This document shows positions 1 through 64,000 of a DNA stretch of 64,000 nt, piece after piece. The first letter of the stretch is position 1. Each line of letters starts with the position of its first letter. The stretch comes from Bryopsis sp. KO-2023 (Eukaryota; Chlorophyta; Ulvophyceae; Bryopsidales; Bryopsidaceae), in the NCBI GenBank assembly GCA_030272585.1, contig BSYQ01000011.1, positions 3,968,001-4,032,000 of the forward strand. Reading direction: 5' to 3'. Below the pieces are notes generated by a model. That model was given only the letters and a program-made list of their open reading frames with translations. It was not told the origin of the DNA and did no database searches. Made by a program: the position numbers and the translations under genes.

Positions 1-1063
1 TGCAGTCGAATCTGGAAAGCAAATCGAAGGGCTGCAAAAATTCAGCATTGGCTGCGCTGTTTTTGATGAACAATGTTCAGTTCATGGTGCGATCGGTGGA
101 GCAATCCAAAGCTGCCCTACTGTTGGGGACATCATGGATGAGTCGGCACAAACAGGTATCGAACTCAAACAAAATCAATCATTGATCGGCATTTTTTTTT
201 GAATTTATATATATATTGAATTGAATTGAAAGTATTTTACACGAGGCCAAACGGCTGAGTGTACCCTGTTCACGGAAATCATATATATATATATTTATAT
301 ATGTGATCGTTGCACTAAAATTGAGGACCCTGAATTCATATCATGTTGGTTTTTGCTGGCAGGTGGTGGAGGATTATTGCATGCAGTATTTCGCAATCAC
401 TTGGGAGCCCATAATTTCTTCTTTGAATCGGCACATGGACGATTTGAAGCTGGGGAGCGTTCCCAAAAGGAATTCCGCCATCAAAGAGAGGTTCAAGAAT
501 TTCAATCGCTTGTTCACCGAAATCCACGAAACGCAAAGCGAATGGGCGATTCCAGATGCTGACCAAAAGCGATCGGTCAAGAAAAGGATACTGGAGGAGG
601 CGCTGCCGGCCTATGCCAGCTTTCATGATGCGATGGAAAAAATTTCGTTCGCCAAAACGAAGGAAAAATATTTCAAGTGAGTGCTGTTCCAAGAAACTTG
701 AAAAGAAAAAAAAAGCGAAATTTTTTTTTTTTTCCTTTTTTTTTTTTTCAAATTGTTTTTGTGTTTTTGTGAAGGTCACTTCATTGTTTTTTGTGGGTTT
801 TTTTTGAGTTTATCGTTTCGATTTCTAAATTTTCAGACTTTTTTTTAATTGCCCGGCAAAGATTGGGAGACCCCCTCCGGATCAGAGCAAAAATCTTTTG
901 TAAAATTTTGTCATCTTTTTCCCTTTTTTTTTCCCGCTGCTTTTACTTTATTTTTTGCTTTGCTGATGAATCCATTTCTTGTTTTTGGATTTCCAGATAT
1001 ACAGTCGGTCAAATGGAACAAATCATAAACGAGGACCTTTTCGAGAACAAAATCGGAAAATGA
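1..1063 (+). CDS. EXO70: Exocyst complex subunit EXO70, C-terminal exons (5' partial)
   Basis: EXO70 is the exocyst subunit that binds plasma-membrane phosphoinositides and helps tether secretory vesicles. Three exons are visible: 1-155, 363-676 and 997-1063, joined by GT-AG introns with consistent phases (0, then 2). The first exon encodes the conserved block with FLMNN followed by a stretch ending in SWMSRHK. The second has the typical ERFKNFNRLFTEIHETQ and the W-x-(I/V)-P-D motif, then LPAYASFHDA. The third ends in a short tail after YTVGQMEQIINEDLF and stops with TGA at 1061-1063. Order and spacing match the C-terminal helical bundle of plant and animal EXO70. The N-terminal part lies outside the window. 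The 320-bp second intron has the poly-T tracts typical of this locus. The family call is confident; exact junctions are read by eye. Confidence 0.88.
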
Positions 1064-4000
1064 TTTTCTGGGTTATTTTCAAACAATGCAAGTGCAACCT
1101 CTTGATGTGCAAGGCCAGGGAGTGTTTTTTTTTGACAATAGATTATTCATTGTCTGTGTGTGTAAAATTAATGATGCGAAGATGATGGGTCAAAAGAGGT
1201 GGGGAAGTTGTGAATGAGTTTTCTGCAAGCGTGTAAATTAGTGATCGATTTTGCCTCGTGATTCTGAAAGAGTCGGAAAATCTTGACCGAAGAATCGATG
1301 GAGGAGGAAATTGGATTTTTGTTGTCCAGCAATGCAAAATCGGTTGTAGTGGCTTGTCAAAAATTCACATTGTAGAACAAGAGTTTTTCATCACAAAAAG
1401 CGATCTGCGGACACACACACACACACACATAATATATAATGAGTGCACTTTGCATGCAAATTGATGCAGAAATAAATCCTTGGAGAACACATGGAAATTT
1501 CTGTGTGAGGGAGAAAACAATAATACCGTATTTTCTCTAACAGTGTCGCACTCTCTAATAATCCGAGCACGGCGGCAAGTACATGCAAAAAATCGTCTGA
1601 ATTAAGTCACGATTCGTCAATCAGAACGAAACTTTGATGGTGGCTGTGCAATGTTTTTATCATAGTACAGTTAAAATTTTGTAGCGTTTCAGAAAGTGGT
1701 TTGTGTACTTGTCTAAAAACTTTTTGAGAAAAAAATGCTCTCTTATTGGTCACATTTGGTCACGAGAGTTGTACAATCGGTCAAAAGAAAAAACAGGCAA
1801 AAGAAAGCAAGCTGAAAGCAGTTTTTTGAAAGATACCGTCGACTAGTCAAACTGAAAGTGTCAAGCCTGAAAAGGGAGCTTGTTGTTAGGGTGCACTGAT
1901 CTATTGACATCCCCCCCCCCCCCCCATTTTTTTCCCGATGGGGTTGATTTTGACTTCTTTGTTAAGAGGGCGGGCAGTTTTGGAGGGATGCGACTGTCGA
2001 AAAAAAAGGTACTGAAGAATTGAAAGGTGGAATTAGTTTTCTATCTTTTTCTTTTTTCAAAAAAGTTGAAGTTTAATCTGTGTAAAGCGGTGAAACAAAG
2101 TTTTTATCACGCCTGCGTTTCCTTCGATATATTTTTTATGCCTTTTTTTTTAAAGCATTTTCTTTTGTGGACCTCCCCCCCCCCTCCTTCAAGTGGGGGA
2201 AAAAAAAACATACATTAAAACAATTTAGATAGCACGGCAGCACTTTTTTTAAAGCCAGTCTCTTGATTATTTTATTTTTTATTTTTTTGGGGGGGGGGGC
2301 AAGGGGGCAGAGTTCTCATTTGTTGAGGGAAAATGACAGACACAAGACAAAAATCAACTCAAAAGGCAACAGTTTACAGTTCTCAATGCAGCAACTGACA
2401 GTTTTTTTCCTATCATACATCCCCTTCTTCTTCCGATCAAAAAAACCAAAACTGTTTTTATATGGTTTTCATACTTCTCCTTTTCTTTTTTTTTCAATAC
2501 CCCTCTGTAGCTTTTTTTTTTCTTCCTTTGCCAGAAGAAAAAAGAAAAGAAAAAAAAGTTCCAGAAAAACCAGAAAAATTCGTGAACATTGAAAAAACCT
2601 TTTTTTTTCTTTTGCAGTGTTGGTTGAAAACATTCCTGGAACCTTTCATTGGAAGCCCCTCGTTCTTTCTGATAAAAAAAAGCTAGAAAACGGGGAAAAA
2701 AACCCATTCATTTTCTTTTAAAGCAAAACAAGTTGAAAAATAATGCAGTACTTTTCAGACTAGCCCAGCCAAAGCACATTTCCAATTCTAAAACAAACCC
2801 CCACCTCAACTTTGCAGACAAAGGGAAAAAAGAACATCCAATGTTATTAGTTGCCGTTTTTTTCTCTCGACTAGCTTCCTTAAACAATGAGATGGCCAAG
2901 TTATAACGTTCAGGTTTGAAACTGAAAACAAAAATATACAGTTTTTTTTCCCCTTTTTTTTCAAGATTTCCTTTCCAGTTCGTGACTGCTGCTACTAATC
3001 GCACTAACCGAACTTCAGCTAACCACCTGTTTCTGTTTTTTCTTTTTCCTTCCATCCCCCCCCCCCCTTTTTTTTCCTTATCCTCTAGTTTGTCTTTTTT
3101 AATTTATGACTCTTCCATCCTCTAGATGACTAATTGCTATTCTGGGATTTTCTTTTATTTTTATTTCCACAGTTTTAACCCCAGAAATATATCAGCTAGA
3201 ATAACACAGAGAAACTTATTTTCCATCCATCTATTTTTTTTTCGATTTGCAGGGCCTCCCTCACCGATCCAAATCGGGTTAAGAAAAACACAGGAACGAA
3301 AAAAAATCCAATCGCTTTCAATACAAAAACGAAAGTATTTCCTGACTTTTTTTTGATTTTCCAAGCCAACCCCCCCCCACACAAAAACCGCTCCTTACTC
3401 AGAACTCAAAAAAGCTTTGATTCTTATTCGCTAAATTCGCTAGAAACCAGATGACTAATGGTCATAAATCCAGAATGTTTCTTTTTTTTTGTCCTTCTTT
3501 TTTGGAACTTCTTTTTCTTTCGAAATTTCTCCTGTAAAGAGCATCATTGCAGCGTTTGCTGAAAATTCTTGTTTTTTTTTCTCCTTTTTCCCAACCCCAA
3601 ACCAGAACACCTTCCAAACTGCCATCGATATGGGCGGGTCTGGTCCCTAAATGACATTCCTCCCGTTTCGTTGCATATCAAAAAAACAAGCAGCAAAACT
3701 GGTCATATCACAAACCCCACACTAATAGGATTCAAGCACCCCCCCCCCTCCTCCAATCAAGTAACATCGGAGACTGAACCATGGCAAACCCAAAACGTTC
3801 AACAAGCAGCCAAGGTTATTTCAGTCCAGTTTCTGCTAAGGAACGACACTCAGAATGGTTTTTGAAACCTGTGAATATCGACCATTCAAATCGTTTGTTC
3901 ACCCCTATCCCCTTCTTTTTTTTTTTTCCGTTTCTTTTCCCTGTTTCTCTCATTCCTTTTTTTTCTTTTTCTTTTTTTTTCCATCACGATTGATGCAATG

Positions 4001-4613
4001 TAAACTGTTCTGACAAAAATCCACTGGAGCGGCATGATGTCATAAAGACTCAAAGTCCCCCCCTTCCCCCCCCCCCGTTTTTTTTCCCCTTTTTTTGCAG
4101 TTTTTCTGCTCCAGGCAGGATATCTTTTCGCACAACTAGCAACAGTCGAGCGGAAGCTTCTTCAGAATTTCTGTAAATTTGAAACGACATTGTGTCGATT
4201 TTCCACCACAAATATGTCCTTTCTGAAAAAAAAAAAAAATCCCTATGGGAATAAAAAACAGTAGGTGACGTACTTGGCACGTTTTTTTTTTTTTTTTCTT
4301 TCCTGGAAATAATAAAACACAAGCAGTTTTAAAAAAAGACATACCTTTCAGCCCTGTAAACTGAAATTTTTGCACATGCTTTCCAACTACCCCCCTCCCC
4401 TTAAAAAAAAAAGCTAACCTTGTTCAAAACTTGTAAAGGTGGTGTTGCTTTTTTCATTCCTAATATGTTTTCCGTAGGAAATTCTTTGCTTGTTTTTTCA
4501 GCATTTTTTCGTGGGGCAGGGTGGTTGGGTTATCATTAAAAAGATGAAAAAAACCAAAAAAAAAAAAGAAAAAGTAGAAGAAAAAAAAAGCCTCCTTTTT
4601 TTTTTTTTGGTGA
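1064..4613. other. Gene-poor stretch with homopolymer runs
   Basis: I see no supportable coding exon in these 3.5 kb. The DNA is dominated by poly-T, poly-A and poly-C runs, for example poly-C near 1912-1925, 3057-3067, 3740 and 4064-4077. Short open frames here translate to Phe/Lys/Pro-rich strings caused by those runs. The left end probably contains the EXO70 3'UTR and the right end the 3'UTR of the convergent membrane-protein gene. Confidence 0.6.
1411..1428. repeat. (AC)9 microsatellite
   Basis: A perfect dinucleotide AC run, directly visible, in the spacer downstream of EXO70. Confidence 0.9.
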
Positions 4614-6403
4614 TCACAGTGGATGTGCGATGGCAGCCACTCTCCAAGACAAAACCAGCAGCATTCCGAAACCCGAAATTTGCTGAAAAGCATCTCCAAG
4701 TTTCTGAACCCTGGGGGGGGTCGTCTCTGGTTGGACCTCAGCCTCGTCCAAAGCAGCAATGAATTTCATTCGAGATCGCCGCTCCAATCGCCAAGCTCCG
4801 TATGTCATGCAAACCATCCCAACGAACAACTGAAGAAAGGTGAAAGTCCTTCGACAGAGAATGGCGTCTGGGAGGTCGCCTGCACCACCCTGATTTGGAA
4901 CGAAAACTCGATCTCGTAGCATGGAGTCCATGATTTTCGGAACGAGCATTTTGCTAGAATTCATCAATCGTTCGCAGAATTGACTGGAGGCCCACCCCAA
5001 AAAAAAATACAGGAAAAACACAAACACAAACACATGAAAAAATCAAAATTGAAAAAGAAAATAAGAGAAAGTTCAGGATTGCACGCAAGGAAAAAAGATA
5101 TTTTTTTTATTTTTGAAGATTTTTTCTATTTACTTCTTTTTCACATACTGTGGGAGTCCGCCACTGCTTGGCTAGGGATATTCATTCCAACTACATCATT
5201 CGAAAGGAAAAAAGAAAAAGAAAACAAGCTTCACAGTTTCTACAGATATGAAAGAAATAAACCCAGTCCTAAAAAAACGAAAAAATAAAAATAAACAAAT
5301 AAGAGAACCAACAAGTCTTCCGTCTAATTCGAATCAACTATGACGAACGGCTTTTTCTTTCTTTTCCCCTTTTTTTCTTCAAAACAATTCCATATATATT
5401 TTTTAAATATAGCTCTACAATTTACATAATATATATATATATCAATATATTAATAATCCCCCTTTTCCCAACCCCAACCTCATTGCAGTGGCATGCCACA
5501 CCATAGACGCATATGAACTCGAAATCAAATACAAGTGGAGGCCGGTTCGGTGACGTAGCATCAAAAAGAGGTGAACGAAAAATCCACTGAAAGCCAATGT
5601 ATAGATGGGCGAGGTTTTTCCCCCAGAATATTCAATCCGACTGTGGATCCTCGAAAAACTTGCCAACAGAGTCACTTGAATCAACCTGAACATATTAAAA
5701 ATGGGAAAAAAAAACCGCAGAAAAGAAAAGTTGAAAAATGATATGAAGAAAATAAAAAGGGAACAAAGGATTTTGAACTGTGGGGTTTCAGTTTCTAGCC
5801 GTTTGAAAAAAAAAACAATTTTGAAATTTGAAACAATGGAACATACATGGGCCTGTGAAAAAGTGCAAATGACAAATTGAGCAGCATGTCTTGGGATCAA
5901 AAACATATGCAAGATTTTAATACAAACAAAAGAAGTAAAATTGAGATACAGAAAAAAAATTGAGATACAAAAAAAACAACAACAATAAAATGCGTCCGCA
6001 ACTCGTCAGACAGAGGGTCGGCAAGATGTCTGACAAATCGCTCTCTTTTTTTTTTTCGGAACGACACACATCGGTGCTGCTCGATTTCGCTCGGCGAAAT
6101 CCATCCTCACCCAAGCACGAATTGAACTTTCATCCAGTGTCTGAGAAACCAACCCATGGGAACGTATTTTCGACCCTTTCGCTCGATCAAGGGCAAAGCC
6201 AGCATCAGCACACATTGCCCGTATTCCCCCAAAGTGAATTCCAGGCCATTGCCCCGCATGACGGCTCGCAGTCGAACCAACGCCACTATCCGAACGACGA
6301 TCGAGATCCATTGCATGTCGACGGCGCGTATGCTCAGCAGCACACCCTCCCGATATCGCTTTTCCAGATTGGCATCATCGAACGTCAAAAGCCACTGATC
6401 CAT
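4614..6403 (-). CDS. Multipass membrane protein, family not recognised
   Basis: Three exons on the minus strand fit together in phase: 6403-6111 (start ATG at 6403), 5685-5479 and 4983-4614 (TGA stop), giving about 289 aa. Exon 1 begins MDQWLLTFDD and has a hydrophobic stretch around WISIVVRIVALV and another around CVLMLALPL. Exon 2 has one at the start (LIQVTLLASF) and a longer one (PIYTLAFSGFFVHLFLMLR). Exon 3 has a clear membrane segment, FTFLQLFVGMVCMTYGAW, followed by the basic RLERRSR, and a final hydrophobic stretch near the end. I count four to five membrane segments. I do not recognise a family or active-site motif. A donor-like site within exon 3 (after ALDEAE) could instead splice to another terminal exon. 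The gene faces away from the helical-repeat gene at 7.1 kb, leaving about 0.7 kb as a possible shared upstream region. Confidence 0.6.
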
Positions 6404-7128
6404 AGGGGGCCTCTCCCTATCCAGCAAACCCACAGCCGTAGCCGTCGATTCAACGCAACGGTGAACAGCTCCAAATTCGAATTCTTCATGCGCAATCGAA
6501 CAAGGAAACGCGAAAACCTGGCTTTTGGAAAGGAACGGATTCGATTCATTACCTCCGATCCAAAATTCTCTACTGAAGCAAAAACGATCGTTTTTTCGCC
6601 CCCAGGATGCTGAAAGAAATGTTCGGGGAGGGGGGGGGGTACCCAACGAACGGCGTGTTGCGTTCGATCAGCGGCGAAGTGCTGTAAGCAAGTCTTGCAC
6701 AATTTTCTCTTTTGCTGGTGGTGGGCGTCGCAATATGGTGTGTGTGTGGTTCTGCGCGCCGTCAAATCACCCACAGGTAGTAAATAATTATCGTTTATTA
6801 CGTGGGACGATTATTTTCGCATTTCCACCAGAAAGGGCTTCATTTTTTTTCCAGTTTTTTGTTCGGAGGGTTGCTATGCAGTGTCGCGCGCGGTGCTTGG
6901 AGAAAACGGTTCGAAGAGGATGGAGGGGGTCAGACTGGGTTCTGAACACGATCGAGAAAAGTTTCTGGAGCGCAGTGGCTGGGGAGGATTTCAGGTTCAA
7001 GGCATTCCTGAGAACAGTTCAGTTCAGCAGCCAAGATTTGCTTCTCCTGAGAAATTACAAGAAAGCCTCAGAACGTTGCAAGGGGGGGAAAGGCAAAATG
7101 ATAAAACTGTATTAAGCAGTTGTGTTGA
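6404..7128. other. Divergent intergenic region
   Basis: This lies between the start codons of the minus-strand membrane protein (6403) and the plus-strand helical-repeat protein (tentatively 7129), so it should hold both promoters. Open frames run through it on both strands, but none has a recognisable domain. I cannot point to a specific promoter element. Confidence 0.4.
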
Positions 7129-9705
7129 ATGGTTGAGGATCCAAGGAAACTGGAAATTGAGGTAAATTGTTAATTGGATTGTTTCGTCTTTTCGTACAGG
7201 TTGGATGGTTTTGGTTCTGTAAACCAATATATATGCAGCAGGGGGTTGTCTTTTTCAAATACATTTGAGCCAAACGAAAGGACTCCAGGTGAAAATTTCC
7301 TCAATTCCTCTTCTTTTTTTTTTAAGAGAGAAATATGTGTAAGAATATGTTTCCGAACAAACTATACGCACATGAGATTTTCATTTTTTTTTCACTGCTG
7401 CTTTCCTTTAATATTCTTTTTCGAACAACAAAACGCCCACATGATTTTTGTTTTTTTTACTCCTGGACTACAAGACAAATAAAACCCGAAAACTGAAAAT
7501 GAAAGTGAAAATTTTTGAAGATTTTGAAATGAGGCTGGCTTTTGATGCCAGAAGTTGAAAAAAATTGACAACGAGAACTGCAGATGGTCATGTGCAGGAA
7601 TATGGAAAGCTTAATTAAACGATGGGGTCAGACCGGATGATTGCTATGTTTCTTTTTTCTTTTTTTTTTTCTTGTTTCAGTCAGGTTCGAGGGTTCCACA
7701 GGAGTGGCCCCCTTCCGACCAACATTTCACCTTTCGAAGGCTGAGAAAGCCTCTAAACCAAAAAACGTCCCCAAAGAAATACCCCGTGGATGAGGTGGTA
7801 GCTCTGTTCAAGAAAACCTTAGGAATATACCTACGAGACGGCAACACTCTGCATGACTACGACTGGGAAAAATGCAGGGAGGCGGCTTTGACCGACAAAG
7901 ACTCCACCACCCCCCACCGACTAGCCCACATCCTCAATTTCTGCAAGAAAACTGAGAAGCTAGACGTTGAGCTGCTAGGTACTTTGATGGATTATGTCTT
8001 GATCGACCCCACGGCACCCTCAGAAATCACTCCAGTGGAGGCCAGCATGGTGGTCCAATCAATCGGAATGCTTTCCAGGATTGACTCGCAGAAGCGGGGT
8101 TTGAAGTCCAGACCTCAGGGTGGGGAGGATTTCTTTGCCGGCGTGGGTAGGCTGTTTGTGGTGAAGCTGCTTGACGAGTGTCTGACAAGGGAACTGTTCG
8201 GCCATCGACGCTTTCGGCCCTGGGAATTATCCAACACTTTGCATGGGTTGGGCGTGCTGGTGCATTCCACCGGGGGCCTGGATCAGGGAGATGCTGCGAT
8301 CGTCGAAAATGCCGTGAATTACATATTGCAAGAGTTCATGAAAAAGACCTGGTTTCAGGGTAGGGAGGGGGAATGCACCCCTCAGGATTTCGCCAACGTT
8401 TTGCATGGGTGTGTGAATTTGATGAGGTTTTGCGACATCGATCAGGGGCTGACAATGGGGGTGGTGGAAAACATGAAGGCCACCCTTTCGACCCAGGTGC
8501 CGATGTCCGAGCAAGATTTGGCTAATGTGGTGTGGGCTCTGGGGAAGCTGGGTATCCAGAAAAGGGACCTGTTGGGGGTGCTTTGCTGGAGAATGACTGA
8601 CGTAATCGGGGCGTTCAAGGCGAAATCGCTGGCCAATATTGTGTATGGGTTGGGGCTGCTGCGATTTCACAAGAAAGACCTGATGATCAAAATCGGAAAA
8701 CAGGTGGTGAGTGCGGAGCGCATCCACGAGTTCAAAATGCAAGAATTGACCAACATCGTTTACGGTTTCGGGCTGTCCGGGTTTTTCGAGGCTCGAATTT
8801 TCATGATATTGTTGAAGCAAATTTCTAGGCGAATCGAGCAGTTCTCAGCAAGGGAGGTGTCCAACATAGTGTATGGCCTGGGTTTGTTAAAATCGAAAGG
8901 GATCGACATGATATCGAAGTCGGTGGGGGCTTTCATGGAGATTCTGGTTGTAAACGTGTTGGAGAGAAACAGCAAATCGTTCAATTCTCAAGACGTTGCG
9001 AATTTGTGTTGGGGCTGTGGTCGGTTGCTGTTCTACGATGAACAGCTGATGGGGTTTCTGGTGGGCCGATACATGGAGCTGGTGGAAGCCAACGGGAAGG
9101 TGCAGGATTTCGAGGTCAGAATGATCCTGGAGGCCTGCCACGCTTTGGATTATCCAGCCCAGGATTTTTTCGATTTTGCGGATGAAGTGCTACGGGGTGT
9201 CAATGAGGGGGAGAGTGAAAGGTCGCATTCCTCCGAGGAGCGGCACGAGACAGGGACGGATTCAGAGACGGAAGAATATGGAGCAGAAATCGAAAATAAC
9301 ACCGGGGGGGCGGAGGCTCAGGATCAGCCCAAAAAAGAGTGTTACCAGGCAGTGATCGATGAGCTAGCAAACGTTGAGGAAGATGAAAGCAGTTTTGTTA
9401 CCTCGAATCAGAATCGGAACGGCCACAGTGAAAGCCGGAGAGATGATGTGAGGCCTCGCAGGGCCAAGGGCGAACGTCGCCAAAAGGAGTCCGGTGATAG
9501 ATATTATGGTGGCGGTGGGGGGGATGAGTGGGTGCAGAAAAATAGTGATAATGAAGGGAGGAAAAGCTGGGGGCAGGTGTTGAGGAGGAGCCGGACGCGG
9601 CGGGAGAGAATAAATTTATATCAGGAGTTCAATGAATTAGCGGATCAAGATCAGGGGTCTATTGGCCAGAAGGCACCCCGGAAAAAGAAGGGGTCCTCAC
9701 CGTAA
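7129..9705 (+). CDS. Organellar helical-repeat RNA-binding protein (OPR/RAP-type)
   Basis: The main exon starts at 7681 after a strong poly-pyrimidine/CAG acceptor and stays open to 9705 (about 675 aa). It carries at least seven degenerate repeats of about 38 aa with cores such as LSNTLHGLGVLV, FANVLHGCVNLM, LANVVWALGKLG, LANIVYGLGLLRF, LTNIVYGFGLSGF, VSNIVYGLGLLKS and VANLCWGCGRLLF. This is the signature of the alpha-helical repeats in octotricopeptide, Tbc2-like and RAP/FASTK-type proteins, which bind organellar transcripts and act in their stability, processing or translation. I see no C-terminal RAP domain. The last ~180 residues are low-complexity and rich in Ser, Glu, Arg and Gly. The 5' end is tentative: a small exon 7129-7161 (MVEDPRKLEIE) joins in phase 0 but supplies no organelle presequence, so an upstream exon may be missing. 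CC|GTAAGT at the apparent stop is a perfect donor, so the C-terminus may also be spliced. Confidence 0.75.
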
Positions 9706-10785
9706 GTGTTAGGACGACTGGAATGGCACTGGAAGAAGTCCTGTGGTGTTCTGGACGTTTTTTTTTTTTGAAAGTATTCAGATTTGATTAAGGGGAAGTA
9801 ATCGCTTTAGAAAATTCCTGTAATCAGATTCAGCTGGGCTGATTGAACCGCTCTCTTGAAAAATCATTAGTCACGCACGCCGCCACTCGTTGCAACCGTT
9901 TCGTGTCACAATCCTCTCGAAGGAGCGACACTCCCGCTTGTTTCTCTACCCAATCCGATCGCTCGTTTCGTGGCTGGGAAGTCATGGTTCCCTAAAACTG
10001 AATTTTGCTGCCAAGCGACCGAATTCTGTCGCCAAAAGGCACGCGCGTCGTCGATGTCAGACATACATCCACAAGAGGTGGCCGAGGGGCTTGGTCGACC
10101 AGCTGGGCCGACATGACCGCGAAGAAGAGCGGTGCGTGCGTTAGATCTGCTTCGTACTCCGTTTGGCGACAGAACAGAGTCGTTTGGCAGCAAAATGTAT
10201 TCCAAGGAAGGTGCTGCGCAGGTGTGGCGAACCATCCCTGATCCGACCCGCGCCTCCATGTTTCCGCGTCTCCTAATGCGACGGCGGCATGACAGATAAA
10301 TCGAACGCGATGCAGCATGGAAATGGCGGCAGGACACTGCGGTCGTTGGTCCGCGACTTTTTGGGAGGGGTGCTCAGAGCAAGAAAAAGGGCCGCGTTGT
10401 TAGCTTGTGTCGCACTCGCCCGTGTCTTGTGGTGCGCGCAACCAGAAGCTGGCATCAAGATGCCATGACCAGCAACTTCTTCCACCAGTTTGTTGGGAAG
10501 ACCTTGGCTCTTCTGCTGTCATCGAGAACTGCTAATGACATTCTGGCATTCATCTGACCAACCCCCCATTGCAACCCACAGCAATGGGGGTGTCGGCGGT
10601 GGATTGCCGTGAGAATTACCAACTACGACTGCCCAGGAATCTTCCACGACCCGTAGCACGCACTTTTGATGTATTCCTTCCGAATTTACTAATGCCGGTG
10701 TGCAGCACTCAAGTGCCCACAGAAACCCACCCTATTTGTTGCGTTGCTGTTTCTGCGCACCCACTAAGAAAAAACCAAGTCGACA
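9706..10785. other. Intergenic region between helical-repeat and Kazal-GH9 genes
   Basis: No coding exon recognised. It contains the foldback sequence at 10002-10196. The last ~200 bp should contain the promoter and 5'UTR of the secreted Kazal-GH9 gene. Open frames on both strands over 9.9-10.5 kb overlap each other and the foldback and have no recognisable domain. Confidence 0.5.
10002..10196. repeat. Foldback (inverted-repeat) element
   Basis: The left arm (about 10002-10036) and right arm (about 10158-10193) are reverse complements with a few mismatches; the left arm contains TTTTGCTGCCAAGCGACC and the right arm GTCGTTTGGCAGCAAAA. About 120 bp of GC-richer DNA separates them. No clear target-site duplication is visible, so I call it a foldback repeat and not a named transposon. 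Confidence 0.6.
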
Positions 10786-13700
10786 ATGAAAGTCTTTTGT
10801 TTGTTACTGCTAGCTACTGTTGCCCTTGCTGCCCGCAGCGACAACATTCGCAATGACCAGGGTAAGCTGAACGAAGAGGTTTCCGCGTGGGGCGACTCTG
10901 AGAGCTCAGTTTGGCACTGTTGTCAACTCCAGGAACGCTGGCCCACTTGATAATGAAAGTACAAATTCGCGCGTTGGGAAGACGTGCTGTGTTTCTTGTC
11001 ATTGCAACAGTCAAGGGAACGCGTCTTTTCCCGTTGAGCCCTTTCGAGAATGGGGGGGTTGAACTGCGCTTTTCGAGTATTAGTCGTCCGTGCTGCAGCA
11101 ACTTGTTTTCTTGAACGAGAATGTGTTTTTGGCGTTGTGGTTGCGAACGCCGCAAGGATAATACTTCATAGCTGGGACAGCGGTGCGGCACTGGTGGTTA
11201 AGTTTTTTTTCGTTTTGCTTTGCAGCGTTTTGTGAATGCAGCAAAAAATACAAGCCCGTGTGTGGCGAGGACGATCAAACTTACGGGAACGAGTGTACCG
11301 CTAGATGCTTCAACATCGTCGTAAAACACACAGGGAAATGCAAAGAGTGTCGGAAAGCGTTCGGAGGTGAGCATTCGTGGACGGCACCTCTCCTGGTCTA
11401 TGTCTGTTTGAAGATCGTTTATGAATAACGGTTATTTTTGGAAGCAGATTGCCAGTGTAACGACGTCCCCTACAAACCAGTGTGCGCTGGGGGGCTGACA
11501 TGGAAAAACCGCTGCGAGGCCGAGTGTGGTGGACGTATGTGTGCCACCGACGGCATTTGCCGAAACGCACAAGGACAGACGTGGGAGCCTACTACTGGCG
11601 GAACAAACAAAGGTGCGGAACGCAAGCGTTTCACGGATTCTGCCGAAAAAAACGTCCACTCTGTACTTTATACTGCTGGACTACAACCGTTACCTTGTCC
11701 CAAAAAATAAAGAGGAAGAATATTGTAGGAAATGTGTGAGAAAATAGAGTAAGAGTGGAGTATGTAAGGTCAATGTTCATCCTGGCTGTGAGCTGGCATA
11801 TATCATCTAGTATCTTTTGTCTGTTACACTTCCAATGGATACAGAGTTCAAATCCTGGTGGATGCAGGTCCACACATTGAAAGTCAACCCCCATTAGAGA
11901 ACCCCCATTTGAGATCTTCGTTAAGATTTTACGGAAGCAGAGTCTGAATTGTGGAACAAATGATGCAAACAAAGATGGATGACTTGGAAGGTTTTTTGGC
12001 AAACCACTGAAAATGGCTGATTTTTGGTATCTTTTGTTTCAAATGCAGATGTTCGTGCCTCATCCAAAGACACGAAATTTCCCAATCCCAGGAAACCCAA
12101 ACATAAGTATGACGAGGCACTCCACAAGACCCTCATTTTCTATGAGGCACAATTGAGCGGAGACCTCCCAAGGCACAGACTAGCATGGTGAGTGGTTTGA
12201 ATGAACCATGATTATTCCCCCCCCCCCCCCCCACACACATACTCTCTTATTTGGCAGAAGGGTTGGTGGAACAACCCCTTTTTCACTACGGAAGTAAATT
12301 CTCCTGTCGAATGTGGTGATTTCACAACGGGACATTTGAGATGAACCTGCATAGAAATGCATCCACGATTGGTAAAGAAGAAGAGAAAGTGCTTACTTAT
12401 CGCTGTTTTGGCCCGTTCCTGTACAGGAGAGGAGACTCTTGTTTCGACTGCAAAGGCCCGGCAGGGGAAGACCTCAGTGGAGGCTTCCTTGAGGCTGGTG
12501 GGAGTTTTTTGAAAATGTCCATGCCATCAGCTTTCATGGTAGGTTCTATCCGCTCCAATCACAGTTGGCGTTGAATCAATCAGATACATACCCAAACACA
12601 TGTTTAAAACGAGACTGACAGATATCTCCTCGCCTCCAAATCAGACATATTCTTCATGAAGCAGTCAGACATGTGAGAACCCTTCATACATCTGCAGCTG
12701 AGTGTTCCACTGAGAGGCCCATGATCGGGTAATTGAAGCACAGCCTGACTGAGTGGTTGAATTTGTTTGAATTCCCAGGTAACCCAGCTTGCCTGGTCAA
12801 TGATCACCTTCAAGAAGGGTTTCTCAAAGGCTGGAAACCTCAAGAACGCCAGGTTCTATCTCAAGTGGGGTGCGGACTTTATCATCAACTCCCACTCGTC
12901 GCCGTTCAAAATGGTGGCCATGATGGGTAACGAAACCCAGGATTTTAACTACTACGGACCTCCCGAGGAAAAAGAAATGTGGATCGAAGAAGGGTGGGGG
13001 AAGGCTTGCTATGCCTCCAAGGACGAGCCCGCCACCGAGGCTGTGGCTGAATCCGCGGCAGCCCTTGCTGCCACCGCCATCGTGTTCAGGAAAATCGATC
13101 CGGAATATTCGGAGTTGGCCCTTAGTCATGCTCGTGATCTGTACCGCATGTCTCAAAAATACCAGGGATCCTACGGTGACACCAAGGACCCTTGCATGAA
13201 AATAATGGCGAATTTGTACCAATCCAACGGCTACATCGATGAGCTAGCATGGGCGGCTGCCTGGATGTACAAGGCCACCAAGAAGCCGAGGTATCTGGTG
13301 GACGCCAGGCTTTACTACAAAAAGTGGAAGAAAAAGAGCTACCCTGGCTACATTTTCACCACGAATGACAAAGGACCGGGATTGCACCCTCTTATGTACT
13401 GGGTCGACAAGGACCGCCGAAAGGTGTACATGCAAGGAAATTACGCGTTCTTTTACCAATATTTGGAGCAAACGATTTTCCACACGCCCAAGGGGTTGGC
13501 TTACCCGTTCCACTGGGGAACCCTCCGTCACGCCACCAACGTGGCGTTCCTGTGTGCAATTCAAGCCAAGAATATGATGACCATCGCTAAGACGGACTTC
13601 AAGACGGACTTGCCTTACGCTGCGAGGTTGTGGAATTATGCCGAGCATCAGGTGAATTACGTTCTCGGGGACAGTGGCAGGAGCTGGATTTCCGGTTTCG

Positions 13701-14131
13701 GAAAAGACTACCCCAAACATGTGTGGCACAAGCCTTCCCACATTTCGTTCATCTCTTGGAAGCTGCGCGGGCAGTATTTCTGGATGGGGCGAGACGTTGG
13801 GCCATGGACGGTGGGTTTGAACTACAGCAAGAAATTCCCTGTCGAAGTGATGGCCTCTAAGGCTGAAATGGAGGGTAACTACTCTCCGAATGAATTCATT
13901 CCATATGGAGCGATGTTTGGAGCTCCATTGGCGGATGATGGATTAGTCATCAGGAGGAGGGATTACACGTATTCTGAACCCACCACTGAGGGCCAGGGTG
14001 GAATTTCTGGAGCATTGGCTGCCATGGTTGAATATTATGACAAGATGGAAAAACAAGACGATTGCGGTTTGGAATTCGGTTGGGACCATCCCAATGCGCA
14101 ATTTTCCAAAAAGACCATGAAGCAATGCTAG
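10786..14131 (+). CDS. Secreted protein with two Kazal domains fused to a GH9 cellulase-like domain
   Basis: Six exons join in consistent phase: 10786-10861, 11226-11366, 11448-11612, 12049-12187, 12427-12538 and 12779-14131 (about 661 aa). Exon 1 encodes a signal peptide (MKVFCLLLLATVALA). Exon 2 is a Kazal protease-inhibitor domain with CECSKKYKPVCG and TYGNEC. Exon 3 is a second, looser Kazal-like domain with CQCN, YKPVCAGG and CEAECGG, then a Thr/Gly linker. Exons 4-6 are glycoside hydrolase family 9: YDEALHKTLIFYEAQLSG, the RGD block, GYIDELAWAAAWMYKAT, HWGTLRHATNVAF, NYVLGD and YSEPTTEGQGG. The usual GGxYDAGD block reads GGFLEAGG, so the catalytic-base Asp is absent, while the acid Glu (SEPTT) is kept. 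If the donor after 11612 is not used, translation stops at 11710 and yields a 159-aa Kazal-only product. No other signal-peptide exon for GH9 is visible between 11.7 and 12.05 kb. The domain calls are secure; the fusion is inferred from phase. Confidence 0.72.
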
Positions 14132-15590
14132 AATTGCTCCACATTATTGGTTGCTTTTTTTTTTTGCTCCTTGTTTCAATATATATATTTTTTTTGTGTT
14201 ATAGATAGGCATATCCACGAAGAGTGAGTAAAAAAAAACAAAAAAATGGAAAAAAAAGATAAGGTGTGCTAAAAACTCGTGACTTTGCATCAAATATATT
14301 TCGATTTGAGTGGGGGTTAGGATAAAATTGGGGGGAACATTCTCGGTAATGTTGGGGTCAAGAAAATGTTTTTAGTGTTTTTTTTGGTTTTTTTTTCCGT
14401 CGGTGAAGAATTCTATTCATTCTTGTTATTAGGTTGGACGGTTGTGTTTGGGGCATTGGGGTTTGAAATTGGTTCGGGATTTGGGGGGTTGGTGGGGAAA
14501 TTTGAAAAGGGGGGGGGGGGGGGTTCGGGTGGAGAGGTGGAGTGAAGTAGATTATGGGTGGTGGCACTATTCGGTCCAACATAGCCCGGAATTGCATGTG
14601 TTTGTTTGGTGATTTATTTAATGGCTAACCTCAACGGAGGGGGAATTGTGGGGGATACCATTGTGAATGGATGACTCTTGCGTTGTGAAAATGCATTGTT
14701 AAAATATTCAATGTCATGTTATATTCGGGATTGAGCCTGGGAACTTGTGTTTGTTTTTTTTTTGGGGGGGGGGGCTGTTTCAAGCCAATAGTTTCAAGCA
14801 GCCTTGTGCTGTCGAGTGAATGCCTCCGAAATGCTTGTTCGCTTTTTTCCAGCAGAAATGCATCTACATCTGTTTGATTTGCTGTTGAATCAGAAAAAAC
14901 TTGTTTGACTCAGTTTTTCCAAAAGTTTATCCAACAGAAGCTTTGTCAGACATACAAGTCGAGAAGTTCACCCCCAGGCTTTTTCTTCGAGTGCAGTCTG
15001 TCACTGAGTAAAAACAGTCTTTTCGACTGAAGGAGAAAAAAAAATCACCAGCACCAAACCTTAGGGAAGCCCCTGTTGCCTAAAATTCAGTTTTTTTTGC
15101 AAAGTTAACCCTCTCCACACCACACGAATTCCAATCAATCAATCAATCAATGATTTGAAACTCAACCTGCAAACCATGTTCCAGAAAAACTTGACATCCA
15201 GCTGTGGGAAAATTTCTCCTTTTTCCCTGTGATTGACTGAGACGCCCTTCGTCAGCGTACGGCATGTCCAACGGACGTGCGTGAGTCAAACAGGTTTATC
15301 AGCGACTCGCGACGAAATGGAACAGTGTATTCTCCAGGAATTTGCAAAAAGACTCTGATACCGGCGTGGCGTTTTGTTACTCCGATCAATACGCAACGCT
15401 GCAGCTTTTCGTCGGTCCTTTTATTTTTTCGTGCACGGAGAAAGCAAGCGAGCTAACGGAACGCATTGCGTAGGCCTACACTATTCGCGAACGGCCTTTC
15501 GGTGGCCATTCACCCTGTCGACCTTGGAAACGCGTCAGGGTGGAGACTCCCGGCTCACCCAGCGACGGAGTTGTTGGCGCTTCGTCGTCA
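14132..15590. other. Intergenic region, GH9 3' end to BTB gene
   Basis: No coding exon recognised. It holds poly-T and poly-G runs (for example 14511-14522 and 14764-14774) and a short AATC tandem run near 15133-15152. The last few hundred bases are more balanced in composition and probably include the promoter and 5'UTR of the BTB-SPRY gene. Confidence 0.5.
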
Positions 15591-16997
15591 ATGACCGAAT
15601 TCCAGGATTCGGATACCAAGGATGAGCAGCACAAGCTGCTGTTAGACGTGGCGGGGCTGCGCGACAGGAGCGAATTCCACGACGTCACGTTCGTGTGCCG
15701 AGATGGGGTGCAAGTTGCCGCGAATCGGGTTTTCCTGGCGGTTCGCTGCGAATTTTTCGACAGGCTGCTGTTTGGGACGCTGCGTGAATCACGGCAGGAG
15801 GAGATACTGTTGCCGAGCGTTTCGTCGGCCTCGCTGACTTTGGTCTTCGAGTTTCTGCACACATGTGACGTCCAAACGCTGAACCCCGACACGATGGCCG
15901 TCGAAGCGTACGACCTGGCGAGACAATACGATTTACCAGGGCTACAGAAATTGATCGTCGGGTTTCTGGTTCGACACGCCAGGGAAACCGCCACGAATGT
16001 CGGCGAGATAATCTCCTCGGCGCTGAGTTTACGTGCGATGGACGTCGCGGAGCAAATCCTCCCCGTCGCGTCTGAGGCCCTCGAAGTCGGATGTGTTGAT
16101 TTGTTCGACGGTTTTTCCGTGGAAGCGTTAGTTTTCAGCCTGAAGCACGAGAGTCTCAGGGCGGGACGCCCCTTGGAGATGGACGTGTTCAATGCCGTCC
16201 TTTGCTGGGCGGTGTCCATGTACACAGACCACACGGTCGATAAATCCGTCGGGAACGACTTTTGGTGTGGGCTGACGCCTGGAGCTGTGGAAGATTTGAA
16301 AGCCGTCGTGTGCGACCCGGAGCGTCGAGAGGCTCAGGATTGGCGCAGGGTTTTGGAAGGCGTCAGACTGGAGTGCGTCCCCACCAAGGAGCTCGAAGAG
16401 AAGGTGGAGGAGCTGGGGCTGGTCCCGATGGAGCTGCTACTGAAAGCGTACAGGACGCAAGCCACGAGATTCGCGAGGGTGGCATTGAAAGCGAGTCTGT
16501 GGGACGCCACCGCCAAAGGCTCCGAGGTCAGAATCGAGCAGGAGCGGTGTCGTTTCGAGTCGAAAACCCACCAAGGGGCGAGAACTCAGGCATCCTTCAC
16601 CACGGGGGTGCACACGTGGAAGATAGAAGTGGAGGAGTATTGCGATTTGGTGTGGGTGGGTGTGGTCGACGACTCGGTCTGCATGGAGCATTGGCTGGGA
16701 AAACAGCAGGGGGGTTGGATGTATGGGAGCAACGGTACCCTGTGTCATAACACCACTCAGGACAACGGGCCTTACACGAACAAATATGGGGTTGCTTTCA
16801 GGGAGGGGGTGATCGAAGTGAAGCTGGACATGCACAAGAGGGAAATGGGGTTTGTGGTGAACGGCATCAATTATGGGGTTGCTTTTCGGAATCTAGGTCA
16901 GAGAGTTTTCCCTGCGGTGTCCTGTAGGAGTCCTGGACTGGTGAGGGTGGTGTTCGGAGATAAAGTGTGGTCTCTGCTAGGCCCCCCCACCATGTGA
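15591..16997 (+). CDS. BTB/POZ - BACK - SPRY domain protein
   Basis: An intronless gene of 468 aa. Residues about 22-125 form a BTB/POZ domain (HDVTFVCRDGVQVAANRVFLA, then the FFDRLLFGTL helix and the LPSVSSASLTLVFEFLHT segment). A BACK-like helical region follows (about 130-270, with AYDLARQYDLPGLQKLI leading into it). The C-terminal third, about 305-460, resembles a SPRY/B30.2 fold: FTTGVHTWKIEVEE, VWVGVVDDS, GWMYGSNGTLCHN, IEVKLDMHKREMGFVVNG and VFPAVSCR. In other eukaryotes BTB-BACK proteins serve as substrate adaptors for CUL3 ubiquitin ligases, with the C-terminal domain choosing the target; this role is inferred here. The first in-frame ATG (15591) was chosen; the frame is open further upstream but without ATG. 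It ends at TGA 16995-16997. It lacks introns while most neighbours are split. Confidence 0.85.
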   Translation: MTEFQDSDTKDEQHKLLLDVAGLRDRSEFHDVTFVCRDGVQVAANRVFLAVRCEFFDRLLFGTLRESRQEEILLPSVSSASLTLVFEFLHTCDVQTLNPDTMAVEAYDLARQYDLPGLQKLIVGFLVRHARETATNVGEIISSALSLRAMDVAEQILPVASEALEVGCVDLFDGFSVEALVFSLKHESLRAGRPLEMDVFNAVLCWAVSMYTDHTVDKSVGNDFWCGLTPGAVEDLKAVVCDPERREAQDWRRVLEGVRLECVPTKELEEKVEELGLVPMELLLKAYRTQATRFARVALKASLWDATAKGSEVRIEQERCRFESKTHQGARTQASFTTGVHTWKIEVEEYCDLVWVGVVDDSVCMEHWLGKQQGGWMYGSNGTLCHNTTQDNGPYTNKYGVAFREGVIEVKLDMHKREMGFVVNGINYGVAFRNLGQRVFPAVSCRSPGLVRVVFGDKVWSLLGPPTM

Positions 16998-18363
16998 TTA
17001 ATTTTGGGGATTTGGTGAGGAAAAAAAAAACTGGGAAAAAAAAAGAGTGAGGGAAGGCCACAGGAGGCCCACCACACTGATGTACTATTGTTGTGAAAAC
17101 AGAAAAAGTGTGAGAAGGGGGGGTGGAGGAGGAGGAGTGGGGATTTAGGGGGGGGGGGGGGTGAAAGGAAAGAGAGTGGGGGTTGTTTTGACAGGGAAAA
17201 AAAAAAAAGAAATAGAGAAAAGGTTCAAAATTGAAAAAGAATTCGATTTGCTGCTTTAAATAATTTTTTAAATTTTTATTCAGGAGCGAAAACTGAAAAT
17301 CAACAGTTCCGATTTAAAATCAATTTGCTTTTTTTTTGGTTGCATTTTTCTTTTTTCTTTTTCTTTTTAATTCCTCACTTTGTTTATGGGAGAGGGTGGG
17401 ATGACTTGGATTGGCTATTTTTGGGAAAAAAAAAACATCGTGATGCTGATTATGTGTGGGCCAATTTTTTTTTATCCTTTTTCTGAAAAGAGGGTGTGGA
17501 AAGGCAGTTCTGCACACCTTGACCTGTCGTTCAGAAGCTTCTCTCCTGATTGGACTGACATTTAGAACCTTTCTTCGGCCTTGCTAATTGGCTCATTCGC
17601 TCCGCGGACCTGAATTGGATGATTGCTTTTTCCAAGAGAGGAGAAACCTCGGGAAGATTGTACTCCCATAAAAAATATAAAAGAATGGATCTGATTTTTG
17701 TTTTTGTTTTTCTGGGAGGGAAAATCAAGCGGGCTGGTGGAAAGGTTTCGGAAAATCACAGGAGAAGCAAGGTTTTGAAGGATATCAACAAAGCCCCACG
17801 GCAATGCGCCCCCTGGCAGAAAATGAGGAAAAAAAAACGGATCTGTGTTGCTCTATTGTTGGGTTTTCTTCTTGTTTCGAGGGGTGTGCATGACGCTTTT
17901 CAACAGGGGGCCTCCGCCTTCCAGGCTAGGTGCTGTTTTCGTTTTTTGTTTTTTGTTTTTTGGGGGGAAAGGGAGGGGGAAGGGACCAGGACATACATTT
18001 GTTTTCAACATCAGAGGGGTGTATTCCTTTGAATCGATTTTTGAACGGCTCATTTGGATTGGGATGGAGGAAAGGAGGCTCTGTGTAGCAATAGTAGCGG
18101 GCAACCAGTAAGCCCTTCTAGTGATGTAAAATTGTGGTTCTTCTGATTTCTGACACACACCCCCCCCCCAAAAAAAAAAGAAACAAAAAAAAAAGAGAAA
18201 AAATTCCCGAGGAGAAGTTGAGTAAAAAGAAAGAAAGAGAACGCTCAAAGCAATCATCACACGAGTGACTAATGGAACTCACATGGGGCAGTCAAATCAA
18301 TGTTGGTGTTTGGCTGAGGATGTTTAGTTAGCCCTTTCGGGTTGCTTGGCGCGATCAACCCCG
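16998..18363. other. Intergenic region, BTB gene to prolyl hydroxylase
   Basis: No convincing exon. Low-complexity G- and T-runs dominate (for example poly-G at about 17151-17161 and poly-C/poly-A near 18164-18180). Frames on both strands at 17.6-18.2 kb look like translations of homopolymers. Confidence 0.5.
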
Positions 18364-21300
18364 ATGCAACTTTTCGGTTCGTTTTTGCTGGGCGTGCTTT
18401 TTTTTCAGGTGGCCGCCGTAGACAAACAAGGTTCGGTCCACCTCACACACATACACAGAGAAAAACACACACGAACATTTGACGTCTTTTCGCCAGAATT
18501 GCCGACCTGAGAGGTTTCTCAGACGCGTTTGTTTTCCTTTTGGATCCCTTGTAGATACCGAGGAGGCTTTGATCGGTTGGCAAGGGGAAACGCACGATCC
18601 CCGAGTGGCTTTCCGTTCGCAAGAGATCTCGGTAGGACCCAGCGCTCTTGTGTTTTTGCTCCGCGCCACCACACGAGACGTTGAGTTGGAAAACATGTGC
18701 ATAAAGATTCCAATATTTAACCCGAACTCACTGGGAAAACGGAAAGCAGAGCGTTCTTCCAGAGGCTTACGCTTTGGGGACGTCCACCACAACACCGAAA
18801 GAAAAATGGTTTTCTTGGATGGGTTGCGCAGGCAAAACTCCCTCCTGTTGGATTGAATTGTGAAAAATCGGGCGCTGGCTGCGGGAAGGCCTCTGCTGTG
18901 AATCCAGAATGGTGGGTTGAGATTTGCTTTGCTTTGATTTTATTTTATTTTTATTTTTTTTTTGGCTTTCAAATTGACTGAGTGAGTTCCAACTGAGTCT
19001 AATTTCACAAAGATTGGAACTGAAAGAATAAATAAAATCGAGTGTCATTCAGACAAAGATACAGGGATCGTAGTTAAATGTAAATGAAATGAAATAATAA
19101 ATAAATAAATTTAATAAATGAATAATTCAGATAAGATGGTTCTTGGATCGCTGAAACTTGGCTTTGCTCATCAGAGTACTAAGTTCCATGACGTATGAAC
19201 GTATCCTCCGCAGAGTTTCTTTTTATGTTAGCATCTTGTTTTTTTTTGTTTTTTTTTTAATCTGTGGTCAAAGTTTGGATGGATTTTTCAGGGGAAGACC
19301 TTTATCCTGGAAGCCAAAAGTGTTTCATTATCCGAACTTTTTGTCAAGCTCTGAATGCGATCACATCATTCGAAGCGCAATCCCTACGGTAGGGTCTCAG
19401 TTTAGCCACCCCCCCCCAAAAAAACAAAAAAATAAAAATTACACCCCAATAGCACTCTCCCAAACAGGAAAAAGAAAAGAACAGAAAATAAATAAGAAGA
19501 TATGCGAGTTAAACAAGATGCAAACAGTCGACTAAGTTTTCCGGGGATGATATCACTCATACTGGACAGGCTACATGGGGTTCTCAGCTTGAAACAAAAA
19601 ATATATTACATATGTGTGTCACAGTGTCCGGGTAGTCCTCTCCAGACTTGCCCTTTCCGGTCCGATTTGTTTACAAGGTTATTGACTGGGAGACTGTGGT
19701 TCAATTGCAGCTGCAAAAATCTGTGGTCTATGACAGCGATGGAAAGCTTGTTTTGGATGATATTCGCACCAGCTATGGTGCTTTCTTGAGGTGCTTTTCT
19801 AATCTCCACCGCCACTCCTTCAAATCAACTAGAGATGGACAAAACTTTGAAGGGGAAAAAAGAAACACCACAGTCTTTCACAGCGTTGAAAGACACTACC
19901 AACTGTGAAAAGAAACTTAAGCGATTCAAAAGATCTGGGGTAGTGCACCCCTTCAAATAATTTTTAAAAAAGTTAATTAATTGATCATTGAAAATGCCAA
20001 TCCTTATTTCGGATGTGTTCAAAACTCCCATATACCTTACATGGTGTGTAAAACGTTTTTTTTTGTGGTATGTAATGGATGGATTTTTTTTTTTGAAAGG
20101 CGTCTGCAAGATCCTATAATTCGAAACGTAACTTCCAGAGTGGCGCTCGTTACGCACACCCCTGTCAGTCATCAAGAGGATCTCCAGGTGTTGAGATATC
20201 AACAGCACCAATATTATCGAGCCCACAGCGATACGTCCAGCAAAATTGAATCCCCCAGGAGAAGCACCATGCTTCTGTATCTGTCAGGTGCATTTATATG
20301 ATTTGAAATTATTTGTTATATTAAGCATTTTTTTGGAATTTCATTTTTTGACTTCATCTATTGTGATGATTTTTTAACTTAGTCATTTTTGCAATTTTTG
20401 GATTGTATTGATATTTTATGTTGACTTTTTTTTGGATTTATTAATCGTTTTTTTTTTTATTTAGTTATTTGCATTGAGGCTGGAAGCCACGATCGATGCC
20501 GTTTCAAATTTTTTTTTTTTTTTTGGCAATGTTTTTGGAAATAAACCATTTCCTTTTCGACACGTGTCACTTTTTGACTTTTTTTTGTTTTTTTTATTGC
20601 TTGCTTGATAGATGTGGAGGAGGGTGGTGAAACGGCCTTTCCGAAAACCCTTGTGGATAATACCGAATGGGAAGAAGAGCATGGCCGTCTTTCAGATTGT
20701 GCAAAGGATCATATCGCAATTAAACCCAAAAAGGTGAATCCTTGAAAAATATCTTTGCAAAATATATATATATACAAATACATGAGGGAAATTTGTCGAC
20801 ATATGATTCCACACTTAAACCCACCTTCGAACCCCCGTCCCCCCCCTTCAAAAAACAAAACAAAACAAAAAATTGGAACGGGAAATGTTTGTTTTTCAGG
20901 GGGAGTAGGGGGAGGGACAGAAAGCGATGAAAGACTGACATCGGAAATGCTGAGAGGTAGACCGAAATTTCCTCCCTGTAATCATTCCGTTGTGTGTGTG
21001 TGTTTTTTTTGCGTTTAATTTTCCAGGGAGATGCCATGCTGTTTTACTCATTGGATGATGAAGGCGAATTTGACGAAATGTCGAGACACATGGGTTGCCC
21101 CGTTGAGAAAGGAATCAAATGGACAGCCACAGTGTGGTCCCACACCATCCCATGGAGATGTGAGAATCTATTTATATCTTTTATCAAAAATACCCTATCT
21201 TTCGCAATTTTTATTTGCAAGATATATATTGATCTTTTCTTTATATCACAGATGACATGCATTTTTAGTCATAGAATTTGTTTGTATTCTAGAACTGGTA

Positions 21301-22360
21301 TTTGTGTTGGGGCTGTATCATTTTTGTACCAAGTTTTAACGAAATCAACGGATTTCGCTTTTTTTTTTAATATCCTTGTGTTTTTTTGTATTTGATAAAC
21401 AATTTACAAATAAATTAGATGTATTTTCTTTTTAAAAAATCCACAGATTTTGAAAATAGTGAAAATTGGATCATGCCCCATAAGGAAGCATTAGTCTGCA
21501 CTTTTTTCTTGGCGGGAGTTTATTTATTTTTTATTTTTTTTGAAGGGGGGGGGGAAGTAATTCAGTCGTCAACAGTTTGAAATAAAGTGCTGCCAAAAAA
21601 AAATAGTGGATTTTTTTTCTTATTTAACCAAAGTTCGAGATGACAGCTTTGTTATATTTTTGCAGTGCACTATTTTCACATTCCAACGGAGGACGAAATG
21701 GAGGAGGACCCTGGAGTGTGTGAAGATTTGCATGAGAAATGTCAAATATGGGCAAATACAAACGAATGCGAAAGTAACGCAGAATACATGGTCAGTCTCG
21801 TTCATATTTTCTTCCCCTTCCCCCTGTGCATTTCTTGAAAATCTGATTTGGAAAAAAAAATGAGTCGTTTTCTGTATTGTTTTCGAAAGTTTTTATCTGC
21901 ACTTTTAAAAACCCTTCATCAAATCGACCAAATTGCACTTTTGAATAATACAAAATATTCAGTACTGTTTATTCATATGTCTATTTAATATATATATATA
22001 TATATATTTTTTTTTTTTTGGGGGGGGGGGTTGTCCCACCCTTAACGTTTCTTGCACAATACCTGTTCATCTTTCGGATGATTTTCAGTTTCATTTTTCC
22101 TTTTTTTTTGTTTTTTCAAATTGTTTTTTCGGATGATTTTCAGTTTCATTTTTTTGTCCCTTTCTTTTTTGATTCAGGTTGGAGATGGAGGAGATAACAA
22201 GGGTCATTGCAGAAAGAGTTGCAAGGCTTGCGAAGTGTGTTCCCCGGAGGATAGGGAGTGCTATAAAAAGAATAGAGCTCAAGCAGGATACCTCACCCTC
22301 GACGAAATTTTCGAAATGGACACCTGGAGGAAGTACCAAGAGGAAATAAAAAGACCGTGA
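18364..22360 (+). CDS. Prolyl 4-hydroxylase alpha-type with C-terminal ShKT domain
   Basis: This is an Fe(II)/2-oxoglutarate dioxygenase that hydroxylates prolines in proteins passing through the ER/Golgi. Core exons are 19292-19388, 19711-19790, 20100-20287, 20612-20733, 21027-21159, 21666-21790 and 22178-22360, all phase-consistent. Recognisable blocks: [36 protein letters not shown] with the iron-ligand pair HxD as [29 protein letters not shown]; and [19 protein letters not shown], with the distal iron His and the 2-oxoglutarate Lys. The tail is a six-Cys ShKT domain ([12 protein letters not shown] ... CRKSCKAC), an arrangement known from plant and algal enzymes. The 5' end is provisional: exon 18364-18430 encodes a signal peptide ([14 protein letters not shown]) and joins exon 18555-18631 in phase, but the next junction needs phase 2, so a donor further on (near 18695) or an extra small exon is required. 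Confidence 0.82.
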
Positions 22361-22363
22361 TTC

Positions 22364-22472
22364 TGTTTCTCCCGCCACATGCACGCATGGATATCTTTTA
22401 GGTTTTTGTTTGATCAAATCAGGGGTGGACTCTTTCTTTTCGGGTGCATTCGTTGTGAATGTGTTGCAAGAA
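22364..22472. repeat. Prolyl hydroxylase 3'UTR segment duplicated in inverted orientation at 33.2 kb
   Basis: The ~109 bp just after the stop codon of the hydroxylase gene match the reverse complement of about 33178-33290, with only scattered differences, for example across the shared block TTTGATCAAATCAGGGGTGG. The match does not extend into the coding exon. Confidence 0.8.
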
Positions 22473-23910
22473 GGAATTTGGATCCTGTTTGATTGTTGAG
22501 ATTTCGTGTGTCCTGTACGATGGTGCAAAAATGCAAATCAATACGGAGGGGATGAATGAGCAATGTGGCATCTCCCTTTCACCGCAATTTCCTTCCCCCC
22601 CCTTTTGATTGGTGAATTTATGTGAATTTGTTGCTTCTTTTTTTGGGGGGGGGAGGGGAGGGGAATGCGTCCCAGGAAAGGCAGTTGCTGTGGTCATGAG
22701 GGCATTTGTTTTGATTGGTCGGTGTTTCGATAAACAGGATCTTGACTAGATGTGGCTAAAAGATTATTAAGCTGTGTGTGGAGCAATGTGTTACGTCTCC
22801 GATCAAACCCAACACAATGCTGTGTCAAAGCGCTGTACAACATGGTCTTGTAAAAAAAAAAAAAAAAGGTCAACAGCTCAGTCTCTGCAGAGGATAGGAA
22901 GCATACTCTGCATCAGGTGATCTGGAGCTACTGTTGAATCATTGAGGCTTTTCCTTTATTTCAATCGTCGCTTTTTTTTTTCTGTTTGAAAGAAACCGTA
23001 AAATCTGGCTGTTCAATTTCCTTAATATTTTTCCCGCCAATAAGGCCATGTTGGGTTGTCCACCTTGCCAAAAAATAGTAAGGTTAATACAGCTGCTGCT
23101 GCTGCTAACAGGGCTAAGGGTTTGTATCATGAATGGGACTTCATTTATTTATTTTGTGTGTTTTTTTGCTGTTTTTGAATTATTTCCAGAGGGTCGAGAC
23201 TGGCTGGTGGATGCCAATGGGCGTCCCACCCCGCAATGCGCAGATATCATTCAAGATATAGCAAAGAAACGTTTTTGCCCTTTTGTGGCCCAAAATTTGC
23301 CATTCTAATTTTTTGGGGGATCACAATGGACCACAAAAAAATACACTGCTGATGAGTTCTGATAAATCCACCTCCAATCAGACACCAACTCTATTTTTAG
23401 AACAGCATTCTTCCAAAAAAAATATTGTCACAGGGATCTAATACCATAAATTAATTCTCCAGATGAGTTTTAAATAAACCAAAAACGAATTTGACAGAAT
23501 TTGACGGACAGTTTAAATGCGCAGCTTTGTACGGTTTCAAAACACATCAACTTTTTCACCTCTTTTTTTTACACATTTTGCAGCAACAATCCATGACAAG
23601 AAAAATCTCAAAAATTTTGCAAAAATTTCCCACGGACGATCGTAATTCGAAAGCTGAAATGGACACCTTCCAACAGAAGATTCAATTCAATTCGCCACAC
23701 TGGACCAAAGGAAAGCAGCCAGGAGGACGATGGAGAGAGTCACGATGGCACCCTGCAAACCAAAAATTTAAACCCAATGACAGTCTGGCTTTCCTTTCTT
23801 TTTCTTTCTTTTCTGCCACATAATCTCCTGACATTGTTTTTAACAAAATAAATAATAATAAATAAAAAACACGTAGAATCGCCCGTAGGCTGTCCAATCT
23901 ACTGGCGAAT
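22473..23910. other. Mostly non-coding stretch with isolated exon candidates
   Basis: Apart from the possible plus-strand exon at 23190-23308, I see nothing secure. A 15-bp poly-A lies near 22853-22867. On the minus strand, a CAG acceptor followed by a frame ending at 23687 encodes a hydrophobic stretch (GAIVTLSIVLLAAFLWSSVA), which could be a terminal membrane exon, but no partner exon could be fixed. Confidence 0.4.
23190..23308 (+). CDS. Possible isolated terminal exon, unknown protein
   Basis: After a CAG acceptor preceded by a T-rich tract, a frame of about 39 codons runs to TAA at 23306-23308. It includes WLVDANGRPTPQC and ends KKRFCPFVAQNLPF, a non-repetitive composition unlike the translated homopolymers around it. 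It needs phase 1 upstream. A small segment around 23045-23080 ending at A|GTAAGG could supply that phase, but the gene model is not secure. It might be an alternative last exon of the prolyl hydroxylase or part of a separate small gene. Confidence 0.25.
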
Positions 23911-24257
23911 CTACTGGATTCTTAAAAAATAAAAACCACAAGCGAATATCATAATCAATCCCCAGGTGGGGAGCAAACTATCAATGCTCTGAACAAAAAC
24001 AGAAAGTTCAATGAGAAAGACGGAGATTCCCCTTGATTTCCACAACGCACCAGGGGAAAATGATATTCACATCTGAAAAAAAGAAAAAACAAGGGGATGC
24101 ATTTAATTAGAGGTTCAATTTGATGTTTGACCTTATTGGGCCCAAGGCTCTCATCATTCGTTTCGCTGCTCGGAGTTCCACCGAAGGGTTTCTCATCCAT
24201 TATCGAATCAGAGTTCAGATATTCGCCACGCCGCCGAGGATCTTTCATTTTTTCCAT
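23911..24257 (-). CDS. Small putative tail-anchored membrane protein
   Basis: Two exons on the minus strand, 24257-24132 and 23988-23911, join in phase 0 to give about 67 aa. The first encodes a polar segment (MEKMKDPRRRGEYLNSDS and onward, ending SLGPNK). The second encodes SIDSLLPTWG followed by a hydrophobic helix (LIMIFACGFYFL) and ends after three residues at TAG 23911-23913. A single membrane segment at the extreme C-terminus after a short charged domain is the layout of tail-anchored proteins. The ATG directly follows a CAG, so 24257 may be an internal exon start and not the true start. I do not recognise the family. Confidence 0.35.
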
Positions 24258-24423
24258 CTGTACTGGAAAAAATCCAATAAAAAATAAACATTGTTTTTTC
24301 CATGTTTGTTTTGGCCCCCACCAAACCCCCAGCAAGCACTTTTCTGAAAGAGTTTATTGGGGGGGGAGGGCCTCGAGCATCTCCCCAAGACCGACTATAA
24401 TATTTAATAATATAATATAATAT

Positions 24424-25850
24424 TTAAAAATATATACGTCCAAGGAAACGCACCAGGGCAGCTTTTTCCCTCCCATCTTTTTTCAAGGTGCTGAGCCGCT
24501 GAGCGAACTCTTTGTCAGGAGTTGCTCCACCAGCGCCCAAGGCCTCAGCTGCACTGAACAGAAAATGAATGAGACCTCGAAACTGTCCACGTTTTAGTCT
24601 CGATCAACCCAACCTTTTTGGGATTTTGATGGATCACTGAAACCCAGTGAGACAACGGAGCCACCCCCCTCCTTAAAGAAATCACCACCACCCACTGAAA
24701 AATAACGACAGAGTCTTTCGGATATTTCGAAGAAACTTAGTTGTTTTAGGAGAACAGTCGGCAATAACTACTCAAAAAAGTGGAGAAGAAAACAAAAAAA
24801 GCGTACCATTTAATAAAAAACAACTCCCTCTAAAAACAAAAAGAACTCTCCGTTTGGTTTGCACATCTATTATTTCATCTTAATTTTTGTTTTTTCAATT
24901 CATTTTATAAGTGCATCGAAAAAACAGTGATCACCCAAAAAAGAAGCCCTCAGTCTGAGTGCTGTTACAACACCCCCCACCCCACCCCAAAAAAAAATAA
25001 AATAAAAAAATCACCTCATTCTTTTTTCCATTTCTTTCCTTCTATCTTCCTCTTCTTCTGCTGTTAACGGAGCACCTCCCATGGCTGGTTTACCCATCCT
25101 CATGGTGGATTTCCCCTTCGATTTTGCCCTTTTCACTTTCTTTCGGGAGGAGGGGTCTGTTGAAGCCTTAAAAAAAAACAAAAAAAACACGGCTTTCTGA
25201 ATGTTGCATCGAATGTGTTTTATTGATGTGGTATCAAAAAAGATTGTGTCTTCATCTAAAAATTGGGGTGAGGTTTCGCTCATATGTGTGAAAGCCTGGA
25301 GAGTTTGAGGTGTAGTTTTCTTTCTTTTTTTTTTTTTTTTTTTTTGGGGGGGGGGGGGGTTTACTGCTGAGGACAAAAAAAAACTCTTGTTCAAATATGA
25401 TCGATTGAATAGATCCCTCATTCCAAAATTTTCCAAAATGACGAAAGCAAATCTGGATTTGTAGGAGCAGGTGAAATCCATCGAGTTCAGAGGATGAGAA
25501 AATTCAAAGAGGAAATCGTGAGGGCGGCTGCCGGAGCACGTGATCACGTAAAACAACACCTCCCTACCTTCTTCTTTCCGCCGCCGAAACCGCCAGTCTT
25601 GCAAACCGGCAAGACCGAACTCCTTCCCAGAGTCCTTCCAACGAATGGGCGATCGATCCAGCAATGACGCGAGCCCAGCATTTTCGTCAGTCGACGACGG
25701 CCCCGAGGTTTTTCGAACTTCCCACGAGGGGTTCCGCAGATTTGCTCTAGTGGGCGCGTCCAACCTTGACAAAACCGTATCTTGCCTCTCCACGATTTGC
25801 GCCACATCGGATTGCTCGATTTGAAACGGGCCGAGAGTCCGACCGCCCAT
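24424..25850 (-). CDS. Small basic protein of unknown function, head to head with OR
   Basis: Three exons on the minus strand, 25850-25568, 25156-25015 and 24553-24424, join with phases 1 and 2 to encode about 184 aa. Exon 1 starts MGGRTLGPFQIEQSDVAQIV; an in-frame ATG at 25883 would add 11 residues (MRRSVGKSEYV). Exon 2 is strongly charged, with KKVKRAKSKGKS followed by an EEEEDRRKEMEKRMR helix. Exon 3 continues AAEALGAGGATPDKEFAQRL and ends GRIYF before TAA at 24424. No domain is recognised. The lysine-rich patch could be a nuclear localisation signal, but that is a guess. The acceptor of exon 2 could alternatively lie 10 bp upstream (25166) with a different exon-1 donor. The start codon lies inside the 5' part of the divergent OR reading frame. 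Confidence 0.55.
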
Positions 25851-26865
25851 GACGTATTCGCTTTTTCCCACACTTCTGCGCATTTTTCCCTACTTATCGC
25901 TTTTTCTCTCCTCGGGACTTCCTCAACACACTGAAAAGAAAATGCAGGCCGGGTGTTCATACGGATGCTCGACGGCTACCGGCCGCTGCGGCGCTCCCGG
26001 AGCGCTCACGCGTAAAACTCGCTGTCGTGGCGACGTCGGTGGGCGCAAGGCTCCGTTCAATCCTCTTCACAAAAGACTCCACGTCCCCATTGCTTCCAGG
26101 ACGAATGCCACCAGCAGCTTCGGCGAGCCCTCGCCCGAACAAGAAGGCACCAAAATGTCGCCCCAAGAGGAGGGGTTCTGCATCATCGAAGGGCGCGATA
26201 TGGTGAAAGACTTCGCGGAGATGCAGTCGTCCGAGCTGGAAGCGCAAATCGAATCGCGTCGGAGCAAGATCTTTCTGCTGATGGAAGAAGTGCGCAGGAT
26301 GAAAATCCTGATGCGCGTCAAAGGGGGCGACAAGGGCAGCGAAGAGGAAATCAACGACTTGAGCTACTCGTCCGCGATTCCCATCCTCCAAGAAGTCCCC
26401 TTCCTGAAAGAGAAAAACGTGAGGAAATATTACACGGTTTACTTCGGCATCGCGCTGGGGGTGATCCTCTTTGGGGGGTTCATCGCCCCTGTTCTGGAAG
26501 TCAGAATGGGGATGGGGGGCCAATCCTATGTAGAGTTCATTAGAATGATGCATCTGCCGGAGCAACTGGCCTATGTCGACCCCATCGTGGCTAGCTTCTG
26601 TGGTGGAGCCATCGGAGTGCTGTCGGCATTCCTCATAGTGGATGCGAACTACATCAAGAATCAGCAGAGAAATCGGTGCTATTATTGCCAAGGGACTGGA
26701 TATTTGACGTGCGCGTCTTGCGTGGGGACCGGATCGGTGGAAGAAGAGGGGGGCTGCAGATGTGCCCTGTGTAGTGGGAGTGGGAAAGTGATGTGCACTA
26801 ATTGCTTTTGCACCGGGAAGCATCTGGTCACGGAGCATGACCCTCGAATCGACCCTTTCGATTGA
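25849..26865 (+). CDS. OR: ORANGE (OR) protein, plastid DnaJ-like zinc-finger protein
   Basis: OR proteins sit in plastid membranes, act as holdase chaperones for phytoene synthase and promote carotenoid accumulation. The intronless frame gives 338 aa from 25849 or 307 aa from the second ATG at 25942. Using the longer numbering, there are membrane segments at about 194-216 (YYTVYFGIALGVILFGGF) and 243-264 (DPIVASFCGGAIGVLSAFLI). A C-terminal DnaJ-type Cys-rich region follows at 277-324, with CYYCQGTG, CASCVGTG, CALCSGSG and CTNCFCTG. The ending TEHDPRIDPFD is characteristic of the family. The first 31 residues are hydrophobic (SLFPTLLRIFPYLSLFLSS), followed by a basic, Ser/Thr/Ala-containing stretch. 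That is the order expected of a bipartite signal plus transit peptide in a secondary plastid. If the plastid is primary, 25942 is the better start. Upstream DNA is shared with the divergent minus-strand gene. Confidence 0.92.
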   Translation: MTYSLFPTLLRIFPYLSLFLSSGLPQHTEKKMQAGCSYGCSTATGRCGAPGALTRKTRCRGDVGGRKAPFNPLHKRLHVPIASRTNATSSFGEPSPEQEGTKMSPQEEGFCIIEGRDMVKDFAEMQSSELEAQIESRRSKIFLLMEEVRRMKILMRVKGGDKGSEEEINDLSYSSAIPILQEVPFLKEKNVRKYYTVYFGIALGVILFGGFIAPVLEVRMGMGGQSYVEFIRMMHLPEQLAYVDPIVASFCGGAIGVLSAFLIVDANYIKNQQRNRCYYCQGTGYLTCASCVGTGSVEEEGGCRCALCSGSGKVMCTNCFCTGKHLVTEHDPRIDPFD

Positions 26866-28297
26866 GTAGTATCGACTCCTTTTGGTTTTTTCTTTTGCGT
26901 TCCCAAGAAATCAAGCAGCGAAAAAAAAAACCCTGAGTGGAAGGCCCCTCTATTTTCTCAGGGGAGCTTCGGGGGTGAGGGGGGGGATGTTTTCCAATGT
27001 GGAGAATGAAGCATTTGGTTGTGTAGTTTTCGTTATCATTCTTGGGCCAGCAATTGGTTTCGGGGAAGTAAGGGCAATGAGCAATGTGGGTGGGGTAGGG
27101 TTCTGTTTCCATTTCCCTTTACTCTGCTGTAAGAATGGAAAAATGGGTGTGGTTCAACGCTCGGGAAAAGAAAACATTGAGGAAGAATTGTTTTTGCTCA
27201 AGTTGGAAATATGGCTTGGAAAGAACAGGGAGGGGAAGGTTTTTTTTTTTTGGGGGGGGGGGTAGCCACCGTGTGGAAACCTACTACTATTTCGGTTTAT
27301 TTTTCCCCCTTCATCTTTTCATTCTTACCTCTCTGGAGGCTTTGCTGTGTTTTTGATTGGTTTTCTGTTTAGTAAAAGATGGGGGAAGGTCCAGCAATTG
27401 CGTGTACTACTATATTTCCAATTCTTTTCGCCCACCATGGGTGAATGGGATGCAAAGCTGTTGTTAGAGTGGATTGTTTTTTCGGTGGTGCATTTCTGCT
27501 GCTTTTTTTCTTTTGTTCCGATGAAGTGCAGGATTTGAATTTGAGAGATGGGATTTGGGGTATTGGTGTTTGTTTGTTTATCTGTGCATTTGAGACGAGA
27601 GTCGGGATTTATAAAGAAGCGAATAGGTAGAACTCTACGAGGTTTTTTATTGTTTGAAGGGGGGGGGGGTTGGCATATGCCCTTTCACACAGAGGGAGAG
27701 GATTTACTTTTTAATTTATGATTTCCACGTTGCTCTTCCTAATTTTGTGGATTTGCAAAAAATAATAAAAATAGAAATGAATGAAAATGGAATGCTGGTG
27801 TGATGCTGCTGTAGTGGCTGCCACTAGCGAGGAGGATGGCCCCAAGCGGGCCAAAAAAATGCAAAGACTTACTTCTTTTGTCTATGAACTCTCCAACTCT
27901 CCACAAATCTGACCACCAATTTTGTAACCTTTTTCTTATCTTTTTCCATAGACATTTCTATTTCCAAGAATTTTCCATATTTCTTTTTCACAGGTTTTAA
28001 AACACAAACATGGATGGTGTCGGTTTTCTTGAATTCCCCCTCATGTTTTACCCTTTTCTTTCTTGGAGGTTGAAATCCACAAGCCTGATTCTTTCAACCA
28101 CTCCCTCCCCCCTGGGGGAAAGAATCCAGAAAAAGAAGGGGTGGTGGTGGAATTCGTGGACTCCAGACTTATCAATGAGACAGAACACACGAGTTCTTGA
28201 AAAATAGTCGAAAACATGAAGGTCTGCTCTACATATATCCAAATCAGCTACACAAACTTCCAACACAAGAGATACTATTCACCTGCAGCAATCATAA
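26866..28297. other. Intergenic stretch downstream of OR
   Basis: No exon recognised. Poly-T/poly-G junction runs occur near 27240-27262, and a G run near 27658-27669. Frames at 26.9-27.6 kb on the plus strand look like translated low-complexity DNA. Confidence 0.5.
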
Positions 28298-30650
28298 GTC
28301 CATCAACGATCCCAGAAATATATGGAAATAAAAATCAGCGCATGTATTTTATTTTATTTTATTTGGGGGGAGGTCCTATCTATTTTCATAAACCTCTCCC
28401 CTTCTTCTTTCCTCACCTTCATGTTTTCCTTTGATCTTGGTTTCTCACTCTTATCTGTGATTTTCTCACTCTTTTGTACGTTTTCGAATATCAAGTTTTA
28501 TTAGCATGGTGCCGAAAAAATTGGCTATTCTAAGCCAAATTCAGTTTGCAGCTTGACTTGGTTTCCAAAATTGCAGAGAAAAGAACATCCATCTGCTACA
28601 CCAAATGTTCTCAACAAGAATAAAATCCAAATTATTCCCAGGAAATAATTTATCAGAGGGCAAAATACAACAAGCTTAGCTGCAAACATCCACAGAAAAC
28701 CCCAAACAGAAGTGCAAAGCCAGTCCTTTACAGCCCAATACATGAAACAAAAATATGTCAAGATCAGCTGGACGTTTTCGATACCTGGTTCCATAAACTG
28801 GAACTCACTCCCTCCTCTCTAACGAACCCATTGTTTTTTTTTATTATTGTTTTTTTTCACCTATTTTTTTGTGTCATTTTGATGTAAGGGGCAGGATGGA
28901 GCCTTGCTTGAAACACTCTATCAAATCCAAATCCCGATACCGATCCAGCCATAATAATCGAACCAAAATCTATTAGGTCAACTAGGCCTCAACCCTGAAC
29001 CCAAGAAATCCACCAAAAACCCCAAAACCAACACCCGATTGATTGTCAAGAGTAAAGATCGTTATGTCGATCTTTTTTGCTTGTGTCCGTGGAAATCATG
29101 TCACGATATTGAGAAAAAAAAAAGTTGACAAGAAATCGCTTCGCCGGCACGAATAAAATGCCATGCGAAAAACCCTGGTAAAAAAAAAAGAGAAAAGAAA
29201 AACCAGAAACAGAATCGACAATTTCAAGCTCGTTTCTTTTGGAGCTAGAAATTGATGTCAAATCCCCTCTGAACATAGGAGAAAATTTGACTGCCACACA
29301 CCAGTGGCGATCGCTAAAACAGTAAAGCTAAAAAAAATCCCTGATCTAAACTGAAAACCTTGAAAACAGAGAAGATAAATGATTTTCGAAAGATTAAGAT
29401 CAAAAAAACGTCACGCTTGCACATCCTCTGTTGAGTTTGGCGATTTGTTAATATAAAATTTGAGACAGTAAATTCGAATTCCTTTTCTCTGTGCCAAATC
29501 GACAGGTACCCTTGTTATGCAACCAACCCCCTTCCCCTTAATGCTATTGCTGTCACCCTGCCCCTTTCTAAAAGTAACCCCAACAACAACTGCAATTACA
29601 TAAGCTGGTCCCTTGATCGGCATAAAATAAACTATATGATAAGGTTATTCAAACCATCTTATTCCCAACGAATTAAATGTTTCTCATTCTCCTGGAAAGC
29701 CAGGAACAGTATCGATCGACTCTGCAAAATCAAGCACGCTGTCCGGTGCAAAATCCAACTCAGGAAGATCAAGTTCAGCTTCCTCTGTATCTGAAATCTC
29801 TGGGCCAAACCCAGAAAAGAACGAAGGTAGAGCAGGGGACTCCACAACTTCTGGTATGTCGGATACTCCAGGCTCCTCGCTTTCTTCCAGTCCGCCGCCA
29901 CCAAAACTAGGAAGCTGCAAGGGAGGAAGATCGGGCACAAGGCTGGTTGGATCAGATAAATCAGGATCTGAGGTCACACTGGCAGGAAAATCTGGCACAG
30001 AAGGCTCCTCGCTCTCCTCCAGACCACCACCCAAAACAGGAAGCTCTAATGGAGGTAGTTCTGGTACTTCAGGCTCCTCACTTCCCTCCAAACCAGCACC
30101 CAAGAAGGGAATATCCAATGGAGGGAGATCAGGCACAAGCTCATCCGGATCAGCGATTTCTGGGTCAAAAGAAATATCCACAGGAGTCCCAGCACCCCCT
30201 CCTTCTTCATCATCTCCAGTCTCATCTATGTCAGGGGGCTTTGGCACTGCAAGTTCTGGAAGATCTGGCTCAAAGTCCTCTTCATCAGAAATTACTGGAT
30301 CCACAGAGAATCCCGTTTCGTCTATGCCAAGTGAGGACAAAAAGAAGGGTAGGTAAATTAACAGAAAAAAAAAATGCTATCCCATTACGTTTTCATGAAT
30401 ACGAAAACCTGAAACACACCTTCTGAAGGATCCAAAACATCATCATCTCCACCACTACTTTCACCAGACGACCCAAATTCTGTCACCTGAATGGCACTTG
30501 GCTTCTTTTCTTCCCCATCCCTGGCACCTGGACCACCATTTTCTGTCTTTTCCCCACCCTCCGCATCCCGTTTTCCTGTTGCTTTCAAGTCAGACTGTTG
30601 TCCAGGGGGTGCTTGATCGACACTTGGCTTTTCCTTCTCATCATCTCTGG
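28298..30650. repeat. Segmental duplication, copy 1
   Basis: From the shared start GTCCATCAACGATCCCAGAAAT this stretch matches 33853 onward almost base for base. It covers the 3' flank, the last coding exon, the 98-bp intron and the part-repeat exon of the short paralog. Differences by eye are scattered substitutions, a 126-bp coding indel, a small inversion near 28346-28390 and short indels. Offset between copies is about 5.56 kb. Confidence 0.9.
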
Positions 30651-30897
30651 CTGTCCACCTTTTCGTGACCTTTTTATGATTCAGACACACATTCACAGTT
30701 CAATTATCCAAAGGACACATGCAGAACCCTTTCCAAAAACCAAAGAAAAGGACTTCTTTGCAAAACGAACACATTTCAAGCGAAAATTGAAAGTATCCTG
30801 GTGGCAATTTCGATTTTTTTTTATGAATTTGATACTTGCCTTGGATGACACCACTGTTGCACTGATCGCATGATTGCCCCATAGGCCCCCCAGTCAT
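29684..30897 (-). CDS. Short paralog of the giant repeat protein
   Basis: Three exons, 30897-30840, 30650-30420 and 30321-29684, give about 308 aa. Exon 1 encodes MTGGPMGQSCDQCNSGVIQ and ends at CAAG|GCAAGT, a GC-AG type donor; no GT donor keeps the frame. Exon 2 starts inside what would be one repeat unit of the giant gene (ARDDEKEKPSVDQAPPGQQ, then SDLKATG). It continues with the non-repeat segment KRDAEGGEKTENGGPG and ends in an acidic Ser/Gly stretch (GESSGGDDDVLDPSE). Exon 3 is an acidic Pro/Leu-rich domain built of imperfect repeats with cores such as PDLPPLDIPFLGAGLE and PELPPLELPVLGGGLEESEEP. The 98-bp intron between exons 2 and 3 has the same length and position in the giant gene. 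The exon 2 acceptor lacks a good pyrimidine tract, so a decaying or differently spliced gene is possible. Function unknown. Confidence 0.55.
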
Positions 30898-30933
30898 TTT
30901 TTTTTCTCTCGCTTTCTTTTGAATTACAAACGT

Positions 30934-31158
30934 GAAATTACAAACACCCAATGTACCAAATGCACCCCCCCACACCCACCATCAAAACTGCGAAACTATT
31001 CCTTACGTGAAATTACAAACGCCCAATGTACCAAATGCACCCCCCCCACACCCACCATCAAAACTGTGAAACTATTCCTTACGCGAAATTACAAACGCCC
31101 AATGTACCAAATGCACCCCCCCCACACCCACCATCAAAACTGTGAAACTATTCCTTAG
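30934..31158. repeat. 75-bp minisatellite, three copies
   Basis: Units start at 30934, 31009 and 31084, with exactly 75 bp spacing. Each carries GAAATTACAAAC, then AATGTACCAAATGCACC, a C-run and AACTATTCCTTA. A degenerate partial fourth copy follows near 31205-31250, and similar CTCTCGCTTTCTTTT sequences flank the array at about 30906 and 31190. Confidence 0.88.
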
Positions 31159-31270
31159 AAACTATTTTCCTAATCGCTATTTTTTTTTCTCTCGCTTTCT
31201 TTTTAATTGTCCGGATATTGCAGACACCCAATAGTACCAAATGCACACCCCACTCTTCACTGATCACGAC

Positions 31271-31426
31271 CAGACCTGGGCGCCGACCCGTTGGACCGGA
31301 CCGGACCGGACAGGACCGGCAACCACTTTCTGGACCGGATTTGACCTGTCAGGTCAGCCGGTCCATGGACAGGTTGGACCGGACCGGACCGGTTTTTCGC
31401 TGCCGGTCCGGTCGGGCCCAGGTCTG
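31271..31426. mobile_element. Non-autonomous hAT-type MITE with 8-bp target-site duplication
   Basis: A 156-bp element with perfect 11-bp terminal inverted repeats CAGACCTGGGC / GCCCAGGTCTG, flanked by the direct repeat ATCACGAC at 31263-31270 and 31427-31434. Eight-bp duplications and CAG...CTG ends are typical of the hAT superfamily. The interior is filled with GGACC-type subterminal repeats in both orientations and has no coding capacity. The right-hand duplication shares its last base with the stop codon of the neighbouring zinc-finger gene. Confidence 0.85.
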
Positions 31427-31433
31427 ATCACGA

Positions 31434-32358
31434 CTATGATGGATCCGTATTTTCATTTGCTCTCCTTCTCTTCGGGTTCATTTGGCGTGTGAGTTCCATG
31501 TCGTCAAAGAGCTCTGATATGAGAATTCCCGTTTGTCTAAGATGGTTCGATATCATTTTTAGTTTTTCTTCGAGCATAACCACCTCCGCGGCCTGTGCAA
31601 CTGGTTCTTCGAGCGTAACCACCTCCACGGCCTGTGCAACTGGTGCAGTAAAGACCTAGACATGCACAACAAAAAAAAAAAAAAAAAATTCTTGCTGAGT
31701 GCAATACAGCAATTCCGATAAAACCTTGTGAAAAACAAAACCCTCACCGCAGGCTGCCACTCCTCTCTCTTCCTTTTTCTTTCCTCTATGTCCTTGCACT
31801 TCTTACATGAGCAACGAGATAGACAGCGGGGACATTTCGTTCTCAACACTTCTTCAAGTGTTGTGTTACACTTTTCGAGACACCTGTAAAAAAAATAAAA
31901 ATAAAATCAAAAAAAAAAATTCCGATACAACTGTGAAAAAAATAAAATAATAAAACAATTATTATTAATTGTTTTAAAAAACACTGAAGGCTTCATACCT
32001 CACACAGTATGATAAACAACAGCGGCCTCCTCTGGGGTCCGATCCATTACATGCCCAAAAAACATGTTGTTTCGAGCAGAAGTGACATCCCTTAGTGAGT
32101 GCACTTTGACAGTTTTTGTCCTGCAAAAAAACAGTTTTTTTTAGGTTGAAAAAAAAAAAAAAGGCCCGCCCGCCCATACTGTAAGGACAGGGTTACAAAG
32201 AAAATTGTCACACATACTTTATAGAGTTTTGTATTATGACCCGCCTTGTTGCCAATCGCCAACGACGGTTCGCCTGGGCGTGGGGCGAAAGGATACACTA
32301 GGTTATTCCTCAATGAGAACGCTACTTTGTCCGCTGTCACCGGGAGTGTCCTTTCCAT
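31434..32358 (-). CDS. CDCA7-type zinc finger protein (zf-4CXXC_R1)
   Basis: Four exons, 32358-32218, 32120-31999, 31883-31748 and 31655-31434, join in phase (0, 2, 0) into about 206 aa ending at TAG. Exons 2 and 3 together build a cysteine cluster: GCHFCSKQH, WACNG, GGRCCLSYCVRCLEKCN, then TKCPRCLSRCSCKKC. The order and spacing match the zf-4CXXC_R1 domain of CDCA7 proteins and some plant JmjC demethylases. CDCA7 works with the HELLS/DDM1 remodeller in DNA-methylation maintenance in animals; a chromatin role here is inferred. The KERKRKREEW-like basic stretch after the finger could be nuclear targeting. Exon 4 contains an in-frame tandem duplication (PVAQAVEVVTLEE then PVAQAAEVVMLEE). The start at 32358 is the first ATG after a likely acceptor; an upstream open frame at 32955-32746 (including MDDANELPNWQPQPASEDC) might be an additional 5' exon. 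Confidence 0.72.
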
Positions 32359-33852
32359 CTTGCAGTTTTCGCCTGCGACAAAACCAAAACTCGCACAAGC
32401 AGAAAAGGAAAATATAGGAGGGGGAAAAGGGTGCTGGACGCCCGAAACGGGGCCATTTTCGTCCAAATATAACGGTTGCACTTAACGCAGTCCAAAGCAG
32501 ATCTATCCAGAACCCCTTCGACAGCTTTGCACCATTCAGTGCAGCATGTTCACCAGACAGACCCACCTTGGAAACCTGGTGGCTCGAGGGCGGACAATCT
32601 CTCACAATCTCTCTTGCACCTTCTCGCCCTTCACTCTTCCCTTCGCGCCAGAAGTAATTCAGTCGACTCTGTCTGAGAGAAAGGTTCGTGGCACAATATG
32701 CAATGTTGATTTCTGTCAAGAGGGCGATGTCACACTTTCGGTCAGTCATCCGACCGGTGAAAGATTCACTCTCGGTTGGCTTGTTGGATTTTGATCCTCC
32801 ATTCGATTTTCAGTGCTGGTTGTTGACGTTCCACCATGAACCTTTCTGCCCATTTCGCAGCTCAGCCCATTTCCTTTAGGGCCACAATCTTCACTTGCTG
32901 GTTGGGGTTGCCAATTTGGCAGTTCATTTGCATCATCCATTTTCATTCTTGACAACCATTTTTCCTCCCCTCCTCAATGTCCCAATGGGGTTGAGGACAC
33001 CATTCAGGCAGGTTATCGGCCATTCTCCACATATCCACTTCACAACCCTCACTATTCAATCCCGTAAACCTTGTCTAAAATCCAATTCTATGTCAAATAT
33101 AAACTGTGACTTCCATTGATGCATCTTCTTTTCATCTTGTTTCCCAATTGAACATTCTGAGCAGAGGCTATAGCAAATGTTCAACACATTCACAACGAAT
33201 GCACCCGAAAAGAAAGAGTCCACCCCTGATTTGATCAAACAAAAAAACCTAAAAGATATCCATACGTGCGTGTGGCAGGAGAAACATGATGCCGAATTTA
33301 GCTGTGTTTTTAGTTGTGCGTCCCAGCAATACAACAAACGGTAGCATTTTTCTGTGACGATTCCACAAAATTGAGAGTGGCATTTCAAAAAGCCAAGTGG
33401 TAAAAAAAAACCCACTCAAATGCAGAGAAAAATCTCTAGCACTTGGCCCCATTCTCTCACTCACACACACACACAGGCTTTTGCTTCATTGAGCATTTGC
33501 AACAGTGGTGGGCACTACTCCTTTTTCGAAGTTTCATCCAGAGATGGGAAAGTTGGGGAGGGAGTCGTTGGGTTGGATCAAGGCTTGATGTCGTCTAGGC
33601 TAGTAGGATTTTACAAACTCTTTGGACAAATGGGAAAACCATGCGTATAGAACTGGCCATTACCTTTTACACTTGAAAAATGCAGAAAGCATTTCAGATT
33701 CTCCAAACACCAATAATTACAGTTAGGTAAAAAGAGTGCTTCTCCAGATGGCACCAGTGATTTGTGTTGTAAAGTAAAACCACTTGGGCTTTTCACTAGT
33801 GAAAACACAAACACCATGCAGAATTTCTCCTTTCCTGGATGTAGTTTCATAT
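32359..33852. other. Spacer between zinc-finger gene and duplication copy 2
   Basis: It holds the inverted hydroxylase-3'UTR fragment at about 33178-33290 and possible 5' exons of the zinc-finger gene. Minus-strand frames at 32746-32955 and 33611-33850 have non-repetitive composition but no recognisable domain. Confidence 0.4.
33178..33290. repeat. Inverted copy of prolyl hydroxylase 3'UTR
   Basis: Reverse complement of 22364-22472 with few differences, for example GATATCCATACGTGCGTGTGG here against CCACATGCACGCATGGATATC there. The flanks differ, so only the UTR fragment was copied or retained. Confidence 0.8.
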
Positions 33853-36300
33853 GTCCATCAACGATCCCAGAAATGCATCGAAATAAAAATCAGCGCATGT
33901 ATATGAAATAGATAGGAACCCCCCCAAAAAATAAAAAACCTCTCCCCTTCTTCTTTCCCCACCTTCATGTTTTCCTTTGATCTTGGTTTCTCACTCTTAT
34001 CTGTGATTTTCTCACTCTTTTGTACGTTTTCGAATATCAAGTTTTATTAGCATGGTGCCGAAAAAATTGGCTATTCTAAGCCAAATTCAGTTTGTAGCTC
34101 GACTTGGTTTCCAAAATTGCAGAGAAAAGAACATCCATCTGCTACACCAAATGTTCTCAACGAGAATATAATCCAAATATTCCCAGGGAAGTATTTATCA
34201 GAGGGCAAAATACAACAAGCGTGGCTGCTAATATCCACAGAAAACCCCAAACAGAAGTGCAAAGCCAGTCCTTTACAGCCCAATACATGAAACAAAAATA
34301 TGTCAAGATCAGCTGGACGTTTTCGATACCTGGTTCCATAAACTGGAACTCACTCCCTCCTCTCTAATGAAGCCATTGTTTATTTTTTTTGTTTTTCTTG
34401 TTTTGTTTTGTTTTGTTTTTTTTGTTTGTTTTTTTTTTGTGTCATTTTGATGAAGGGGCAGGATGGAGCCTTGCTTGAAACACTCTATCAAATCCAACTC
34501 CCGATATCGATCCAGCCATAATAATTGAACCAAAATCTAGTAGGTCAACTAGGCCTCAACCCTGAACCCAAGAAATCCACCAAAAACCCCAAAACCAACA
34601 CCCGATTGATTGTCAAGAGTAAAGATCGTTATGTCGATCTTTTTTGCTTGTGTCCGTGGAAATCATGTCACGATATTGAGGAAAAAAAAAAGTTGAAAAG
34701 AAATCGCTTCGCCGGCATGAATAAAATGCCATGCGAAAAACCCTGGTAAAAAAAAAAGAGAAAAGAAAAACCAGAAACAGAATCGACAATTTCAAGCTTG
34801 TTTCTTTTGGAGCTAGAAATTGATGTCAAATCCCCTCGCAGGTAGGAGAAAATTTGACTGCCACACACCTGTGGCGATCGCTAAAACAGTAAATCTAAAA
34901 AAATCCCTGATCTAAACTGAAAAGCTTGAAAACAGAGAAGATAATGATTTTCGAAAGAAAAAGATCAAAAAAACGTCACGCTTGCACATCCTCTGTTGAG
35001 TTTGGCGATTTGCTAATATAAAATTTGAGACAGTAAATTCGAATTCCTTTTTTCTGCGCAAAATCGATAGGTACCCTTGTTATGCAACCAACCCCCTTCC
35101 TTCCAATCCCCCCTCTCCTTAATGCTATTGCTGTCACCCTGCCCCTTTCTAAAAATAACCCCAACAACAACTGCAATTACATAAGCTGGTTCCTTGATCG
35201 GCATAAAATTAACTATTTGATACGGTCAGCATTCAAAGCATCTATTCCCAACGAATTGAATGTTTCTCATTCTCCTGGGAAGCCAGGAACAGTATCGATC
35301 GACTCTGCAAAATCAAGCACGCTGTCCGGTGCAAAATCCAACTCAGGTAGATCAAGTTCGACTTCCTCTGTGTCTGAAATCTCTGGGCCAAACCCAGAAA
35401 AGAACGAAGGTAGAGCAGGGGACTCCACAACTTCTGGTATGTCGGATACTCCAGGCTCCTCGCTTTCTTCCAGTCCGCCGCCACCAAAACTAGGAAGCTG
35501 CAAGGGAGGAAGATCGGGCACAAGGCTGGTTGGATCAGATAAATCAGGATCTGAGGTCAAACTGGCGGGGAAATCTGGCACAGAAGGCTCCTCGCTCTCC
35601 TCCAGTCCACCTCCTGAGAACGGAACCTGTAATGGGGCAAATTCTGGCACAAAGTCAATACCATCCTGTGGACTCGGATCGCCCACCCCACCAGGAATGT
35701 CTTGGACTGCTGGCTCCTCACTTCCCTCCAGACCACCACCCAAAACAGGAAGCTCTAATGGAGGTAGTTCTGGTACTTCAGGCTCCTCACTTCCCTCCAA
35801 ACCGGCACCCAAAAAGGGAATATCCAATGGAGGGAGATCAGGCACAAGCTCATCCGGATCAGCGAATTCTGGGTCAAAAGAAATGTCGACAGGAGTCCCA
35901 GCACCCCCTCCTTCTTCACCACCTCCAGTCTCATCTATGTCAGGGGGCTTTGGTACTGTAAGTTCTGGAAGATCTGGCTCAAAGTCCCCTTCATCAGCAA
36001 TTATTGGATCCACAGAGAATCCCGTTTCATCTATGCCAAGTGAGGACAAAAAGAAAGGTAGGTAAATTAACAGAAAAAAAAAATGCTATCCCATTACGTT
36101 TTCATGAATACGAAAACCTAAAACACACCTTCTGAAGGATTCAAAACATCATCATCTCCACCACTACTTTCACCAGACGACCCAAATTCTGTCGCCTGAA
36201 TGGCACTTGGCTTTTCCTCCACATCATCTCTGGCACCTGGACCACCATATTCTGTCTTTTCCCCACCCTCCGCATCCCGTTTTCCTGTTGCCTTCGGGTC
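33853..36300. repeat. Segmental duplication, copy 2
   Basis: Counterpart of 28298-30650. It contains the 3' flank, last exon and 98-bp intron of the giant repeat gene, and runs into the tandem array. It differs from copy 1 by 126 extra coding bases in the last exon, a short insertion near 35100-35118, and a micro-inversion near 33901-33937. Confidence 0.9.
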
Positions 36301-39300
36301 AGACTCCTGGCCAGGGGATGTTTGATCGGATTCTGGCTTCTCTTCTTCCCCATCCCTGGGTCCTGGACCACCCACATCCGTCGATACCACTCCCTTCGCA
36401 TCCTGTTTTCCCGCTTGAGTTTTTTCCCCATCAGAAGGGGTCTCAGATTCGGTGTCGAGAGAGCCAGCTCCGGTCGCCTTCAGATCAGACTGCTGGCTAG
36501 GGGGTGTCTGATCCACATCTTGATTCTCTCCTCCCCCATCCATGGCTTCTGGACCACCCACATCAATCTTTTCCTCTCCCACTGTTTTTCCCGATGGAGT
36601 TGCATCGCCATCACCTGGGGTTTGCGTATCGGTGCCAGGAGACCCAACTCCGGTCGCCTTCAGATCAGACTGCTGGCTAGGGGGTGTCTGATCCACACCT
36701 TGATTCTCTCCTCCCCCATCCATGGCTTCTGGACCACCCACATCAATCTTTTCCTCTCCCACTGTTTTTCCCGATGGAGTTGCATCGCCATCAGCTGGGG
36801 TTTGCGTATCGGTGCCAGGAGACCCAACTCCGGTCGCCTTCAGATCAGACTGCTGGCTAGGGGGTGTCTGATCCACACCTTGATTCTCTCCTCCCCCATC
36901 CATGGCTTCTGGACCACCCACATCAATCTTTTCCTCTCCCACTGTTTTTCCCGATGGAGTTGCATCGCCATCACCTGGGGTTTGCGAATCGGTGCCAGGA
37001 GATCCAACTCCGGTCGCCTTCAGATCAGACTGCTGGCCAGGGCGTGTTTGATCGGTACCAGGCTTCTCTTCTTTCCCATCCCTGGCTGCTGAACCACCCA
37101 CATCCGTCTTGTCCCCTCCCTCCTCATCCTGTTTTTCTGATGGAGTTTCTTCTCCTTCAGCGGGTGTTTCTGAATCGGTGTCCGGAGACGCAACCCCAAT
37201 CTTGTCCCCTCCCTCCTCATCCTGTTTTTCTGATGGAGTTTCTTCTCCTTCAGCGGGTGTTTCTGAATCGGTGTCCGGAGACGCAACCCCAATCTTGTCC
37301 CCTCCCTCCTCATCCTGTTTTTCTGATGGAGTTTCTTCTCCTTCAGCGGGAGTTTCTGAATCGGTGTCCGGAGACCCCACTCCAGTTGCCTTCAGATCAG
37401 ACTGTTGGCCAGGGCGTGTTTGATCGGTACCAGGCTTCTCTTCTTTCCCATCCCTGGCTGCTGAACCACCCACATCCGTCTTGTCCCCTCCCTCCTCATC
37501 TTGTTTTTCTGATGGAGTTTCTTCCCCTTCAGCGGGAGTTTCTGAATCGGTGTCCGGAGACCTCACTCCAGTTGCCTTCAGGTCAGACTCCTGGCCAGGG
37601 GATGTTTGATCGGATTCTGGCTTCTCTTCTTCCCTATCCCTGGGTCCTGGACCACCCACATCCGTCGATACCACTCCCTTCGCATCCTGTTTTCCCGCTT
37701 GAGTTTTTTCCCCATCAGAAGGGGTCTCAGATTCGGTGTCGAGAGAGCCAGCTCCGGTCGCCTTCAGATCAGACTGCTGGCTAGGGGGTGTCTGATCCAC
37801 ACCTTGATTCTCTCCTCCCCCATCCATGGCTTCTGGACCACCCACATCAATCTTTTCCTCTCCCACTGTTTTTCCCGATGGAGTTGCATCGCCATCAGCT
37901 GGGGTTTGCGAATCGGTGTCCGGCGACCCCACTCCAGTTGCCTTCAGATCAGACTGCTGGCCAGGGCGTGTTTGATCGGTACCAGGCTTCTCTTCTTTCC
38001 CATCCCTGGCTGCTGATCCACCCACATCCGTCTTGTCCCCTCCCTCCTCATCCTGTTTTTCTGTTGGAGTTTCTTCTCCTTCAGCGGGTGTTTCTGAATC
38101 GGTGTCCGGAGACCCCACTCCAGTTGCCTTCAGATCAGACTGTTGGCCAGGGCGTGTTTGATCGGTACCAGGCTTCTCTTCTTTCCCATCCCTGGCTGCT
38201 GAACCACCCACATCCGTCTTGTCCCCTCCCTCCTCATCCTGTTTTTCTGATGGAGTTTCTTCTCCTTCAGCGGGAGTTTCTGATCCGGTGTCCGAAGACC
38301 CAACCTCAATCTTGTCCCCTCCCTCCTCATCCTGTTTTTCTGATGGAGTTTCTTCTCCTTCAGCGGGAGTTTCTGAATCGGTGTCCGGCGACCCCACTCC
38401 AGTTGCCTTCAGATCAGACTGTTGGCCAGGGCGTGTTTGATCGGATTCTGGCTTCTCTTCTTCCCCATCCCTGGGTCCTGGACCACCCACATCCGTCGAT
38501 ACCACTCCCTTCGCATCCTGTTTTCCCGCTTGAGTTTTTTCCCCATCAGAAGGGGTCTCAGATTCGGTGTCGAGAGAGCCCAATCCGGTTGCCTTCAGAT
38601 CAGACTGCTGGCTAGGGGGTGTCTGATCCACATCTTGATTCTCTCCTCCCCCATCCATGGCTTCTGCACCACCCACATCAATCTTTTCCTCTCCCACTGT
38701 TTTTCCCGATGGAGTTGCATCGCCATCAGCTGGGGTTTGCGAATCGGTGTCCGGCGACCCCACTCCAGTAGCCTTCAGATCAGACTGTTGGCCAGGGCGT
38801 GTTTGATCGGTACCAGGCTTCTCTTCTTTCCCATCCCTGGCTGCTGAACCACCCACATCCGTCTTGTCCCCTCCCTCCTCATCCTGTTTTTCTGATGGAG
38901 TTTCTTCCCCTTCAGCGGGTGTTTCTGAATCGGTGTCCGGAGCCGCAACCCCAATCTTGTCCCCTCCCTCCTCATCCTGTTTTTCTGTTGGAGTTTCTTC
39001 TCCTTCAGCGGGTGTTTCTGAATCGGTGTCCGGAGACCCCACTCCAGTTGCCTTCAGGTCAGACTCCTGGCCAGGGGATGTTTGATCGGATTCTGGCTTC
39101 TCTTCTTCCCCATCCCTGGGTCCTGGACCACCCACATCCGTCGATACCACTCCCTTCGCATCCTGTTTTCCCGCTTGAGTTTTTTCCCCATCAGAAGGGG
39201 TCTCAGATTCGGTGTCGAGAGAGCCCAATCCGGTTGCCTTCAGATCAGACTGCTGGCTAGGGGGTGTCTGATCCACACCTTGATTCTCTCCTCCCCCATC

Positions 39301-42300
39301 CATGGCTTCTGGACCACCCACATCAATCTTTTCCTCTCCCACTGTTTTTCCCGATGGAGTTGCATCGCCATCAGCTGGGGTTTGCGAATCGGTGTCCGGC
39401 GACCCCACTCCAGTAGCCTTCAGATCAGACTGTTGGCCAGGGCGTGTTTGATCGGTACCAGGCTTCTCTTCTTTCCCATCCCTGGCTGCTGAACCACCCA
39501 CATCCGTCTTGTCCCCTCCCTCCTCATCTTGTTTTTCTGATGGAGTTTCTTCCCCTTCAGCGGGAGTTTCTGAATCGGTGTCCGGAGACCCCACTCCAGT
39601 TGCCTTCAGGTCAGACTCCTGGCCAGGGGATGTTTGATCGGATTCTGGCTTCTCTTCTTCCCCATCCCTGGGTCCTGGACCACCCACATCCGTCGATACC
39701 ACTCCCTTCGCATCCTGTTTTCCCGCTTGAGTTTTTTCCCCATCAGAAGGGGTCTCAGATTCGGTGTCGAGAGAGCCCAATCCGGTTGCCTTCAGGTCAG
39801 ACTCCTGGCCAGGGGATGTTTGATCGGATTCTGGCTTCTCTTCTTCCCCATCCCTGGGTCCTGGACCACCCACATCCGTCGATACCACTCCCTTCGCATC
39901 CTGATTTCCCGCTTGAGTTTTTTCCCCATCAGAAGGGGTCTCAGATTCGGTGTCGAGAGAGCCCAATCCGGTTGCCTTCAGGTCAGACTCCTGGCCAGGG
40001 GATGTTTGATCGGATTCTGGCTTCTCTTCTTCCCCATCCATGGCTTCTGGACCACCCACATCAATCTTTTCCTCTCCCACTGTTTTTCCCGATGGAGTTG
40101 CATCGCCATCAGCTGGGGTTTGCGAATCGGTGTCCGGCGACCCCACTCCAGTTGCCTTCAGATCAGACTGCTGGCCAGGGCGTGTTTGATCGGTACCAGG
40201 CTTCTCTTCTTTCCCATCCCTGGCTGCTGAACCACCCACATCCGTCTTGTCCCCTCCCTCCTCATCTTGTTTTTCTGATGGAGTTTCTTCCCCTTCAGCG
40301 GGAGTTTCTGAATCGGTGTCCGGAGACCTCACTCCAGTTGCCTTCAGGTCAGACTCCTGGCCAGGGGATGTTTGATCGGATTCTGGCTTCTCTTCTTCCC
40401 TATCCCTGGGTCCTGGACCACCCACATCCGTCGATACCACTCCCTTCGCATCCTGTTTTCCCGCTTGAGTTTTTTCCCCATCAGAAGGGGTCTCAGATTC
40501 GGTGTCGAGAGAGCCAGCTCCGGTCGCCTTCAGATCAGACTGCTGGCTAGGGGGTGTCTGATCCACACCTTGATTCTCTCCTCCCCCATCCATGGCTTCT
40601 GGACCACCCACATCAATCTTTTCCTCTCCCACTGTTTTTCCCGATGGAGTTGCATCGCCATCAGCTGGGGTTTGCGAATCGGTGTCCGGCGACCCCACTC
40701 CAGTTGCCTTCAGATCAGACTGCTGGCCAGGGCGTGTTTGATCGGTACCAGGCTTCTCTTCTTTCCCATCCCTGGCTGCTGATCCACCCACATCCGTCTT
40801 GTCCCCTCCCTCCTCATCCTGTTTTTCTGTTGGAGTTTCTTCTCCTTCAGCGGGTGTTTCTGAATCGGTGTCCGGAGACCCCACTCCAGTTGCCTTCAGA
40901 TCAGACTGTTGGCCAGGGCGTGTTTGATCGGTACCAGGCTTCTCTTCTTTCCCATCCCTGGCTGCTGAACCACCCACATCCGTCTTGTCCCCTCCCTCCT
41001 CATCCTGTTTTTCTGATGGAGTTTCTTCTCCTTCAGCGGGAGTTTCTGATCCGGTGTCCGAAGACCCAACCTCAATCTTGTCCCCTCCCTCCTCATCCTG
41101 TTTTTCTGATGGAGTTTCTTCTCCTTCAGCGGGAGTTTCTGAATCGGTGTCCGGCGACCCCACTCCAGTTGCCTTCAGATCAGACTGTTGGCCAGGGCGT
41201 GTTTGATCGGATTCTGGCTTCTCTTCTTCCCCATCCCTGGGTCCTGGACCACCCACATCCGTCGATACCACTCCCTTCGCATCCTGTTTTCCCGCTTGAG
41301 TTTTTTCCCCATCAGAAGGGGTCTCAGATTCGGTGTCGAGAGAGCCCAATCCGGTTGCCTTCAGATCAGACTGTTGGCCAGGGCGTGTTTGATCGGTACC
41401 AGGCTTCTCTTCTTTCCCATCCCTGGCTGCTGAACCACCCACATCCGTCTTGTCCCCTCCCTCCTCATCCTGTTTTTCTGATGGAGTTTCTTCCCCTTCA
41501 GCGGGTGTTTCTGAATCGGTGTCCGGAGCCGCAACCCCAATCTTGTCCCCTCCCTCCTCATCCTGTTTTTCTGTTGGAGTTTCTTCTCCTTCAGCGGGTG
41601 TTTCTGAATCGGTGTCCGGAGACCCCACTCCAGTTGCCTTCAGGTCAGACTCCTGGCCAGGGGATGTTTGATCGGATTCTGGCTTCTCTTCTTCCCCATC
41701 CCTGGGTCCTGGACCACCCACATCCGTCGATACCACTCCCTTCGCATCCTGTTTTCCCGCTTGAGTTTTTTCCCCATCAGAAGGGGTCTCAGATTCGGTG
41801 TCGAGAGAGCCAGCTCCGGTTGCCTTCAGATCAGACTGCTGGCTAGGGGGTGTCTGATCCACACCTTGATTCTCTCCTCCCCCATCCATGGCTTCTGGAC
41901 CACCCACATCAATCTTTTCCTCTCCCACTGTTTTTCCCGATGGAGTTGCATCGCCATCAGCTGGGGTTTGCGAATCGGTGTCCGGCGACCCCACTCCAGT
42001 TGCCTTCAGATCAGACTGCTGGCCAGGGCGTGTTTGATCGGTACCAGGCTTCTCTTCTTTCCCATCCCTGGCTGCTGATCCACCCACATCCGTCTTGTCC
42101 CCTCCCTCCTCATCCTGTTTTTCTGTTGGAGTTTCTTCTCCTTCAGCGGGTGTTTCTGAATCGGTGTCCGGAGACCCCACTCCAGTTGCCTTCAGGTCAG
42201 ACTCCTGGCCAGGGGATGTTTGATCGGATTCTGGCTTCTCTTCTTCCCCATCCCTGGGTCCTGGACCATCCACATCCGTCGATACCACTCCCTTCGCATC

Positions 42301-45300
42301 CTGTTTTCCCGCTTGAGTTTTTTCCCCATCAGAAGGGGTCTCAGATTCGGTGTCGAGAGAGCCCAATCCGGTTGCCTTCAGATCAGACTGCTGGCTAGGG
42401 GGTGTCTGATCCACACCTTGATTCTCTCCTCCCCCATCCATGGCTTCTGGACCACCCACATCAATCTTTTCCTCTCCCACTGTTTTTCCCGATGGAGTTG
42501 CATCGCCATCAGCTGGGGTTTGCGAATCGGTGTCCGGCGACCCCACTCCAGTTGCCTTCAGATCAGACTGTTGGCCAGGGCGTGTTTGATCGGTACCAGG
42601 CTTCTCTTCTTTCCCATCCCTGGCTGCTGAACCACCCACATCCGTCTTGTCCCCTCCCTCCTCATCCTGTTTTTCTGATGGAGTTTCTTCTCCTTCAGCG
42701 GGAGTTTCTGAATCGGTGTCCGGCGACCCCACTCCAGTTGCCTTCAGATCAGACTGTTGGCCAGGGCGTGTTTGATCGGATTCTGGCTTCTCTTCTTCCC
42801 CATCCCTGGGTCCTGGACCACCCACATCCGTCGATACCACTCCCTTCGCATCCTGATTTCCCGCTTGAGTTTTTTCCCCATCAGAAGGGGTCTCAGATTC
42901 GGTGTCGAGAGAGCCCAATCCGGTTGCCTTCAGGTCAGACTCCTGGCCAGGGGATGTTTGATCGGATTCTGGCTTCTCTTCTTCCCCATCCCTGGGTCCT
43001 GGACCACCCACATCCGTCGATACCACTCCCTTCGCATCCTGTTTTCCCGCTTGAGTTTTTTCCCCATCAGAAGGGGTCTCAGATTCGGTGTCGAGAGAGC
43101 CCAATCCGGTTGCCTTCAGGTCAGACTCCTGGCCAGGGGATGTTTGATCGGATTCTGGCTTCTCTTCTTCCCCATCCCTGGGTCCTGGACCACCCACATC
43201 CGTCGATACCACTCCCTTCGCATCCTGATTTCCCGCTTGAGTTTTTTCCCCATCAGAAGGGGTCTCAGATTTGGTGTCGAGAGAGCCCAATCCGGTTGCC
43301 TTCAGGTCAGACTCCTGGCCAGGGGATGTTTGATCGGATTCTGGCTTCTCTTCTTCCCCATCCCTGGGTCCTGGACCACCCACATCCGTCGATACCACTC
43401 CCTTCGCATCCTGTTTTCCCGCTTGAGTTTTTTCCCCATCAGAAGGGGTCTCAGATTCGGTGTCGAGAGAGCCCAATCCGGTTGCCTTCAGGTCAGACTC
43501 CTGGCCAGGGGATGTTTGATCGGATTCTGGCTTCTCTTCTTCCCCATCCCTGGGTCCTGGACCACCCACATCCGTCGATATCACTCCCTTCGCATCCTGT
43601 TTTCCCGCTTGAGTTTTTTCCCCATCAGAAGGGGTCTCAGATTCGGTGTCGAGAGAGCCAGCTCCGGTCGCCTTCAGATCAGACTGCTGGCTAGGGGGTG
43701 TCTGATCCACACCTTGATTCTCTCCTCCCCCATCCATGGCTTCTGGACCACCCACATCAATCTTTTCCTCTCCCACTGTTTTTCCCGATGGAGTTGCATC
43801 GCCATCAGCTGGGGTTTGCGAATCGGTGTCCGGCGACCCCACTCCAGTTGCCTTCAGATCAGACTGCTGGCCAGGGCGTGTTTGATCGGTACCAGGCTTC
43901 TCTTCTTTCCCATCCCTGGCTGCTGATCCACCCACATCCGTCTTGTCCCCTCCCTCCTCATCCTGTTTTTCTGTTGGAGTTTCTTCTCCTTCAGCGGGTG
44001 TTTCTGAATCGGTGTCCGGAGACCCCACTCCAGTTGCCTTCAGATCAGACTGTTGGCCAGGGCGTGTTTGATCGGTACCAGGCTTCTCTTCTTTCCCATC
44101 CCTGGCTGCTGAACCACCCACATCCGTCTTGTCCCCTCCCTCCTCATCCTGTTTTTCTGATGGAGTTTCTTCTCCTTCAGCGGGAGTTTCTGATCCGGTG
44201 TCCGAAGACCCAACCTCAATCTTGTCCCCTCCCTCCTCATCCTGTTTTTCTGATGGAGTTTCTTCTCCTTCAGCGGGAGTTTCTGAATCGGTGTCCGGCG
44301 ACCCCACTCCAGTTGCCTTCAGATCAGACTGTTGGCCAGGGCGTGTTTGATCGGATTCTGGCTTCTCTTCTTCCCCATCCCTGGGTCCTGGACCACCCAC
44401 ATCCGTCGATACCACTCCCTTCGCATCCTGTTTTCCCGCTTGAGTTTTTTCCCCATCAGAAGGGGTCTCAGATTCGGTGTCGAGAGAGCCCAATCCGGTT
44501 GCCTTCAGATCAGACTGCTGGCTAGGGGGTGTCTGATCCACATCTTGATTCTCTCCTCCCCCATCCATGGCTTCTGCACCACCCACATCAATCTTTTCCT
44601 CTCCCACTGTTTTTCCCGATGGAGTTGCATCGCCATCAGCTGGGGTTTGCGAATCGGTGTCCGGCGACCCCACTCCAGTAGCCTTCAGATCAGACTGTTG
44701 GCCAGGGCGTGTTTGATCGGTACCAGGCTTCTCTTCTTTCCCATCCCTGGCTGCTGAACCACCCACATCCGTCTTGTCCCCTCCCTCCTCATCCTGTTTT
44801 TCTGATGGAGTTTCTTCCCCTTCAGCGGGTGTTTCTGAATCGGTGTCCGGAGCCGCAACCCCAATCTTGTCCCCTCCCTCCTCATCCTGTTTTTCTGTTG
44901 GAGTTTCTTCTCCTTCAGCGGGTGTTTCTGAATCGGTGTCCGGAGACCCCACTCCAGTTGCCTTCAGGTCAGACTCCTGGCCAGGGGATGTTTGATCGGA
45001 TTCTGGCTTCTCTTCTTCCCCATCCCTGGGTCCTGGACCACCCACATCCGTCGATACCACTCCCTTCGCATCCTGTTTTCCCGCTTGAGTTTTTTCCCCA
45101 TCAGAAGGGGTCTCAGATTCGGTGTCGAGAGAGCCAGCTCCGGTTGCCTTCAGATCAGACTGCTGGCTAGGGGGTGTCTGATCCACACCTTGATTCTCTC
45201 CTCCCCCATCCATGGCTTCTGGACCACCCACATCAATCTTTTCCTCTCCCACTGTTTTTCCCGATGGAGTTGCATCGCCATCAGCTGGGGTTTGCGAATC

Positions 45301-48300
45301 GGTGTCCGGCGACCCCACTCCAGTTGCCTTCAGATCAGACTGCTGGCCAGGGCGTGTTTGATCGGTACCAGGCTTCTCTTCTTTCCCATCCCTGGCTGCT
45401 GATCCACCCACATCCGTCTTGTCCCCTCCCTCCTCATCCTGTTTTTCTGTTGGAGTTTCTTCTCCTTCAGCGGGTGTTTCTGAATCGGTGTCCGGAGACC
45501 CCACTCCAGTTGCCTTCAGGTCAGACTCCTGGCCAGGGGATGTTTGATCGGATTCTGGCTTCTCTTCTTCCCCATCCCTGGGTCCTGGACCATCCACATC
45601 CGTCGATACCACTCCCTTCGCATCCTGTTTTCCCGCTTGAGTTTTTTCCCCATCAGAAGGGGTCTCAGATTCGGTGTCGAGAGAGCCCAATCCGGTTGCC
45701 TTCAGATCAGACTGCTGGCTAGGGGGTGTCTGATCCACACCTTGATTCTCTCCTCCCCCATCCATGGCTTCTGGACCACCCACATCAATCTTTTCCTCTC
45801 CCACTGTTTTTCCCGATGGAGTTGCATCGCCATCAGCTGGGGTTTGCGAATCGGTGTCCGGCGACCCCACTCCAGTTGCCTTCAGATCAGACTGTTGGCC
45901 AGGGCGTGTTTGATCGGTACCAGGCTTCTCTTCTTTCCCATCCCTGGCTGCTGAACCACCCACATCCGTCTTGTCCCCTCCCTCCTCATCCTGTTTTTCT
46001 GATGGAGTTTCTTCTCCTTCAGCGGGAGTTTCTGAATCGGTGTCCGGCGACCCCACTCCAGTTGCCTTCAGATCAGACTGTTGGCCAGGGCGTGTTTGAT
46101 CGGATTCTGGCTTCTCTTCTTCCCCATCCCTGGGTCCTGGACCACCCACATCCGTCGATACCACTCCCTTCGCATCCTGTTTTCCCGCTTGAGTTTTTTC
46201 CCCATCAGAAGGGGTCTCAGATTCGGTGTCGAGAGAGCCCAATCCGGTTGCCTTCAGGTCAGACTCCTGGCCAGGGGATGTTTGATCGGATTCTGGCTTC
46301 TCTTCTTCCCCATCCCTGGGTCCTGGACCACCCACATCCGTCGATACCACTCCCTTCGCATCCTGATTTCCCGCTTGAGTTTTTTCCCCATCAGAAGGGG
46401 TCTCAGATTTGGTGTCGAGAGAGCCCAATCCGGTTGCCTTCAGGTCAGACTCCTGGCCAGGGGATGTTTGATCGGATTCTGGCTTCTCTTCTTCCCCATC
46501 CCTGGGTCCTGGACCACCCACATCCGTCGATACCACTCCCTTCGCATCCTGTTTTCCCGCTTGAGTTTTTTCCCCATCAGAAGGGGTCTCAGATTCGGTG
46601 TCGAGAGAGCCCAATCCGGTTGCCTTCAGGTCAGACTCCTGGCCAGGGGATGTTTGATCGGATTCTGGCTTCTCTTCTTCCCCATCCCTGGGTCCTGGAC
46701 CACCCACATCCGTCGATATCACTCCCTTCGCATCCTGTTTTCCCGCTTGAGTTTTTTCCCCATCAGAAGGGGTCTCAGATTCGGTGTCGAGAGAGCCAGC
46801 TCCGGTCGCCTTCAGATCAGACTGCTGGCTAGGGGGTGTCTGATCCACACCTTGATTCTCTCCTCCCCCATCCATGGCTTCTGGACCACCCACATCAATC
46901 TTTTCCTCTCCCACTGTTTTTCCCGATGGAGTTGCATCGCCATCAGCTGGGGTTTGCGAATCGGTGTCCGGCGACCCCACTCCAGTTGCCTTCAGATCAG
47001 ACTGCTGGCCAGGGCGTGTTTGATCGGTACCAGGCTTCTCTTCTTTCCCATCCCTGGCTGCTGATCCACCCACATCCGTCTTGTCCCCTCCCTCCTCATC
47101 CTGTTTTTCTGTTGGAGTTTCTTCTCCTTCAGCGGGTGTTTCTGAATCGGTGTCCGGAGACCCCACTCCAGTTGCCTTCAGATCAGACTGTTGGCCAGGG
47201 CGTGTTTGATCGGTACCAGGCTTCTCTTCTTTCCCATCCCTGGCTGCTGAACCACCCACATCCGTCTTGTCCCCTCCCTCCTCATCCTGTTTTTCTGATG
47301 GAGTTTCTTCTCCTTCAGCGGGAGTTTCTGATCCGGTGTCCGAAGACCCAACCTCAATCTTGTCCCCTCCCTCCTCATCCTGTTTTTCTGATGGAGTTTC
47401 TTCTCCTTCAGCGGGAGTTTCTGAATCGGTGTCCGGCGACCCCACTCCAGTTGCCTTCAGATCAGACTGTTGGCCAGGGCGTGTTTGATCGGATTCTGGC
47501 TTCTCTTCTTCCCCATCCCTGGGTCCTGGACCACCCACATCCGTCGATACCACTCCCTTCGCATCCTGTTTTCCCGCTTGAGTTTTTTCCCCATCAGAAG
47601 GGGTCTCAGATTCGGTGTCGAGAGAGCCCAATCCGGTTGCCTTCAGGTCAGACTCCTGGCCAGGGGATGTTTGATCGGATTCTGGCTTCTCTTCTTCCCC
47701 ATCCCTGGGTCCTGGACCACCCACATCCGTCGATACCACTCCCTTCGCATCCTGATTTCCCGCTTGAGTTTTTTCCCCATCAGAAGGGGTCTCAGATTTG
47801 GTGTCGAGAGAGCCCAATCCGGTTGCCTTCAGGTCAGACTCCTGGCCAGGGGATGTTTGATCGGATTCTGGCTTCTCTTCTTCCCCATCCCTGGGTCCTG
47901 GACCACCCACATCCGTCGATACCACTCCCTTCGCATCCTGTTTTCCCGCTTGAGTTTTTTCCCCATCAGAAGGGGTCTCAGATTCGGTGTCGAGAGAGCC
48001 CAATCCGGTTGCCTTCAGGTCAGACTCCTGGCCAGGGGATGTTTGATCGGATTCTGGCTTCTCTTCTTCCCCATCCCTGGGTCCTGGACCACCCACATCC
48101 GTCGATATCACTCCCTTCGCATCCTGTTTTCCCGCTTGAGTTTTTTCCCCATCAGAAGGGGTCTCAGATTCGGTGTCGAGAGAGCCAGCTCCGGTCGCCT
48201 TCAGATCAGACTGCTGGCTAGGGGGTGTCTGATCCACACCTTGATTCTCTCCTCCCCCATCCATGGCTTCTGGACCACCCACATCAATCTTTTCCTCTCC

Positions 48301-51300
48301 CACTGTTTTTCCCGATGGAGTTGCATCGCCATCACCTGGGGTTTGCGAATCGGTGCCAGGAGATCCAACTCCGGTCGCCTTCAGATCAGACTGCTGGCCA
48401 GGGCGTGTTTGATCGGTACCAGGCTTCTCTTCTTTCCCATCCCTGGCTGCTGAACCACCCACATCCGTCTTGTCCCCTCCCTCCTCATCTTGTTTTTCTG
48501 ATGGAGTTTCTTCCCCTTCAGCGGGAGTTTCTGAATCGGTGTCCGGAGACCTCACTCCAGTTGCCTTCAGGTCAGACTCCTGGCCAGGGGATGTTTGATC
48601 GGATTCTGGCTTCTCTTCTTCCCTATCCCTGGGTCCTGGACCACCCACATCCGTCGATACCACTCCCTTCGCATCCTGTTTTCCCGCTTGAGTTTTTTCC
48701 CCATCAGAAGGGGTCTCAGATTCGGTGTCGAGAGAGCCAGCTCCGGTCGCCTTCAGATCAGACTGCTGGCTAGGGGGTGTCTGATCCACACCTTGATTCT
48801 CTCCTCCCCCATCCATGGCTTCTGGACCACCCACATCAATCTTTTCCTCTCCCACTGTTTTTCCCGATGGAGTTGCATCGCCATCAGCTGGGGTTTGCGA
48901 ATCGGTGTCCGGCGACCCCACTCCAGTTGCCTTCAGATCAGACTGCTGGCCAGGGCGTGTTTGATCGGTACCAGGCTTCTCTTCTTTCCCATCCCTGGCT
49001 GCTGATCCACCCACATCCGTCTTGTCCCCTCCCTCCTCATCCTGTTTTTCTGTTGGAGTTTCTTCTCCTTCAGCGGGTGTTTCTGAATCGGTGTCCGGAG
49101 ACCCCACTCCAGTTGCCTTCAGATCAGACTGTTGGCCAGGGCGTGTTTGATCGGTACCAGGCTTCTCTTCTTTCCCATCCCTGGCTGCTGAACCACCCAC
49201 ATCCGTCTTGTCCCCTCCCTCCTCATCCTGTTTTTCTGATGGAGTTTCTTCTCCTTCAGCGGGAGTTTCTGATCCGGTGTCCGAAGACCCAACCTCAATC
49301 TTGTCCCCTCCCTCCTCATCCTGTTTTTCTGATGGAGTTTCTTCTCCTTCAGCGGGAGTTTCTGAATCGGTGTCCGGCGACCCCACTCCAGTTGCCTTCA
49401 GATCAGACTGTTGGCCAGGGCGTGTTTGATCGGATTCTGGCTTCTCTTCTTCCCCATCCCTGGGTCCTGGACCACCCACATCCGTCGATACCACTCCCTT
49501 CGCATCCTGTTTTCCCGCTTGAGTTTTTTCCCCATCAGAAGGGGTCTCAGATTCGGTGTCGAGAGAGCCCAATCCGGTTGCCTTCAGATCAGACTGCTGG
49601 CTAGGGGGTGTCTGATCCACATCTTGATTCTCTCCTCCCCCATCCATGGCTTCTGCACCACCCACATCAATCTTTTCCTCTCCCACTGTTTTTCCCGATG
49701 GAGTTGCATCGCCATCAGCTGGGGTTTGCGAATCGGTGTCCGGCGACCCCACTCCAGTAGCCTTCAGATCAGACTGTTGGCCAGGGCGTGTTTGATCGGT
49801 ACCAGGCTTCTCTTCTTTCCCATCCCTGGCTGCTGAACCACCCACATCCGTCTTGTCCCCTCCCTCCTCATCCTGTTTTTCTGATGGAGTTTCTTCCCCT
49901 TCAGCGGGTGTTTCTGAATCGGTGTCCGGAGCCGCAACCCCAATCTTGTCCCCTCCCTCCTCATCCTGTTTTTCTGTTGGAGTTTCTTCTCCTTCAGCGG
50001 GTGTTTCTGAATCGGTGTCCGGAGACCCCACTCCAGTTGCCTTCAGGTCAGACTCCTGGCCAGGGGATGTTTGATCGGATTCTGGCTTCTCTTCTTCCCC
50101 ATCCCTGGGTCCTGGACCACCCACATCCGTCGATACCACTCCCTTCGCATCCTGTTTTCCCGCTTGAGTTTTTTCCCCATCAGAAGGGGTCTCAGATTCG
50201 GTGTCGAGAGAGCCAGCTCCGGTTGCCTTCAGATCAGACTGCTGGCTAGGGGGTGTCTGATCCACACCTTGATTCTCTCCTCCCCCATCCATGGCTTCTG
50301 GACCACCCACATCAATCTTTTCCTCTCCCACTGTTTTTCCCGATGGAGTTGCATCGCCATCAGCTGGGGTTTGCGAATCGGTGTCCGGCGACCCCACTCC
50401 AGTTGCCTTCAGATCAGACTGCTGGCCAGGGCGTGTTTGATCGGTACCAGGCTTCTCTTCTTTCCCATCCCTGGCTGCTGATCCACCCACATCCGTCTTG
50501 TCCCCTCCCTCCTCATCCTGTTTTTCTGTTGGAGTTTCTTCTCCTTCAGCGGGTGTTTCTGAATCGGTGTCCGGAGACCCCACTCCAGTTGCCTTCAGGT
50601 CAGACTCCTGGCCAGGGGATGTTTGATCGGATTCTGGCTTCTCTTCTTCCCCATCCCTGGGTCCTGGACCACCCACATCCGTCGATACCACTCCCTTCGC
50701 ATCCTGTTTTCCCGCTTGAGTTTTTTCCCCATCAGAAGGGGTCTCAGATTCGGTGTCGAGAGAGCCCAATCCGGTTGCCTTCAGGTCAGACTCCTGGCCA
50801 GGGGATGTTTGATCGGATTCTGGCTTCTCTTCTTCCCCATCCCTGGGTCCTGGACCACCCACATCCGTCGATACCACTCCCTTCGCATCCTGTTTTCCCG
50901 CTTGAGTTTTTTCCCCATCAGAAGGGGTCTCAGATTTGGTGTCGAGAGAGCCCAATCCGGTTGCCTTCAGGTCAGACTCCTGGCCAGGGGATGTTTGATC
51001 GGATTCTGGCTTCTCTTCGTCCCCATCCCTGGGTCCTGGACCACCCACATCCGTCGATACCACTCCCTTCGCATCCTGTTTTCCCGCTTGAGTTTTTTCC
51101 CCATCAGAAGGGGTCTCAGATTCGGTGTCGAGAGAGCCCAATCCGGTTGCCTTCAGGTCAGACTCCTGGCCAGGGGATGTTTGATCGGATTCTGGCTTCT
51201 CTTCTTCCCCATCCCTGGGTCCTGGACCACCCACATCCGTCGATATCACTCCCTTCGCATCCTGTTTTCCCGCTTGAGTTTTTTCCCCATCAGAAGGGGT

Positions 51301-54300
51301 CTCAGATTCGGTGTCGAGAGAGCCAGCTCCGGTCGCCTTCAGATCAGACTGCTGGCTAGGGGGTGTCTGATCCACACCTTGATTCTCTCCTCCCCCATCC
51401 ATGGCTTCTGGACCACCCACATCAATCTTTTCCTCTCCCACTGTTTTTCCCGATGGAGTTGCATCGCCATCACCTGGGGTTTGCGAATCGGTGCCAGGAG
51501 ATCCAACTCCGGTCGCCTTCAGATCAGACTGCTGGCCAGGGCGTGTTTGATCGGTACCAGGCTTCTCTTCTTTTCCATCCCTGGCTGCTGAACCACCCAC
51601 ATCCGTCTTGTCCCCTCCCTCCTCATCCTGTTTTTCTGATGGAGTTTCTTCTCCTTCAGCGGGTGTTTCTGAATCGGTGTCCGGAGACCCCACTCCAGTT
51701 GCCTTCAGATCAGACTGCTGGCTAGGGGGTGTCTGATCCACACCTTGATTCTCTCCTCCCCCATCCATGGCTTCTGGACCACCCACATCAATCTTTTCCT
51801 CTCCCACTGTTTTTCCCGATGGAGTTGCATCGCCATCAGCTGGGGTTTGCGAATCGGTGTCCGGCGACCCCACTCCAGTTGCCTTCAGATCAGACTGCTG
51901 GCCAGGGCGTGTTTGATCGGTACCAGGCTTCTCTTCTTTCCCATCCCTGGCTGCTGATCCACCCACATCCGTCTTGTCCCCTCCCTCCTCATCCTGTTTT
52001 TCTGTTGGAGTTTCTTCTCCTTCAGCGGGTGTTTCTGAATCGGTGTCCGGAGACCCCACTCCAGTTGCCTTCAGGTCAGACTCCTGGCCAGGGGATGTTT
52101 GATCGGATTCTGGCTTCTCTTCTTCCCCATCCCTGGGTCCTGGACCACCCACATCCGTCGATACCACTCCCTTCGCATCCTGTTTTCCCGCTTGAGTTTT
52201 TTCCCCATCAGAAGGGGTCTCAGATTCGGTGTCGAGAGAGCCCAATCCGGTTGCCTTCAGGTCAGACTCCTGGCCAGGGGATGTTTGATCGGATTCTGGC
52301 TTCTCTTCTTCCCCATCCCTGGGTCCTGGACCACCCACATCCGTCGATACCACTCCCTTCGCATCCTGTTTTCCCGCTTGAGTTTTTTCCCCATCAGAAG
52401 GGGTCTCAGATTTGGTGTCGAGAGAGCCCAATCCGGTTGCCTTCAGGTCAGACTCCTGGCCAGGGGATGTTTGATCGGATTCTGGCTTCTCTTCTTCCCC
52501 ATCCCTGGGTCCTGGACCACCCACATCCGTCGATACCACTCCCTTCGCATCCTGTTTTCCCGCTTGAGTTTTTTCCCCATCAGAAGGGGTCTCAGATTCG
52601 GTGTCGAGAGAGCCCAATCCGGTTGCCTTCAGGTCAGACTCCTGGCCAGGGGATGTTTGATCGGATTCTGGCTTCTCTTCTTCCCCATCCCTGGGTCCTG
52701 GACCACCCACATCCGTCGATATCACTCCCTTCGCATCCTGTTTTCCCGCTTGAGTTTTTTCCCCATCAGAAGGGGTCTCAGATTCGGTGTCGAGAGAGCC
52801 AGCTCCGGTCGCCTTCAGATCAGACTGCTGGCTAGGGGGTGTCTGATCCACACCTTGATTCTCTCCTCCCCCATCCATGGCTTCTGGACCACCCACATCA
52901 ATCTTTTCCTCTCCCACTGTTTTTCCCGATGGAGTTGCATCGCCATCACCTGGGGTTTGCGAATCGGTGCCAGGAGATCCAACTCCGGTCGCCTTCAGAT
53001 CAGACTGCTGGCCAGGGCGTGTTTGATCGGTACCAGGCTTCTCTTCTTTTCCATCCCTGGCTGCTGAACCACCCACATCCGTCTTGTCCCCTCCCTCCTC
53101 ATCCTGTTTTTCTGATGGAGTTTCTTCTCCTTCAGCGGGTGTTTCTGAATCGGTGTCCGGAGACCCCACTCCAGTTGCCTTCAGATCAGACTGCTGGCTA
53201 GGGGGTGTCTGATCCACACCTTGATTCTCTCCTCCCCCATCCATGGCTTCTGGACCACCCACATCAATCTTTTCCTCTCCCACTGTTTTTCCCGATGGAG
53301 TTGCATCGCCATCACCTGGGGTTTGCGAATCGGTGCCAGGAGATCCAACTCCGGTCGCCTTCAGATCAGACTGCTGGCCAGGGCGTGTTTGATCGGTACC
53401 AGGCTTCTCTTCTTTCCCATCCCTGGCTGCTGAACCACCCACATCCGTCTTGTCCCCTCCCTCCTCATCCTGTTTTTCTGATGGAGTTTCTTCTCCTTCA
53501 GCGGGTGTTTCTGAATCGGTGTCCGGAGACCCCACTCCAGTTGCCTTCAGGTCAGACTCCTGGCCAGGGGATGTTTGATCGGATTCTGGCTTCTCTTCTT
53601 CCCCATCCCTGGGTCCTGGACCACCCACATCCGTCGATACCACTCCCTTCGCATCCTGTTTTCCCGCTTGAGTTTTTTCCCCATCAGAAGGGGTCTCAGA
53701 TTTGGTGTCGAGAGAGCCCAATCCGGTTGCCTTCAGGTCAGACTCCTGGCCAGGGGATGTTTGATCGGATTCTGGCTTCTCTTCTTCCCCATCCCTGGGT
53801 CCTGGACCACCCACATCCGTCGATACCACTCCCTTCGCATCCTGTTTTCCCGCTTGAGTTTTTTCCCCATCAGAAGGGGTCTCAGATTCGGTGTCGAGAG
53901 AGCCCAATCCGGTTGCCTTCAGGTCAGACTCCTGGCCAGGGGATGTTTGATCGGATTCTGGCTTCTCTTCTTCCCTATCCCTGGGTCCTGGACCACCCAC
54001 ATCCGTCGATACCACTCCCTTCGCATCCTGTTTTCCCGCTTGAGTTTTTTCCCCATCAGAAGGGGTCTCAGATTCGGTGTCGAGAGAGCCAGCTCCGGTC
54101 GCCTTCAGATCAGACTGCTGGCTAGGGGGTGTCTGATCCACACCTTGATTCTCTCCTCCCCCATCCATGGCTTCTGGACCACCCACATCAATCTTTTCCT
54201 CTCCCACTGTTTTTCCCGATGGAGTTGCATCGCCATCAGCTGGGGTTTGCGAATCGGTGTCCGGCGACCCCACTCCAGTTGCCTTCAGATCAGACTGCTG

Positions 54301-57300
54301 GCCAGGGCGTGTTTGATCGGTACCAGGCTTCTCTTCTTTCCCATCCCTGGCTGCTGATCCACCCACATCCGTCTTGTCCCCTCCCTCCTCATCCTGTTTT
54401 TCTGTTGGAGTTTCTTCTCCTTCAGCGGGTGTTTCTGAATCGGTGTCCGGAGACCCCACTCCAGTTGCCTTCAGATCAGACTGTTGGCCAGGGCGTGTTT
54501 GATCGGTACCAGGCTTCTCTTCTTTCCCATCCCTGGCTGCTGAACCACCCACATCCGTCTTGTCCCCTCCCTCCTCATCCTGTTTTTCTGATGGAGTTTC
54601 TTCTCCTTCAGCGGGAGTTTCTGATCCGGTGTCCGAAGACCCAACCTCAATCTTGTCCCCTCCCTCCTCATCCTGTTTTTCTGATGGAGTTTCTTCTCCT
54701 TCAGCGGGAGTTTCTGAATCGGTGTCCGGCGACCCCACTCCAGTTGCCTTCAGATCAGACTGTTGGCCAGGGCGTGTTTGATCGGATTCTGGCTTCTCTT
54801 CTTCCCCATCCCTGGGTCCTGGACCACCCACATCCGTCGATACCACTCCCTTCGCATCCTGTTTTCCCGCTTGAGTTTTTTCCCCATCAGAAGGGGTCTC
54901 AGATTCGGTGTCGAGAGAGCCCAATCCGGTTGCCTTCAGATCAGACTGCTGGCTAGGGGGTGTCTGATCCACATCTTGATTCTCTCCTCCCCCATCCATG
55001 GCTTCTGCACCACCCACATCAATCTTTTCCTCTCCCACTGTTTTTCCCGATGGAGTTGCATCGCCATCAGCTGGGGTTTGCGAATCGGTGTCCGGCGACC
55101 CCACTCCAGTAGCCTTCAGATCAGACTGTTGGCCAGGGCGTGTTTGATCGGTACCAGGCTTCTCTTCTTTCCCATCCCTGGCTGCTGAACCACCCACATC
55201 CGTCTTGTCCCCTCCCTCCTCATCCTGTTTTTCTGATGGAGTTTCTTCCCCTTCAGCGGGTGTTTCTGAATCGGTGTCCGGAGCCGCAACCCCAATCTTG
55301 TCCCCTCCCTCCTCATCCTGTTTTTCTGTTGGAGTTTCTTCTCCTTCAGCGGGTGTTTCTGAATCGGTGTCCGGAGACCCCACTCCAGTTGCCTTCAGGT
55401 CAGACTCCTGGCCAGGGGATGTTTGATCGGATTCTGGCTTCTCTTCTTCCCCATCCCTGGGTCCTGGACCACCCACATCCGTCGATACCACTCCCTTCGC
55501 ATCCTGTTTTCCCGCTTGAGTTTTTTCCCCATCAGAAGGGGTCTCAGATTCGGTGTCGAGAGAGCCAGCTCCGGTTGCCTTCAGATCAGACTGCTGGCTA
55601 GGGGGTGTCTGATCCACACCTTGATTCTCTCCTCCCCCATCCATGGCTTCTGGACCACCCACATCAATCTTTTCCTCTCCCACTGTTTTTCCCGATGGAG
55701 TTGCATCGCCATCAGCTGGGGTTTGCGAATCGGTGTCCGGCGACCCCACTCCAGTTGCCTTCAGATCAGACTGCTGGCCAGGGCGTGTTTGATCGGTACC
55801 AGGCTTCTCTTCTTTCCCATCCCTGGCTGCTGATCCACCCACATCCGTCTTGTCCCCTCCCTCCTCATCCTGTTTTTCTGTTGGAGTTTCTTCTCCTTCA
55901 GCGGGTGTTTCTGAATCGGTGTCCGGAGACCCCACTCCAGTTGCCTTCAGGTCAGACTCCTGGCCAGGGGATGTTTGATCGGATTCTGGCTTCTCTTCTT
56001 CCCCATCCCTGGGTCCTGGACCACCCACATCCGTCGATACCACTCCCTTCGCATCCTGTTTTCCCGCTTGAGTTTTTTCCCCATCAGAAGGGGTCTCAGA
56101 TTCGGTGTCGAGAGAGCCCAATCCGGTTGCCTTCAGGTCAGACTCCTGGCCAGGGGATGTTTGATCGGATTCTGGCTTCTCTTCTTCCCCATCCCTGGGT
56201 CCTGGACCACCCACATCCGTCGATACCACTCCCTTCGCATCCTGTTTTCCCGCTTGAGTTTTTTCCCCATCAGAAGGGGTCTCAGATTTGGTGTCGAGAG
56301 AGCCCAATCCGGTTGCCTTCAGGTCAGACTCCTGGCCAGGGGATGTTTGATCGGATTCTGGCTTCTCTTCGTCCCCATCCCTGGGTCCTGGACCACCCAC
56401 ATCCGTCGATACCACTCCCTTCGCATCCTGTTTTCCCGCTTGAGTTTTTTCCCCATCAGAAGGGGTCTCAGATTCGGTGTCGAGAGAGCCCAATCCGGTT
56501 GCCTTCAGGTCAGACTCCTGGCCAGGGGATGTTTGATCGGATTCTGGCTTCTCTTCTTCCCCATCCCTGGGTCCTGGACCACCCACATCCGTCGATATCA
56601 CTCCCTTCGCATCCTGTTTTCCCGCTTGAGTTTTTTCCCCATCAGAAGGGGTCTCAGATTCGGTGTCGAGAGAGCCAGCTCCGGTCGCCTTCAGATCAGA
56701 CTGCTGGCTAGGGGGTGTCTGATCCACACCTTGATTCTCTCCTCCCCCATCCATGGCTTCTGGACCACCCACATCAATCTTTTCCTCTCCCACTGTTTTT
56801 CCCGATGGAGTTGCATCGCCATCACCTGGGGTTTGCGAATCGGTGCCAGGAGATCCAACTCCGGTCGCCTTCAGATCAGACTGCTGGCCAGGGCGTGTTT
56901 GATCGGTACCAGGCTTCTCTTCTTTTCCATCCCTGGCTGCTGAACCACCCACATCCGTCTTGTCCCCTCCCTCCTCATCCTGTTTTTCTGATGGAGTTTC
57001 TTCTCCTTCAGCGGGTGTTTCTGAATCGGTGTCCGGAGACCCCACTCCAGTTGCCTTCAGATCAGACTGCTGGCTAGGGGGTGTCTGATCCACACCTTGA
57101 TTCTCTCCTCCCCCATCCATGGCTTCTGGACCACCCACATCAATCTTTTCCTCTCCCACTGTTTTTCCCGATGGAGTTGCATCGCCATCACCTGGGGTTT
57201 GCGAATCGGTGTCCGGCGACCCCACTCCAGTTGCCTTCAGATCAGACTGCTGGCCAGGGCGTGTTTGATCGGTACCAGGCTTCTCTTCTTTCCCATCCCT

Positions 57301-60300
57301 GGCTGCTGATCCACCCACATCCGTCTTGTCCCCTCCCTCCTCATCCTGTTTTTCTGTTGGAGTTTCTTCTCCTTCAGCGGGTGTTTCTGAATCGGTGTCC
57401 GGAGACCCCACTCCAGTTGCCTTCAGGTCAGACTCCTGGCCAGGGGATGTTTGATCGGATTCTGGCTTCTCTTCTTCCCCATCCCTGGGTCCTGGACCAC
57501 CCACATCCGTCGATACCACTCCCTTCGCATCCTGTTTTCCCGCTTGAGTTTTTTCCCCATCAGAAGGGGTCTCAGATTCGGTGTCGAGAGAGCCCAATCC
57601 GGTTGCCTTCAGGTCAGACTCCTGGCCAGGGGATGTTTGATCGGATTCTGGCTTCTCTTCGTCCCCATCCCTGGGTCCTGGACCACCCACATCCGTCGAT
57701 ACCACTCCCTTCGCATCCTGTTTTCCCGCTTGAGTTTTTTCCCCATCAGAAGGGGTCTCAGATTCGGTGTCGAGAGAGCCCAATCCGGTTGCCTTCAGGT
57801 CAGACTCCTGGCCAGGGGATGTTTGATCGGATTCTGGCTTCTCTTCTTCCCCATCCCTGGGTCCTGGACCACCCACATCCGTCGATACCACTCCCTTCGC
57901 ATCCTGTTTTCCCGCTTGAGTTTTTTCCCCATCAGAAGGGGTCTCAGATTTGGTGTCGAGAGAGCCCAATCCGGTTGCCTTCAGGTCAGACTCCTGGCCA
58001 GGGGATGTTTGATCGGATTCTGGCTTCTCTTCGTCCCCATCCCTGGGTCCTGGACCACCCACATCCGTCGATACCACTCCCTTCGCATCCTGTTTTCCCG
58101 CTTGAGTTTTTTCCCCATCAGAAGGGGTCTCAGATTCGGTGTCGAGAGAGCCCAATCCGGTTGCCTTCAGGTCAGACTCCTGGCCAGGGGATGTTTGATC
58201 GGATTCTGGCTTCTCTTCTTCCCCATCCCTGGGTCCTGGACCACCCACATCCGTCGATACCACTCCCTTCGCATCCTGTTTTCCCGCTTGAGTTTTTTCC
58301 CCATCAGAAGGGGTCTCAGATTCGGTGTCGAGAGAGCCAGCTCCGGTCGCCTTCAGATCAGACTGCTGGCTAGGGGGTGTCTGATCCACACCTTGATTCT
58401 CTCCTCCCCCATCCATGGCTTCTGGACCACCCACATCAATCTTTTCCTCTCCCACTGTTTTTCCCGATGGAGTTGCATCGCCATCAGCTGGGGTTTGCGA
58501 ATCGGTGTCCGGCGACCCCACTCCAGTTGCCTTCAGATCAGACTGCTGGCCAGGGCGTGTTTGATCGGTACCAGGCTTCTCTTCTTTCCCATCCCTGGCT
58601 GCTGATCCACCCACATCCGTCTTGTCCCCTCCCTCCTCATCCTGTTTTTCTGTTGGAGTTTCTTCTCCTTCAGCGGGTGTTTCTGAATCGGTGTCCGGAG
58701 ACCCCACTCCAGTTGCCTTCAGATCAGACTGTTGGCCAGGGCGTGTTTGATCGGTACCAGGCTTCTCTTCTTTCCCATCCCTGGCTGCTGAACCACCCAC
58801 ATCCGTCTTGTCCCCTCCCTCCTCATCCTGTTTTTCTGATGGAGTTTCTTCTCCTTCAGCGGGAGTTTCTGATCCGGTGTCCGAAGACCCAACCTCAATC
58901 TTGTCCCCTCCCTCCTCATCCTGTTTTTCTGATGGAGTTTCTTCTCCTTCAGCGGGAGTTTCTGAATCGGTGTCCGGCGACCCCACTCCAGTTGCCTTCA
59001 GATCAGACTGTTGGCCAGGGCGTGTTTGATCGGATTCTGGCTTCTCTTCTTCCCCATCCCTGGGTCCTGGACCACCCACATCCGTCGATACCACTCCCTT
59101 CGCATCCTGTTTTCCCGCTTGAGTTTTTTCCCCATCAGAAGGGGTCTCAGATTCGGTGTCGAGAGAGCCCAATCCGGTTGCCTTCAGATCAGACTGCTGG
59201 CTAGGGGGTGTCTGATCCACATCTTGATTCTCTCCTCCCCCATCCATGGCTTCTGCACCACCCACATCAATCTTTTCCTCTCCCACTGTTTTTCCCGATG
59301 GAGTTGCATCGCCATCAGCTGGGGTTTGCGAATCGGTGTCCGGCGACCCCACTCCAGTAGCCTTCAGATCAGACTGTTGGCCAGGGCGTGTTTGATCGGT
59401 ACCAGGCTTCTCTTCTTTCCCATCCCTGGCTGCTGAACCACCCACATCCGTCTTGTCCCCTCCCTCCTCATCCTGTTTTTCTGATGGAGTTTCTTCCCCT
59501 TCAGCGGGTGTTTCTGAATCGGTGTCCGGAGCCGCAACCCCAATCTTGTCCCCTCCCTCCTCATCCTGTTTTTCTGTTGGAGTTTCTTCTCCTTCAGCGG
59601 GTGTTTCTGAATCGGTGTCCGGAGACCCCACTCCAGTTGCCTTCAGGTCAGACTCCTGGCCAGGGGATGTTTGATCGGATTCTGGCTTCTCTTCTTCCCC
59701 ATCCCTGGGTCCTGGACCATCCACATCCGTCGATACCACTCCCTTCGCATCCTGTTTTCCCGCTTGAGTTTTTTCCCCATCAGAAGGGGTCTCAGATTCG
59801 GTGTCGAGAGAGCCAGCTCCGGTCGCCTTCAGATCAGACTGCTGGCTAGGGGGTGTCTGATCCACACCTTGATTCTCTCCTCCCCCATCCATGGCTTCTG
59901 GACCACCCACATCAATCTTTTCCTCTCCCACTGTTTTTCCCGATGGAGTTGCATCGCCATCAGCTGGGGTTTGCGAATCGGTGTCCGGCGACCCCACTCC
60001 AGTTGCCTTCAGATCAGACTGCTGGCCAGGGCGTGTTTGATCGGTACCAGGCTTCTCTTCTTTCCCATCCCTGGCTGCTGATCCACCCACATCCGTCTTG
60101 TCCCCTCCCTCCTCATCCTGTTTTTCTGTTGGAGTTTCTTCTCCTTCAGCGGGTGTTTCTGAATCGGTGTCCGGAGACCCCACTCCAGTTGCCTTCAGAT
60201 CAGACTGTTGGCCAGGGCGTGTTTGATCGGTACCAGGCTTCTCTTCTTTCCCATCCCTGGCTGCTGAACCACCCACATCCGTCTTGTCCCCTCCCTCCTC

Positions 60301-63300
60301 ATCCTGTTTTTCTGATGGAGTTTCTTCTCCTTCAGCGGGAGTTTCTGAATCGGTGTCCGGCGACCCCACTCCAGTTGCCTTCAGATCAGACTGTTGGCCA
60401 GGGCGTGTTTGATCGGTACCAGGCTTCTCTTCTTTCCCATCCCTGGCTGCTGAACCACCCACATCCGTCTTGTCCCCTCCCTCCTCATCCTGTTTTTCTG
60501 ATGGAGTTTCTTCTCCTTCAGCGGGTGTTTCTGAATCGGTGTCCGGCGACCCCACTCCAGTTGCCTTCAGATCAGACTGTTGGCCAGGGCGTGTTTGATC
60601 GGTACCAGGCTTCTCTTCTTTCCCATCCCTGGCTGCTGAACCACCCACATCTGTCTTGTCCCCTCCCTCCTCATCCTGTTTTTCTGATGGAGTTTCTTCT
60701 CCTTCAGCGGGTGTTTCTGAATCGGTGTCCGGCGACCCCACTCCAGTTGCCTTCAGATCAGACTGTTGGCCAGGGCGTGTTTGATCGGTACCAGGCTTCT
60801 CTTCTTTCCCATCCCTGGCTGCTGAACCACCCACATCCGTCTTGTCCCCTCCCTCCTTATCCTGTTTTTCTGATGGAGTTTCTTCTCCTTCAGCGGGAGT
60901 TTCTGATCCGGTGTCCGAAGACCCAACCTCAATCTTGTCCCCTCCCTCCTCATCCTGTTTTTCTGATGGAGTTTCTTCCCCTTCAGCGGGAGTTTCTGAA
61001 TCGGTGTCCGGAGACCCCACTCCAGTTGCCTTCAGATCAGACTCCTGGCCAGGGGATGTTTGATCGGATTCTGGCTTCTCTTCTTCCCCATCCCTGGGTC
61101 CTGGACCACCCACATCCGTCGATACCACTCCCTTCGCATCCTGTTTTCCCGCTTGAGTTTTTTCCCCATCAGAAGGGGTCTCAGATTCGGTGTCGAGAGA
61201 GCCCAATCCGGTTGCCTTCAGATCAGACTGTTGGCCAGGGCGTGTTTGATCCACATCTTGATTCTCTCCTCCCCCATCCATGGCTTCTGCACCACCCACA
61301 TCAATCTTTTCCTCTCCCACTGTTTTTCCCGATGGAGTTGCATCGCCATCAGCTGGGGTTTGCGAATCGGTGTCCGGCGACCCCACTCCAGTTGCCTTCA
61401 GATCAGACTGTTGGCCAGCGCGTGTTTGATCCACATCTTGATTCTCTCCTCCCCCATCCATGGCTTCTGGACCACCCACATCAATCTTTTCCTCTCCCAC
61501 TGTTTTTCCCGAAGGAGTTGCATCGCCATCACCTGGGGTTTGCGAATCGGTGCCAGGAGACCCAACTCCGGTCGCCTTCAGATCAGACTGCTGGCTAGGG
61601 GGTGTATGATCCACATCTTGATTCTCTCCTCCCCCATCCATGGCTTCTGCACCACCCACATCAATCTTTTCCTCTCCCACTGTTTTTCCCGATGGAGTTG
61701 CATCGCCATCAGCTGGGGTTTGCGAATCGGTGTCCGGCGACCCCACTCCAGTTGCCATCAGATCAGACTGTTGGCCAGCGCGTGTTTGATCCACATCTTG
61801 ATTCTCTCCTCCCCCATCCATGGCTTCTGCACCACCCACATCAATCTTTTCCTCTCCCACTGTTTTTCCCGATGGAGTTGCATCGCCATCAGCTGGGGTT
61901 TGCGAATCGGTGTCCGGCGACCCCACTCCAGTTGCCTTCAGATCAGACTGTTGGCCAGCGCGTGTTTGATCCACATCTTGATTCTCTCCTCCCCCATCCA
62001 TGGCTTCTGGACCACCCACATCAATCTTTTCCTCTCCCACTGTTTTTCCCGATGGAGTTGCATCGCCATCAGCTGGGGTTTGCGAATCGGTGCCAGGAGA
62101 CCCAACTCCGGTCGCCTTCAGATCAGACTGCTGGCTAGGGGGTGTCTGATCCACATCTTGATTCTCTCCTCCCCCATCCATGGCTTCTGCACCACCCACA
62201 TCAATCTTTTCCTCTCCCACTGTTTTTCCCGATGGAGTTGCATCGCCATCAGCTGGGGTTTGCGAATCGGTGTCCGGCGACCCCACTCCAGTAGCCTTCA
62301 GATCAGACTGTTGGCCAGGGCGTGTTTGATCGGTACCAGGCTTCTCTTCTTTCCCATCCCTGGCTGCTGAACCACCCACATCAATCTTTTCCTCTCCCAC
62401 TGTTTTTCCCGATGGAGTTGCATCGCCATCAGCTGGGGTTTGCGAATCGGTGTCCGGCGACCCCACTCCAGTTGCCTTCAGGTCAGACTCCTGGCCAGGG
62501 CGTGTTTGATCGGTACCAGGCTTCTCTTCTTTCCCATCCCTGGCTGCTGAACCACCCACATCCGTCTTGTCCCCTCCCTCCTCATCCTGTTTTTCTGATG
62601 GACTTTCTTCTCCTTCAGCGGGAGTTTCTGAATCGGTGTCCGGCGACCCCACTCCAGTTGCCTTCAGGTCAGACTCCTGGCCAGGGGATGTTTGATCGGA
62701 TTCTGGCTTCTCTTCTTCCCCATCCCTGGGTCCTGGACCACCCACATCCGTCGATACCACTCCCTTCGCATCCTGTTTTCCCGCTTGAGTTTTTTCCCCA
62801 TCAGAAGGGGTCTCAGATTCGGTGTCGAGAGAGCCCAATCCGGTTGCCTTCAGGTCAGACTCCTGGCCAGGGGATGTTTGATCGGATTCTGGCTTCTCTT
62901 CTTCCCCATCCCTGGGTCCTGGACCACCCACATCCGTCGATATCACTCCCTTCGCATCCTGTTTTCCCGCTTGAGTTTTTTCCCCATCAGAAGAGGTCTC
63001 AGATTCGGTGTCGAGAGAGCCAGCTCCGGTCGCCTTCAGATCAGACTGCTGGCTAGGGGGTGTCTGATCCACATCTTGATTCTCTCCTCCCCCATCCATG
63101 GCTTCTGGACCACCCACATCAATTTTTTCCTCTCCCACTGTTTTTCCTGATGGAGTTGCATCGCCATCAGCTGGGGTTTGCGAATCGGTGTCCGGCGACC
63201 CAACTCCAGTTGCCTTCAGATCAGACTGTTGGCCAGGGCGTGTTTGATCGGTACCAGGCTTCTCTTCTTTCCCATCCCTGGCTGCTGAACCACCCACATC

Positions 63301-64000
63301 CGTCTTGTCCCCTCCCTCCTCATCCTGTTTTTCTGATGGAGTTTCTTCTCCTTCAGCGGGTGTTTCTGAATCGGTGTCCGGAGACCCCACTCCAGTTGCC
63401 TTCAGATCAGACTGTTGGCCAGGGCGTGTTTGATCGGTACCAGGCTTCTCTTCTTTCCCATCCCTGGCTGCTGAACCACCCACATCCGTCTTGTCCCCTC
63501 CCTCCTCATCCTGTTTTTCTGATGGAGTTTCTTCTCCTTCAGCGGGAGTTTCTGAATCGGTGTCCGGCGACCCCACTCCAGTTGCCTTCAGATCAGACTG
63601 TTGGCCAGGGCGTGTTTGATCGGTACCAGGCTTCTCTTCTTTCCCATCCCTGGCTGCTGAATCACCCACATCCGTCTTGTCCCCTCCCTCCTCATCCTGT
63701 TTTTCTGATGGAGTTTCTTCTCCTTCAGCGGGTGTTTCTGAATCGGTGTCCGGAGACCCCACTCCAGTTGCCTTCAGATCAGACTGTTGGCCAGGGCGTG
63801 TTTGATCGGTACCAGGCTTCTCTTCTTTCCCATCCCTGGCTGCTGAACCACCCACATCCGTCTTGTCCCCTCCCTCCTCATCCTGTTTTTCTGATGGAGT
63901 TTCTTCTCCTTCAGCGGGAGTTTCTGAATCGGTGTCCGGAGACCCCACTCCAGTTGCCTTCAGATCAGACTGTTGGCCAGGGCGTGTTTGATCGGTACCA
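35267..64000 (-). CDS. Giant tandem-repeat acidic disordered protein (5' end beyond window)
   Basis: Two exons are visible: the last, 36030-35267 (253 aa, TGA stop), and the penultimate, 36129 to beyond 64000, joined by a 98-bp GT-AG intron in phase 1. The penultimate exon is one open frame of at least 27.8 kb (over 9,270 codons) made of about 150 units of 60-62 aa. A typical unit has 17 acidic and 7 basic residues, no Cys, no aromatic residue and one Leu, so the protein should be disordered and strongly negative (about -10 per unit). Each unit ends in SDLKATG. Ser/Thr followed by acidic residues (DTDSETPAEGEE) offers many potential CK2-type sites. After the array come KRDAEGG and an acidic Ser/Gly segment. 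The last exon encodes a second, Pro/Leu/acidic repeat domain with cores like PPLELPVLGGGLEGSEEP. The start and any N-terminal domain lie outside the window. No known family is recognised; function unknown. Confidence 0.85.
36284..64000 (-). repeat. Coding minisatellite array with higher-order repeats
   Basis: Three unit types alternate. A (186 bp) carries SETPAEGEETPSEKQDEEGG and GSAARDGKEEKPGTDQTRPG. B (180 bp) carries SQTPADGDATPSGKTVGEEK and GPEAMDGGGENQGVDQ. C (186 bp) carries SETPSDGEKTQAGKQDAKG and GPGPRDGEEEKPESDQTSPG. Extra 93-bp half units are inserted: a DKIEVGSSDTG type near 38.2, 41.0, 44.1, 47.3, 49.2, 54.6, 58.8 and 60.8 kb, a DKIGVAAPDT type near 38.9, 41.5, 44.8, 49.9, 55.2 and 59.5 kb, and two DKIGVASPDT copies near 37.2 kb. 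These markers reveal blocks of about 2-6 kb that recur nearly unchanged. The array continues past the window edge. Confidence 0.95.

Follow-up and report, generated by a model that had tools for sequence, protein, structure and literature searches.

A predicted secreted polyanionic repeat protein of about 1 MDa, encoded mostly by one 30,508-bp exon, in the green alga Bryopsis sp. KO-2023

The window analysed here, a stretch of 64,000 nucleotides of the Bryopsis sp. KO-2023 assembly (C11:3968001-4032000), carries on its minus strand a reading frame that is still open at the window edge. This raises the question of whether such a frame belongs to a working gene and, if so, what kind of protein the gene specifies. 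The searches covered the whole genome (91.1 Mb in 28 contigs). The features discussed below are collected in Table 1.

Table 1. Features of the giant gene, its partial duplicate, its neighbours and a dispersed element (window numbering, carried on past position 64,000, unless a contig is named)
Feature	Position	Strand	Length	Remarks
Exon 1 (predicted signal peptide)	67806-67704, outside window	minus	103 bp
Exon 2 (8-Cys module)	67282-67209, outside window	minus	74 bp
Exon 3 (8-Cys module)	66998-66789, outside window	minus	210 bp
Three 5' introns		minus	421, 210, 152 bp	all GT-AG by sequence
Exon 4 (repeat exon)	36129..64000 in window, to 66636 (C11:4034636)	minus	30,508 bp total
Degenerate last unit (SDPKATGKRDAEGG...) and linker to donor site	36129..36303	minus
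Intron 4	36031..36128	minus	98 bp	GT-AG, phase 1, by sequence
Exon 5 (acidic Pro/Leu-rich C-terminal domain)	35267..36030	minus	764 bp	stop TGA
Truncated tandem duplicate of the 3' end	29684..30650	minus		one unit, intron, exon 5 shorter by 42 codons
OPR/RAP-like helical repeat protein	7615-9705			by eye
Glycosyl hydrolase family 9	12761-14131			E 2e-69
BTB-SPRY protein	15474-16997
ORANGE-like plastid zinc-finger protein	25825-26865			by eye
Ends of dispersed element (L003-L008)	C13:2880405, C4:1324911, C5:6692084, C7:494074, C2:8163746, C2:7716140

An initial annotation of the window had reported more than 9,270 open codons, in a single exon of at least 27.8 kb made of about 150 stop-free units, each of a length divisible by three, and all of this held. 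From position 36118 the frame stays open for 9,293 codons up to the window edge and continues in the assembly to position 66642 in window numbering, which brings it to 10,174 codons without a stop; the gene model gives the exon its full length of 30,508 bp. From base composition, about 431 stops per frame are expected over this exon; the other five frames contain 170, 550, 43, 172 and 259, the coding frame 0. Unit lengths, taken between in-frame anchors, were 186 bp for 98 of the 155 units, 180 bp for 41, 279 bp for 15 and 372 bp for one, a degenerate last unit closing the exon. Since all 156 anchors share the coding frame, with 0 in the other two forward frames, the array is without frame change. 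The window holds 142 units entirely, and one straddles its edge.

The units fall into five classes: 58 C (62 aa), 41 B (60 aa), 33 A, 16 A+ (fifteen of 93 aa and one of 124 aa) and 7 D. From the 5' end of the gene, the seven D units come first, followed by A, A+, B and C units intermingled. The 156 anchored units comprise 46 distinct sequences, and the unit boundary SDLKATG is conserved. A genome-wide query with one unit gave 136 listed matches, every one of them within the array on C11, so that among the matches listed the array is found in one place only. Its internal history is visible in the repeats themselves: the longest exact repeat measures 3,279 bp, 31.8% of the 1,000-base words in the ORF are found more than once and a nine-unit block, bCabCaAbC, is present in five copies. 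The D units, found only at the 5' end, show the greatest divergence at synonymous sites (dS of 0.43 for A-D versus 0.26 for A-B and 0.29 for A-C), a pattern that homogenisation of an array predicts for its edge. Growth and homogenisation would have proceeded by unequal crossing-over or conversion involving both single units and multi-unit blocks.

The predicted gene consists of five exons joined by four GT-AG introns in consistent phase. The junction proposed earlier at 36030/36129 was recovered as one of these, on sequence grounds only. Both 8-Cys modules contain an intron, in matching positions, and exon 4 opens with the second half of the second module. Nine codons 5' of the ATG there is an in-frame stop. 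Exon 5 amounts to 253 whole codons plus a split one and contains repeats of the type VPDLPPLxLPxxGGGLEESEEP. The stops used in the gene fit the standard genetic code described for Bryopsidales (PMC2984419).

By the gene model the protein has 10,552 residues, a mass of 1.066 MDa and a pI of 4.05; as the frame closes 2.6 kb past the window edge, the size foreseen from the window alone (close to or above 1 MDa) becomes about 1.07 MDa. The description of an almost pure repeat protein, acidic and devoid of Cys and aromatics, stood for the array and had to be amended for the rest. In the window ORF, G, D and E account for 16.6, 12.4 and 12.2% of residues, F, H and Y for 0.01-0.02% each, and Cys and Trp are absent by composition count. 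The protein is not pure repeat, because a signal peptide, Cys modules and a C-terminal exon, the first two missed by the initial annotation, flank the 155-unit array: all 16 Cys of the protein lie in the two modules of the N-terminal head (residues 44-161), and its aromatics sit in head and tail. On the Kyte-Doolittle scale, the N-terminal segment is of signal-peptide type (maximum 15-residue hydropathy of 2.67 at residue 13) and no 15-residue window exceeds 1.6 past residue 60; by hydropathy, therefore, the protein looks like a secreted one, with a signal peptide and no other span. The suggestion of a disordered polyelectrolyte was borne out by composition: with a net charge of -0.153 per residue and a charge-hydropathy value of 0.346 against a boundary of 0.468, the array would lie well inside the disordered region, as an intrinsically disordered polyanion. 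Ser and Thr together make about 19% of residues and Pro 8.4%. The array offers 2.8 SP/TP per 62 aa, as potential O-glycosylation sites only, and no N-glycosylation sequon; no PPP run occurs anywhere in the protein. A scan of the CDS for GTGAGT, GTAAGT and [AC]AGGT[AG]AG found none, and one acceptor-like tract; the 10,057 array residues contain no dibasic site. As the units are near copies, these absences represent few independent events.

Selection on the frame had been argued from the unbroken units. To count variants, each distinct mutation was scored once against its class consensus, over the five classes and with the observed transition bias, excluding the degenerate unit at the end and the one of 124 aa. 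The 99 mutations were 37 synonymous, 62 nonsynonymous and 0 nonsense, versus 27.0, 68.4 and 3.6 expected (P = 0.03). By class, the synonymous share was 9/15 for A, 7/16 for A+, 16/40 for B, 3/17 for C and 2/11 for D, with an excess in A, A+ and B and none in the C and D units. On the opposite strand one frame gave P = 0.036 (the others 0.09 to 0.999), so that this test alone fails to single out the coding frame; the argument is thus weaker than first stated, and the unit variants seem to support coding weakly. Within classes, pairwise pN/pS rose from 0.12 (A) through 0.43 (B), 0.44 (A+) and 0.72 (C) to 1.49 (D). Between unit types dN/dS was 0.29-0.87, and much of the array may therefore be loosely constrained.

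Better evidence comes from exon 5, which differs from its tandem duplicate by 13 synonymous and 9 nonsynonymous changes (dS 0.089, dN 0.019, ratio 0.21; Fisher P = 4e-4). The coding status of the gene thus appears well supported, with what looks like a loose constraint on sequence inside the array. A non-coding satellite was rejected on the open frame, the splice sites and the constraint on exon 5.

The tandem duplicate shows few nonsynonymous differences from exon 5 and has a possible splice acceptor upstream; it may be a small working paralogue. Other pieces of the gene are scattered in the genome. The search with last-exon pieces listed 37 matches; some of these belong together as a single copy, and the gene accounts for another. 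A dispersed element that starts with CACTACGAG at 6/6 ends read, a terminus which we take to be CACTA-like, contains degraded pieces resembling the last exon and the unit boundary, and this transposon therefore seems to have captured part of the gene. Degraded copies of the 5' exons were seen at C7:251281 (L030) and C6:5896531 (L033), 85.6% alike across 1.1 kb, with a stop within the match at C6:5896531 and another in a second match at C7:251441; both apparently sit in another dispersed repeat.

The head places the gene in a family. Its Cys module follows the pattern CxC[TS]D...C..Q...GKC...WM...GYC..TCGRCxC, for which the genome gave, at E <= 1, 20 matches, of which two are the giant gene and others are partly degraded or weak. 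We inspected 11 short loci at seven other places, with more sequence examined for two, and judged exon joins by eye. In seven aligned modules, 13 of 51 columns are invariant. Nothing in Pfam or NCBIfam scored over cut-off with the module. ShK/ShKT (PF01549) was matched by one module in seven (E = 1, 10.4 bits versus a cut-off of 20.9) and by neither of the giant gene's own two; the likeness to ShK in PDB sequences was non-significant (E = 0.27). At one relative (L050, C4, ~1779.3-1771.9 kb, minus strand), a stretch of 1,693 open codons comes after the modules and contains a 189-bp (63-aa) unit, also acidic and aromatic-poor, in 22.7 copies. Homology of these units to those of the giant gene, for which BLASTP gave an uncorrected E of ~1e-45, was rejected: 13-41% of 1,000 shuffled controls reach the unit score, so the likeness was put down to composition. 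At C4:2711.7-2718 kb (L034, L051), modules, a poly-Pro stretch and other repeats precede fasciclin domains (E 7.6e-10 and 2.5e-6, in L051), and at L040 a module adjoins a partial fasciclin match (E 4.2e-4, 21 bits versus a cut-off of 22). By this fasciclin association only, the family would act at the cell surface. The family would then be one of Cys-capped surface proteins, whose repetitive tails seem to have been replaced over evolution, and the giant protein the largest found among them.

The units had been said to belong to no named family, and they indeed matched nothing in Pfam, NCBIfam, PDB sequences, viral and prokaryote contigs or plasmids. A viral or prokaryotic origin of the units was rejected: 45 pattern matches in viral_contigs and 125 in genome_contigs yielded no confirmed relative, and plasmids gave no match, in a search that reaches close relatives only. 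The C-terminal tail likewise had no match in the libraries searched, including Pfam and NCBIfam, and no Pfam domain was found in the protein pieces scanned. No such Bryopsis protein was found in the literature covered, most subscription journals lying outside that search.

The kind of gene, which the initial annotation did not recognise any more than the family of the Cys module, is a known one. The Balbiani ring genes of Chironomus (BR1, BR2.1, BR2.2 and BR6), which specify a secretory silk, have secreted products and introns crowded at both ends. The algal introns are also crowded at the ends, three 5' and one 3', placing the 30,508-bp exon between small exons of 103, 74 and 210 bp on one side and 764 bp on the other. 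The likeness to the insect silk genes is in architecture alone, their unit sequences and patterning being unlike those of the alga. The mucins MUC16, MUC4 and MUC5B combine a giant Ser/Thr/Pro-rich tandem-repeat exon with Cys-rich ends in a secreted or surface polyanion; by contrast, the algal protein owes its charge to Asp and Glu in the chain, with the Ser and Thr content given above. In plants and green algae, Pro-rich repeat proteins and HRGPs are likewise secreted and made of biased tandem repeats, whereas the algal units are mostly of 60-62 aa, acidic, with 8% Pro. The pattern of HRGPs and extensins (SPn with n > 2, Pro/Hyp-rich) was not found, given the modest Pro content and the lack of PPP. 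Among published systems, the Balbiani ring genes are described as ~40 kb long and interrupted by four introns, their ~35-kb repetitive centre being unrecovered in the assembly concerned (PMC4192438). Halomucin of Haloquadratum walsbyi is a protein of 9,159 aa and 927 kDa with a signal sequence, shown to be extracellular and proposed to serve in hydration (PMC4378361); it resembles the algal protein in size and signal sequence but is archaeal, and was compared by description only. Chlorophytes are reported to have large heterogeneous SPn proteins, generally without Tyr (PMC3149072), and a trend has been reported for longer internal exons to carry more tandem repeats and disorder (PMC12457776). 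Units and tail thus appear to be without counterpart in the libraries searched, while the kind (Balbiani ring, mucin, halomucin) is already known.

Head, secretion signal and long acidic tail together fit an extracellular polyanion, and we consider it probable that the gene encodes a secreted giant polyanionic repeat protein, grown by unequal crossing-over and with ends open to crosslinking, of the wall, mucilage or wound plug. The chain would enter the ER, and its Cys modules would form disulphides on folding; through them it would be bound or crosslinked to partners in the wall or matrix. The Ser/Thr/Pro sites may carry O-glycans, and the repeat region, hydrated and extended, would bind cations and act as a spacer or form a gel. 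Taking 0.36 nm per residue, we estimate a contour length of the order of 3.8 micrometres. Selection would preserve the frame, the charge and the composition, and the precise sequence less so. The matrix in question could be the wall, the surface mucilage or the plug that seals a wounded giant cell; the role named here is a guess from the biology, the wound plug being attractive because such algae must seal a single giant cell.

Other readings bear on the length of the array and on the life of the gene. An assembly artefact that gives the array a wrong size or a false expansion, the true exon being much shorter, draws on the long exact repeats (to 3,279 bp) and the 31.8% of repeated 1,000-base words, but sits badly with a frame intact through 155 units, an irregular block order and 46 distinct sequences; moreover, ordinary long reads exceed the exact repeats in length. 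For the KO-2023 culture, read N50 values of 33.7 kb (CLR) and 16.2 kb (HiFi) are given (PMC12509668). We regard this artefact as quite unlikely, although the exact array length could be off by some blocks. The gene might also be decaying or unexpressed, a coding minisatellite under little selection whose frame is kept by homogenisation spreading stop-free units. Units divisible by three do stay open for free upon duplication, the C and D units lack a synonymous excess and degraded copies of the gene's ends exist elsewhere. What makes such decay improbable is the absence of frame change and of nonsense among the 99 distinct variants (3.6 expected), the purifying selection on exon 5, and splice sites, signal peptide and Cys modules that are all intact as read from the DNA.

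Where the protein goes and whether it stays whole can be questioned too. A signal peptide would also fit transport to the vacuole, and the product might be stored there or in wound bodies, to be freed only when the cell is injured and then to form a gel or plug. Bryopsis is described as having a multistep wound response and as forming lectin-aggregated protoplasts, in an article whose reference list includes titles on a 'wound-healing protein in Bryopsis hypnoides' and 'wound plug formation in green algae' (PMC3252328). The fasciclin-linked relatives of the module point instead to the cell surface, and we hold such a store to be rather unlikely. The regular units and their conserved SDLKATG boundary could also suggest a polyprotein processed into repeated short peptides; with 0 dibasic sites in the array, a count that speaks to dibasic signals only, we give this very little credence. 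A secreted extracellular polyanion is thus the reading that we retain.

The rest of the window and genome yielded some separate observations. Four neighbouring genes are listed in Table 1. About 1.8 kb upstream of the giant gene, at ~69560-70500 in window numbering (C11:4037.6-4038.5 kb), dUTPase-like and reverse-transcriptase-like stretches were recognised by eye, the latter as the tail of an element. The LHCII of this genome, queried as a composite of two gene copies, equals Bry-Lhcb1 (8hlv), presumably from B. corticulans, at 223/226 residues (516 bits); the other high rows were 9jzr, 9vfj, 9k7v, 7wlm and 8hpd, some of them siphonaxanthin LHCII, followed by 6kac (384 bits). The match agrees with a Bryopsis source, and replaced a chlorarachniophyte or streptophyte identity entertained at first. 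The chlorophyll a/b-binding family gave 107 genome matches counted exon by exon, and several near-identical LHCII copies were present among the six read.

A broader proposal, which we put forward tentatively and hold at rather less than even, concerns siphonous green algae as a group: the 8-Cys head would be kept while the disordered tail is repeatedly swapped for unrelated acidic repeats of 60-63 aa, with length, charge and frame selected and sequence not, and one member of ~1 MDa, encoded mostly by one exon, would be a gel or plug polymer for the giant single cell. The giant gene would represent another independent origin of a Balbiani-ring-like or mucin-like giant, this time in a green alga, and it is a candidate for the protein part of the wall, mucilage or wound plug in single-celled macroalgae. 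The occurrence of the same Cys module with unrelated repeat tails asks whether selection sees the sequence of such tails or only their length, charge and frame.
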